From Molanna angustata (Eukaryota; Arthropoda; Insecta; Trichoptera; Molannidae), in assembly GCA_963576475.1 (NCBI GenBank), contig OY754978.1, forward strand, positions 9,918,299 to 9,982,298: 64,000 nucleotides of DNA. Direction: 5' to 3'. The notes under the pieces are model-generated. The model was not told the DNA's origin. It saw only the letters and a list, made by a program, of their open reading frames with translations, and searched no databases. The translations under genes were made by a program, and so were the position numbers. The stretch's first letter is position 1, and each line of letters starts with the position of its first letter. Positions 1 through 64,000 of the stretch are shown here, one piece after another.

Positions 1-254
1 TTTTATTTATACTGTTTTTTGTTTCCTGTTGATTATTTGAAATAAACAGTGACTTTTATTAAATTACTGTATGAAATCCATAATCTTTGTAAGAAAATTT
101 TCATAGTTGGTGGGTGAATTCGTATTGTTGTGATTTCTTCAACATTTACTGCATAGCTGTAACTTATTTCACACAATCTCAAAACCAAAAGAAATTTAAA
201 ATCAAGAAAGGATGATTTATTATTAAATCTTTATATCGAAACGTGACACACGCG

Positions 255-782
255 ATGGATTGCAAACAATGTAAAACTACTCTAAGTCCAAAAAAGAAAA
301 GTTTGAAATGTAGCAGATGTTATGGTGTTTTTCACTATGGATGTGCCGGAACAACTCTTGAGATGTCGAAAATTTATATAGATCAGTGGAAGTGTTAATC
401 TTGTCTAAGAAAGGATCCTAGATTGACAACTGAAATTCGCCAGCCTCCATCATCTGATACTCCACTGCCTCCAATTTCACCAAATAGTTAATCGTGCCCA
501 GCTGAAGTTACTCAAACTCATTTTCAGAATCTCCATAGAAAATTGACCACTATACAGTATGATATCTCCAATAGCCCCACCATGGAGTTACAGGTTCCAT
601 CCTGTGACGCTACATCAATACACGCAGAACCTACTCCCTCTGAAATTATGTTTGCAAATACGATAATTCAAAATCAACTGACCGAGATGCGAGCAGAATT
701 CGCAGATTTCAAGGAGTCCACTAAATACTATTGCGACAAGATAACCCCCGCTACCGCTACCACCGTCATGCATAATATATAA
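255..782 (+). pseudogene. LINE ORF1 remnant with PHD-type zinc finger
   Basis: An open frame starting at ATG 255 encodes a cysteine-rich module: CKQC, then CSRC, then HYGC and WKC, spaced like the PHD-type zinc finger found in ORF1 proteins of several Jockey/CR1-group LINEs. It is followed by a proline-rich stretch and a short charged segment (residues about 140-165) that could be coiled coil. The frame is broken by in-frame TAA at 396-398 and 489-491 and ends at 780-782, so it cannot make the full protein. ORF1 proteins bind RNA in the retrotransposition particle. No matching ORF2 follows directly; the next segment is a different LINE fragment. A host PHD-finger pseudogene is the alternative. 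Confidence 0.55.
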
Positions 783-849
783 TGTTTCGTTCTTTATTTA
801 CTTTGACAATTTTTCATTATTTTTAAAAAAAAAATTTTTACGGCGCTGT

Positions 850-1235
850 CCAATTTACTAATGATATTAATAACAATTAAGCACTACAAATAATAACACT
901 CAATTATAATTATTACCATTATACACTTCCTCAAAAGAATTTGAAGATAAATGCGTAAATTGTAAATTATTTAAAAGAGCAAAATAAAATGCAACAAACG
1001 CATCATCAAGCTTTCAATTGGGAATATTTCACCCATCCAGATACTCAACACATCAAAGGATTAGGCTCTAAGGAGTTCTCTATACTACCTAACAACCCTA
1101 CTGATTCCCGAATATTAATGTTTAAAAAATCTTTAACGATTCTACATGTATTCATTATTACCGATTTTTGCATTTTTATTATTAAGTTTTTCGATAAATT
1201 TATACTTTCTAAATTACGGATTAACGGATTATATA
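850..1235 (-). mobile_element. 3' end fragment of RLE-type LINE (inverted relative of the 33 kb copy)
   Basis: The reverse complement matches the last coding part and 3' UTR of the element at about 33262-33630 closely, including the coding stretch reading NIRESVGLLGSIE. It ends where the other copy ends, at an ATATTAATATCATTAG-like tail. It carries only the last ~60 codons and the 3' UTR, so it is 5'-truncated. The two copies lie 32 kb apart in opposite orientation. Confidence 0.75.
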
Positions 1236-1295
1236 ATCGATATAATAAATATAATCGATATAATATATATAACGGATTATATAATCGATAATATT
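1195..1295. repeat. AT-rich short tandem repeat
   Basis: Irregular repeats of TATAATCGATATAATA-like units directly after the LINE fragment. The open frame running through it is low complexity and not a gene. Confidence 0.5.
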
Positions 1296-1299
1296 AGCT

Positions 1300-1735
1300 T
1301 GTAACTTCTATAATGTCAACCTCTCAGCCAGTATCACACATTCTGATATATTCACCGCTAGTAATAACGCATACAAAAATTCTCTCTATAAGTGCATAGC
1401 ATGAACTCGTATGATGAATTTTTTTTTTTTTGTTAGTTATTTTTGTTTTTTCTAATATTATCTTTTGTATACTTTTATTTACATTTTGAGTTGTTGTTTG
1501 TAACAAAAATATAACAATTTAACTGTCACAATCCTTTTCCCATCCTTTTCCTTTCCCGTCACAGGCAAACATACATCTTAGTTATATTTAAATTTATGAT
1601 GTTTGAAATGTTTTATATTTAATATCTGTGGACATATGTAATTGGTCTGTTTGTTTTTATTTTATAGTGTATTATTCCATTTTAGTATTTTAAGACTGTA
1701 TTTGTCCCTAAATAAATAAATAAATAGATAATTTT
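1300..1735 (+). mobile_element. A+T-rich sequence ending in a LINE-like 3' tail
   Basis: No coding potential is visible. The end (1711-1733) is an (AATA)n tail after TGTCCCTA, the usual look of a Jockey-group LINE 3' terminus. The stretch is probably UTR of a truncated LINE. Confidence 0.35.
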
Positions 1736-1880
1736 CTATTTCTTTTTTATTGCCTTTTTGTTGTCAACTTTTATTTTTTTGTTTTGCTTATAATTATTGT
1801 TTTTTTTATTATTAATATTCTGGTTATATTGTGTAACTGCTTTATATTTTTTGTGTATAATTGTAAAAGGCTTCTAAATA

Positions 1881-2135
1881 ATGGCTCAAAAGCTGAAGTT
1901 GGTCGGGATAAATGGGGATCTATTTAGATGGTTCATCTCATATATTGGAAACAGGTCTCAATCAGTCAAGATCGGTGATTTTCTTTCTGAATATACTCTT
2001 ACCCCGTCTGGCGTTCCTCAGGGATCACACCTGGGGCCGTTACTTTGTAATATTTACATTCACGACATTTTTAAGTGCTTTTCAAACTCTAACTATGTTT
2101 CCTATGCTGGTGATATGAAAGTGTTCAGACATGTT
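1881..2135 (+). pseudogene. LINE reverse transcriptase fragment (Jockey/CR1-like)
   Basis: About 85 residues match the centre of a non-LTR reverse transcriptase: LVGINGDLFRWFISYI, then SGVPQGSHLGPLL, the signature before the catalytic motif. The catalytic motif reads YAGDMK where YADDMK is expected, so one catalytic aspartate is lost. The same region of the fuller LINE at 21.4-23.5 kb reads LGIHGDLYRWISSYL and SGVPQGSHLGPLL, so they are one family. It is truncated on both sides and abuts the duplicon boundary near 2140. Confidence 0.8.
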
Positions 2136-2371
2136 ACCACATTATTTATTTCCCATAGGCAATATCTGTTTGTATAACAACATATAAGGCTTGTCAATGC
2201 AATAAGTATGCAAATAAATAAAAAAAACGATGGGGTCAGCGCCATGCTCACATCTGCGCAGTATACTTTTTTCTTCTTAAAATGTTGGCAATCCCTGAAT
2301 CCATTTTCATAAATATATTCTTAATAAACACATTCTTTAAATAAAAATACAATCTTATTTTTTTACTGATT

Positions 2372-2656
2372 ATAGCAATGAGAAAAGTAATGGGGGAACG
2401 GAAGGATGTGGAAGAAATATTTGTATAGATTGAAATGATGAATCATCAGCATTTCGTCATTGTGATTGGACTGAAGAGCTAAAAACTTTTGTAGTGTTCA
2501 TGGGAATAGCTAGTGTGGTGATCAACGAGGTAGACCATGATATGAAGGAAATACGATATTATTTTGTAAACAATATAGTAATGACAGTAGATGAATGTTA
2601 CGACGATCTCGTATCTTTGGCTAAAGGAATTACATTTGTACCTCAATCATATTGAT
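2372..2656 (+). other. Conserved ORF fragment of unknown identity, repeated in every duplicon
   Basis: After ACTGATTATAG, which looks like a splice acceptor, a frame reads through about 90 codons with one TGA, ending VSLAKGITFVPQSY and stop. The last ~40 codons (DMKEIRYYFVNNIVMTVDEC onward) stay open at 26873-26998 and 44992-45117 and have one stop at 17579-17703. Many differences among copies are silent or conservative. I do not recognise the protein. It lies opposite to, and about 0.5 kb beyond, the 3' end of each Gly/His gene. It may be the last exon of a neighbouring gene carried along by the duplication, or part of an old repeat. Confidence 0.4.
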
Positions 2657-2904
2657 GAATTGCATTAATAATTATTACTTTTTACTGGAACTTACAATAT
2701 ATTTAAATCCTCTTAATCTATGTAACTAAATGCTTGTACGAAATCAGTCAAAGCAGAATTCGAACCCGCCTCCAAGATGTTTTTTTTTAATTATTATCTA
2801 CAAATAGGCGCTATATCGAATTTTGATTTCATTCATACCAAAAATAAGTTGGCACATTCTGAAAATTTTTGATATTTATCGTCTCACAGAAACAGAATGA
2901 AAAC

Positions 2905-3005
2905 ACAATTAAAAACTGCGTCCCCAACGGAAATCGACGCCGGGACTTTTTGCTCAGGAGACAGATATCTAACCAACTGCGCCACAAAGGCCAACACGTA
3001 TTCAG
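2905..3005 (-). repeat. tRNA-like SINE-type sequence
   Basis: The reverse complement begins GGCCTTTGTGGCGCAGTTGG, containing a good Pol III A box (TGGCGCAGTTGG), and about 45 nt later has a degenerate B-box-like GGCGTCGATTTCC. A clean cloverleaf is not evident, so this is tRNA-derived repeat rather than a functional tRNA. Relatives sit at the same position in the other duplicons (about 17970-18050, 27265-27340, 45395-45470). Confidence 0.5.
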
Positions 3006-3096
3006 CACACTAGCCATCTAAGAGTTTTAATTTTTTTTTTTGAATCATCCTGAAGTCTTGTCTAATAATTATATTTTTTTTTTGTTTTTTAACTGA

Positions 3097-3107
3097 GGGG
3101 GGGGGGG
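3097..3107. repeat. Poly-G tract downstream of gene A
   Basis: Eleven G on the plus strand, about 40 bp past the AATAAA of gene A. Homologous tracts follow the other terminal exons: 19 G at 18158-18176, 10 G at 27447-27456, and an interrupted tract near 45585-45595. Confidence 0.9.
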
Positions 3108-3147
3108 AATAATTTGGAATTAAACATTCAAATTTTTAAAAAGAAAT

Positions 3148-3153
3148 TTTATT
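3148..3153 (-). terminator. Polyadenylation signal of gene A
   Basis: AATAAA on the minus strand, about 30 nt after the TAG stop, within TTTATAATAAAATTTC. The same hexamer at the same distance follows the other terminal exons (27494-27499, 45641-45646, 18207-18212). Confidence 0.75.
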
Positions 3154-3180
3154 ATAAAGTGTTAAATTTTGCTTTAGGCC

Positions 3181-3266
3181 CTAATGATGTCCGTGACCTC
3201 CATGTCCTCCATGTCCTCCATGTCCTCCATGTCCCCCATGTCCTCCATGTCCTCCGTGTCCATGCT
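3181..3266 (-). CDS. Gene A exon 5 (terminal): HGG repeats
   Basis: Starts after TTTTCTAG and encodes HGHGGHGGHGGH-type repeats, seven HGG steps, ending HGHH then TAG (3181-3183). The codons alternate CAT and GGA almost perfectly, so this is a 9-nt minisatellite in coding DNA. The opposite strand of the same stretch gives a meaningless VLHVLH frame. Confidence 0.8.
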
Positions 3267-6200
3267 CTAGAAAATAAAATAAATCAATTTTTATCACTAA
3301 GAAAATATTTTTTACTCCTCACCTACCCAAGATGATATAGTGGGGAGTTATGATTTCGCAATTTTTAAGGGTATTTTTTATTTCAGACTATCAACTAGGA
3401 TTATGCTGACATTGTATTCTGAAAGTTTCATCACAATGTATCAGTGTGTGTGTGTGCTATGTGCTATTCGCTGTGTGGTGTGTGCTATGTACGGCGTGTT
3501 TATTTAACTTTATCAATTATAGACTTAAGTACTCATTCGATTCTGCAACTATGATTCTGAAATTTTGCAACTATGTACATATATCTATAATACTCGATTA
3601 GACTCCATTAGTTTTTGAAGGATAATTGAATAGTGCTTCTCAATTTTTTTAACTGTCAAATATTTCAAAGTGACCCTATGATCAGGAAACTTCGAATTGA
3701 AATATAAATTTGAAATTTTTATTTTCATATTGATAAAAAGACACATCACTTGCACAAAATTGCATTGAAGAATTATCAAGTTTTCACAATAAAATATTTT
3801 AATCAAAAATAATTTAACAAAAGTTTCATTTTCAAATTGGTAAGAAAGCACATCACTTTCATAAAATGCCATAGAATAATTAACAAGTTTTCATAGTAAA
3901 ATATTTAAATAAAAAATAATTTAACAAACTCATTTCATGAAAATGCTGAATAATCTTTGGATAATTTGACTTTTTTTTAGGCCACAACCCACTCGTTTTG
4001 ATAAATGTATAAAAATCTGGAATTATTAAATTTCATAGGAAAAACATAAAATGCAATGGCGAATGTTTATATTATCATTTTATTAACTGATCAGTAAATA
4101 AAAAAATGGACATTGTTGTATTTGAAACATCTCTTTTCTGCAAAATTTTTCATAATACGTAACTGTTTGGATTAATTTTTTAGTTTCAAAGTAGTAATTC
4201 ATAATTTTTAACGATAGATATCAGCCATGAAATAACACGACATTGTTATTATTATACAATTTATTAAAATAACAAAACATTATAATTAAACAACAGTTAC
4301 AACATTATAATTAAATCGTGAAATTTGGAATTATTACAAACTACAAAAATTAAATAGCGACACAGAAATCAATGACACTTGAGCTTGAATTTGGGAAAAT
4401 AATTCATTAATGTTTGGATTAATTCCACTGATACAAATATTACAAATTATCGTCAGTCAACCTTGTACGATTTATTAACTTTCATAATTGAAAAGAACTG
4501 TTATTTTTTAAATTGGGTTTTTCAAAATTTCTTGCGGGTCGGATCAAATCTCACAGCTGGTCGGATTGGGCCCGCGGGGCGGTTGTTGCCCAAATTTGAT
4601 TTAAACAATCCACAGTGGTTTCTCTATAATGCCCTTACTCTTGGTAAATGAATATTTTATGTAATATTATTGAAGCTGTTGGTTTTTCCCAAATAAAAAT
4701 AAAAAATATCGCACTATTGTACATCTATTATCCACGTCATACAATAATTCATGTTGCTATTTTAATTCGTTTCTCCAATATGTACACTTTTATTTATTTA
4801 TTAAATAACAAGAAATCATATTCATTGTTGAATATTTTCGAAGACAAAAATTAAATAAAAATATATTGTTATGTCCTTACCATAACCATGTCCATGACCG
4901 CCATGTGGTCCATGATCTGTAAAAAAATAAGAAAATATACAATTAATATAATTAACATTGGACGTAAACAATCGGAACTAAACTTAACGTATGTTTAAAA
5001 AGGTTTCATACACTTTACTATGTACATATATCTTGATATGTTTTTTGTGTTAAAAAGTGTTTTTCCATGTGATGTAGTTTGTTTCCTGTATGTTTCCTAT
5101 GCTTTCAAATCTGTACTTGGGGTCTACGTTAAGCTTATTACGATATTTGTTTTTTTTATTATCAACATTGGAGAAAATTCACACAGATCTACTTTGTTGA
5201 ATTCCGCTTGCAAACCTCCATCGCAAGATAGTTGTATCAGAGATTCCTTTTCACTCACACTTAAATTATTCGAACACTATCTAGATCCGAAACGAATGGT
5301 TCCTTATCCAATAGAACTCCGAATAATCTTCTATAAAATATTCTTCGAATGAATCAACGATCATTTGCCTGTGATTTTTGATGTTATTGATAACATTTTC
5401 ACTCACTGTAAGTTCATTTTCAGTTACAAAATTTTCTAAATTAGGAAAAGATGCCAGGTTCTCATTCGATACGCTCCATTTACTGTGTATGTCTTATGGA
5501 CATGGCTGCTTGCTTACCACCTTAATAATTGTCCCGTACCACCAGTGGTATGCGTACCATAGTTAGGGAATCACTGCTATAAAGTATTCAAATTTTGTAT
5601 GGAAAATATTCAGCATTTTCATGAAATGAGTTTGTTAAATTATTTTTTTATTTAAATATTTTATTATGAAAACTTGATAATTATTCAATGGTATTTTATG
5701 AAAGTGATGTGCCTTTCAATGGGTCACATTGAAATATTTGATAGTTTAAAAAAATGATAAGCACTATTCAGATATCCTTCAAAATCTAATGAGGTCTAAG
5801 TGAGTATCAGATATACAAATTTGCAAAATTTGAAAAGAATCGAATGAGTACTTTAGTCTATAATCGATAAAGTAAAATAAACACTCCGTACATAGCACAC
5901 AGTACATTGCACACAGCACGCAGCACACAACACAAAGTAAACACACAGATACATTGTGATGAAACTCTCAGAATACAATCTCAGCATGATACTAGTTGAT
6001 AATCTGCATTAAAAATAGCCTTAAAACTTGCGAAATCACATCCCGACTATATTCTCTTGGGTTAGTGAGGAGTAAAAATTAAACGTCTATTAGGCATTGC
6101 GTAGTTCTTATGGTTTTATGAAATAATTTGGAAATATCTCAGATCAGATAATTTAATGTGTGGTTTCCTTAATCTACTATAAATATATATTTCCGTGTTG

Positions 6201-9200
6201 TCTCTATTGAGATATTATTTGTCAAGAAATAAATAAAAACACGTGATTGATTCTGGCAGGGGAAATATCAATGTTTGCGTATATATACGCGATCATAATA
6301 TAATAAAATTATTCGTTTTACTAAAATTCAGTCCAGAAAGATGAAATTTAAAAGATAGATAAAAATAAATTGTATATAGAGAAAACACAAGAACATGATC
6401 ATCAAATTAAATCATAGGCCAAATTATAGTTATATATTATAATCCATCAAATTATAGGCCAATTTCACTGCTAAATATTTTAACTAAAGTTTTAGAAAAT
6501 CTAGTGAAAATTCAACTTGTGGAATATTTTGATAAGAACAAAATTTTATCTGAAAACCAAGACGGTTTCAGAAAAAATAGGGGAGTGCAAGACGCAGTTT
6601 CAAATATAACAAATACGGTACTGAAAGCCGTTGATTCAAATAAAAATTGTATAGCAGTTTTTTTAGACTTGAGCAAAGCTTTCGACACAGTATCCCATAA
6701 AATTCTTTTAAAAAAAATAGAAAATATTGGCATAGTCAGCACTGAATACAACTGGTTCAAATCATACATATCTGATCGCTCTCACTCAATTAATGTAGGT
6801 AACGCAACTAGTTTCAATAGAAATATTTCTTACGGAGTTCCTCAAGGAAGTACTTTGGGTCCGGTTTTATTTTTATTATATATTAATTCCTTATGCCAAC
6901 TGAATTTTCAGGGAGAATTTATTTGCTACGCGGATGTCACTGTTCTTATTTTTACTTCCGACTCATGGACAAATGTATACAAGACAGCTACTGACGGTAT
7001 TGATAAAATAAAACAATGGCTAGATGCAAACCTGCTTACATTAAATATTGACAAAACGCAATACATGACATTCAGTATATGTACATTCTAGACGGCAACC
7101 TAGCCAAGACAAAAATTTAATCATACATGACTGTACTCACGAGCAAAGTTGCTTTTGCAAACCACTGACAAGGACTCCATTATATAAATATTTGGGTATC
7201 TACATTGATCACAACTTAAGATGGACAGATCAAATAAAGACTTAAAAACAAAATATTACGCGTTAGCTCAATCGATTATAACACACGGAATGATTGGTTG
7301 GGGTGGCGCTGCTAAAATTAATATGGATCCTCTTATTAAAGCACAAAAAGCTTTAATTAAGGTTATAATAAAAAAACCATTTACATATCCAACAGTTCAA
7401 TTATTTAATGATTTTCCAGTTTTCAACATTCCACAGTTATATATCAAAATTATTTCTATACATTTTCATAAAGATAAAACAATTCACATTACACCGCAAC
7501 ACAATTACGAGACGACACGTAGGAATTTTCTCATGACTCCAAAGACAAACACGACATTCGGACAAAGACATTACTATTATTTAGCTCCAAAAATTTTTAA
7601 TAAGATAAAAAGTGAAATAACGGACATACAGTTGATGAATAATTTGAAATACAAGAAAACAATAGAAACATGGATTAGAAACAAGGGCATTATATACTGC
7701 GGAAACATGATCAAGCTACAATAGTTTATATTTTTATTTTATAATAGGTATATTTTATAACAAGTTTTAGTTAAATACAAGTTTTTTTAAATATATTTTT
7801 CTGTCAGATATAACGCAAAAAAAAAATCTGCCACCTCGGTACAGGCTCAGCCTAGTGAGGTGGTATATACCAAAAAATACTATAAAAAAAAATGTTTCAT
7901 ATAACTTATTTAAATTGTACTTTTTTATAATATTTTTTATTGTTTGTATATTGTTATATTTTGTTTGGTTTCAATAATAAAAAAAAATGATTAGTAAAAT
8001 TGTATTTAAATATGATTTAATAAATATACTCACCGTAACCGTGACCGTGACCATGTGCATATGCTGAAAAAAAAACAAAAAAAAAAAAAATCATCACATC
8101 ACATCAAAAATTTAAACCCCTGTTACCCACATTGTGGGATTTTGCCGGTAATTTATTTTTAGAAAAGTTTTAAAAATTATATTTTCATTATTGAATATTA
8201 TACATATTAACGAAAAATTTTCATTTTTATTCCCTGTCAGGAGTTAAATATGTTTTGAGGCATTTTTTTAACATCTCAATAAGAATGAAATTTTAATGAT
8301 TTTAACCAACTTCGTCTCTATTGAGATGTTGAAAATTTGTCATAAAATATAATATTCACATTTCATTTTATTAGATCGAAAAAATGATTATTTACGTAAT
8401 TATATTTTAGGTAAAAAAAACTGCGCGTCACCTGAGGAGTAAGCAATTAAAAATGCGACGCGTTTTTTTAATGAATTATTCATATTCCATTACTCCTTAA
8501 AAAAGGATTTAGATGCTCAATTTTGAGGTCGTTGCTCGGTTAGGTGGTGTACGAGTGCTCCCTGTTTTCTTACTTCTCTATCCTGTGCCCTTCCTCAAAA
8601 CCATTTCCTTTTGTTAATATAATAATGTTTTTTTGTACCTATATTTATTTGTTACTTCTTGTTTTGTATATTTTGTACACTGGCAGGTTTATTGCAAAAC
8701 GTGTATTTCTTTAAACCAACCAGAATATGTAAGTATAGAATACAATGTGTACTATGACAATAAGATAATGACATGACAAAAGTAAAAAAAATATTATAAA
8801 GATTAAGCAGAAGAAAATTGAAAAAGACAAAAAGAAGTTGAATATATGAACAGCTCATATCTATGATAGGCAAACAGAAGGATGAGGAGAGAAATAGGAG
8901 AGTAATAAGAAATCAGGTTTTATCAGATAGATATTTTTGCTTTAGGACTTTTTTAGCTGACACAATATCAGTACTCAATACTGATTATACTTCAAATGAA
9001 GAGCTAAAAAGTACTATGAATTGGAATAAAGTACGGTCAGTAGATCTGAGTGGAGTGGTTGCCCTTTAAATTATTTTTTTTGTTAAGTACAATTTAATTT
9101 GTCATAAAATACGTTTATTTAACTCTGTTTACACAATAAAATAAAATAAAAAAAAAAAATATTGAAAAAATAACTTACGGTCGGGGTATGGGTTGGCGCT

Positions 9201-10416
9201 TACAACAGCAGCCAGCAAGAAGAAGAAGAAGAGGAACTGAAAGAAGAAAAAATGGGTACTCTAATAGTATTTTTTATTCTAAATTATTACATCAAACACC
9301 ACAAAATAAAATAATGCAAAGCTAATAAAAAGAGTACACAAGAGAAAACTTCAAATCAAAAGATGTCAGTTTATTAATTAAGTTTTACATTTGAAATTTT
9401 TTGTTTATAAATTAAGTTATGTAATAAGGTATGTTTTTAAGTTATTTAATATAATTGATATATTAAGGTATTTACGAATGAAAATATACATTTTTTTTTG
9501 TAAAATATCAATAATAAACGAAACTGCTTCATTTGAAAAAAAAAGTAGTTTAATGTTTTATAAAAAACAAAATATATGTATAAATAACCAAGGGGTAGGT
9601 AATATAAGAGGGAGGGAGTAATTTAGATCAATGTTCATTAGTTCATTAAAAAAAATAATAATAATGGATAGCGAGACTTGAAGATGTTTTAAATATGTAA
9701 ATAGAAATAATAATACAAGTTATTCAGTTACAAAAATAATGGTTTAAAAACCGATATCCCGTTTATATAATCCGTAATAAAGAATTGAAAAATGGAATTC
9801 TAGTTATATAATCAATATATTTTTCTCTATGTATAGATTTGTATGAGGATTATTTAATCAATATTTTATTCTCTATGAATAGATTTGTATGAGGATTATA
9901 TAATCAATATATTATTCACTATGTATAGATTTGTACGAGGATTATTTAATCAATATATTATTCTCTATGTATAAATTTGAATGAGGATTATTTAATCAAT
10001 ATATTATTCTCTATTATAGATTTGTATGAGGATTATTTAATCAATATATTATTTTCTATGTATAGATTTGTATGAGGATTATTTAATCAATATATTATTG
10101 TCTATGTATAGATTTGTATGAGGATTATTTAATCAATATATTATTCTCTATGTATAGATTTGTATGAGGATTATTTTATCAATATATCATTCGCAATGTA
10201 TAGATTTGTATGATGATGATGATGATGATGTGTGTGTGTGTGTGGTTGTGTGTGTGTTTGTGTGTGTGTGTGTGTGCGTGTGTGCGTGTGTTTGTGTGTG
10301 TGTGTGTGCGTGTGTGCGTGTGTGTGCGTGTGTGCGTGTGTGTGTGTGCGTGTGTGTGTGTGTGTGTATGTTAGTTATATAACGAAGATGAAGATATTTA
10401 CCAGGAATTTGGCCAT
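3181..10416 (-). CDS. Gene A: secreted Gly/His-rich peptide, five exons, 74 aa
   Basis: Exons on the minus strand: 10416-10402 (MAKFL), 9236-9179, 8063-8034, 4916-4881, 3266-3181. Coding length is 225 nt, exactly 75 codons with the TAG stop. All junctions are GT/AG; intron 1 is phase 0 and the others phase 1. Residues 1-19 form a signal peptide with a Phe/Leu core ending VVSA; the predicted mature form is 55 aa starting NPYPDPYAHGHGHGY, then DHGPHGGHGHGY, then HGG repeats ending HGHH. By my count 18 of 55 mature residues are His and 24 Gly. No cysteine. A TATA box and AATAAA frame the gene. Family membership is unknown to me; the composition recalls Gly/His-rich insect antimicrobial peptides and histidine-rich coacervating proteins, which is inference only. 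Introns hold a LINE, MITE-like elements and a minisatellite. Two paralogs with the same splice architecture strongly support it. Confidence 0.8.
3325..3990 (+). mobile_element. MITE-like element in gene A intron 4
   Basis: Begins TTTTACTCCTCAC with an ATAGTGGGGAGT motif and ends before GGCCACAACCCACTCGTTTT. Related sequence lies inverted at 5585-6072, and distantly at 53617-54290. At the matching intron position in gene B (near 27660) the host sequence runs uninterrupted, which supports insertion. No transposase is present. Confidence 0.5.
3995..4880. other. Gene A intron 4, remainder
   Basis: A+T-rich intron sequence shared with duplicons 2 and 3 and with 18340-19310. At 4636-4652 it holds an apparently empty site (TTACTCTTGGTAAATGAAT) where the other three duplicons carry a SINE. 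No exon seen. Confidence 0.6.
4881..4916 (-). CDS. Gene A exon 4 (36-nt micro-exon): HGPHGGHGHGY
   Basis: Flanked by TTTTTTACAG and GTAAGGAC. Read in phase 1 it gives D (split codon), HGPHGGHGHGY and the first base of E. The homologous exon of gene C is 55518-55483 (HGPQGGHGHGF). Gene B lacks it. Confidence 0.8.
5585..6072 (-). mobile_element. MITE-like element in gene A intron 3
   Basis: Inverted relative of 3325-3990, ending TTAGTGAGGAGTAAAAATT. The same element part is present at the equivalent intron positions near 30660-30890 (gene B) and 56600-56990 (gene C), so it predates at least part of the duplication history. Confidence 0.5.
6405..7985 (+). mobile_element. LINE inserted in gene A intron 3
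   Basis: The host intron reads ACAAGAACATGAT before the insert and AAAATGATTAGTAAAATTG after it; genes B (33820) and C (57150) show the joined form, which defines the insertion and a short ATGAT target duplication. The element is 5'-truncated inside the reverse transcriptase and ends in an A-rich tail. Fragments with the same C-terminal region occur at 29.7-30.1 and 36.97-37.18 kb. Confidence 0.75.
6447..7724 (+). pseudogene. LINE reverse transcriptase, disrupted
   Basis: Begins inside the RT with NYRPISLL, then LSKAFDTVSHKILL (first catalytic Asp) and GVPQGSTLGPVLFLLYIN. The catalytic centre reads YADVTV where YADDT is expected, which would abolish polymerase activity. The frame stops at 7089-7091. 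A second block (7221-7724) covers the C-terminal domain with TTFGQRHYYYLAPKIFNKI, a motif repeated in the 37 kb fragment. The segment between is shifted. RT of this kind copies the element RNA at the target site. The clade is Jockey/CR1/I-like; I cannot fix it further. Confidence 0.85.
8034..8063 (-). CDS. Gene A exon 3 (30-nt micro-exon): YAHGHGHGY
   Basis: Flanked by TTTTTTTCAG and GTGAGTATA. The phase-1 reading gives P (split with the previous exon), YAHGHGHGY and the first base of D. Homologs: 33916-33878 in gene B, 58221-58183 in gene C. Confidence 0.8.
8500..8615. other. Single-copy intron segment related to the 61-bp satellite of gene C
   Basis: AAGGATTTAGATG, then GGTGTACGAGTGCTCCCTGT, TTTCTTACTTCTCTATCCTG and TGCCCTTCC is a diverged single copy of the unit that forms the array at 59290-64000. 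A second single copy is in gene B intron 2 at about 40425-40480. All lie in intron 2 between exons 2 and 3. Confidence 0.75.
9179..9236 (-). CDS. Gene A exon 2: signal peptide core
   Basis: Follows CTTCTTTCAG, ends before GTAAGTTAT. Encodes FLFFFFLLAAVVSANPYPD plus one base. The run of four TTC codons is a coding microsatellite; gene B differs in it by one codon. Confidence 0.85.
9795..10212. repeat. 46-bp minisatellite in gene A intron 1
   Basis: About nine copies of a unit containing ATGTATAGATTTGTATGAGG and ATTATTTAATCAATATATTA; GAGGATTA recurs at 9845, 9891, 9937, 9983, 10028, 10074, 10120 and 10166. Gene B intron 1 lacks this array and has a different 39-bp one. Confidence 0.9.
10210..10370. 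repeat. (GAT)n followed by (TG)n microsatellite
   Basis: Seven GAT units and then about 140 bp of TG/CG dinucleotides, ending about 30 bp from the gene A exon 1 donor. The Cys/Val-rich open frames through it are artefacts. Confidence 0.95.
10402..10416 (-). CDS. Gene A exon 1: MAKFL
   Basis: ATG at 10416-10414 in ATCATGG context, five codons, then donor GTAAATATC. The same exon and flanks occur in gene B at 41902-41888. A 5' leader of about 35 nt is predicted. Confidence 0.8.
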
Positions 10417-10478
10417 GATGAAGATGTCTTTACCGCTTATGACAGTTAATGACTATAAAAAATAAAGATGCCATGCAG

Positions 10479-10486
10479 TTTATATA
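10479..10486 (-). promoter_or_regulatory. TATA box of gene A
   Basis: TATATAAA on the minus strand, with a TAGTCATT initiator-like sequence about 36 nt downstream (A at 10450) and the ATG about 34 nt beyond it. The box and surrounding ~200 bp are conserved at 41965-41972 upstream of gene B, consistent with both being expressed from a shared promoter type. Confidence 0.7.
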
Positions 10487-10499
10487 GCTGCTGCAGAAA

Positions 10500-10930
10500 T
10501 AGATTATTTAACGCAATTTTCTCTGACCGTTGACCGCTGTTTCATTAGAAATTATTTAAATATTATCATCTATGCTTCTCAAATAAACAGGGATGCCAAA
10601 AACATATAGTTTTATTTGTTTCTTATCTATGCTTGAGGCCGATTGCCTAATTAATACGTAGTAGCTTAGTTCACAAAAAATTGTACCTGTAGACATGGGA
10701 TAGCCTAGTCTTCACACCATTTTTGTAAAACATAACCTATAAAATAACCTATATCCATTACCCTTCCCTTTCCCCCACATACACTCACCATCATACAATG
10801 ACTACCCAACATCAATAATATATAATAATTTAAGTATGTGAAACTTTATAATTGGCTATTTCTTTTGTATTCTTATTTACAATTAAGCATTAAAAATGTA
10901 TATATATTAAGTTTCTAAAACAAGTAAAAA
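10500..10930. other. Upstream region of gene A
   Basis: 10500-10698 is conserved with 42000-42205 upstream of gene B (CTTGAGGCCGATTGCC, GTAGCTTAGTTCAC) and may hold regulatory sites. 10700-10930 is A+T-rich with no gene seen. Confidence 0.5.
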
Positions 10931-13900
10931 ACGAGTGGGTTGTGGCCAACACTAAACTCTCCACACCACAAATATTGAAAATGAAATATTTTATTCATTC
11001 TAAATTTTACTACCAGGAATATAAATTTTCTAACGATAGTATATTTTCATGTTAAGATAGACAAACTATTAATGCAGTATGGTGTAGAATTCTAATGTTG
11101 TATGAAATATTTTAATAAAAGCAGATAAATTTTGTTTTAAAGAACGCGAGAGCATTTTCAAAATTTTGACACGTGATATCATATGAAGATTATTTTTGTT
11201 ATTTATGGAAAGCTAATCAGTTCTATGTTCAAGCTCTTTACATTATAACATGAAATCAAATTACTGAACGTTTCCATACATAGAAATTTATCTAATTACA
11301 TTTTTATTCATACTAAATGTTACTATCAGGAATATAAATTTTCTTCCGATAGTATATTTTTATGTTAAGATAGACAAACTATTAATGCAGTATAGTGAAG
11401 AATGCTTATGTTGTATGAAATATTTTAAAAAAAGCAGTTAAATTTTGTTTTAAAGAACGCGAGAGCATTTTCAAAATTATGACACGTGATATCATATGAA
11501 GATTTTTTTTGTTATTTATGGAAAGCTAATCAGTTCTATGTTCAAGCTCTTTACATTATAACATGAAATCAAATTACTGAACTTTTCCATACATAGAAAT
11601 TTATCTAATTACATTTTTATTCATACTAAATGTTACTATCAGGAATATAAATTTTCTTCCGATAGTATATTTTTATGTTAAGATAAACAAACTATTAATG
11701 CAGTATAGTGAAGAATGCTTATGTTGTATGAAATATTTTAAAAAAACAGATAAATTTTGTTCTAAAGAACGCGAGAGCATTTTCCAAATTTTGACAGGTG
11801 ATATCGTATGAAGATTTTTTTTGTTATTTATGGAAAGCTAATCAGTTCTTTGTTCAAGCTCTTTACATTATAACATGAAATCAAATTACTGAACTTTTCC
11901 ATACATAGAAATTTGTCTAATTACATTTTTATTCATACTAAATCAGGAATATAAATTTTCTTCCGATAGTATATTTTTATGTTAAGATAAACAAACTATT
12001 AATGCAGTATAGTGAAGAATGCTTATGTTGTATGAAATATTTTAAAAAAAGCAGATAAATTTTGTTCTAAAGAACGCGAGAGCATTTTCCAAATTTTGAC
12101 AGGTGATATCGTATGAAGAATTTTTTTGTTATTTATGGAAAGCTAATCAGTTCTATGTTCAAGCTCTTTACATTATAACATGAAATCAAATTACTGAACG
12201 TTTCCATACATAGAAATTTATCTAATTACATTTTTATTTATACTAAATGTTACTATCAGGAATATAAATTTTTTTCCGATAGTATATTTTTATGTTAAGA
12301 TAGACAAACTATTAATGCAGTATAGTGAAGAATGCTTATGTTGTATGAAATATTTTAAAAAAAGCAGATAAATTTTGTTCTAAAGAACGCGAGAGCATTT
12401 TCCAAATTTTGACAGGTGATATCATATGAAGATTTTTTTTGTTATTTATGGAAAGCTAATCAGTTCTATGTTCAAGCTCTTTACATTATAACATGAAATC
12501 AAATTACTGAACGTTTCCATACATAGAAATTTATCTAATTACATTTTTATTCTTACTAAATGTTACTACCAGGAATATAAATTTTCTTCCGATAGTATAT
12601 TTTTATGTTAAGATAAAGAAACTATTAATGCAGTATAGTGAAGAATGCTAATGTTGTATGAAATATTTTAAAAAAAGCAGATAAATTTTGTTTCAAAGAA
12701 CGCGAGAGCATTTTCAAAATTTTGACACGTGATATCATATGAAGAGTTTTTTTTGTTATTTATGGAAAGCTAATCAGTTCTATGTTCAAGCTCTTTACAT
12801 TATAACATGAAATCAAATTACTGAACGTTTCCATACATAGAAATTTATCTAATTACATTTTTATTCATACTAAATGTTACTACCAGGAATATAAATTTTC
12901 TTCCGATATTATATTTTTATGTTAAGATAACAAACTATTAATGCAGTATAGTGAAGAATGCTTATGTTGTATGAAATATTTTAAAAAAAGCAGATAAATT
13001 TTGTGTTAAAGAACGCGAGAGCATTTTCAAAATTTTGACACGTGATATATAAAGATTTTTTTTGTTATTTATGGAAAGTTAATCAGTTCTATGTTCAAGC
13101 TCTTTACATTATAACATGAAATCAAATTACTGAACGTTTCCATACATAGAAATTTATCTAATTACATTTTTATTCATACTAAATGTTACTATCAGGAATA
13201 TAAATTTCCTTCCGATAGTATATTTTTATGTTATGATAGACAAACTATTAATGCAGTATAGTGAAGAATGCTTATGTTGTATGAAATATTTTAAAAAAAG
13301 CAGATAAATTTTGTTCTAAAGAACGCGAGAGCATTTTCCAAATTTTGACAGGTGATATCGTATGAAGATTTTTTTTGTTATTTATAGAAAGCTAATCAGT
13401 TCTATGTTCAAGCTCTTTACATTATAACATGAAATCAAATTACTGAACTTTTCCATACATAGAAATTTATCTAATTACATTTTTATTCATACTAAATGTT
13501 ACTATCAGGAATATAAATTTTCTTCCGATAGTATATTTTTATGTTAAGATAAACAAACTATTAATGCAGTATAGTGAAGAATGCTTATGTTGTATGGAAT
13601 ATTTTAAAAAAAAGCAGATAAATTTTGTTCTAAAGAACGCGAGAGCATTTTCCAAATTTTAACAGGTGATATCATATGAAGATTTTTTTTGTTATTTATG
13701 GAAAGCTAATCAGTTCTATGTTCAAGCTCTTTACATTATAACATGAAATCAAATTACTGAACTTTTCCATACATAGAAATTTATCTAATTACATTTTTAT
13801 TCATACTAAATGTTACTATCAGGAATATAAATTTTCTTCCGATAGTATATTTTTATGTTAAGATAAACAAACTATTAATGCAGTATAGTGAAGAATGCTT

Positions 13901-16900
13901 ATGTTGTATGAAATATTTTTAAAAAAGCAGATAAATTTTGTTCTAAAGAACGCGAGAGCATTTTCCAAATTTTAACAGGTGATATCATATGAAGATTTTT
14001 TTTGTTATTTATGGAAAGCTTATCAGTTCTATGTTCAAGCTCTTTACATTATAACATGAAATCAAATTACTGAACTTTTCCATACATAGAAATTTATCTA
14101 ATTACATTTTTATTCATACTAAATGTTACTATCAGGAATATAAATTTTCTTCCGATAGTATATTTTTATGTTAAGATAAACAAACTATTAATGCAGTATA
14201 GTGAAGAATGCTTATGTTGTATGAAATATTTTAAAAAAAGCAGATAAATTTTGTTTTAAAGAACGCGAGAGCATTTTCAAAATTTTGACACGTGATATTA
14301 TATGAAGAATTTTTTTGTTATTTATGGAAAGCTAATCAGTTCTATGTTCAAGCTCTTTACATTATAACATGAAATCAAATTACTGAACGTTTCCATACAT
14401 AGAAATTTATCTAATTACATTTTTATTCATACTAAATGTTACTATCAGGAATATAAATTTTCTTCCGATAGTATATTTTTATGTTAAGATAAACAAACTA
14501 TTAATGCAGTATAGTGAAGAATGCTTATGTTGTATGAAATATTTTAAAAAAAGCAGATAAATTTTGTTCTAAAGAACGCGAGAGCATTTTCCAAATTTTG
14601 ACAGGTGATATTATATGAAGATTTTTTTTGTTATTTATGGAAAGCTAATCAGTTCTATGTTCAAGCTCTTTATATTATAACATGAAATCAAAATACTGAA
14701 CTTTTCCATACATAGAAATTTATCTAATTACATTTTTATTCATACTAAATGTTACTATCAGGAATATAAATTTTCTTCCGATAGTATATTTTTATGTTAA
14801 GATAAACAAACTATTAATGCAGTATAGTGAAGAATGCTTATGTTGTATGAAATATTTTAAAAAAAGCAGATAAATTTTGTTTTAAAGAACGCGAGAGCAT
14901 TTTCCAAATTTTGACAGGTGATATCATATGAAGATTTTTTTTGTTATTTATGGAAAGCTAATCAGTTCTATGTTCAAGCTCTTTACATTATAACATGAAA
15001 TCAAATTACTGAACGTTTCCATACATAGAAATTTATCTAATTACATTTTTATTCATACTAAATGTTACTATCAGGAATATAAATTTTCTTCCGATAGTAT
15101 ATTTTTATGTTAAGATAAACAAACTATTAATGCAGTATAGTGAAGAATGCTTATGTTGTATGAAATATTTTTAAAAAAGCAGATAAATTTTGTTCTAAAG
15201 AACGCGAGAGCATTTTCCAAATTTTAACAGGTGATATCATATGAAGATTTTTTTTGTTATTTATGGAAAGCTTATCAGTTCTATGTTCAAGCTCTTTACA
15301 TTATAACATGAAATCAAATTACTGAACTTTTCCATACATAGAAATTTATCTAATTACATTTTTATTCATACTAAATGTTACTATCAGGAATATAAATTTT
15401 CTTCCGATAGTATATTTTTATGTTAAGATAAACAAACTATTAATGCAGTATAGTGAAGAATGCTTATGTTGTATGAAATATTTTAAAAAAAGCAGATAAA
15501 TTTTGTTTTAAAGAACGCGAGAGCATTTTCAAAATTTTGACACGTGATATTATATGAAGAATTTTTTTGTTATTTATGGAAAGCTAATCAGTTCTATGTT
15601 CAAGCTCTTTACATTATAACATGAAATCAAATTACTGAACGTTTCCATACATAGAAATTTATCTAATTACATTTTTATTCATACTAAATGTTACTATCAG
15701 GAATATAAATTTTCTTCCGATAGTATATTTTTATGTTAAGATAAACAAACTATTAATGCAGTATAGTGAAGAATGCTTATGTTGTATGAAATATTTTAAA
15801 AAAAGCAGATAAATTTTGTTCTAAAGAACGCGAGAGCATTTTCCAAATTTTGACAGGTGATATTATATGAAGATTTTTTTTGTTATTTATGGAAAGCTAA
15901 TCAGTTCTATGTTCAAGCTCTTTATATTATAACATGAAATCAAAATACTGAACTTTTCCATACATAGAAATTTATCTAATTACATTTTTATTCATACTAA
16001 ATGTTACTATCAGGAATATAAATTTTCTTCCGATAGTATATTTTTATGTTAAGATAAACAAACTATTAATGCAGTATAGTGAAGAATGCTTATGTTGTAT
16101 GAAATATTTTAAAAAAAGCAGATAAATTTTGTTTTAAAGAACGCGAGAGCATTTTCCAAATTTTGACAGGTGATATCATATGAAGATTTTTTTTGTTATT
16201 TATGGAAAGCTAATCAGTTCTATGTTCAAGCTCTTTACATTATAACATGAAATCAAATTACTGAACGTTTCCATACATAGAAATTTATCTAATTACATTT
16301 TTATTCATACTAAATGTTACTATCAGGAATATAAATTTTCTTCCGATAGTATATTTTTATGTTAAGATAGACAAACTATAAATGCAGTATAGTGAAGACT
16401 GCTTATGTTGTATGAAATATTTAAAAAAAAACAGATGAATTTTGTTTCAAAGAGCGTTAGAGCATTTTGACAATGTTGACACGTGATATCATATGAAGAA
16501 ATTTTATGATATCTATGAAAAGCTAATCAGTTCTAAGTTCAAGCTATTAATATTCTTATATCAATATGAAATCAATGAATTGAACATTGCCAAATATAAA
16601 AAAATTCTCTTGTTACATATAAGTTTCATACAAATATCCATTAAATAAAATATAATTTTTGTAACCGTTGAATATTTTTCTTTTAACATTGACCAACTTT
16701 GAATACAATTTATATATAGTATAAATAGTTGAAACCAAATTAAAATATCTCTAATTTCCAGGTCGTGAGAGCATTTTTTCAGTTTTAATAGATGAAATCA
16801 TAAAGAAACATTGGGAAAAAATGTACCGTTGTCTATGGAAAACTAATCAGCTCTAAGTTTATGGACTTAACACATGTGATATCAATATGAAGTCAATCGG

Positions 16901-17270
16901 ACTTATAGTTTGGGCTGCAGAGAGGACACAAAAAAAAAACAACGTAAATGATGAATTCATAGAGAAGAAATCAAAAGTTGTCTATGGAAAACTAATCAGC
17001 TCTAGGTCTTTGCACTTTACACATATGATGTTAATATGAAGTCGATCAGACTTATAGTTTGGGCTGTAGAGAGGACACAAAAAAGATAAATGCTACGGCG
17101 TACGGCGTACGGCGTACAGCGTATACGCCATACACACAAACACATCACGACGAAACTCATAGTGTGCATTCTCTACATGATACCCATTGAGAAATTGATG
17201 TAAAAAAATACGCTTAAATTTTGCGAAATCATGACTCTCCCCTATTCCATAGTGTGGAGAGTAATAATTT
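10931..17270. mobile_element. Short-ended element containing the 313-bp satellite
   Basis: The left end (AACACTAAACTCTCCACACC, preceded by CGAGTGGGTTGTGGCC) and the right end (CCATAGTGTGGAGAGTAATA) are imperfect inverted copies. The same termini bound the 0.67-kb element at 53617-54290, which has no satellite. The segment 16800-17270 matches that element inverted (GAGAGGACACAAAAA, TATAGTTTGGGCTGTAGAG). The satellite therefore seems to have grown inside a copy of this element. Confidence 0.55.
10965..16490. repeat. 313-bp satellite, 18 tandem copies
   Basis: The anchor ATTAATGCAGTATAG starts at 11068, 11381, 11694, 11998, 12311, 12624, 12937, 13247, 13560, 13874, 14187, 14500, 14813, 15126, 15439, 15752 and 16065, with a variant at 16378. 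Spacing is 313 bp apart from three small deletions or an insertion. The first and last copies are the most diverged. Conserved parts include AAAGAACGCGAGAGCATTTT and GGAAAGCTAATCAGTTCTAT. Nothing in it is coding. Confidence 0.95.
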
Positions 17271-18214
17271 ACAATAAATAGGCAATATCTGTCAGTGAAC
17301 CAGCACACAAGGCTTTTTAATGCAATAAGTATGCAAATGCCTTAAAAGAACGAGCAGGTCAACGCCAAGCTCACATCTGCGAAGTATAGGTACTTATTTC
17401 TTCTTAAAATGTTGGAAATTCCTGAATACATTTTCATAAATATATTCTTAATGTTTACACATTCTTTAAATAAAATTACAATCATATTTTTTTACTGATT
17501 ATAGTAATGAGGGAACGGAAGGATGTGGAAGAAACATTTGTATAGATTGAGATGACGAATCATCAGCAGATCGAAGAGGTAGACCGTGATATGAAAGAAA
17601 TATGATATTATTCTGTAAACAATATAGTAATGGCAGTAGATGAATGTTACTATGATCTCGTATCTTTGGCTAAAGGAATTATATTTGTACATCAATCATA
17701 TTGATGAATTACATTAATAAATATAACTTTTTAATTGGAACATACAATATATTTACATCCTCTTAATCTATGTAAATAAATGCATGTACGAAATCAGTCA
17801 ATGTAGGATTCGAACCCGACTTAAGATTTTTTTAAATTCTTATCTACGATAGGTGCTATATCGAATTTTGATTTCACTCGCACCGAAAACAAGTTGGCAC
17901 ATTCTGAACAATTATGATATTTTTCGTCTCATAGACACATAATGAAAAAACAATTTAAAACTGCGTCTCCAACGAGAATCGACGCCGGGACTTTTCGCTC
18001 AGGAGACACATACATATTTTACCAATTGCGCCACAAAGGCCAACATGTATGCAGCGCACAAGCCTTCTAATTTTAATAGGTAATAATTATTCTAATAATC
18101 TTGAGGTCTTTTTTGAGTTATTGCATACTAGATAATTCCTTTTTCGTGTTTTGACTTGGGGGGGGGGGGGGGGGGGTAAAATAATTTGGAATGAAACATT
18201 CAAATTTTTATTAT

Positions 18215-18280
18215 AAAGTGTTAAATTTTGCTTTAGGCCCTTTATGCCTTTTAGGCCCTTTGCTTTATGCTGTCCGTGCT
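18215..18280 (-). pseudogene. Degenerate terminal exon of a Gly/His-rich gene
   Basis: The splice acceptor TTTTCTAG is kept and the first codons read HGQH, but the HGG repeats are gone. They are replaced by a scrambled duplication of the 3' UTR motif GGGCCTAAAG, giving a Lys-rich reading (KAKGLKGIKGLK). The TAG stop is lost. AATAAA remains at 18207-18212. No upstream exons are present, so this is a dead copy. Confidence 0.7.
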
Positions 18281-18924
18281 CTAGAAAATAAAATAAAATA
18301 AAACAAATTTTATCACGTAGAAAATATTTTTTTTTATAAATGATTAAAAACTGGTATTATTAAATTGCATAGGAAAAGCATAAAATGCAATGGCGAATGT
18401 TTATATTATCGTCTTACACAGTGAAGATTTATTTCACATTTTTTTCTTAAAATAAGCAGTTGACAAACTGCTTAGCAAATAAACCAAATTGGCATTGTTG
18501 TACTTGAAACATTTCGGAGGTACAGTGTTACGTGGTGTTCTGCTTTGCATGGAGCAGATATAATCTGTGCAGCTATAATTTAACAGGTTTAAATTTACAA
18601 AACAGTGTGTATATCCCTCCCCATGGAAATTGTGGTGAAATGTGTGGCCTAATAAGCTAACAACTATACCAGTTCGACCTTGTTCGAATTGGAATAGTCA
18701 AGGAGTAATCTCATTTCTACAAAATTTTTCATACAACATACCACTGCTGGTTTAATTTACGATAAGTTTTCTTTCCTTAATGTGTTTATGATATTGTTTA
18801 TTAAATCTGATTTTTATTTACATATATGTTCTGTTTAAAATTCAGTTATTCAAGTTGTCATGAAAATTACATTTAAACAATCCACAGTGGCTTCTTTATA
18901 ATGCCCTTACTCTTGTTAAATGAA

Positions 18925-19205
18925 TCCTTCCTTCCCCTTAGCGCTTTTGTCCCGTTTATATCGGGTTACGCTTTAACCATGATCCTGGAATTGGCGAGTC
19001 TGGTTATTATATTCCATGGTTATTGACCTTCGTTACCCTTAGAAAGGGGAAGCAGACAAATTGGATCTTGGCTACACTAAAAGTGATATAAATCCGCACA
19101 TAGATTTTTTGAAAATCCAGAGGTGCGTGCCCCGCCCGGATTCGAACCGTCGACCTCACGCATTGGAGGCGACGACCTTAACGCTGGGCTTATCACCGCT
19201 ATTAC
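18925..19205 (-). mobile_element. tRNA-derived SINE
   Basis: The minus strand starts near AGCGGTGATAAGCCCAGCG and has a perfect Pol III B box, GGTTCGAATCC, followed by CGGGCGGGGC and a ~200-bp body ending GGGGAAGGAAGG. It is flanked by a near-perfect duplication (TTACTCTTGTTAAATGAAT left, TTACTCTCGGTAAATGAAT right). Duplicon 1 has the empty site. Copies: 54740-55245 (with internal amplification) and a truncated one at 28050-28110. Confidence 0.75.
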
Positions 19206-19377
19206 TCTCGGTAAATGAATATTTTATGTAATATTATTGAAGCTGTTGGTTTTTCCCAAATAAAGATAAAAAAAAAATATCGCACTAATGTACATCTACC
19301 ATCCACGTCATACGGTCATGCATTTTATGTTTTGTCGTTTGAAGAAAATAACACTACTATAATCTTATAGTATAGAG

Positions 19378-19841
19378 CAGGGGTCTCCAAACTACGGCCT
19401 GAGGGCCACATCCGGCCCGCGGACAGATTTTGTCCGGCCCGCGGAGAGCTAGCATACTTGAAAACTCCTTTTAGAAAACATATTTTTTATAGCAAATTAA
19501 ATTTAGTTTACTGAAGTATTCTAATTTTATGTTGAATAATTATTAATATGACATCTACATTGATATGGTCATGGGCTAACTACTCATAACATTGTTGTAG
19601 GCTTATTGTTATTGTTTTTGTGATAAGTTGGATAAAGAAACACATAATTGTAATGAGTAAAGACATGTATAATATGCAGAAAATTTAACTTCAGTATATA
19701 ATAACTAACAAATTATTGAATATTTCATCAGTGGACTATTTCACTTTTTACCACCGGCAACAATGATAATATGGTTTTGGCCCTCGGAACTTACTGGAGT
19801 AATCAGTATGGCCCTAGGGCTGGAAAGTTTGGAGACCCCTG
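19378..19841. mobile_element. hAT-type MITE, 464 bp, with perfect TIRs and 8-bp TSD
   Basis: The ends CAGGGGTCTCCAAACT and AGTTTGGAGACCCCTG are perfect 16-bp inverted repeats, and GTATAGAG is duplicated on both sides (19370-19377 and 19842-19849). An 8-bp target duplication and a CAGGG-type terminus fit the hAT superfamily. No coding capacity. It lies inside the mariner transposase gene. Confidence 0.92.
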
Positions 19842-19849
19842 GTATAGAG

Positions 19850-20712
19850 GATGGTCAAGAATTTCTACGTTTTCCTGCTTCAAATACTGAATAGTTTGAC
19901 GAGCGCTGTGTGAGCTTGTGTTATCATGGTGTAGGATGATGCGTCGCTTTGGGTTAGATTTCCGAAGTTCGACGATGACTTGTGGTAAACAAACTGTCGT
20001 GTACCACTCAGCATTAACCGTTCTATGATCTTCAAGTGCAATTGTCGCAATATGACCGGTTTCGCAACGAACGTGGCCACCATCTTCTTTGAAGTGCTTC
20101 GAGAACGAACAACTTTAGTCGGCTTTGCCTCATCTTGGAAGACCCAGACAGTAGATTGTTGTTTTAAATCAGGATCGTAGGCATAGATCCAAGATTCGTC
20201 ACCACTGATGATGTCGTAGACGTGATTTGACTCTCCTCGGTTGAACCTTTGAAGAGTTTTCTTACACCATCTGACGCGGGCCTCCTTATTATCGTCGGAA
20301 AGCAAATGCGGGATCCAACGGCAAACTAGTATTCTCACACCAAGTGCCATATGCAATATCTTCTGAATCGTTGTCCCTGAGATGTCTAATAACGCCTCTA
20401 TCTCTCGATATGTCAAAGATGATCTTCGAGAATAAGTTGTCTCACAGCAATGATGTTTTCTTCAGTGAAGGCAGATTTTGGACGTCCTTCACGAGATTTG
20501 TCACTAAGACTGGTATGTCCACGCTGAAATTCTAAGTACCAGCGTTCGACAGTCCGCAGAGATGGAGCTTCATCTTGGAACAAAGATGTTATCTCTTCAA
20601 AACACTGAAGCCGTGTTAGGCCTCTTTTAAATTTGTAGAAAATTATTGCATGGACATTTTCCTTAGTAAGATTCATTTTCGTACGTGACCTGACAGATTC
20701 AAAACGACGCAA
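19850..20712 (-). pseudogene. Mariner transposase, frameshifted
   Basis: The N-terminal part (20712-20413) has the helix-turn-helix region, including QDEAPSLRTVERWYLEFQRG and REGRPKS. The next part (20416-19880) carries the first catalytic Asp in SGDESWIYAYDPDLKQQS. The second catalytic region (HHDNTSSHSARQT) is only readable in another frame near 19910-19950, and the C-terminal end is displaced by the MITE. At least two frameshifts are present. Mariner transposases cut and paste the element at TA sites; this copy is inactive. Confidence 0.85.
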
Positions 20713-20869
20713 TTTTAAATTCTAAATTCAACAAATTTGAATATCAAACAAGCACTTTTTAAATACACTGACTACTTTTTGTCTCACTTGTTTGCTTAGT
20801 AGTATGTAATTATTAATTTATTAAGGGACACAAGAAGACTGCGTGCGACCACTGTATATATGTATTATT

Positions 20870-21140
20870 GAAGTGTATGCGGTCAAACGAAGTGTATGCG
20901 ATTATTTAAATTATGTTCGATTGCATTTAAGATTAGCATGTGTTACTGAAGGGTTTTTTAAAAAATATTATAAAGTAATATAATTTTTGTGATGTTTGAA
21001 ACTGTCACTTCATGATAGAACTCCATAATCATATAGAATTATGAAAAAGTAATACATAATTTTACGTTCAATTTGATTCCAATCAGCTGACGATGCTCGG
21101 CATTGAGCGATACCGGTAAATGTAAGTCACGTTTGCGAAC
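20870..21140. other. Unassigned A+T-rich spacer
   Basis: Between the mariner and the LINE 3' end. No gene, repeat array or RNA recognised. Confidence 0.4.
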
Positions 21141-23500
21141 TAAATATTATTTTTTTAATTAATTTTATTTTATTTTATTTAGAGGACAACATACCACATA
21201 TAATAAATTATATAACATAAAGATGATTTGATTAATAATAAAGCCAATTACATGTTGTCGCTGAAGTTATTGTAGTATATTAAGATGACATATTATGGAG
21301 AGATATTGTGTGAATGATGTGTGAAGTTGCACATATAAATGTGTCAGTATATTAAGTGTTAAATTTGATTATGAGGATGAAATTTTAAGTTTGATATATT
21401 TTTTAAATGTGGGGGCGCTAAGTAAGAATATGTCAATCTCTTGGAAATGCCTATTATATGTATTACAGATTCTGTACATTGTTACATGTTGAGCATAGTT
21501 GGTGTGTTGAGTGGTTAGGCGCAAAAGAGGAGTGTATCTAGTTCTACAGGTGTAGGTAGGGATGTTGAAAGATATATAATTTAAGAGAGCAGTAGAATCA
21601 ATTTTATTATTAATAATATTGTGGAGAAGCATCATATCAGATACAGTACGTCTGTTTTCGAGTGAATCAATGCAATGGTAAATCCTTGCCTCACGATACG
21701 ACGGGAAATCAAGAAATGCTTTTCGGTTAAGGTGTTTAAAAAATATATTTTGTATCCTTTCGATACGGTTTATGTGTGTTGCATAATGGGGAGACCAGAC
21801 AGGAGATACGTATTCCAGGATAGGGCGAACCAGGGAAAAATAAAGAAATTTGAGTGTTCTCAAGTTTGTGAATGGTTTGCTGGTTCTGAATAAAAATCCA
21901 AGCATTCTGTAGGCCTTATCTATAATACAGTCGATGTGTGAGTTAAACCTAAGTTTGGTGTCCATAATAGCACCAAGGTCTCTATCGTTATCACTAGAAG
22001 CAATAGGTTTACCATTGAGAGTATATTGAAAGGCTATGTGAGATAGTTTGCGGGAGAAACTAATTTTATGGCATTTTGTGACGTTAATTAAGAGGTTGTT
22101 ATTTCGGCAGTAATCAGATAGTTTGTCAAGATCCGATTGTAGTTTGAGGCAGTCATTTAAATCAGAAATTTTTAAAAATATTTTCATGTCATCAGCGAAA
22201 AGTTCATAATCGGAGAATACGAAACAGTCGCCTATGTCAAATATGTAGACGTAGAATAAAAGTGGTCCTAAATGTGACCCTTGCGGTACGCCTGAGGGAA
22301 TGGAGATGAAGTTAGATTTGTACCCGCCAACTACCACAGACTGACGACAATTTCTTAGGTAAGAGCTGATCCACCGGTAAAGATCGCCATGAATGCCGAG
22401 CTGATTGAGTTTATTAAGACGAAGGTCATGATTAACTCTATCAAGAGCCTTTGAGTAGTCGGTGTATATGGCATCCACTTGATGTTTCGTGTGTATATTG
22501 GAAGTTAAACATTCTGTAAATGGCACTAAATTAGAGAGAACTGATCTATGACGTAAAAATCCGTGTTGTTTGTCACTTAGGAAGGGTTTGATATGATTAT
22601 ATAATTGATCATAGATGATTTTTTCAAAAATTTTACTAATGACAGGTAAGATCAATATGGGTCGGTAATTTTCTATATTGTTTTTGAAACCGGATTTATG
22701 AATAGGTGAGATGTATGCCTCCTTCCATACGGTGGGGAAAGAGGCTTCTGCCAAAGAACGATTGAAAAGGATGGATAAGGCAAGGCAAGGTTTGTAGCAC
22801 AGTTCTTTATATACAAAGGCGGTAATCTATCGCTACCTGGTCCTTTGTTGATATCAATAGATAATAAGTATTTAAGAACAATGTCCTTGTTTATAGAGCA
22901 GCTGTGCATCGAAGAGCGATTAGTAAGGTGTGTGATATTGGGAGTATGAACAGAATGAGTAGGGGTATGGTGATCAAATACTGATTTGAAATATTCCGAA
23001 AAAGCATGACAAATATTTTCACCTCCAGTGAAGGTATTTGAGTTGGAAAACATAGTTTTGGGAATATCACTATTGGCACGCTTGGATTTTACGAAACTCC
23101 ATAAACTCTTAGGGTTCGTGGATATATTAGATTCTACAGAGGTAGTATATTGGTAATAATATGATTTAACCATTGCTTTTTGACGACGCCTGAGCAAGCA
23201 AAATGTATTATAATCCATTAAATTTTTGTAACGTTTGTATTTAGTATGAAATTTCATTTTTTCTTTAGTGATATTAATCGGTGCAGGACTATACCATTGT
23301 GGAAAAGGAGGGGTGCATTTATGTTGTCTATAAGGAATAAAATTATTTATGGTTACATATACAATGTCATAAAAATTTGAAACCGCGGTCGCGAGTGATG
23401 AGGTCGAGAGAGCAGTATTCCAATTAATACTAGCTAGGTGATTATTGATAAAAATTAAATAGAACGTAAAATTATATATTTTATTTTTCACTAGCTTTTA
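21140..23500 (-). mobile_element. Jockey/CR1-like LINE, 5'-truncated
   Basis: A minus-strand element whose 3' end carries a (TAAAA)n tail (21150-21182 on the plus strand reads TTTTATTTTATTTTA) after a ~190-bp 3' UTR. The reverse transcriptase is nearly complete. The endonuclease domain expected upstream is missing, so the copy is truncated at about 23500. Confidence 0.8.
21369..23491 (-). pseudogene. LINE ORF2: reverse transcriptase, one frameshift
   Basis: The upstream block (23491-22673) holds the linker and N-terminal RT region with SLWSFVKSKR and INKGPGSDRLPPLYI. The downstream block (22754-21369, 461 codons) continues with FPTVWKEAYISPIHKSG, NYRPILILPVISKIFEKI, KALDRVNHDL, SGVPQGSHLGPLLFYVYI and an intact FADDMK catalytic motif, then thumb and C-terminal domain to a natural stop. 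The blocks overlap in different frames near 22700, so one indel separates them. RT would prime cDNA at a nicked target, but endonuclease is absent. It is the best-preserved LINE polymerase in the window and the same family as the fragment at 1881. Confidence 0.88.
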
Positions 23501-23640
23501 TGTCCCGCCGTTGGCCAAGAATGTAAATTAGTGAAGGAATAAGCAATCGTTTATATAATATTGTCACAAAAAATATTTGCTAATTCGTAGTATGAAAAGT
23601 AGTTTGAAATTTAATTGAGTTTAAGCGATGTAAAATGTTC
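23500..23640. repeat. ACTAGCTTTTATGTCCCGCC repeat fragment
   Basis: A segment beginning ACTAGCTTTTATGTCCCGCC with GTTGGCCAAGAATGTAAA recurs at 29556-29640. It is an interspersed repeat of unknown class. Confidence 0.5.
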
Positions 23641-24250
23641 AAGTGATGGCCACAACCCATTTGTTTTTATATATAAGTAGGTACATACAATTTCTGCACG
23701 CATGGACTATGGTAAATGGTTTTAAATATGACTGATTATAAAGAGACAACGTTGTAAAGAGTTTGGATTTGGCCACAACCACTATTTTTATATATTGTCA
23801 TCGAACGCAAATGTGTTTTAAATATTTAGTAATTTTGGATGATGGGAAATGGCTTAAAAATTAAATAAACAAAAGTACTGAAAAGATTCTAGTGTTGGTC
23901 ACATCCCATTCGTTTTTATATTTTTCGTCAAGTGTGCATACCTATATATTATTATATTTTTGCACAATAAAACTGATCTACATTACAGAAGAAGACTTAA
24001 ATAGTTTTTAATTTGAATGTAAACGTTGTGAAGAGTCCAGTAATGGCCACAACCTCGATTTTTTATTATATTGTCATCAAAATCAAATATGTAGTTATTG
24101 AAAATTAAGCAATATATGATGATATAATAAATGGTGTAAATTTCGATTGAAAAAAAGTATTGAGAAGATTCTAGTGATGGTCACATCCCATTCGTTTTAT
24201 GTATTTTCGTCAAGTGTGCATGTTGTTTATAATATTTCTATACAATAGAC
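23640..24250. repeat. Diverged tandem repeat with GGCCACAACCCATTCG motif
   Basis: GGCCACAACC or GGTCACATCCC followed by CATTCGTTTTTATAT recurs near 23645, 23770, 23893, 24043 and 24177. Types alternate, suggesting a ~275-bp two-part unit. The same motif flanks elements at 3981, 10931 (inverted) and 54276. Confidence 0.65.
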
Positions 24251-24254
24251 TATA

Positions 24255-25120
24255 AGACTTAAAACTAACCCAAAAGACTTAATGAAAAAAAAGAATAAAT
24301 ATAAGACTATAACAAATAGTTTGTAATAAAAACTGACCCAATGGTCTACATAAAAGATGCAATAGAAGAATTACACAATAGTAAATGTATTATATATAAA
24401 AACTGACCAAATGGTCTTCATAAAAGAAGAAGAAGATGAATTGAAATATAGGAAATATTTTATATAAAATTCACCCAACGTCTACATTAAATAAGAAAAC
24501 GAAGAATTAGATTAAAGGAAATAGTTTGTATAAAAACTAACCAAAAGATCTACAAAAAATAAGAAAAAGAAGAATTAGACTATAGAAAGTAGTTAATATA
24601 AAAACTGACCCAAAGGTCTACATATTAGAAGAATAATTATACGTCAGGAAATAGATTGTATAAAAAACTAACGCAAAGGTCAACATAAAAGAAGACGAAG
24701 AAGAATTAGACTAAAGGAAAAGTTTGCATGAAAACTCTCCCTTGGTCTACATAAAAGAGGAAAAATTAGACTATAGGAAGTTAGTTTATACAAAATTCAA
24801 CAAAGGTCTACATAAAATTAGAAAAAGAAGAAATACGTTAAAAGAAATAGTTGGTATCAAAACTGGCCCAGAGGTCTACATAAAATAAGAAGAAAAAGAA
24901 TTAGATAATTGGAATAAGTTTGTATAAAAACTCACCCAAGGTCTACATAAATTAAGAAAAAGAAAAATTAGACTATAGGAAATAGTTTAATTATGAACTG
25001 TCCCAAATGACTTCACAAAAGAAGAGGAAGAAGAATTAAACTCCAAGAAATAGTTTGTATAAAAAATCACCCAAAGGTCTACTTAAATAAAAGAAGAATT
25101 TCACTATAGGAAATAGTTTG
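24255..25120. repeat. 67-bp diverged minisatellite, about 13 copies
   Basis: Unit pattern: AAAACTGACCCAAAGGTCTA, CATAAAAGAAG, purine run, AATTAGACTATAGGAAATAG, TTTGTAT. GGTCTAC-like anchors recur about every 67 bp from 24344 to 25077. Strong purine bias on the plus strand. No open frame. Confidence 0.85.
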
Positions 25121-25973
25121 TAGATTGAATGACATGTGTATTGTAGTTAACCTATGATAGTTTAATAATTTTCCTATACGAAATTAGTATATTGTTGGTT
25201 TTTAAGTAGTATTAGGTATGTAGGTACCAACCTACAATGATGTTCTAAATTAATTCGAATTCGATTTATAACAAATTTTATTTGAATATCAGAATGTGTC
25301 CGTTACCATAGTAACCATAGAACATGTAAAAAATATCAAATGGTTTGTAGACATTTTTTGAATAATATGTAGGTACCTACATTGGTTTGTTCGATGCCAT
25401 AAAAATGAAAATTGTCCGAAATATCAAATATTATATACAAATTATGCAATTTTATTATGCCTATATCTTTACTAATAATTAACAGACTTTTACAATATAC
25501 GTCTTAAAACTTGCTGTAATGTCTTGTGTTTCATTTTATTATTTCATAATTATATTTATTTCAAAGGTTTATTATTTTCAAGAACATATTCATTCGGTAG
25601 GAAAATGAAATATTGTATGAAAAGATATTAAAATGGCGGCATTTATGTACAAAACGCTTACTTTAAAAATAAGTTAAACATTATAATTATACAAAATATT
25701 CACCATGTTTTTCACTTAAACGCTAAGTTATACTTGAAAGTAATTTTTTTTCGTGTAAATACGTACTTCTAACTTTTAAACTAACAGATATTTGCGTGCA
25801 ATATGTACACTTTTTTGACAGATACGACTTGGAAAATTTTGTATGAAAAAAATAATTATTGAAATATTTTTAAAATTCAGCATTTTTAGCGTGACACTTC
25901 ATCAGGTATACAGGTACTCGTTCGCACATAAATTAGATTTTTAGATGCTCTTGGTTTTTCAGAAGGCGTGAGA

Positions 25974-25975
<2 letters not shown>
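25120..25975. other. A+T-rich sequence without recognised features
   Basis: No ORF, repeat array or RNA gene identified. It includes ordinary short poly-T and poly-A runs. Confidence 0.4.

Positions 25976-26058
<83 letters not shown>
25976..26058. repeat. (CA)n microsatellite
   Basis: About 40 CA dinucleotides with one interruption. Confidence 0.97.
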
Positions 26059-26063
<5 letters not shown>

Positions 26064-26149
26064 CTAACATTTTGATTGCTTTATTACTTTAGATAATATA
26101 ATGTTATTCATGCAAGGATTGCTATCGTAAAACAACTTGAACCCATCAG

Positions 26150-26425
26150 GAGGTGCGCAGATAGCTAATTTGTGACTTTTTGCTTGGTCGGTATATGTGA
26201 AAACCGCTCCCCTTAACGGCGAAAAGGCTGAAGAAGTTTGGTGGAATCTATAACATTTTACACAAGTGTCACTTTATAAAACAGGTTTTAATTTTCGCCA
26301 AACATCTTAAACGAGTTTACGTCTGCGCAGAGCGCAAATTTGTGTCTTTTTACTTCGTTGGTTTACGTGCAAATCACCCCCCTTCTCGGCTAAAAGCTCA
26401 AGTAATTTGGCGACAACTATATGGT
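26150..26425. repeat. Two diverged copies of a ~178-bp unit
   Basis: TGCGCAGATAGC followed by AATTTGTGACTTTTTGCTTG at 26154 and TGCGCAGAGCGC followed by AAATTTGTGTCTTTTTACTT at 26332, each continuing with a CCGCTCCCCTT- or CACCCCCCTT-like segment and GGCGAAAAGG or GGCTAAAAGC. Confidence 0.6.
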
Positions 26426-26872
26426 ACGTCACGGCTATCTACTATGTAGGCTGCGAGTGATCAGCACTTGGCTTACGAAATAAAAGTTTATCATTCATGA
26501 AGGAAAAAACATACTTAGAACAAAGTATTCCTTTTTCACTTGTATCGGCGCCAGCTCCAAGCGAGTCAGCGCCAAGCTCACCTCTGCGGAGTATACTTTT
26601 TTCTTCTTATAATGTTGGCAATCCCTGAATCCATTTTCATAAATATATTTATAATGTTTACACATTCTTTAAATAAGATTACAATCATATTTTTTACTGA
26701 TTATAGTAATGAGAAAAGGAATGGGGGAACGGAAGGATGTGGAAGAAATATTTGTATAGATTGAGATGATCAATGATCATCAGCACTTCGTCATTGTGCT
26801 TGAAAAGAAGTGCTTAAAACTTTTGTAGTGTTTATGGGGATAGCTAGTGTGGTACGTTCAGCAGATCGAAGA

Positions 26873-26998
26873 GGTAGACCGTGATATGAAAGGAATACGA
26901 TATTATTTTGTAAACAATATAGTAATGACAGTAGATGAATGTTACGATGATCTCGTATCTTTGGCTAAAGGAATTATATTTGTACATCAATCATATTG
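26873..26998 (+). other. Conserved ORF fragment, duplicon 2 copy
   Basis: Reads EVDRDMKGIRYYFVNNIVMT and on to IIFVHQSY and stop. Counterpart of the end of the 2372-2656 entry; the upstream part is broken here by an in-frame stop and a small insertion. Function unknown. Confidence 0.35.
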
Positions 26999-27493
26999 AT
27001 GAATTACATTAATAAATATTACTTTTTAACTGGAACATACAATATATTTACATCCTCTTAATCTATGTAAATAAATGCATGTACGAAATCAGTCAATGTA
27101 GGATTCGAACCCGACTTAAGATTTTTTTAAATTCTTATCTACAATAGATGCTATATCGAATTTTGATTTCACTCGCACCAAGAACAAGTTGGCATATCCT
27201 GAAAAATTATGATATTTATCGTCTCATAGACACATTATGAAAAAAACAACTAAAAACTGCGTCTCCAACGGGAAACGACGCCGGGACTTTTCGCTCAGGA
27301 GACTGATATTTTACCAACTGTCCTACAAAGGCCAACATGTATCCAGCGAACTAGTCATCTAATTTTTTAATTATTCTTTGAATTATTCCTGAGGTCTTTT
27401 TTTGAGTTATAGCATTCTTGATAATTATATTTTTTTGTTTTTGACAGGGGGGGGGGTAAAAAAATTGAAACATTCAAATTTTTAAAAATAAAT

Positions 27494-27499
27494 TTTATT
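27494..27499 (-). terminator. Polyadenylation signal of gene B
   Basis: AATAAA about 20 nt after the TAA stop of gene B, at the conserved position. Confidence 0.75.
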
Positions 27500-27519
27500 T
27501 TAAAGTGTTCAATTTTGCT

Positions 27520-27620
27520 TTAGTCCCTAATGATAAAATATCCGTGACCTCCATAATGTCCGTGACCTCCATGATGTCCGTGACCTCCATGATGACCTCC
27601 ATGTCCTCCGTGTCCGTGTT
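27520..27620 (-). CDS. Gene B exon 6 (terminal)
   Basis: After TATTTTCTAG. Encodes HGHGGHGGHHGGHGHHGG and HYGGHGYFIIRD then TAA (27520-27522). Compared with gene A, an indel moves the reading frame past the old TAG and adds five residues. Confidence 0.8.
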
Positions 27621-30600
27621 CTAGAAAATATAAAAACAATTTTTATCATGTACAAATTTTTTTTTTATAAATGTATAAAAATCTGGAATTATTAAATTGC
27701 ATAGGAAAAACATAAAATGCAATGGCGAATGTTTATATGACCATCTTACAGAGTGAAGAATTCACATTTTTCTTAAAATAAGCAGTTTGTCAACTGCTTA
27801 GCAAATAAACCAAGTTAACATTGTTGTATTTGAAACATCTCATTTCTACAAAATTTTTCATACTACGCAATAACAGTGCTGGTTTAATTTACTACAAGTT
27901 TTCTCTTCTTAATGTGTTTATGATATTGTTAATTTAAAATCTGATTTTTATTTATATGTTCTGTTTAAAATTCAGCTATTCAAGTTTTCATGAAAATTAC
28001 ATTTAAACAATCCACAGTGGCTTCTTTATAATGCCCTTACTCTTGTTACATGAATCCTTCCTTCCCCTGATCGCTTTTGTCCCGTTTCTATCGGGGTACG
28101 CTTTAAGGGGCCATATATAAACCTAAACACCTCAATTTCAAATCAAATCCCCCAAATATGTTAAACAGTGTGTTTCACAAAAATGCAATGGCGTTTATCC
28201 AACTGTCGATTCGTTCATGAGAATGCAAATTCTCTGAATGTTTCTCGGAACATTTTGTATGGTGTAGTGGACTTTTTGCAAGCTAATCCAACTGTCGATT
28301 CATTCATGAGAATTCAATTCTCTTAATGAATCGACATTATTAAGCCAAGATGCGTGTACGAAGGAAACTAATAACGCCAACTAGAGGCCTCGCAGCATAT
28401 ATGTTCCTATACATGGATTTACTCAGAATTCGGAGTAGAACATTTTATGTGAGTTTTGTGTGTGTGTGGGTGTGTGTGTGTGTGTGTCTGTCTGTCCCCC
28501 CCTTATAACTTTTGATCCGCTCAATTTACAGATCCCAAAATTTCAGAATATATAAACAGTTATAGGCTTACAAAACTTTTATACTCAGAATTGTGAATTT
28601 TTGTTTCAGTCAGGGATTATCAACTTTTGAAATTTTGGTTTATTTTTCCACATATCTCAGAAACCATAAAAGCTAGAACGATGAAAATTGGTATAAACAT
28701 AGACAAATACAAAATCTCAAAAGAGTTTTTTTAAAAAAATTCCAGGTTTCCTCAAACATTTTTTGTTAAGAAAAATATTTTTTTATGATAAATTTATAGT
28801 GTTTAACTGCCTATATTTCCAAATGTTAATAATAAAAAATAAAAATATCGAAAAAAGCCGAAACACCCCAACTAGATAATTTAATTTTCTATAAAAAATA
28901 TCAATATTGTAGAAGTACATCTCAATTTTATTTTAACAATTTTTATAAAAATTGAATTTAGTGACGACATCGCTTCATACAATTTGTATGGTAGTCAGTA
29001 GTCACCTATACACAATATCAAAGAACAACTTAATAGTTTGATACTTCATCTCCAAACATACAATATATACTATCATGCTGTTTTCATATTCCGGGTAGGA
29101 AAAAAAGACTGACCTCCATACTATCCTGTCTTGACTACCTAGGTGTTGTATAGCAAACCAAATATCATAAAATATTAAATAATTTGTATTTATGGGATAT
29201 ATTTTGGTACTTATTCTTCAACTATACATACTATCGCTATAGACAGTTGGATCTCATGTGTTACATGCAACTAGTATTATCTTTTTTTTTCTTAAAATAA
29301 GCAGTTTGTAAAAGTTAAAGTGTTTAAACAATAAATTAATTAAGTAACCACTTTCAATAATGAATTAATATCATCTATATAAATATATAATCTTAAAGGA
29401 CAATCTAGTTGTAGTTATATATTTGGAGGTAGGTACTAATTTCTAGAATATTATTTTCTTCTTTGACAACGGACAATCTTAATTAAATAATAACTAATTA
29501 AATTTTAACATTCTGATTTATTAATTAAGTAAATAATTATCCCTAATTATTACATACTAGCTTTTATGTACCGCCGCGCCGTTGGCCAAGAATGTAAAAC
29601 TGTGAAGTAATAAGCAGTCGTTTTTATAATAATGCAACCAAAGTTTCAGTAAGATGGGAAGTGATTTAAATTTTGATTGATATTTTACATTGTAAATAAT
29701 TCAAAGTAAGCCCGTTCCTTCGCATATATGTAGTGTAAAAAAAATTGCAAAATCGGAGAGTGAAAAGTGGTTTGTAATTTGATTGAGACCTCTGTTACTA
29801 GACCTTGTTTCGTATACATTATTTTGTGTTGTAAACTTAGTATTATAATAGATAATATATGCAGATAAAGAATTATTTTTTGTATGTACGAGTATATTTG
29901 TCTCACACGTAAAACATCAAATTCCTTAAATAAGTCATCACTTGGATATCTGTAAGGTTTATTTAAAATGACTCTCAAAATTGATTTTGTGCTTTTTCTA
30001 AGGGATCCAGAATAGATTTGTAAGTTCATCCCCAACCAATTATACCATATCCTAAGACTGAATTGCAACGTGCATTATATAATTGGTTAACCTGATTGAC
30101 GTTAATAATGGATCTAACCGATAAAAATATGGATTTTATTTATTCCTAATTATTACATGTTATAAAAAAATATCATACCCATTTCAAAACCACCATTTCC
30201 ACCGAAATCTGGACCTTGTCCGAAACCTGGACCTTGTTCGAAACCTGGGCCTTGTCCGAAACCTGGACCTTGTCCGAAACCTGGACCTTGTCCGAAACCT
30301 GGACCTTGTCCGAAACCTGGACCTTGGTTTGAAAGGAATTAAAAGAAATTAGTAACATTTAACAATGTTTTGAAAACTGAATAATATATATCTGTTGATA
30401 GTTCAATAAAACCACTACTTAGCTATGTGATACGACACCACTCCCCTTCTATGCTATGGCGCGCGATGCCATAGTCAGTCAGGACTAATGTTTTCACTAG
30501 AAAATACAATGATAAATTGAACCTGACGATTATCTTTCTGAACAAGGATATTTGTCTGCAATAAATATACCAACTAGGGTAACTTGCACAGCAAAGGCTT

Positions 30601-33600
30601 GTCTAGATCATATACATACACTTTAAACAAAGGCTGATGTTTTAAGACAAAGAGTTTGTTAAAAAAAATTCTTATTTAAATATTTTATTATGAAAATTTG
30701 ATAATTATTCAATGGGATTTTATGAAAGTGACGTGCCTTTTTCCAATTTGAAAATAAGAATAACAAATTTTAAGTTTCCTGATCTTGGGGTCACTTTGAA
30801 ATATTTGAAAGTTAAAAAAATTGATTAGTACTATTCAGATATCCTTCAAAATCTAATGGGGTTTAAGTGAGTATCAGATATACAAATTTGCTATTCTCAT
30901 TGAGCAATTATTAAACATAACCGATAATTATGCGGGATGCAATAAAATACGACAGCGAAATTAAAGTATGATACATACATACCATCACGCCATGACCCTT
31001 GCAGGGTAGGCAGAGAGAACCGAACGCCACATTTTTCTATCCTGGCACGCATCCCTCGTCTCGTCCACATTCATGCATCGACTCATACATGTTCATCTAT
31101 TGCGCACACTTCTAACATTTCCGTCTTTTAAAATATCGTTCACATGGTAGTGCCATCACTTTCTTGGGCGTCCCCGACCTCTCATTCCATTCCTCTCCGT
31201 TCTGTATATTTTCTTCGTCAGGCGCTCCTCATTCATTCTCACCATGTGACCAAACCATCTCAATGTGTTCACTTTCATTCTAGTAATTACATCTTTCTCC
31301 ATCTTACATTCTTTCCTTATGTCCTCATTTCTTACCCGGTCATACATCGTTCTAGTACAAATTCTTCTTAACAATCTCATTTCAACTGCATTTATTCTGC
31401 TTTCATGCGTCTTCTGCCACGTCCAGTTTTCACTTGCATACGTCAAAGTTGGCACTACGATGGCGTTATGAATGGCAACTTTGGCATCCTTTGATATGTT
31501 GCGATCATTTATTATTGGTCTTAGTGCTCCATTCACTCTGTTTCCTGCCATAACTCTTCTTCGATCTCTTTATCAAGTCATCCATTCCGTTGAAAAATGC
31601 TTCCCATGTATACGTATTCGTCGACTTGCTCGAGCCATTCGTTCTCTGCTCTTATTTTACACGTTGTTCTGCTTTCACACTTTTCAAAGACCATTGTCTT
31701 TGACTTCATCCTAAGTCCGTTCTCTATGCATCCTTCATATACCATACTTACAAGATACTGTAACTATTCCATACTTTCTGCTAAAATAACTTTATCGTCT
31801 GCATACATCAAATCTCGCCCCATTACGGTACTCAATTTCATACTTTAGGGCTCTTATGCAGAAATGAATGTACAAATTAAAGAGCCATCGAGACAGCACG
31901 CACGCTTATCTAACGCCATTATTTATAGAGAACCACGTTATCACTGTGTCGTTGAAACGAACACATGCTTCGCTGTTCTCATATAATGACGCGATTGCGC
32001 GTATCAGCTTGCTCTTCACTCCATACACTGCTAGTAGGTAGGTATATCGTATATCCCATAATTTTTCTCTAACAAAATTTATCATACGCCTTTTCTAGGT
32101 CTATGAAGGCACAGACAATCATTATTCAATAATAGCTAATTAAATTTCAATTATTAAGTAAGTACCTAAATAATTATGAAAAATATCATACCCATTTCAA
32201 AACCACCACTTCCTCCTTGTCCGAAACCTGGACCTTGGTCTGAAAGTAATTAATATAAATAAGTAACATTTAACAATGTTTTGTAAACTGTATAATATAT
32301 AGCTGTTGATACTTCAATAAAACCACTACTTAGCTATGTGATGCGACCCCATTCCCCCTCTATGCTATGGCGCGCGATGCCATAGTCAGTCAGGACTAAT
32401 GTTTTCACTAGAAATACAATGATATTTTTTTTTAATTTGAGACTTTCTTTCATAAAAAAATCTGATAGTTCTTTAATGCATAAAGTAATCTGTGAGGCGG
32501 ACAAAAATTTAACAACATTAAATTTAAATGACGAGAATGCCAATAACAATATTATAAATATAAATGATGACCTTCTAAATTCGTGGCTAAATAAAATAAT
32601 TCATTCTATACATCCAAAATTTCTCAACCAACCTTATGTATGTTGACAAAATTTGGTCAAACAAATGGTTGAGTATTGGTGATTTGGACGCGGATTTAGA
32701 AGGTTTTATAATAGCGATTCAGGATAGAGTAATAAAAACTAAAAATTATTAAAAATATATAATAAAAGACATAAATGTAGTAAATGATAGTTGTAGGAAA
32801 TGTTTGGCTTTTCCGGAAACAATCGAGCATATAATATCGGGCTGTTCTTTTCTCGCGCAATCAGAATATACATTTAGACATAATCAGGTAGCAAAAATAA
32901 TACATCAAAATTTAGCTATTAAATATAAATTAATTGACGCGATAAACATAAAACCATATTATGAATATGATCCGATTTCATTTTTAGAAAATAATAATAT
33001 TTCGCTTTATTACGATAAAACAATATTAACTGACCGGTCAATTCAACATAACAGACCCGATTTAATAATACATGATAAAATTAAAAAAATAACATATATT
33101 TGCGACGTTGGCCACGTTCCAAATTCTAGTAATATTATAAAAACTTTTGATGAAAAAATTAGAAAATATACCGCTTTAAGTAACGAGATTAAAAGACTTT
33201 GGCATTCTCGTAAAATAATAATATTACCGTTCATTATTTCAGCCACTGGCATTATTCCAAAATCGGTAATCCGTTATTTAGAAATTATAGATTTATCAAA
33301 AAACTTAATAATAAAAATGCAAAAAACGGTAATAATGAATACATGTAGAATCGTTAAAGATTTTTTAAACGTTAATATTCGGGAATCAGTAGGGTTGTTA
33401 GGTAGTATAGAGACCTCCTCAGAACCTAATCCTTTGATATGTTAAGTATCTGGATGGGTGAACTATTACCAATTGAAAGCTTGATGATGCGTTTGTTGCA
33501 TTTTATTTTGCTCTTTTAAATAATTTACAATTTACGCATTGATCTGCTAATTCTTTTGAGGAAGTGTATAATGGTAATAATAATAATTGAGTGTTATTAT

Positions 33601-36600
33601 TTGTAGTGCTTAATTGTTATTAATATCATTAGTAAAATAAATGATATTAATAATCAATCAAGTGTAAAATAAAAAAACACTTGATTGATTCCTGGCAGGG
33701 GAAATATCAATGTTTGAGTATATATACTCGATCATATTATAATTATTCGTTTTACTAAAGTTCATTCCAGAAAGATGAAATTTAAAAGACAGAAAGGATA
33801 ATAAATTGTTTATAGAGACGACACAAGAACATGATTAATAAAATTGTATTTAAATATGATTTATATAATTTACTCACCGAAACCACCGTGACTGTGACCG
33901 TGACCATGTGCATATGCTGAAGAAAAAAACAAAAAAAAATAAATCATCACCCAAAATTTAAACCCCTGCTGAGACTATTTAATGCCATATATGACACAGG
34001 AAATATCCCCCAAGATTGGTTGAGATCCACTTTTGTGACATTGCCCAAAAAGCAGCACCCAAAGAAATGCGGTGATTATAGATTAATCAGCTTAATGAGT
34101 CACGTGTTAAAGCTCTTCCTTAAAATTATTCATGCACGGATTCGCAGTAAATGCGAACAGGACCTCGATGACACGCAATTTGGCTTCAGAAATGCCTTTG
34201 GTACAAGGGAAGCATTACTGGTTATTAATGTATTATTAAAAAAATGCCGTGACCAGAGAAAAGAGGTATTTGCATGTTTTTTTTTTATTTTTATTTTTTT
34301 ATTAATAAAGAATATAATAACAATAAACATATTATTTTGCCTAATCCCTTAAGGGGATTTTTGGCTGTGATCTTAATTATAACAATTTTGTAATATACAC
34401 ATATATACATATAAACTTCAATTAAAAACTAATATTGTACCTACATACTACATTTTTCCTACAAAGTCCGGAACAACCCGCGCTCACCCCTTAGATCAAC
34501 CATCGAGGATTTTTGTGTAATATATAACCTTTGGCTTTCTTTTTGAATTCCTCGATGGATCCACACTGCTTCAAGCTGGCAGGCATGGGGTTCCAGACCT
34601 TGGGCAGCAGCACATCTTCGGTCCTACGTCCATAGTCATTGTTGAATTTGTTTGTACGTAAAAGTTTGTTGGTCACTGATCTAGTTTGTCATCGATTATG
34701 AAAAGGCATTTGATAGGGTGAGACATTGTGACTTAATTGAAATGCTGAAGGAGTGCAATCTGGATACAAAAGATCTGAACTTCATCCAAAACCTATATTG
34801 GCACCAAACAGCTGAGATCAGACGTGGAAATGTGACATCAGGGGGGCAAGTCTGGTTGTGTTTCATGACAAATTATACTTTTAATTGATAGTAAACTCCT
34901 TTTATGCAATTATAATGATTTTAAACGTTTCGTTATGGTTATATTTCAATATTTTGTTATTTTAAACGAAATTTACAGTATTTTAATGACATTTATACTT
35001 AAATATACCTTCATGGCGGTTATAATTTACAGATGATTTTGTGTCATGACAAATTATACTTTAAAGTGATAGATAAATAGGAAATTCCAACCTCTTGTAC
35101 ACAATGTAATGGTCTTAAACGTTTCTTTATGGTTTTATTTCAATAATTTATTATTTTTAACGAAATCTACACATTTTGAATGACATTTGTTAAAACATAA
35201 ATATATCTCCTCTCACCATCATAATATAACGTTCATGTTATAATATGATACAATTTGTACTTAACAATGTTTAAATTTACAGATGGTTCTGTATTGCTGT
35301 GTTCCTGGCCGTGAATTAAATTATGAGACTTATCTGAAGAAGGATGGGCACTGTTTCAATTTTAATGTGCCTCTCCACGATGTTACACCAAAATTGATAT
35401 AAGCAATTCAACGAAGAATGGATTCCTACTTCCAAATCTGCTATTTGTTCTCAATTCTTACATCTATTGGATATAATGTCAAGATCTTTTGAAAAAGATC
35501 TTGACGGAGAAGTTAAAACAATCACTCTGAAGTATCCACGCCTTGAGAATAATTTCTGTGCCAAGCATTTTAAAATTAATAACTAATAACTTTGTTTGCT
35601 AATATTACATAAACTGAGATAGAAATAATATAAGTTTGTCTACGGACATTTATTGGTGAAACATCATTATAAAATAGAAATAAAACACACTCTGATGATA
35701 GTCTTTTACAGACCGATACCATCTAATGCCTAAATATTAAATTACTAATAAAACTTAAGCAAGTGTGTTTTATTCCTATTAGACTTACAGATCATAACTT
35801 TCTCTTTACTATTACATTGATATTAAATACTTATTGAAACATTTGCTTTGAAGTACATTTTTATGGAGCATGAAATATAATATGTTGTAGTTATTTAAAA
35901 ATATATATATTTTTCATTGATGTTGTTATTGTTGAATTTTAAATATGAAACTTGAATTAATTTGTTTATGATGTAAAGTCTATATATTTATGTATATTCA
36001 TTACATAATTTAGATTTACTTATGCTTTTTTAAAGTGGTTGTCTTGTGTTGCTTTGATTAAAAAAAATAAGGTGTAGGTATATGAAAGTTTTTTATATAT
36101 TCTTGAAATATGTCTTGAGTTCTTGTATTACCATTATGTGTTGTACATTATGTACTTACGTAGATTTCTACAGTAATTTTGTGTGAAAATAAAATTGTGA
36201 ATGATTTTAATTACAAATATACATAAGTAGTAAAAGTTTTTTTTTTTTTTTAAATGAATATGTCCTTATTAAACAAGTACATATACATCTTCCTACGTTC
36301 CCTAAAATAAGCAAATAAATGCTTGTGCTATAGGTGAACGAAATCGGTCGAGGCAGGATTCGAACTCGCGACCACTGGATTACTAACCCAACGCGCTAGC
36401 CGCTCTGCCATCGACCCATCTAATTATTGTTAGATTGTTAGTAGATATACAACATACGTAAATTTATTAATAATTGTGTTTAGTGTAATATGTGGAGGTA
36501 TCACAACTATATCAACACGTTTCAATCTCTTAATATTAAATACTTAATGAAACAGTTATTTTTAATACTGAGTATGAAACATATTTTATAGTTATTCAAA

Positions 36601-39600
36601 ATCTGGCAGCTTTTTTCATTCAGAATTTGGATTATTGTTTTTAGTATGGAGCTTCAATGAATTGGTTTATGGTGTAAGGTCTATATTTATTTATTTATTT
36701 ATTTATTGTTAATACAAAGACATTTTTACATTATGTAGGTTAAGTAAGAAACGCCCCACTAGGCAAAACCTGTTCTGGGGCTGTTACTTTTACACAATAA
36801 GGTATACAAATTATTTACATATAGAGGATACAAAATATATAAAGTGCACACATGTTACAATCAAGTAGTTATAAGAAAATGATTACAAAAGAGTAAGATG
36901 TACAGTTTTAGATTAAATAAAGAAATGATTAAGAAGAAAGGAAATATAGGAATAAAGTGAATAAGTCAGATGTTAAGGATGGACAACCCCCTCAGCATAG
37001 AGCCTGCCTGAGGAAATCAGCCATTTTTTTATATGAATTTTAAAGAAATTGTGATGTGGTGTTTTCTTTATGTCATTGTCTAGTTTATTATATATACGAG
37101 GGGCAATAAAATTAAACTGTCTTTGTCCAAATGAGGTCTTCATAATTGGTATAGTATAGTTAATGTTATTTGTATTCATTATATATTTATTATATATTTA
37201 TTTATATTAAATATTATTATATATTTATTTATATTCATTATTGTGTTACATGGATTTAAATATTTTAAGGGTTTGTGAATATAAGACATGTATACAAAAC
37301 ATGCTAACAAAAAATGTATCCGTAACCTATTAGATTCTCTACATCACAGATTTTTTTAGGACATCATGCATTGTGAGGTATTGTGATTTCAAATTAGTGT
37401 TTTCATTTATACCTAATTTATCAAGCAGGTAATGAGGTATTTGACTAGCATTCAATTTGAAGAAACCCAATTGTTAATAATAATAATTTTAAGATTTAAC
37501 CCAATTGTTAATATACATATAATAAATAATATTTTTAAGATGTAACCCAATTTTTAATATAAATATAATTAATAATTTTAAGATGTATTTTTATTTTAAC
37601 TCCCATATCTAATTTTATTGTTAAAATCTTTTATACCTCCAACGATAAATGCCAGCTTCTGATCAGAGCACATGGAATTGCATAATGTAATGTCAGACAG
37701 TAATGCTATCAATTTGTACTTTATTCCATAAATTAAGAGACGAGTTCGAATCCTGTCTCTACAGATTTCGTTCACCTTTAACACAAGCATAATTTATGCT
37801 TATTAGGGGAACATATGAAGATGTATATGTACTTGTTTCAAGGACAAATTTATTCTTTAAAAAAATAATCGATTGAAGATAAGTTTGTGTTGGAGCAGGC
37901 ATCGCACTGGCTTAGTAATCCAGTGATAACAAGCTTAAACTGCGCCCTGCCTCAAACAATTTTGTTCACCTAAAGGATTCATGCTTAGTTTAAGAGAACG
38001 TTATATTCATTAATGAAAGATAGTTTTGTAGAATATTTTGAATTTTTATATAAACAACGTTTGAATGGAGTTAAGTACAAATACATGTTATGTAGTTTTT
38101 TATCTACTTTATTTAAATAATAAAAAGTGATATTTTCATCTCATATTCCTACAAACCCTGTTTTATTCCTAGGAAGTCATGTGCAGAACATAATCTCAGG
38201 TGCCTTCTGCAACAAAGCATTGAGTCAAAGTTCCCTTACGTGTTGCTTCGTAGATGAAAAGGCTTTTGACTAGTAGTATTATAGCTTCATGCTTTTGACA
38301 GTCCTCACTGACCAAGCTTATGGGGGATTCTCTCTGGATATGGCATACCAGACAAAATTGTGAGGATAATTTAATATTTGCACAAAGGCAGCAAACGTCG
38401 AGTAAGAGTCAGTGATATGCACTCTGACTGGTTCAGTCACCACCGAGAACCTATAAACTCACTCATGAAGCGTTGGGCTAAAAATTAATGTTGTGAAGAT
38501 CAATGTAATGTGCAACGACTTCTGCACTAATGCTTGACAGTAGATGGAGACATAACAGTAAATGTTGAGTCCTTTAAATATCTCGCTGCTCAGTTGACAA
38601 GGGACGGAAGCATCGGCAATCCAAATTGGGTAAAGCAGGCCTGTCTTCAACAAACATGAGAAGTACCTGGAACTCTACAGTATTCTCCATAAAGACCAAA
38701 TGCTGGCTTCTTAATGTGTACAAAATGACATTATGCTTGTGAATCTTGACATCTCACCGCACAGTTGCAAAACAAATTCAAATTACAACTAATTTGTTTT
38801 CACCACTAACGTTTTAACGTTGAAATTAGATATCTCCGGATAATATTTGGAGTCAGATGGTTTGATTTTATACTGGTTGAACTGGCTCGAACATTTTTTC
38901 CGTCTTTACACTGACAGCAACGTGTACCTCCGCCACCGCGCATCCTCCGCGGCGAAACGAAACGACTCATAAATTTGGCGGCATCTTAGATTACCTATAT
39001 GTATGTACCTACAAGTCTAGTATTGAAAACGAACTTTTCTTTCTTCTTCATCATCAATTTTTCATTGTAGCGATTTTTTGTGAATAATAATGACCACTTA
39101 TCTTATAATAAATATGTCTTATACAAATTCATACAACTTCTTATTCATTTTAATATTCGCAAAAATCAACCAAAAACACAAATTCTCATTCATCTAAATC
39201 AAACCAACGAGAGAAATACGCAAAAAAAACACCAAAAAACATGCTACACTAAAGTGGTCTTTTTTCACACAAATAACCTTTCTGGATCAAAACAAATAAT
39301 TTTGAATGAAACATTAATGTTTTATTTGTATACTTTCGTAAAAAGTTGATGCACTTTTCTGAAATATATAAAATATTCGTCATTTTAAACATTGAACAAA
39401 TTTGACAGCTCGCAAAACGCCACCTATTTTGCAAGCGAAATCAAAACCCCGATTATCGATGGAATCTTTTCGATTACCCTGAACGGGACTTGCCATTTGG
39501 TACTAATTCGTGGAATCTCCGTGAAATCGTGATTTCGCTCACCAAAACCCAAGACGGGACTTGCCATAAGGTTTAGAAAATGGAATGATTCCATACCCTG

Positions 39601-41902
39601 GGTAAATAAGCAACCAGACTTGCCCCCCTGGTTACGAACTCAGAAGTCTTAAGTCTAGACAGAACAACCAGGAAACTCTTGTCCACAGTAAAGGTCCGCA
39701 AGATCACATATCTGGGTCACATAATGAGGGGGGAGAAGTATCACTTGCTCCAACTAATACTGAAGGGCAAGATAGACGGTCGCCGAGGGACTGGAAGGAG
39801 ACAGATGTCCTGGCTGCGCAACATTAGGGAATGGACCGGCTTCAGGACCGTGGAACAGATATTCCGGGCAGCACAGGACAGAGAGGGATTTGCCAGAGTG
39901 ATAGCCGACGTTGGGGGTTCCTGACATGGCACCGGAAGAAGAAGAATATTACGATATGCATAAGACATAAATAAATTGTATATAAATGTATGGGTAGTGT
40001 AAAATATAATATTATGTGAGTAGAAACAAAATATGTATGTATGTTTGGAGATTAATTAATATCAAATAATTGAGTTTCTTAGATATTGTGTATAGGCCAC
40101 TGCGTTAGAAATTGTATGAAGCGATGTCGTCACTAAATTCAATTTTTATAAAAATTGTTAAAAAAATTTGAGATGTACTACTACAATATTAATTTTTTTA
40201 TAGAAAATTAAATTATCTAGTTGGGGTGTTTCGGATTTATTCGATATTTTTAAAAGATTTGGAATTATAGGCAGTTAAACTCATAAATTTATCATAAAAA
40301 AAATATTTTTCTTAATAAAAAATGTTTGAGAACCTTGGATATTTTTTGAAAAAGCTTATTTGAGATTTTGTATTTGTCTATATTCATACCAATTTTCAAC
40401 GTTCTAGCTTTTATGGTTTCTGAGATGTACGAGTACTCCCCGTTTTCTTACTACTCTATCCTGCGCCTTTCCTCAAAACCATTTCCTTTTGTTATTATAA
40501 TAATGTTTTTATTTTTACCTATATTTATTTGCTACTTCTTGTTTTGTATATTTTGTACACTGGCAGGTTTATTGCAAAACGTGAATTTCTTTCAACCAAC
40601 CAGAATATGTAAGTATAGAATATAATGTGTACTATGAAAATAAGATAATGACATGACAAGAATTAAAAAAAATGATTAAGATAAAGCAGAAGAAAATTGA
40701 AAGAGACGAAAAGAAGTTGAATATATGAACAGCTCATAGCAATGATAGGAAAACAGAAGGATGAGGAGAGGAATAGGAAGGTAATAAGAAATCAGGTATT
40801 ATAAGATAGATATTTTTGCTTTAGGTTTTTTTATCTGACACAATATCTGACTATTCCATAGATGAAGAGCTAATAATATAAGTAACTACTATGAATTGGA
40901 ATAAAGTACGGTCAGAAGGTCTGAGTGGAGTGGTCGCCCATTAAATTATTTTTTTTATTAAGTACAATTAAAATAAGTTTATTTAACTCTGTTTACACAA
41001 TAAATTAAAATAAAAATATTTGAAAAAATAACTTACGGTCGGGGTATGGGCTGGTGGCGATCACAACAGCAGCCAGCAAGAAGACGAAGAAGAAGAACTG
41101 AAAGAAGAAAAAAATAGGTATTCTTATAATATTTTTTATTCTAAATTATACATCAAACACCACAAAATAAAATAATGCATAGCTAATAAAAAGAGTACAC
41201 AAGAGAAAACTTCAAATCAAAAGATGTCAGTTTATTAAGTTTTATATTTGAAATTTTTTAGTGATATAATAAGGTATGTTGTCAAGTTAATTAATATAAT
41301 TGATATAATAAGGTATGTTGTTAAGTTAATTCATATAATTGATATTATAAGGTATGTTGTTAAGTTAATTAATATAATTGATATAATAAGGTATGTTGTT
41401 AAGTTAATTAATATAATTGATATAATAAGGTATGTTGTTAAGTTAATTAATATAATTGACATAATAAGGTATTTAAGCGAATGAAAATATACATTTTTTT
41501 TAAATCAATAATAAACGTAATTGCTACATTAAAAAAAATAAAGCAGACAATATGGCTAATAAAAAGAGTACACAATTACGAACTCATAATATTACGAGAA
41601 AACTTGTAAGATGTCAGTAATTTGTTAAGTTTTACATTTGAATTTTTTTGTTTTTAAATAAAGTGATATAATAAGGTATGTTGTTAAGTTTATTAATATA
41701 ATTGATATATTAAGGTATTTAGGGGAATGAAAATTTACATTTAATTTGAAAAATCAATAATAAACATAACTGTTTAAAAAATATAGCAGTTACATTTATT
41801 CTTTTATAAAAAAAACAATAAAAAACATGATATAGAAAAAAATATATAAATAACCAAGGGGTAGGTAATATAAGAGATAATGTTTACCAGGAATTTGGCC
41901 AT
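27520..41902 (-). CDS. Gene B: secreted Gly/His/Pro/Phe-rich peptide, six exons, 135 aa
   Basis: Exons: 41902-41888, 41096-41036, 33916-33878, 32239-32192, 30322-30179, 27620-27520. The lengths sum to 408 nt, exactly 136 codons with TAA. The signal peptide is MAKFL plus FFFFVFLLAAVVIA, and PYPD is kept as TSPYPD. Modules: YAHGHGHSHGGF; QGPGFGQGGSGGFEM; a PGFGQG array with about seven units; then HGHGGHGGHHGGHGHHGG and a C-terminal YFIIRD tail not found in gene A. Exon 5 has lost the conserved acceptor AG (AA at 30330-30329), but an AG six bases inside keeps the frame. If exon 5 were skipped, phase 1 would still be preserved. TATA and AATAAA are conserved. It is probably expressed like gene A; function unknown. 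Confidence 0.75.
28050..28110 (-). mobile_element. Truncated SINE
   Basis: Only the distal end of the 18925-19205 SINE type is present (GAATCCTTCCTTCCCCTG through GGGGTACGCTTTAAG). The rest is replaced by other sequence, the same event that removed a micro-exon slot from gene B. Confidence 0.7.
28195..29260. mobile_element. Interspersed element with CCAACTGTC-type inverted ends
   Basis: Left end ATCCAACTGTCGAT, right end AGACAGTTGGAT. The interior includes (TG)n, TATAACTTTTGATCCGCTCA and a GACGACATCGCTTCATACAA block. It matches 57195-58160 in inverted orientation, and 40040-40425 is a partial inverted copy. No transposase seen, so probably a non-autonomous DNA element. Confidence 0.5.
29300..29555. 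other. Gene B intron 5, segment shared with gene C
   Basis: TTAAAGTGTTTAAACAATAA and following sequence match 56197-56400 in gene C. No exon here. Confidence 0.5.
29556..30144 (-). mobile_element. Insertion of LINE 3' sequence with 14-bp target duplication
   Basis: CCTAATTATTACAT flanks both sides (29542-29555 and 30145-30158), and gene C at about 56402 shows the unsplit site. Inside, the minus strand (about 30110-29740) encodes a LINE ORF2 C-terminal part: LGMNLQIYSGSLRKSTKSIL and NKPYRYPSDDLFKEFDVL, similar to the block at 7300-7440 (KKPFTYPTVQLFNDFPVF). Confidence 0.7.
30179..30322 (-). CDS. Gene B exon 5: PGFGQG repeat exon with altered acceptor
   Basis: An 18-nt unit (GGTCCAGGTTTCGGACAA) repeated about seven times, encoding GPGFGQ, with one E for G variant and a final PDFGGNGGFEM. 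Compared with the sister exon at 32239, the acceptor CAG is CAA, and the next AG is within ACCAAG, giving an in-frame exon six bases shorter. The donor GTATGATA is intact. Use in the mature transcript is therefore likely but not certain. Confidence 0.65.
30660..30900 (-). mobile_element. MITE-like fragment in gene B intron
   Basis: Matches 5630-5850 and 56600-56710 (GAAAGTGACGTGCC, CTATTCAGATATCCTTCAAA). Confidence 0.5.
30962..32110 (-). mobile_element. RTE-type LINE 3' part in gene B intron 4
   Basis: The minus strand ends with the (GTAT)n tail near 30965 and the GGTAGGCAGAGAGAACCGAA motif common to the RTE copies at 47 and 58 kb. The coding part covers RT from MYADDKV (near 31805) to the end. 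It is inserted between the duplicated exons of gene B. Confidence 0.8.
31156..32060 (-). pseudogene. RTE-type reverse transcriptase remnant
   Basis: The best-kept block (31551-31156) contains NGALRPIINDRNISKDAKVA, TYASENWTWQK, RLLRRICTRTMYDRVRNEDI and LRWFGHMVRMNEERL, the C-terminal domain of RTE-type LINEs. The upstream RT core is legible only in pieces because of frameshifts. The homologous copy on the plus strand at 46.2-47.1 kb reads NGALKPVMNVNGILKDG at the same place. Confidence 0.8.
32192..32239 (-). CDS. Gene B exon 4: QGPGFGQGGSGGFEM
   Basis: Canonical ACTTTCAG acceptor and GTATGATA donor; 48 nt, phase 1 to phase 1. This is the sister of exon 5: the ~230-340 bp around both exons are duplicated, including CTATGGCGCGCGATGCCATA in the flanking intron (30459 and 32367). 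Confidence 0.8.
32430..33645 (+). mobile_element. RLE-type LINE, 3' portion, in gene B intron 3
   Basis: A plus-strand element whose 3' end matches the inverted fragment at 850-1235. The host intron is split after CACTAGAAATACAATGATA and resumes around 33650. Confidence 0.75.
32640..33445 (+). pseudogene. LINE C-terminal zinc knuckle and restriction-like endonuclease
   Basis: Reads KIWSNKWLSIGDLDADLEGF, an in-frame TAA at 32750-32752, then CRKCLAFPETIEHIISGC (a CCHC knuckle), and after 32930 a PD-(D/E)XK-like core: NRPDLIIHDK, ITYICDVGHVP, KIRKYTALSNEIKRLW, ending with an MQKTVIMNTCRIVKDFL helix. This order, CCHC then endonuclease at the C-terminus, is known from LINEs with restriction-like endonucleases (R2/R4/NeSL group and relatives). 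From 32753 to the stop at 33443 it is uninterrupted (about 230 codons), better kept than most elements here. The RT domain is not in this copy. Confidence 0.75.
33878..33916 (-). CDS. Gene B exon 3 (39-nt micro-exon): YAHGHGHSHGGF
   Basis: Acceptor TTTTTTCTTCAG, donor GTGAGTAAA. Nine nt longer than the gene A homolog, adding a SHGGF-like end. Confidence 0.8.
33967..34850 (+). pseudogene. LINE reverse transcriptase fragment, split by another insertion
   Basis: The plus strand reads LRLFNAIYDTGNIPQDWLRS, TFVTLPKKQHPKKCGDYRLI, FGFRNAFGTREAL and KEVFACF, is interrupted at about 34277, and resumes at 34681 with VIDYEKAFDRVRHCDLIEML to about 34850. This is the N-terminal half of a non-LTR RT with its first catalytic Asp (IDYEKAFD). 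A related, more decayed sequence is at 38200-38760. Confidence 0.8.
34277..34680 (-). mobile_element. Short LINE 3' fragment nested in a LINE
   Basis: The minus strand encodes the C-terminal end of a LINE ORF2 (LLPKVWNPMPASLKQCGSIE, EFKKKAKGYILHKNP, stop near 34491) and then a 3' UTR with an A-rich tail at the left border. It splits the RT reading frame of the surrounding element. Confidence 0.7.
34855..35222. repeat. Two tandem ~180-bp copies
   Basis: CATGACAAATTATACTTT starts both copies (about 34864 and 35044), each with TTAAACGTTTC, TTATGGTT and a later AAATTTACAG or similar. The end of the second copy leads into the THAP-like exon. Confidence 0.6.
35283..35590 (+). pseudogene. THAP-domain fragment
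   Basis: After an acceptor-like TTTACAG, ATG 35283 opens YCCVPGRELNYETYLKKDG and FNFNVPLHD, followed by TAA. In the next frame it continues EEWIPTSKSAICSQF, matching the WxPTxxSxICSxHF end of THAP zinc fingers. The second zinc Cys is Arg here, and CSQF replaces CSxHF, so zinc binding would be lost. A shifted tail runs to an FCAKHFKINN stop near 35587. THAP domains are found in P-element-type transposases and in host DNA-binding proteins; in this setting a transposon relic is more likely. Confidence 0.6.
35590..36290. other. A+T-rich sequence, no gene seen
   Basis: No open frame, tandem repeat or RNA gene recognised between the THAP fragment and the SINE. Confidence 0.4.
36300..36420 (-). mobile_element. 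tRNA-derived SINE, Thr(AGT)-like head
   Basis: The minus strand from 36418 gives GGTCGATGGCAGAGCGGCTA, an anticodon-like loop TTAGTAA and a B box GAGTTCGAATCC, closing with CTCGACC opposite GGTCGA. The T stem has mispairs and the sequence continues into a body shared with fragments at 37730-37840 and 37880-38000, so I call a SINE and not a functional tRNA. Confidence 0.6.
36670..37190 (-). pseudogene. LINE 3' end with C-terminal ORF2 fragment
   Basis: The minus strand encodes TIPIMKTSFGQRQFNFIAPR, IYNKLDNDIK and a stop near 36973, then a 3' UTR with GTTTTGCCTAGTGGGGCG and an (AAAT)n tail at 36690-36715. The same C-terminal motif (TFGQRxxxxxAPxIxNK) is in the 7.2-7.7 kb element. Confidence 0.75.
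37190..38150. other. A+T-rich sequence with SINE pieces
   Basis: Three imperfect ~55-bp copies of AACCCAATTGTTAATATA with AATAATTTTAAGAT lie at 37475-37580. SINE-like fragments with CGAGTTCGAATCCTGTC occur at 37741 and a degenerate one at about 37890. No gene. Confidence 0.5.
38200..38760 (+). pseudogene. Highly decayed LINE reverse transcriptase
   Basis: Fragments in shifting frames: FVDEKAFD (38250), GYGIPDKIVRII with YLHKGSKRRVRVSD (38336-38415), and VDGDITVNVESFKYLAAQLT with RDGSIGNPNWVKQACLQ (38540-38650). These are ordered parts of a non-LTR RT and its C-terminal region, with many stops. Confidence 0.65.
38760..39620. other. Unassigned sequence
   Basis: No gene. Two related pieces near 39480 and 39553 share CGGGACTTGCCAT, a possible short diverged repeat. 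Confidence 0.4.
39630..39925 (+). pseudogene. LINE ORF2 C-terminal fragment
   Basis: Encodes VRKITYLGHIMRGEKYHLLQ, LILKGKIDGRRGTGRRQMSW, LRNIREWTG and ends ADVGGS and stop, the common C-terminal domain of endonuclease/RT LINEs. Truncated at its start. The tail is (GAA)n-like at 39935. Confidence 0.8.
40040..40425 (-). mobile_element. Partial copy of the CCAACTGTC-ended element
   Basis: Matches 28640-29030 inverted and 57400-57770 directly (GAAGCGATGTCGTCACTAAA, TTGGGGTGTTTCGG). Lies in gene B intron 2. Confidence 0.6.
41036..41096 (-). CDS. Gene B exon 2: signal peptide core
   Basis: Acceptor TCTTTCAG, donor GTAAGTTAT; encodes FFFFVFLLAAVVIATSPYPD plus one base. One codon longer than gene A. 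Confidence 0.85.
41256..41480. repeat. 39-bp minisatellite in gene B intron 1
   Basis: Five to six copies of AATTGATATAATAAGGTATG followed by TTGTTAAGTTAATTAATAT. Gene A has one related copy at about 9418-9470. Because 39 is divisible by three it gives a repetitive open frame that is not a gene. Confidence 0.9.
41888..41902 (-). CDS. Gene B exon 1: MAKFL
   Basis: Same five codons and leader as gene A; donor GTAAACATT. Confidence 0.8.
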
Positions 41903-41964
41903 GATGAAGATGTCTTTACCGCTTATGACAGTTAATGACTATCAAAAATAAGGATGCCATGCAG

Positions 41965-41972
41965 TTTATATA
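41965..41972 (-). promoter_or_regulatory. TATA box of gene B
   Basis: TATATAAA at the position matching gene A; the initiator-like TAGTCATT downstream is conserved. Confidence 0.7.
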
Positions 41973-42249
41973 GCTGCTACAGGAATAGATTATTTAACGC
42001 AATTTTCTCTGACCGTTGACCGCTGTTTCATTAGAAATTATTTTCAAATATTACTATCTCTGCTTATCAAATACACTGGGATGCCAAAAACTTATATTTT
42101 TATTTGTTTCTTATATTTGTTTATATTTGTTTCTTATGCTTGAGGCCGATTGCCTAATAAACGTAGTAGCTTAGTTCACAAAAAAAAATTGTACCTGTAG
42201 ACATGTACCTACACTATTTATTGACCATAGGCAATATCTGTCAGTGTAC

Positions 42250-44556
42250 TGTATAGAAGTATGGTGGGTACCTATAGTGGGATGATATTGAAACTGCTGA
42301 TTGGGTTACATTGTTTATTGGAAATGACTGGCCCGCGAGAATGTTAAATGAGAACTGTGTTGGCTCGTCGTTGGTGGGGATATATATAGGCAAGCCAGAG
42401 GGGCTTGCCTCCTCAATCCCCACAGTGCTCCCCTCTAAGTGATAACGCTACATATAACAATTAAATTTGACATACATAATTTGTAAAAACAGTAAAATAC
42501 ATTGTATGATTTAACAGGGTGAACATAAAAGATTATCAAACATGTAAAATAAATATTCAAAGTTTGAGAAACATTGGAATCGTGCAATGTGTACATTGAA
42601 TGGAAAAATATTATTAATTAAGATATGAAGAAATGTCTCAAATTGCATAATGATATGTGTTGCTTGTTTGACTATATTATAAATAGATAACATTCGGATT
42701 GCTGTAAAGCATTCCGCGCTGCGTATCATATTACAAAGAAAAATAAATTAAAATGGTACAAAGAAAACGAGATTTTTTATGTTTAATTTTTTAGTCAGCA
42801 AATTGATCAGATTTGCTGAGATTGAAGTTCAGTTATTAATCAAGGTCTGCAGTTCCTTGGAAAAACACCTGAACTTAGCCGTGTGAGAATGATTAGTTGG
42901 CATAATGAAAATTAACGAAATACATAAAAAATCTTGCTTGTATGATATTGTAGATACTGAAAAGTTTATATATGCAGCAGGAGTATTTTGACACTGTATA
43001 GTATGTTGTAGATAACACGAATAATATAAACGAGGTTGCGTAAATTCACGACTGAAGTTTTTTTGTTACGATAGAATACATTATTTTGAAAACATTTAGA
43101 GGACACTAAAAGGTAGAACGATTTGATGAAAATGTTGATTTGGTTGCTGTTGGTTCTTGTTGACCGGATGTTGAATTCCAGAGATCGAGTAGCTGTAGGT
43201 ACTGGCATACGTAATCCTGGTCTTCCGGTGTTTGTATAGGCCGGACAGAGAAATTGTTGCTTGGTCGTGCTCTTCTTTGCTTTTGGCTTGATCCTACGTT
43301 GGATCTTGGACTTCTCGAGTGGGTTGTATTGCAAAACGTACTGGTAGTTGCAGGACGTCTTCCAGATGAGGAAAAGGTGTTGGAGAGAAAATCTATGAGC
43401 GAGATGGTGTTGTTGATTTTGCTTGTTGCTTACGGCGTGTCAAGTGATTAACAGCTTTGGAATGGTCTTCCAGTATAGCCTGATGAGGTTGCTTGTTGTT
43501 TACGGCGTGTCAAGTGAGTCTGACAGCTTTGGAGTGGTCCTCCAGTTTAGCCTGCTGAGGATGCTTGTTAGTGACTTTACTTCCTTTTGCAGGAGCTGTA
43601 AAGTGAGCACTAGGTCCTCAATCATGGGTTATGAATCGGTGAGATGATTTCTTGCGTGTGTCAGCACAGATGTGAGTCCATGTCTGGCAGGAGCACGAAA
43701 GGTTAAGAGAATGTCTTAAATCTAAGTCCTTGTCTGGTTTCGTTATCTCTCGATGAGACAAGGATGAGAGGTATCGCCTTGTTATGTCAACGAGATACTG
43801 ATGAGCGGCTTGGGGTTGTCGTGATGGCGATGGAAGGAGAGCGAGCGGCTTGTGCTTGTCGTAGTGGCGATGAGACGAGAGCGAGCGGCTTTGGTTTGTC
43901 GTAGTGGCGATGAGACGAGATCGAGCTGCTTGGGCTTGTCGTAGTGGCGATGAGACGAGAGCGAGCTGCTTGGGCTTTTCATGGAGGCGATGAGACGAGA
44001 GCGAGCAGCTTGGGCTTGTCGTGGAGGCGATGAGATGAGAGCGAGCGGCTAGGATTGTCGTGGTCAAGCGGATCTAGCTTGACGGGATGCAGAAAAGTTC
44101 GCAGGCGGGAGTTGCTGGTAGCGTGGTAGACATCACGATGGAGCAGTAGTCACTTCTCAGATTATGAGTTCTCACGACAAAACAAAGTAAGTGTCAGCAG
44201 TATTGAATTTTCACAGCGGTGTTATCGCTTGATGTTTATTTTTGCAAGCTTGCACTGCGATGAATGTGTAGGACGGATTCGTTGTCAAGTCCACGGGTCA
44301 CGAAGGCTCAAATTACAAAATTTCTAAACATCAACACCGTTCCCACTATAGGTATATATCACGTCGGGTTTCACCACTATATAGATATATGTATGACGGG
44401 TACCTATAGTGGGAAGATATTGAAACTGCTGATTGGGTTACATTATTTATTGGAAATGACTGGCCCGCGAGAATGTTAAATGAGAACTGTGTTGGCTCGT
44501 CGTTGGTGGGGATATATATAGGCAAGCCAGAGGGGCTTGCCTCCTCAATCCCCACA
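42250..44556 (-). mobile_element. Non-autonomous LTR retrotransposon, 2.3 kb
   Basis: Two direct repeats of about 175-179 bp (42250-42424 and about 44378-44556) end in CCCCACA, with TATATATA and AATAAA in the minus-strand sense. The host segment GGCAATATCTGTCAGTGTA and ATCAACAACATAAATGGCTT is split, with a GTAY target duplication. On the minus strand the LTR is followed by TGGTGAAACCCGACGTGA, a plausible primer binding site. The 1.95-kb interior has no polymerase, protease or integrase. Short frames include a Ser/Arg/His-rich one over a 40-bp tandem array. It resembles TRIM/LARD-type elements that depend on others for movement. Confidence 0.75.
43805..44084. repeat. 40-bp tandem repeat inside the non-autonomous LTR element
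   Basis: Seven copies with anchors GCGGCT or GCTGCT at 43805, 43845, 43885, 43925, 43965, 44005 and 44045; unit core CTTGTCGTAGTGGCGATGAG. G+C-rich compared with the surroundings. Confidence 0.9.
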
Positions 44557-44991
44557 GTATCAACAACATAAATGGCTTGTTAATGCAATAAGTATGCAAA
44601 TGCCTTAAAAAAACGAGCGGATCAGCGCCAAGCTCACATCTGCTGAGTATATTTTTTTTTTCTTAAAATGTTGGCAATCTCTGAATCCATTTTTATAAAT
44701 ATATTCTTAATGTTTACACATTCTTTAAATAGAATTAGGTACAATCAAATTTTTTTACTCATTATAGCAATGAGAAAAGGAATGAGGGAACGGAAGGATG
44801 TGGAAGAAATATTTGTATATCGAGGGAGATCGCGATCCACTTCCACGCCGGCGACGCTATAGAGCCCATTGGCCCTGATTGAGATGATCAATGATCATCA
44901 GCACTTCGTCATTGTGCTTGAAAAGAAGTGCTTAAATCTTTTGTAGTGTTTATGGGGATAGCTAGTGTGGTACGTTCAGCAGATCGAAGAG

Positions 44992-45117
44992 GTAGACCGT
45001 GATATGAAAGATATACGATATTATTTTGTAAAAAATTTAGTAATGACAGTAGATGAATGTTACGACGATCTCGTATCTTTGGCTAAAGGAATTATATTTG
45101 TACATCAATCATATTGA
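44992..45117 (+). other. Conserved ORF fragment, duplicon 3 copy
   Basis: Reads EVDRDMKDIRYYFVKNLVMT and on to IIFVHQSY and stop, open like the duplicon 1 and 2 copies. Unknown function. Confidence 0.35.
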
Positions 45118-45640
45118 TGAATTACATTAATAAATACCTATTACCTACTTTTTAATTGGAACATACAATATATTTACATCCTCTTAATCTATGTAAATAA
45201 ATGCTTGTACGAAATTAGTCAAAGCAGGATTCCAACCCGCCTCCAAGATTTTTTATTTATTTATATCTACAATAAGAGCTATATCGAATTTTGATTTCAC
45301 TCGCACTAAAAACAAGTTGGCACATTCTGAACAATTATGATATTTATCGTCTCATAGACACATAATGAAAACACAATAAAAAACTGCGTCTTCAACGGGA
45401 ATTGTCGCCGGGACTTTTCGCTCAGGAGACAGATATTTTACCAACTGCGCCACAACGGCCAACAATAAATTATCCAGCGCACTAGCCATATATTTTTTTA
45501 ATAATTCTTCGAATCATATTGAGTTCTTTTTTGAGTTATTGCATACATACTTGATAATTACATTTTTTTTGTTTTTTGACTAGAGGGGAGGGGGGCGTAA
45601 AATAATTTGGAATTAAAAATTCAAATTTTTAAAAAGAAAT

Positions 45641-45646
45641 TTTATT
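45641..45646 (-). terminator. Polyadenylation signal of gene C
   Basis: AATAAA about 27 nt after the TAG stop of gene C. Confidence 0.75.
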
Positions 45647-45673
45647 ATAAAGTATTAAATTTTGCTTTAGGCC

Positions 45674-45726
45674 CTAATGATGCTGTCCATGTCCTCCATG
45701 TCCTCCATGTCCTCCGTGTCCGTGTT
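45674..45726 (-). CDS. Gene C terminal exon
   Basis: After TTTTCTAG; encodes HGHGGHGGHGGHGQHH and TAG (45674-45676). Shorter repeat than gene A. Confidence 0.75.
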
Positions 45727-48700
45727 CTAGAAAATAAAAAAAACAATTTTTATCTCGTAGAAAAAATAAGAAAAGAGAAAAAGATAAAAAGATAAAAAGA
45801 AAAGAAAAGAGAAAAAGATAAAAAAAGAGAAAAAGATGGTATGAAAGAGAAAGAAAGCCTGAAAATATCCAACGACTTTCCTGGAAACATGAAAATGTTT
45901 TGGAAAGGCATAGCGAAAAGGAAAAATGGAACTGTGAAAGCGTCGTATGATATTGTATCAGCTGAACTTATAAAATATGACGGCGAGCGTACGTTGGATT
46001 GGTGTCTCTCTCTCTCTCTTTTCAATATGTGTTGGGAAGCAGGACGCACTCCTTCAGACTGGAGAAATGCGATCGTGGTACCTTTGTATAAAGGTAAAGG
46101 CTCAAAGCTCGACTGCAAAAACTATAGAGCCATAAGTTTGTTAAGCTCAGTTGGTAAGATGTATGCAAGGATTCTAGATCAAAGAGTGCGAAAGACTACA
46201 GAAAGCAAGATATGAGATGTCCAAGGTGCGTTTGTGGGCGGCAGAGGATGTATTGACCAAATTTTTTCTCTGCGTACGGTCACAGAAAAGGTTCTGGAAA
46301 AAAAAAAGAATTTTTTTTGGGCATTTATAGACCTAGAAAAGGCTTATGATAAAGTAGTTAGAGAGAAATTATGGGATATACTAGCGGTGTATGGAGTGAA
46401 GAGCAAGCTGATACGCGCAATCGCGTCATTATATGAGAACAGCGAAGCATGTGTTCGTGTCAACGACAAAGTAACAACGTGGTTCTCTATAAATAATGGC
46501 GTTAGACAAGGGTGCGTGCTGTCTCCATGGCTCTTCAACTTGTACATTGATTTCTGCATAAGAGCCCTTAAGGATGAAAGCAAGGGCCTGAAATTGAGTA
46601 CCTACTGTTATAGTGCGAGATTTGATGTATGCAGACGATAAAGTTCTGTTAGCAGAAAGTATGGAAGACCTACAGTATCTTGTAAGTATGGTATATGAAG
46701 GATGCTTTGAGAACGGACTGAGGATGAATGCCAGCAAATCAAAGGTTATGGTGTTTGAGAAGAGTGAAAGCAGAACAGCGTGCCAAATAAAAGTAGAGAA
46801 CGAATGGCTGGAGCAAGTTGACGAATATGTCTATCTGGAAAGCATGTTTCAACGGAATGGATGGATTGATAAGGAGATCGAAAGAAGAGTTATGGCAGAA
46901 AACAGAGTGAATGGAGCACTGAAACCAGTTATGAATGTGAACGGTATTTTGAAAGACGGAATTGTCAGAAGCATGAACGACAGACGAACAAGCATAAGAC
47001 GATGTATGAATTATGAATGTCGACGAGGCGATGAATGTGTGTCAAGATAGAAATAAGTGTAGTTCGGTTCTCTTTGCCTGCCCTGCGAGGGACATGGCGT
47101 GATAGTATGTATGTATGTATATGTTTTTATAGGTACTGTAGAAAACATCAGGTGATGGGTATTAGATGGTAGGTAGTGGACTGTATTTTTAAACGATCTC
47201 ACCGATGCTTCTATATTCCTGGTTCACTGATTATTTTTTCTGTGCACACATCCACACGCAGTGGTCTTCAAACTTGTACTGATTAATTTCTTTCTTGACA
47301 CTTATTGTCACCCAAAATTATTGCAGCAAATGACAATTCTCATACATCGGTGAGGGGACAATGTTAAGGAAAGGAGTCAAAGGAAATATGCTTCTACATA
47401 ACCGCCCACTCAAATTTTCAACAAAATTTGACGAATTGTACATATCACGGTGACCACAAACAAAATTAACTTTTAACAAACTCATATCACTAATGCAGCC
47501 ATCACAAAATAAAACTCCGCATTGTCCAATTCATGACATTACAAACACACAAAAAAATTCAATAACATACTATCCACAAGAAAATCACATTAAAAAATCA
47601 AAAAGTTCACAGACTATATTAATGAAAACAATAGACAGACCTTTCTGTCATAACTAAAACACATAACTTAATTGTTATAATAACCAACTAAAACTATAAG
47701 AATAACATTGTTCTTAACTATTTCTATTCTTTTCTAAACATCTAAGGGACATATTTTCACAACAGGTCGAACAAATATTCCCTCTTTGGTCTTAACTTTT
47801 AACACCCGTACAATATTATCCTTTCCTGGCATGGTAGCCACAATTCTTCCCAATTTCCATTGTAAAGGATGTAGCCTTTCTTCTTTCACTAACACTAAAT
47901 CTCCCACCTGTATATTAGGCACTGAAGTGAACCACTTTTTACGCTGTTGAAGTGAAGTGAGGTATTCCACACTCCAACGTTTCCAAAAATCCTGATACAT
48001 TCTTGTGATCATCTGCCTATTCAATTTAATATCTGTGACGTCATACTCTGGAATACCAATCAATACCTCACTTATAATAAAGTGAGCTGGCGTTAAGGCA
48101 TCTACGCTGTCAATATGATTACACATTGGAACAAGTGGTCTGGAATTCACTACCGCCTCGATCTTAATTAATACTGTATTAAATTCCTCATAAGTCATCA
48201 CTTGGTTGCCAACAACTCGCTTTAAGTGATACTTTATAGATCTTACATTGATCTCATGTAAGCCACCAAAATGTGGACCTTTAGGAGGATTCAAATGCCA
48301 ATCGATGCATTTTTCGAGACAGAAATTTCGAAAATCTGTATCCTGGATACAGTCACTATAAAATTTAAAAACTCCAGTCAAATATTTACGTGTGCCAACC
48401 AAATTTGTTCCGCAATCGCTATACCAACGTGTGCCAACCAACCAAATATACTGTAGTACATAAACCACGTCGAGATACAAATCTCTCTAAGCAAGCAATA
48501 AATGCACTAGTAGATAATTCATTGACAATTTCAATATGTATGGCCTTTGTAGTCATACATACGAAAACACAAAAGTATGCCTTATACGTTTTCGAATTGC
48601 GACGTTTATTTTCCTTAAAAATAAACGGCCCGCCTAAGTCAATTGATACGTTTATGAATGGTCGATGACGAGTAACCCGCATAGCTGGCAAGTCAGCCAT

Positions 48701-51700
48701 TATTGGCTGCACTGGTGAAGCACTAAATCGCTTACACACAAGACACTTTGACAAAACAGACTTAATTCTATTTCTCGCTGAAACAATCCAATATTTCCGT
48801 TGTATCAAATGTTGCAGTGATCTGGGACCCACATGCAAATATGATATATGAAAATAATTTATCAATAATTTTCCAAACTCACTATGCTTATGCAACAATA
48901 TTGGAAATTTCATTTTATCAGGAAGTGCAGAATATCTAATTCTTCCGCCCACTCTGACAAGTCCCTGTTTATCTATAAAACAATTCAACTTCTGCAGTTG
49001 AGGATTATCGCATTGATTTTTGTATTTTCACATATTAATATCCTTCATAAAATGTAAAATCTGATCATATTTTATAATTGCTTGTAAACTAATTTCCATT
49101 TCCTTATTACACAAATCTCCTTTAGTGCGATTATTCACATTCAACAGACAATTATTTTGAAACCTTAAAATCCAAGCTACTACACGTGTTAACTTTGTAT
49201 ATTTATTAGTTATGTTATACAATCCTAATCTATCTTTATCTTCTAAAATTAAAGTATTAGATTGATTAACTAACCCTTTATAGTCTGGCAATTGTGCAGG
49301 TACAATATAATCATCGCACCGTGGCCATCTGTCAACAGGTTCTAACAGCCACTCTGGACCGTTTATCCACAACGTATGACCAACTAATTCTTCTGGATAT
49401 AATCCTCTAGATGCACAATCTGCTGGATTACATTGAGATCTCACATGAAACCATTTTCCATGAGGCACGTTTTCCCAAATACGTTCTATTCGATTTGCAA
49501 CAAATAATTTCAATAGATATGATGGTGTTTTAAGCCACGACAAAACAATACTAGAATCTGTGTACATATATACATCCTTTATAATAATTGCATCTTGAAA
49601 TACAGATAAAGTATATTTAATTAATTTTGATAATAATAATGCACCACAGAGCTCCAAGCGTGGTATCGTTTGCATCTTAATTGGAGCAACCTTAGACTTG
49701 GCGGTCACCAGAGATATTTGTTTACTATCCTCAGTAACCAAATAACAAACAGCGCTATATCCGTCATTAGAGGCGTCAGAAAAGCCAATGAAATAACACT
49801 GACTATCAACGTTAGTTCCAAAAAACCTACTCAATTTAAATTCCTCTAATAAAGACATTTGATCAACTATTTCATTCCACTTCACTTTCGTGGATTCTGG
49901 AATAATATCATCCCATCCCAATTTCATTTTCCACAAATTTTGAATGAAACTTTTCAATAAAAATGTAAACGGAATGATCCATCCTACAGGGTCATATATA
50001 GATGAAACGACCGATAGAATCATACGCTTTGTATATTTAATATCAATTTTCTTAACCTGATAACAAAAAACATCATTCACAAAATCCCATTTAATTCCTA
50101 ATAATTTAATATGATTACTGTCTTCAGCAAAACAGATCACACTGCTATCAGATTTATTAAAATCTTAAATAAATTCAGGACAGTTAGTTGCCCATTTTGA
50201 CAATTCAAAACAACCACTTCGTAAAATAGAAATCAACTGATCTCGTAAAATAATAGCATCTTCAATATTATGATCACCGCAATATCATCTACATATGTAC
50301 TATTACGAAGAGCTTTAGCACCTAATGGGTATTTATCACTTTCATCCAAAGCTAACTGATTTATTGTTTGAATTGCATTATAGGGTGAGCTTCCTAAACC
50401 ATATGTCACAGTGCATAAATCATATTCTTTGACAGGTTGTGACGGATCTTCTCGCCACAATACATGCTGATATCTTCTATCTTCCTGCCTGATAGATATT
50501 TGTCTATACATTTTAGTTATGTCAGCAGAAAACCCGATTTTATAGATTCTAAACTTTAACAATAATTCTATTATATCTTTTTGCAACTTTGGACTTACAT
50601 GTAAATATTTGTTTAATGCACCAGTTGCGTTCGTATTAGAACTGCCGTCAAAAACAAATCTCAATTTAGTAGATAAACTATCAGGTTTCAGAACACAGTG
50701 ATGAGGAATATAGTATACATTTGGATCGCCTTTTATAAGAACTTCTTTCATGTGTCCTAACATCTCATATTCCTTCATGAACTTTGTATATTCAAGTTTA
50801 ATTTTCAAATTATTACAAAATTTTCGTTCCATATTAGTTAATCTTTTAAGAGCGAAACCAAAAGTACCAACACATGGTACGTGAATATCTTTTTTTAATA
50901 AGAGCGGTACTACAAATCTACCATCGTCCTTACGATAACGTAAATCGTTGTATAACTGAACACATTCCTCATCCAAATGTGACATTTTCCTACTACTTGA
51001 TACTGTGTTTACCTCTTCTATTTCCCAAAACCCTTTTAAAGTTTCATCTAACACATCAGATGATACAAAACATGTTAACAACTCATTATTATCATGTAAA
51101 AAATCTTGACCTAAAATTACAAACCCAAATATGGTCTCAAATGCATATAAATCTTCTGATATTTTTTTACAATTTCCTGTAAACAATTTTCCATACATGT
51201 CAGCACCTAATATATCAATATTACTGCTTTTCCAAAATTCATTATCTGCCAATTCTAAATCTTGAGTCAAAACTCTACACTGATGAGATAAATCTCTCCT
51301 AGGCAAGTTTGATGGAAGCGCATCCACCACTACACTCTTCACAAATAGCGACTTGTTAAATTAATTATTAAATAAACAAAATTGCATAGAACCCTTTACA
51401 TCAATATTAGTAGAAGACAGCGTTGTCAATGATACAGAATGCCCTTTTGTATAGAATCCTATATTCTTACAAAACTTCCCAGACATCAAAGTAACCTGAC
51501 TTCCAGAATCAACTAAACACTTGGCCTTATAAAATTGCCCATTTTTTCCCTGGACATATCCTATAATTGTTCCTAATATCACTTGACCGGTAGATTCATT
51601 ACCCCGAATCCCTTTATGGCAGATACCTACAACCGATGAATTATCAGTATGCAATAACACATTATGTTTCTTATCACAAGTTTGACACTTTTTGTTAGAC

Positions 51701-54700
51701 TTACAATCCTTTATCAGATGTTTTCCAAAACAACAAAAACATAATTTCAATTTAGAGACAATATCCTTTCTCTCTGATACAGTTTTATTTATAAATGTGT
51801 CACAATTGTGTATCGTATGACTACCCTTACACATATAGCATTCAAGTTGGCGAATATTACCTACAAAACCTTTGTCTGATTTATGATTATAATTATTACG
51901 CTTTACTTGTGAATTACTCTGACGTGAAAATTTTAATACTAGCAATTGACTTCGAATTATTTCAAATATTCTATTTATTGAAGGAATTTCCTGAATATCT
52001 AATCTATTTTCCACTATTCGACGTGCAGATTCATCCAATTTATTAATAAATATAAATCCCCATACCTGATCTAACATCTTTTCACATTTCATATTTGACA
52101 GAGCTAATATATTTTCATTAAATGTATGATATAATTCGCTTAATTGCCCTACATTTTCACCAACTAAAGATTTGCATTGAAACATTTTATTCATGTAATA
52201 TTCAAATTGTAATCTTGTATTAGTATAATGTCCACACAATGTACTCCAAGCAATATTATAATTATCACTAATCAGTGGTAAATTAACAAATGTTGATGCA
52301 AATCCCTTTATGGACGTTCGCAAATAATGAAATTTTTCTATGTCTGTATATCCAATATTATCATGAATCAATGACACAAACATGTCATGAAACGAATTCC
52401 AATTTTCGACGTTGGAATCAAAAACAGGTAAATTTATCATAGGAGCTCTCTGGATTTTATTACATACATCAGTTGCATTTATTTTCACACCACTAGATAA
52501 ACGATTTTTAATTCTCATTATTTCAAAATACATAATGTCACTTTTCTGAATTATTTCACTCAATTCCTTTAATGCAATATCACATTTGGTATCAGTATAT
52601 ATTCCAATCAAGCTGTCACTTAATTCATTGACCAATTTATACCATTCGTCAACTCTCTGACACCTAGCTAAAAATATTTCATCTCGTTCAATATTGCCTT
52701 TTTCACACAGATCTCTTAATTCATATGTATTCCTAATTCTAGAAATAGCATTTATCATCCTTGCTTTAATGTTATCAGCCATTTTAAAACTTTAAACTTA
52801 TACTTATAAACTATAATTGCATGCAAACACAAATTCACTGTATCAATAATAATGTGGTATTTTATTCTACCCGACTGCATTCACAATAATGTTATTAACA
52901 TTAATATGGTACCTTATTATACCTCACAATAATCACAAAATAATATTATGTGATAATTAATCACCATAATATTGTAACAAAATTGAGTACCTACAAATTA
53001 CTATTTGAAACCATCGCAACATGCAGAATTCGCAACAAATAATACACAAAAAAAAACACTTCTAATTCGGTTAGAAGGGCCAAAATATTATGTAGAAAAC
53101 ATCAGGTGATGGGTATTAGATGGTAGGTAGTGGACTGTATTTTTAAACGATCTCACCGATGCTTCTATATTCCTGGTTCACTGATTATTTTTTTTGTGCA
53201 CACATCCACACGCAGTGGTCTTCAAACTTGTACTGATTAATTTCTTTCTTGACACTTATTGTCACCCAAAATTATTGCAGCAAATGACAATTCTCATACA
53301 TCGGTGAGGGGACAATGTTAAGGAAAGGAGTCAAAGGAAATATGCTTCTACAGGTACCTTGTTTTCTTATGTATGCTATACTTATAAATACATGGATCAG
53401 TATAATAAATAAAAAAATATATATTACGCAAATTAAATAAATGGTCTATGAAAAGACATAAATGGTCTACAGACGAACATGTATAAGACGATGTATGAAT
53501 GTTGTCGAGGCGATGAATGTATGTCAAGATAGAAGTAAGTGGCGTTCGCTTCTCTCTGCCTACCCCGTAAGGGACATATGGCGTGATCGTATGTATGTAT
53601 GTATGAAAAAATATTTTTACTCCCCACACTATGGAATAGTGGAGAGTCATGAATTCACAATTTTTAAGCGTATTTTTTTACATTAATTTTTCAACGGGTA
53701 TCATGTAGAGAGTGCACACTGCGAGTTTCGTCGTTATGTGTTTTTATGTATGGCGTACGGCCTACGGATTATCCTTTTTGTGTCCTCTCTACAGCCCAAA
53801 CGATAAGTCCGATCGACTTCATATTCACATCATATGTGTTAAGTGCATAGACCTATATAGATTAGTTTTCCATAGATATTGTATGTGTCTCTATAGACAA
53901 GTGTTTATTTTACTCTCCACTTCTATCTTCCTCAAGGGGTAGGCAGTGAGAAGCGAACACTGCATTCTTCTATCTTGACACATACATCGCCTCATCAACA
54001 TTGATACACTGTCTCATACATGCTCATCTTGCTAGTAATGCAATTTTACTTAAATTTTCTCATCAGGCATCATGTAGAAAATACATACTATGAGTTTCGT
54101 GAAAATGTATTTGTGTGTATGGTGAATTGTGAAAACTTTTGTCTTCTGGGAATCTTATATTTGTTTAAGAATCTAATGGAATTGTACTTAATAAAAATGC
54201 ATTTTGAGATTGTTAACCTTTCAAGAAAAAAATGAACGCTTACTATGGTGTGGAGAGTTTAGTGTTGACCACAACCCATTCGTTTTATTAATGTATTAAA
54301 ATCTGGAATTATTAAATTGCATAGGAAAATATAAAATGCAATTGCGAATTGTTTATATGACCATCTTACAGAGTGAAGAATTCACATTTTTTTTTCTTAA
54401 AATAAGCAGTTTGTCAACTGCTTAGCAAATAAACCAAATTGGCATTGTTATATTTGAAACATATCATTTCTACAAAAAATTTCATACTACGCAATAACAC
54501 TGCTGATTTAATTTACTACAAGTTTTCTCTTCTTAATGTGTTTATGATATTGTTTATTTAAAATCTGAATTTTATTTATATGTTCTGTTCAAATTTCAGT
54601 TAAAATGGAACATAAATTATTTGACATAATTTAAAGGCTCAGACATTAAACTGCTGGCGTGACAGTAAATTTTCATGAAAATAACATTAAAACAATCCAC

Positions 54701-57700
54701 AGTGGCTTCTTTATAATGCCCTAACTCTTGTTAAATGAATCCTTCCTTCCCCTGATCGCTTTTGTCCCGTTTCTATCGGGGTACACTTTGACCATGATCC
54801 TGGAATTGGCGAGTCTGGTTATTACATTGAAGCGACTGCCATCTGACCTTCGTAACCCTTAGAAAGGGGAACCAGACAAATTGGATCATGGCTACACATA
54901 GCTAGTGATATAAATCCGCACATAGATTTTTTGAAAATCCAGAGGTGCGTGCCCCGCCCGGATTCGAACCGTTGACCTCACGCATGGACTATCACCGCCC
55001 GGATTCGAACCGTTGACCTCACGCATGGACTATCACCGCCCGGATTCGAACCGTTGACCTCACTCATGGACTATCACCGCCCGGATTCGAACCGTTGGCC
55101 TCACGCATGGACTATCTCCGCCCGGACTCGAACCGTTGGCCTCACGCATGGACTATCACCACCCGGATTCGAACCGTTGACCTCACGCATGGACTATCAC
55201 CGCCCGGATTCGAACCGTTGACTTCACGCATGGAGTATCTCTTGGTAAATGAATATTTTATGTAATATTATTGAAGCTGTTGGTTTTTCCCAAATAAGTA
55301 CAAAAAAATATCACACTATTGTACATCTATTATCCACGTCATACAATAATTCATGTTGCTATTTTAATTCGCTTCTCCAATATGTTCACTTTTATTTATT
55401 TATTAAATAACAAGAAATTATATTCATTGTTGAATATTGTCGAAACCAAAAATTAAATAAAAATATATTGTCATGTCCTTACCAAAACCATGTCCGTGAC
55501 CGCCTTGTGGTCCATGATCTGTAAAAAAATAAGAACGAAAACAAATTATTATTTTTAGATTTAATAAATCATCAATGTATGCGATTTTTTTACTCTCTTA
55601 CGCCGCTGAGAAGCAATAATTAAAATGAAGACACCTGAACAGTGAAAAAAATGGGTTGGACAGCGAAATTGTAGTATGATGCGTAAGTTAATCTCGATTT
55701 CTCTTATTTTTTTGGTTAGGTTCAGTTATTGTTTAAAATAGCGAATTACTAAATAGCTACTCCCGTGAGCGAGTTGCATTATAAATTGAATTGAAATTGG
55801 ATACAAGAAAAAAATATATCAGCACCTTTGTCATTTGAGGTTAGGTTAGTTAGAATAAGTATATTATGTATAGCATTTGATCACATTTTACAAATAATTA
55901 AAATTTCTCAACATATTATTTACGTATTGGTATGACACCTACCTATACATACATTTTTAAAAGTAGGTACTTGTTATTTTTTGTGTTGAAAGTTTTCGCG
56001 TTATATGTCAACTTTGACAGCTCTTCCGATCTTGGCAAAAATGAGCTGTGGTGTATTCTAAGGTCAAGTGAAATTGTCTACACATTGAAGGACCGCATTC
56101 CTCGTTCATCTAGCAAGTACCGCCTTTAATACTCCATAACATCTTGGTGTATCACACTACGAAAATATTATTTTATCTATTTCAATTATCTTGTAAAAGT
56201 TAAAGTGTTTAAACAGTAAATGAATTATGTAACGACTTTTAATAAGGAATTAATATCATATATATAAATATATAATCTTAAAGGACAATCTAGTTGTATA
56301 TATTTGGAGCTACTAATTTCTAGAATAATCTTTTCTTATTTGACAACGGACAATCTTTATTCAATAATAAGTAATTAAATTGCAACATTCTGATTTATTA
56401 TCCCTAATTATTACATGTTATAAAAAATATGATACCGTTTCCAAATCCACCATGTCCTGCGTGTCCTCCATGTCCTCCATGTCCTCCATGTCCGATAGCT
56501 GGACCATGCTCTGAAAAGAATAAGAAAAAAAAAACCATTTAACAATGTTTTGAAAACTTTATAATATAAAGCTGTTGATAGTTTAATAAAATCACTACTA
56601 ATTTCCTTAGTTTGGGGACACTTTGAAATATTTGATAGTTAAAAAAATTGATTAGCACTATTCAGATATCCTTCAAAATCTAATGGGGTTTAAGTGAGTA
56701 TCAGATATACTAATTTGCAAAAATTGAAAAGAACCGAATGAGTACTTTATCGAAAATCCATAAAGTAAAATAAACACGCCGTACATAGCACACAGTACAT
56801 AGCACACAGTACATAGCACGCAGCACGCAGCACACAGCACACAACACAGATACATTGTGATAAAACTTTCAGAATACAATCTCAGCATGATACTAGTTGA
56901 TAATCTGCAATAAAAAAAATAGCCTTAAAAATTGCGAAATCATACCCGACTATATCCTCTTGGGTTAGTGTGGAGTAAGAATTGAACATCTATAATAGGC
57001 TTATGGTTTCCGTGCAGTCTCTATTGAGTTATTATTTGTAAAAAAATAAAAATAAAACACGTAATTGATTCCCGGCAGGGGAATAATCAATGTTTGCCTA
57101 TATTATAATTATTCGTTTTCCTAAAGTTCAGTCCAATGGAGACGACATAAGAACATGATAATAAAATTGTATTAACTAGTTGCATGTAACACATGAGATC
57201 CAACTGTCGATAGCGATAGTATGTACATATAGTTGAAGAATAAGAATCAAACTATAAACCCATAAATCCAAATTATTGAAAATTTTAACACATCATGGTG
57301 GTATGTATGTCAAGATAGGACAGTATGGAGGTCAGTCCTGTTTTCATACCCGGAATATGAAAACAGCATGATGGTTCTGTGTGTATGTTTGGAGATTAAG
57401 TACCTATCAAACTATTAAGTATTCTTACATATTGTGTATAGGCGACTGCCATACAAATTGTATGAAGCAATGTCGTCACTAAATTCAATTTTTATAAAAA
57501 TTGTTAAAAAAAGTTTGAGATGTGCTAATACAATTTTATATTTTTTATAGAAAATTAAATTATCAAGTTTGGGTGTTTCGGCTTTTTTCGATATTTTTAA
57601 AAAAATTGGAAATATAGGCAGTTAAACTCATAAATTTATCATAAAAAAATATATTTCTTAATAAAAAATATTTGAGAAACCCTGGAATTTTTTTGAAAAA

Positions 57701-58221
57701 AATAATTTGAGATTTTGTATTTGTCTATATTTGTACCAATTTTCAGCGTTCTATCTTTTATGGTTTCTATCTTTTTTGATATATGGAAAAATAAAGTAAA
57801 AATTCAAAAGTTGATAACCCCTGACTGAAACAAAAATTCAAAATTCTGAGTAAAAAAGTTTTGTAGGCCTATAACTGTTCATATATTCTGAAATTTAAGG
57901 CTCTGTCAATTGAGCGGATCAAAAGTTATAATGACACACACACACACACAGACACATGAAATGTTCTACTCCGAATTCTGAGTAAATCCGTTATGGAACA
58001 TATATGCTGCGAAGCCTCTAAGTTGGTGTTTTTTGACTTCAAAGTTGGAAAAGCCGTGAAAAAAGTAGACTTCTGCATACAATTCTCGCGTATCCTGGCT
58101 TGAAACATTGTCGATATGTTAAGAACACAAAGTTCTCCTGAACAAATCAACAGTTGGAATATGATTTAATAAATATACTCACCATTCTTGAAACCATCGT
58201 GACCGTGACCATGTGTATATG
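45674..58221 (-). CDS. Gene C: Gly/His-rich peptide gene, 3' four exons
   Basis: Visible exons: 58221-58183, 56510-56436, 55518-55483, 45726-45674 (203 nt, in frame across all junctions, GT/AG borders, phase 1). They encode YTHGHGHDGFKN, HGPAIGHGGHGGHGGHAGHG with GFGN, HGPQGGHGHGF, and HGHGGHGGHGGHGQHH then TAG. Exons for MAKFL and the signal peptide should follow upstream, beyond the 61-bp array and the window edge. Its second visible exon occupies the slot that encodes PGFGQG in gene B: the flanking introns match but the repeat content is different. The last intron is about 9.8 kb because of nested LINE, RTE and Bel-Pao insertions, so correct splicing is less certain than in gene A. Confidence 0.7.
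45757..45838. repeat. (AAAAG/AAAGATA)n purine-rich simple repeat
   Basis: Imperfect GAAAAAG and GATAAAAA units just before the RTE LINE. The opposite-strand Phe/Ser-rich frame is an artefact. Confidence 0.85.
45839..47131 (+). mobile_element. RTE-type LINE, 5'-truncated
   Basis: A plus-strand element ending with the GGACATGGCGTGATAGTATG and (TATG)n terminus shared with the copies at 30.96 kb (inverted), 53.6 kb and 58.65 kb. The endonuclease domain is missing. The Bel-Pao element sits directly after it at 47137. Confidence 0.85.
45841..47050 (+). pseudogene. RTE-type reverse transcriptase, disrupted
   Basis: Motifs in order: AELIKYDGE, GRTPSDWRNAIVVPLYKGKG, NYRAISLLSSVGKMYARILD, GAFVGGRGCIDQIF, FIDLEKAYDKVVREKLW, GVRQGCVLSPWLFNLYID, MYADDKVLLAES and GLRMNASKSKVMVFEKSE. 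The catalytic YADD is intact. An in-frame TGA (46213-46215) and a frameshift near 46600 break the frame. The order and spacing fit RTE-clade LINEs. Confidence 0.88.
47137..47398 (-). repeat. Bel-Pao 3' LTR
   Basis: 262 bp, TG/CA ends on the plus strand. Preceded on the coding strand by a purine-rich GAGTGGGCGG tract that could be the polypurine primer. Confidence 0.95.
47734..48988 (-). pseudogene. Bel-Pao integrase region, disrupted
   Basis: The first block (48988-48419) has the zinc-binding HHCC pattern (HISYLHVGPRSLQHLIQRKY, CLVCKRF) and the first catalytic Asp region (NVSIDLGGPFIF). A local duplication of ~25 bp around TTTGGTTGGCACACG near 48420-48450 breaks the frame. The second block (48480-47734) continues with YSDCGTNLVG, PPKGPHFGGLHEI (the third acidic residue), TPAHFIISE and a C-terminal GDLVLVKEE domain. 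Integrase would insert the element DNA; this copy is not functional. Confidence 0.88.
49028..50140 (-). pseudogene. Bel-Pao RT C-terminus, connection and RNase H
   Basis: HIKLLGIKWDFVNDVFCYQV, then SSIYDPVGWIIPFTFLLKSF, then an RNase H-like region with FSDASNDGYSAVCYL, PRLELCGALLLSKLI and YTDSSIVLSWL. It ends at an in-frame TGA (49028-49030), after which the integrase frame continues without shift. Confidence 0.88.
50233..51342 (-). pseudogene. Bel-Pao protease end and reverse transcriptase
   Basis: Contains DILGADMYGKLF, YIPHHCVLKPDSLSTKLRFV, FSADITKMYRQISIRQEDRR, LGSSPYNAIQTINQLA and the catalytic YVDDIAV. It is in the same frame as the gag block, separated only by one TAA at 51361-51363. 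Just after the catalytic motif a 1-nt shift near 50270 and a later TAA near 50165 break the frame. Confidence 0.9.
51361..52782 (-). pseudogene. Bel-Pao gag and protease N-terminus
   Basis: 474 codons from ATG 52782. The gag core is in the first ~300 residues, with a Pao-type region (FHDMFVSLIH, YLRTSIKGFA). A cysteine/histidine cluster follows with CYMCKGSHTIHNC, LCFCCFGKHLIKDC and CQTCDKKH knuckles. The protease active site is KCLVDSGSQVTLMSG. The frame ends in TAA inside the protease region. Confidence 0.9.
53091..53352 (-). repeat. Bel-Pao 5' LTR
   Basis: 262 bp, one mismatch to the other LTR. The minus strand would start transcription here. Confidence 0.95.
53440..53616 (+). mobile_element. 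RTE LINE 3' terminus fragment
   Basis: AAGACGATGTATGAATGTTG, GTATGTCAAGATAGAAGTAA, CCGTAAGGGACATATGGCGT and a GTATGTATGTATG tail: the common RTE 3' end, separate from the copy at 47.1 kb. Confidence 0.8.
53617..54290 (+). mobile_element. 0.67-kb element with ACTCCCCACACTATGG ends
   Basis: Left ACTCCCCACACTATGGAATA and right ACTATGGTGTGGAGAGTTTA are imperfect inverted repeats. It contains TTTTTGTGTCCTCTCTACAG and GATCGACTTCATATTCACAT, found inverted at 17000-17270. A reversed RTE 3' fragment is embedded at about 53910-54030. Confidence 0.6.
54740..55245 (-). mobile_element. tRNA-derived SINE with seven tandem B-box units
   Basis: Same SINE as at 18925, flanked by TAACTCTTGTTAAATGAAT and ATCTCTTGGTAAATGAAT. 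Its head is amplified as seven 41-bp units beginning at 54956, 54997, 55038, 55079, 55120, 55161 and 55202. Each carries a Pol III B box (GGTTCGAATCC on the minus strand, one copy GGTTCGAGTCC). Confidence 0.85.
55483..55518 (-). CDS. Gene C micro-exon: HGPQGGHGHGF
   Basis: Acceptor TTTTTTTACAG, donor GTAAGGAC; 36 nt. Homolog of gene A exon 4 with His to Gln and Tyr to Phe changes. Confidence 0.8.
55530..56400. other. Gene C intron, no other feature
   Basis: 55530-56190 is A+T-rich without recognised elements. 56197-56400 matches gene B intron 5. Confidence 0.5.
56436..56510 (-). CDS. Gene C exon: HGPAIGHGG repeat module
   Basis: Acceptor TTCTTTTCAG, donor GTATCATA; 75 nt, phase 1. Encodes HGPAIG, then HGG steps, then HAGHGGFGN. 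It sits in the slot of gene B exons 4 and 5. Confidence 0.8.
56600..56990 (-). mobile_element. MITE-like fragment in gene C intron
   Basis: Matches 5740-6072 of gene A (CTTGGGTTAGTGTGGAGTAA end; ACAGTACATAGCAC repeats). Confidence 0.5.
57195..58160 (-). mobile_element. Element with CCAACTGTC-type inverted ends, inverted copy
   Basis: Left GATCCAACTGTCGAT, right CAACAGTTGGA. Inverted relative of 28195-29260. It is inserted just beside the intron segment that leads to the gene C micro-exon at 58183. Confidence 0.5.
58183..58221 (-). CDS. Gene C micro-exon: YTHGHGHDGFKN
   Basis: Acceptor TTTTTTACAG, donor GTGAGTATA; 39 nt, phase 1. Homolog of gene A exon 3 and gene B exon 3. Confidence 0.8.
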
Positions 58222-58349
58222 CTGTAAAAAATAAGAAAAAAAAAATTAAATCATCACCCAAAAATTTAAACCCCTACTAACCCACACTTTCAAAATTTAT
58301 ATTTTCATTATTAAATATGATTTGCTCGAACATTTTTGTACTATTATAC

Positions 58350-58662
58350 ATATTAATAAACTACGATGGTTCGGACATGTGGAGAGAATGAACGATGAGC
58401 GCCTGACAAAGAAAGTATACAAGGCTGAAAAGAGTGGAAGGAGAGGTTCGTGCCCGCCCGAGAAAGAGTTGGCATGATCATATAATTGAGATTTTGAAAG
58501 ATGGTAATATACGAAGTCAGAATAATAGGAGAGCATGTATGACGCGATGCATGGATGTAAATGAGGCAAAACATGTATGTCAAGATAGAGGTCTCTGGCG
58601 TTCGGTCCTCTCTGCCTACCCCAAGGGATACGGCGTGATGGTATGTATGTATGTATGAAAAC
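58350..58662 (+). mobile_element. RTE LINE 3' fragment in gene C intron 2
   Basis: Begins with codons for LRWFGHVERMNDERLTKKVY, then decays, ending GGGATACGGCGTGATGGTAT and (GTAT)n. The gene A intron at about 8205 shows the sequence without the insertion. Confidence 0.8.
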
Positions 58663-59290
58663 ATATGATTTTTATTCCCTGTCAGGAGTCAATTATGTTT
58701 TAAGGCATTTTTAAACATGAACGAAATAAGAACGAAATAAGACATTTTTAAATAAGAACGAAGTTGGAATGATTTCGTCTCTATTGAGATGTTGAAAATT
58801 TGTCATAGAATATAATATTCTCATTTCTTTTTATTTTAGGTTACGACTATTTACACGACTCAACCATAGACGAAAACCAAAAATAACCACAGAAAACGCA
58901 GATAAATCAAGTTATGAAAATATTTACCTTTGTTTATACTTTGTTATAATTGTAGATCTCGATGAAAAAATGATTTATAAAATTAAGCAAATGTAATAAT
59001 ATGCCAATATTATTTATTTTTTCCTTAAGTTGGTTTCCATGATGCATTTTTATGACCATTGAAAAAATTACAAAGGTAAATATTTGTTATAAATGACCTA
59101 AAAACATAGACGACGTCAGAAAATTTGTCCTGTAAATAGACACTTTTTGGCGGGAAAACGCTTTTCCCGCCAATTCCGGTCGTAAAAATAGTGGCACCGT
59201 TTATTTTATCGAAAAAATGATTATTTAGGTAATTATTAAAACTACAACGCGTTTTTTTAATGAATTATTCATATTCAATTACTCCAAAAG
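58663..59290. other. Gene C intron 2, remainder
   Basis: Matches gene A 8225-8510 in parts (TTTATTCCCTGTCAGGAGT; CGTTTTTTTAATGAATTATT). 58850-59215 is extra sequence without a recognised feature. Confidence 0.5.
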
Positions 59291-62200
59291 GATTTAGAGA
59301 TAGGCGGTATACGACTGCTCCCCGTTTTCTCACTATTCAATCCTGCTCCTTTATTTAGAGATAGGCGGTATACGACTGCTCCCCGTTTTCTCACTATTCA
59401 ATCCTGCTCCTTTATTTAGAGATAGGCGGTATACGACTGCTCCCCGTTTTCTCACTATTCAATCCTGCTCCTTTATTTAGAGATAGGCGGTATACGACTG
59501 CTCCCCGTTTTCTCACTATTCAATCCTGCTCCTTTATTTAGAGATAGGCGGTATACGACTGCTCCCCGTTTTCTAACTATTCAATCCTGCTCCTTTATTT
59601 AGAGATAGGCGGTATACGACTGCTCCCCGTTTTCTCACTATTCAATCCTGCTCCTTTATTTAGAGATAGGCGGTATACGACTGCTCCCCGTTTTCTAACT
59701 ATTCAATCCTGCTCCTTTATTTAGAGATAGGCGGTATACGACTGCTCCCCGTTTTCTAACTATTCAATCCTGCTCCTTTATTTAGAGATAGGCGGTATAC
59801 GACTGCTCCCCGTTTTCTAACTATTCAATCCTGCTCCTTTATTTAGAGATAGGCGGTATACGACTGCTCCCCGTTTTCTAACTATTCAATCCTGCTCCTT
59901 TATTTAGAGATAGGCGGTATACGACTGCTCCCCGTTTTCTAACTATTCAATCCTGCTCCTTTATTTAGAGATAGGCGGTATACGACTGCTCCCCGTTTTC
60001 TCACTATTCAATCCTGCTCCTTTATTTAGAGATAGGCGGTATACGACTGCTCCCCGTTTTCTCACTATTCAATCCTGCTCCTTTATTTAGAGATAGGCGG
60101 TATACGACTGCTCCCCGTTTTCTAACTATTCAATCCTGCTCCTTTATTTAGAGATAGGCGGTATACGACTGCTCCCCGTTTTCTAACTATTCAATCCTGC
60201 TCCTTTATTTAGAGATAGGCGGTATACGACTGCTCCCCGTTTTCTCACTATTCAATCCTGCTCCTTTATTTAGAGATAGGCGGTATACGACTGCTCCCCG
60301 TTTTCTAACTATTCAATCCTGCTCCTTTATTTAGAGATAGGCGGTATACGACTGCTCCCCGTTTTCTAACTATTCAATCCTGCTCCTTTATTTAGAGATA
60401 GGCGGTATACGACTGCTCCCCGTTTTCTCACTATTCAATCCTGCTCCTTTATTTAGAGATAGGCGGTATACGACTGCTCCCCGTTTTCTAACTATTCAAT
60501 CCTGCTCCTTTATTTAGAGATAGGCGGTATACGACTGCTCCCCGTTTTCTAACTATTCAATCCTGCTCCTTTATTTAGAGATAGGCGGTATACGACTGCT
60601 CCCCGTTTTCTAACTATTCAATCCTGCTCCTTTATTTAGAGATAGGCGGTATACGACTGCTCCCCGTTTTCTAACTATTCAATCCTGCTCCTTTATTTAG
60701 AGATAGGCGGTATACGACTGCTCCCCGTTTTCTAACTATTCAATCCTGCTCCTTTATTTAGAGATAGGCGGTATACGACTGCTCCCCGTTTTCTAACTAT
60801 TCAATCCTGCTCCTTTATTTAGAGATAGGCGGTATACGACTGCTCCCCGTTTTCTCACTATTCAATCCTGCTCCTTTATTTAGAGATAGGCGGTATACGA
60901 CTGCTCCCCGTTTTCTAACTATTCAATCCTGCTCCTTTATTTAGAGATAGGCGGTATACGACTGCTCCCCGTTTTCTAACTATTCAATCCTGCTCCTTTA
61001 TTTAGAGATAGGCGGTATACGACTGCTCCCCGTTTTCTCACTATTCAATCCTGCTCCTTTATTTAGAGATAGGCGGTATACGACTGCTCCCCGTTTTCTA
61101 ACTATTCAATCCTGCTCCTTTATTTAGAGATAGGCGGTATACGACTGCTCCCCGTTTTCTAACTATTCAATCCTGCTCCTTTATTTAGAGATAGGCGGTA
61201 TACGACTGCTCCCCGTTTTCTAACTATTCAATCCTGCTCCTTTATTTAGAGATAGGCGGTATACGACTGCTCCCCGTTTTCTAACTATTCAATCCTGCTC
61301 CTTTATTTAGAGATAGGCGGTATACGACTGCTCCCCGTTTTCTAACTATTCAATCCTGCTCCTTTATTTAGAGATAGGCGGTATACGACTGCTCCCCGTT
61401 TTCTAACTATTCAATCCTGCTCCTTTATTTAGAGATAGGCGGTATACGACTGCTCCCCGTTTTCTCACTATTCAATCCTGCTCCTTTATTTAGAGATAGG
61501 CGGTATACGACTGCTCCCCGTTTTCTAACTATTCAATCCTGCTCCTTTATTTAGAGATAGGCGGTATACGACTGCTCCCCGTTTTCTAACTATTCAATCC
61601 TGCTCCTTTATTTAGAGATAGGCGGTATACGACTGCTCCCCGTTTTCTAACTATTCAATCCTGCTCCTTTATTTAGAGATAGGCGGTATACGACTGCTCC
61701 CCGTTTTCTAACTATTCAATCCTGCTCCTTTATTTAGAGATAGGCGGTATACGACTGCTCCCCGTTTTCTCACTATTCAATCCTGCTCCTTTATTTAGAG
61801 ATAGGCGGTATACGACTGCTCCCCGTTTTCTAACTATTCAATCCTGCTCCTTTATTTAGAGATAGGCGGTATACGACTGCTCCCCGTTTTCTAACTATTC
61901 AATCCTGCTCCTTTATTTAGAGATAGGCGGTATACGACTGCTCCCCGTTTTCTAACTATTCAATCCTGCTCCTTTATTTAGAGATAGGCGGTATACGACT
62001 GCTCCCCGTTTTCTAACTATTCAATCCTGCTCCTTTATTTAGAGATAGGCGGTATACGACTGCTCCCCGTTTTCTCACTATTCAATCCTGCTCCTTTATT
62101 TAGAGATAGGCGGTATACGACTGCTCCCCGTTTTCTAACTATTCAATCCTGCTCCTTTATTTAGAGATAGGCGGTATACGACTGCTCCCCGTTTTCTCAC

Positions 62201-64000
62201 TATTCAATCCTGCTCCTTTATTTAGAGATAGGCGGTATACGACTGCTCCCCGTTTTCTAACTATTCAATCCTGCTCCTTTATTTAGAGATAGGCGGTATA
62301 CGACTGCTCCCCGTTTTCTCACTATTCAATCCTGCTCCTTTATTTAGAGATAGGCGGTATACGACTGCTCCCCGTTTTCTAACTATTCAATCCTGCTCCT
62401 TTATTTAGAGATAGGCGGTATACGACTGCTCCCCGTTTTCTAACTATTCAATCCTGCTCCTTTATTTAGAGATAGGCGGTATACGACTGCTCCCCGTTTT
62501 CTCACTATTCAATCCTGCTCCTTTATTTAGAGATAGGCGGTATACGACTGCTCCCCGTTTTCTAACTATTCAATCCTGCTCCTTTATTTAGAGATAGGCG
62601 GTATACGACTGCTCCCCGTTTTCTCACTATTCAATCCTGCTCCTTTATTTAGAGATAGGCGGTATACGACTGCTCCCCGTTTTCTCACTATTCAATCCTG
62701 CTCCTTTATTTAGAGATAGGCGGTATACGACTGCTCCCCGTTTTCTCACTATTCAATCCTGCTCCTTTATTTAGAGATAGGCGGTATACGACTGCTCCCC
62801 GTTTTCTCACTATTCAATCCTGCTCCTTTATTAAGAGATAGGCGGTATACGACTGCTCCCCGTTTTCTCACTATTCAATCCTGCTCCTTTATTTAGAGAT
62901 AGGCGGTATACGACTGCTCCCCGTTTTCTCACTATTCAATCCTGCTCCTTTATTTAGAGATAGGCGGTATACGACTGCTCCCCGTTTTCTAACTATTCAA
63001 TCCTGCTCCTTTATTTAGAGATAGGCGGTATACGACTGCTCCCCGTTTTCTCACTATTCAATCCTGCTCCTTTATTTAGAGATAGGCGGTATACGACTGC
63101 TCCCCGTTTTCTAACTATTCAATCCTGCTCCTTTATTTAGAGATAGGCGGTATACGACTGCTCCCCGTTTTCTCACTATTCAATCCTGCTCCTTTATTTA
63201 GAGATAGGCGGTATACGACTGCTCCCCGTTTTCTAACTATTCAATCCTGCTCCTTTATTTAGAGATAGGCGGTATACGACTGCTCCCCGTTTTCTCACTA
63301 TTCAATCCTGCTCCTTTATTTAGAGATAGGCGGTATACGACTGCTCCCCGTTTTCTAACTATTCAATCCTGCTCCTTTATTTAGAGATAGGCGGTATACG
63401 ACTGCTCCCCGTTTTCTAACTATTCAATCCTGCTCCTTTATTTAGAGATAGGCGGTATACGACTGCTCCCCGTTTTCTCACTATTCAATCCTGCTCCTTT
63501 ATTTAGAGATAGGCGGTATACGACTGCTCCCCGTTTTCTAACTATTCAATCCTGCTCCTTTATTTAGAGATAGGCGGTATACGACTGCTCCCCGTTTTCT
63601 CACTATTCAATCCTGCTCCTTTATTTAGAGATAGGCGGTATACGACTGCTCCCCGTTTTCTCACTATTCAATCCTGCTCCTTTATTTAGAGATAGGCGGT
63701 ATACGACTGCTCCCCGTTTTCTCACTATTCAATCCTGCTCCTTTATTTAGAGATAGGCGGTATACGACTGCTCCCCGTTTTCTCACTATTCAATCCTGCT
63801 CCTTTATTAAGAGATAGGCGGTATACGACTGCTCCCCGTTTTCTCACTATTCAATCCTGCTCCTTTATTTAGAGATAGGCGGTATACGACTGCTCCCCGT
63901 TTTCTCACTATTCAATCCTGCTCCTTTATTTAGAGATAGGCGGTATACGACTGCTCCCCGTTTTCTAACTATTCAATCCTGCTCCTTTATTTAGAGATAG
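59290..64000. repeat. 61-bp satellite array, about 77 copies, running off the window
   Basis: Unit: TTTATTTAGAGATAGGCGGT, ATACGACTGCTCCCCGTTTT, CTMACTATTCAATCCTGCTC, C, where M is C or A. Units are nearly identical: the main differences are the M site (59331 plus multiples of 61) and a rare TTAAGAG for TTTAGAG change (62831, 63807). It lies in intron 2 of gene C and is homologous to single-copy intron sequence in genes A and B. It continues past 64000. Confidence 0.97.

Follow-up and report, generated by a model that had tools for sequence, protein, structure and literature searches.

The window, a stretch of 64,000 nucleotides (C14:9918299-9982298, in an assembly of 995 Mb and 131 contigs), contains three minus-strand copies of a small gene, here called A, B and C, and one degenerate terminal exon. 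Coordinates below are those of the window; adding 9918298 gives the position on C14, and negative values lie to the left of the window. When 50 kb on each side are included (164 kb, of which 5 kb, 72001-77000, are N), gene C is completed to the right and two intact genes, E and F, are found to the left, which gives five intact predicted genes along the contig, F, E, A, B and C, all on the minus strand. A preliminary description of this DNA had reported three minus-strand paralogs and one dead terminal exon; they lie where it placed them, in an array that is larger and extends beyond the window. No further member was found by a scan for Gly/His repeats and BLAST searches with the exons within the 164 kb. 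The copies follow a common plan. A TATA promoter is followed by a first coding exon of 15 nt (MAKFL), then by an exon that resembles a signal peptide, by between one and three internal cassette exons and, at the end, by a terminal exon of Gly/His repeats. The smallest coding pieces of the array have 15 to 39 bases, and the predicted precursors 64 to 135 residues.

Gene A has five coding exons. The first (MAKFL, 10402..10416, on the minus strand like all the exons described here), which is identical in all five copies, is preceded by TATATAAA at 10486-10479 and by TCATT at 10452-10448. The second (9179..9236) encodes the signal peptide and ends in intron phase 1; it is followed by a 30-nt exon 3 (8034..8063), a 36-nt cassette exon of the DHGP type (4881..4916) and the terminal Gly/His exon, which contains the stop (3181..3266, with AATAAA at 3153-3148). 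These exons add up to 225 nt, or 75 codons with the stop, and the precursor has 74 residues. The predicted mature peptide of 55 residues consists of 43.6% Gly, 32.7% His and 7.3% Tyr, with no Cys, Lys or Arg; Gly and His together make up 42/55 residues (76.4%), close to the three-quarters announced earlier. Its computed charge is -2.8 at pH 7.4 and +10.7 at pH 5.5. A 313-bp tandem array (10989-16545, 17.8 copies, 96%) lies slightly upstream of the promoter of gene A.

Gene B has six exons between 41902 and 27520: exon 1 (MAKFL, 41888..41902, with TATATAAA at 41972-41965), the signal peptide exon 2 (41037..41097), a 39-nt exon 3 (33878..33916), two cassette exons of the X type, exon 4 (48 nt, 32192..32239) and exon 5 (144 nt, a QGPGFG repeat, 30179..30322), and the terminal Gly/His exon with the stop (27520..27620, AATAAA at 27499-27494). 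The total is 408 nt, or 136 codons with the stop, for a precursor of 135 residues; the codon counts put forward earlier for genes A and B are therefore exact, stop included. Exon 5 looks like a copy of exon 4 when the sequences are compared, and the introns upstream of these two exons are 90% identical across about 94 aligned nt. At exon 5, AA is found where the sister exon 4 has its acceptor AG, and a shifted acceptor, AAG, slightly farther downstream preserves the frame. The frame is also kept if exon 5 is omitted, and this exon may be skipped. A 5-nt indel in the terminal exon alters the last residues of the protein. From its sequence, gene B may thus be decaying: the original acceptor of exon 5 is gone and the C-terminus is altered. 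Its predicted mature product contains 13.0% His.

The first two exons of gene C are outside the window (66922-66908 and 66487-66412), and four are inside: exon 3 (39 nt, 58183..58221), an X-type cassette exon 4 (75 nt, 56436..56510), a DHGP-type cassette exon 5 (36 nt, 55483..55518) and the terminal Gly/His exon with the stop (45674..45726, AATAAA at 45646-45641). The four exons of the window represent 68 codons with the stop, with 28.4% His in the corresponding part of the protein, and the complete precursor has 97 residues. The last intron, of 9,756 nt, holds a BEL/Pao element, pieces of which (DUF1759, Peptidase_A17, DUF5641) are on the same strand as the gene, at 47734-52791. The relatives of the BEL/Pao ORF are at most 43% identical and, among the 120 matches listed, the named ones are almost all from arthropods, and one is from a sponge. 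In the same intron, seven tandem 41-bp units (54954-55239) look like the tRNA B-box piece of a SINE. Intron 2 contains a 61-bp satellite, from 59292 to 64000 and continuing to about 65734, with 106 exact 17-mer marks between 65734 and 59329. Since 43-45 nt of the satellite unit match intron 2 of gene A (8585-8541, 82%) and of gene B (40470-40428, 86%), the satellite appears to have expanded locally out of the intron itself.

To the left of the window, gene E (-263 to -3298) consists of four exons encoding 64 residues, and gene F (-4188 to -16870) of six exons encoding 100 residues. Further left, 20 kb away, a diverged three-exon relative, gene G (-20161 to -23556, same strand as the array, for a predicted secreted peptide of 68 residues), has a MKYF start, a signal-like exon and a Gly/His/Asp exon. 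The architecture of its start is similar to that of the array genes, and its sequence makes it a candidate for the ancestor or the outgroup of the array. The dead copy, D, is represented by a degenerate terminal exon and the common 3' flank (17945..18280, minus strand, starting at 18280), in which the acceptor and the 3' flank are kept and the GGH repeat is lost. Searches with exons E1, E2 and E3 and with both types of cassettes found no other exon of this copy. The terminal exon at 45.7 kb was considered as the dead one and rejected, because a search with the 3'UTR led to the degenerate one at 18.28 kb instead. At 19803-20721 there are fragments of a transposase of the mariner or Tc type; this element looks recently active because it has at least 40 near-identical copies in the genome (95-100% over about 200 nt, for the best 40 of 219 candidates). 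Copies of another repeat, in the sequence of the window, read catacatac, then atcacgcc, then ggggtaggcagag; together with the size of the genome, this repeat may point to Lepidoptera.

The structure of the five copies is regular. All introns are GT-AG (22/22) and each of the five frames has a single stop, at its end. The earlier statement that every GT/AG junction is in frame holds for these introns, but not without a qualification, as exon 5 of gene B needs its shifted acceptor. The length of E2 is 1 mod 3 and that of the terminal exon 2 mod 3 in 5/5 copies, and the internal exons that follow E2 are all 0 mod 3, with the same phase at both ends (12/12). TATATAAA is located at -70 and AATAAA 21-34 nt past the stop in all five copies, and TCATT 36 nt before the ATG in A and B. 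This agrees with the TATA box and AATAAA proposed earlier, found as TATATAAA before A and B and as AATAAA at 3153, 27499 and 45646. The five copies share descent, and we give no combined probability for these regularities. In the window, the Gly/His scan detects 7 blocks, every one of them on the minus strand; it detects none in any of 20 dinucleotide shuffles. The pyrimidine tracts of 9 of the 13 acceptors are in the top 3.2% of the 3,213 minus-strand AG of the window, and those of the other four (A4, A5, B4, B6) range from about 1.2-1.3%, for A4, to 11.4%. Ten tracts are thus strong; for A5, B4 and B6, which have ordinary tracts, 5.5%, 5.5% and 11.4% of minus-strand AG do as well.

Exon E3 and the cassettes of the X type (B4, B5, C4, F4) and of the DHGP type (A4, C5, F5) begin at the second position of a codon; their lengths, always divisible by three, run from 30 to 144 nt. 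As their phase is the same and their length divisible by three, the gain, loss or omission of a cassette leaves the frame intact. The X-type cassette is absent from E and A, single in F and C, and doubled in B; the DHGP cassette is present in F, A and C and absent from E and B. The copies therefore differ in the frame-neutral micro-exon cassettes that they have gained or lost, and also in the length of the repeats. Judging from the sequence, alternative inclusion of the cassettes at splicing is possible.

Conservation across the five copies has the shape of a gene, the exons and the core promoter being the most conserved blocks. The five-way identity is 94.8% in the core promoter, 100% in E1, 91.1% in E2, 89.1% in E3 and 88.9% in the early 3'UTR; it is lower in the adjoining introns (81.0-85.1%), the 3' flank (67.4%) and the distal upstream region (63.8%). 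When only A and B are compared, the excess of the core promoter over the introns is significant for just one chosen block (-135 to +15, P 0.010) and not for the BLAST segment as a whole (P 0.15), and we rely on the five-way comparison instead. There are more nonsynonymous than synonymous differences in 10/10 pairs of copies (27 codons of E1-E3), at about the neutral expectation; purifying selection at the level of residues is thus unsupported, and the Gly/His composition is nevertheless kept. The lengths of 7/8 exonic and 7/29 intronic indels are divisible by three, but this count carries little weight because the pairs overlap and repeat units contribute: slippage in 9-nt repeat units alone yields length changes in threes.

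The excess of nonsynonymous differences, together with introns full of transposons, the dead copy D and a gene B with a broken original acceptor and an altered C-terminus, could also be understood if the whole array were non-functional, a series of tandem remnants of one gene whose exons survive only through the youth of the copies. We consider this improbable: promoters (5/5), introns (22/22) and frames (5/5) are intact, and exons and core promoters stand out as the most conserved blocks between copies whose introns differ by 15-19% and whose flanks differ by a third. With their exon-shaped conservation and common core promoter, the five intact copies are still best read, as in the preliminary description, as a family of tandem genes built of micro-exons and encoding secreted peptides rich in Gly and His. 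For this gene-family part, which concerns the predicted genes and not their role, we regard the reading as very probable.

No family was found for these proteins in the databases. None of the products of A, B, C, E, F and G reaches the cut-off of a Pfam family, the matches of gene B being also below it. NCBIfam, whose models serve bacteria and archaea, gives no match that would refute novelty. A sequence match in the PDB (E 0.0059, to a bacterial cytochrome oxidase subunit) was taken as a match of composition and set aside. With residues 1-40 of gene A, a search of nr found no candidate with three common 5-residue words, eligible proteins having about 41-130 residues. With the whole of gene A, a single match was obtained when the best 7,994 word-sharing candidates were scored. 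Neither search with gene A found an insect relative, by a method that is weak for low-complexity peptides; such relatives may therefore exist unannotated. Among the papers listed in searches of the literature, none looked like an account of a Gly/His peptide family with an architecture of cassette micro-exons. The earlier suggestion that the family may be undescribed is not refuted by Pfam, NCBIfam or the protein searches with gene A. Secreted low-complexity Gly/His peptides are of a known kind, and the part that may be new is apparently the cassette micro-exon architecture.

The single nr match of gene A, a Gly-rich protein from a plant, has a signal peptide, and this is also what the precursors of shepherins look like. 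It speaks for the idea that the products are Gly/His-rich antimicrobial peptides acting in the manner of shepherins, holotricin 3 and tenecin 3, their own His turning cationic in acid, and that the array is a fast-evolving immune cluster. The genes are indeed small, arranged in tandem and rich in nonsynonymous differences. Two Pfam matches that stay under threshold, of gene E with a putative bacteriocin family (21.2 bits against a cut-off of 40) and of gene G with a family of fungus-induced proteins (12.5 against 24), go in the same direction, but they probably reflect composition. Against this idea, mature A is predicted to be net negative at neutral pH, and the 450 nt that precede the ATG, in A as in B, match neither of two patterns of the kB type, although the absence of a motif is weak evidence. 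We also know of no antimicrobial peptide gene with a comparable multi-cassette micro-exon structure. With 43.6% Gly in 55 residues, mature A belongs to the short, secreted, Gly-rich peptides, a class defined by composition, which is not proof of descent. Shepherins, holotricin 3, tenecin 3 and armadillidins are likewise short and Gly-rich with a repeat of the GGH type, and the GGH-type repeats of the terminal exons resemble those described for shepherins (PMC5031766); however, the known peptides come from plants, beetles and an isopod. The values described for holotricin 3 and shepherins are 64-68% Gly and a pI near 7.3-7.4 (PMC5031766). All in all, we regard an antimicrobial function as a serious candidate that is nonetheless unlikely.

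The exon structure itself suggests another comparison, with the bicycle genes of aphids: the array might encode secreted micro-exon effectors that work in the same way. Bicycle proteins carry paired CYC motifs, whereas cysteines are absent from all five copies (0 in 5/5). The genes of the array are, like theirs, secreted (as predicted), tandem and diverging, and many micro-exons starting at codon position 2 and encoding secreted proteins are a trait of bicycle genes as described in PMC9168663. Those genes, however, have about 17 exons on average, compared with 4-6 in the array, whose predicted products are low-complexity Gly/His peptides. Scored by the published classifier of gene structure with the coefficients as printed (PMC9168663), A reaches 0.16, B 0.0014 and B without exon 5 0.036, all below the cut-off of 0.72. 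A bicycle-like function therefore appears very improbable.

The promoters contain a direct repeat, CGGTCA, one base, then CGGTCA or AGGTCA, which we take to resemble the DR1 nuclear-receptor site that HNF4, for example, uses in gut and fat body. This repeat of the CGGTCA type, along with 13-33% His in A, B and the in-window part of C, would suit secreted carriers or buffers of metals (Zn, Cu, Ni) in the gut or the haemolymph. Poly Gly/His alone is unspecific, however, and the DR1 reading is tentative, so we see a metal-carrying function as rather improbable, if slightly less so than a non-functional array.

A structural role of the Gly/His peptides, as a material of cuticle, scales or a secretion, is the reading that we favor, tentatively and at somewhat less than even chances when this role is considered alone. 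We lean towards it because the peptides are predicted to be negative at neutral pH, Tyr/Phe occur beside GHG, and no kB-type match was found upstream of A or B; it comes ahead of the antimicrobial function, its main rival, by a small margin. According to the mechanism that we have in mind, the peptides would be secreted and disordered, their abundant His side chains would change charge around pH 6, and either catechol-quinone chemistry or a metal would immobilise them by way of His and Tyr. His-rich cuticular proteins, with 6-45% His, are described as abundant in the scales of Bombyx, and films were made from one of them through cross-linking with laccase2 and N-acyldopamines (PMC8062583). The His contents of mature A (32.7%), mature B (13.0%) and the in-window part of C (28.4%) are within the range given for these CPR proteins. 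On the other hand, Pfam detects neither a Rebers-Riddiford domain nor any other domain of cuticle proteins in A, B, C, E, F or G, which sets them apart from the CPR proteins proper. Three ORFs of the right flank, secreted or other, also have no cuticle domain by Pfam. Two predicted secreted proteins encoded on the minus strand (L013:3596-4144 and L013:7136-7663) share a C-terminal motif, EGRN, one residue, then RI, and have no Pfam match.

The His- and Gly-rich cuticular proteins of Lepidoptera (BmorCPR152 and the CPG proteins) resemble the products of the array in being secreted, Gly- or His-rich and encoded by several genes (PMC8062583, PMC2542385), but the array genes combine the lack of a Rebers-Riddiford domain with micro-exon cassettes. 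Compared with the CPG proteins as they are described, the array has HGG repeats and a hydrophobic N-terminus, without the GGY-type repeats of BmorCPG1 (PMC2542385). Another secreted Gly-rich peptide of Lepidoptera, H-WG11-NH2, occurs in the viscous matrix of the defence droplets of Zygaena; unlike the peptides of the array, it consists of Trp and eleven Gly, with no His, and in the account given of it no transcript was found (PMC4778013). The whole reading, in which five intact predicted genes and one dead exon form a family whose secreted Gly/His peptides would likely make a cross-linkable matrix of cuticle, scales or a secretion, seems to us evenly balanced between right and wrong.

A more speculative proposal, which we consider unlikely, slightly less probable than the antimicrobial function, is that the array belongs to an undescribed insect family in which interchangeable, frame-neutral micro-exon modules of peptides, through tandem duplication, gain or loss of cassettes and cassette skipping during splicing, would yield a ladder of secreted Gly/His peptides that condense and cross-link upon a switch of pH or metal, the family being derived from a three-exon, G-like ancestor next door.

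Genes of such a shape are easily missed, because they have no long exon, their repeats resemble low complexity and their first coding exon has 15 nt. If the genes are expressed, symmetric micro-exons would let a secreted low-complexity peptide vary in length and composition without a frameshift, and the Gly/His peptides of the array would form a natural series in which condensation, cross-linking or antimicrobial action could be tested. Their expression would also suggest that structural or defence peptides encoded by small exons are under-counted in insect genomes.
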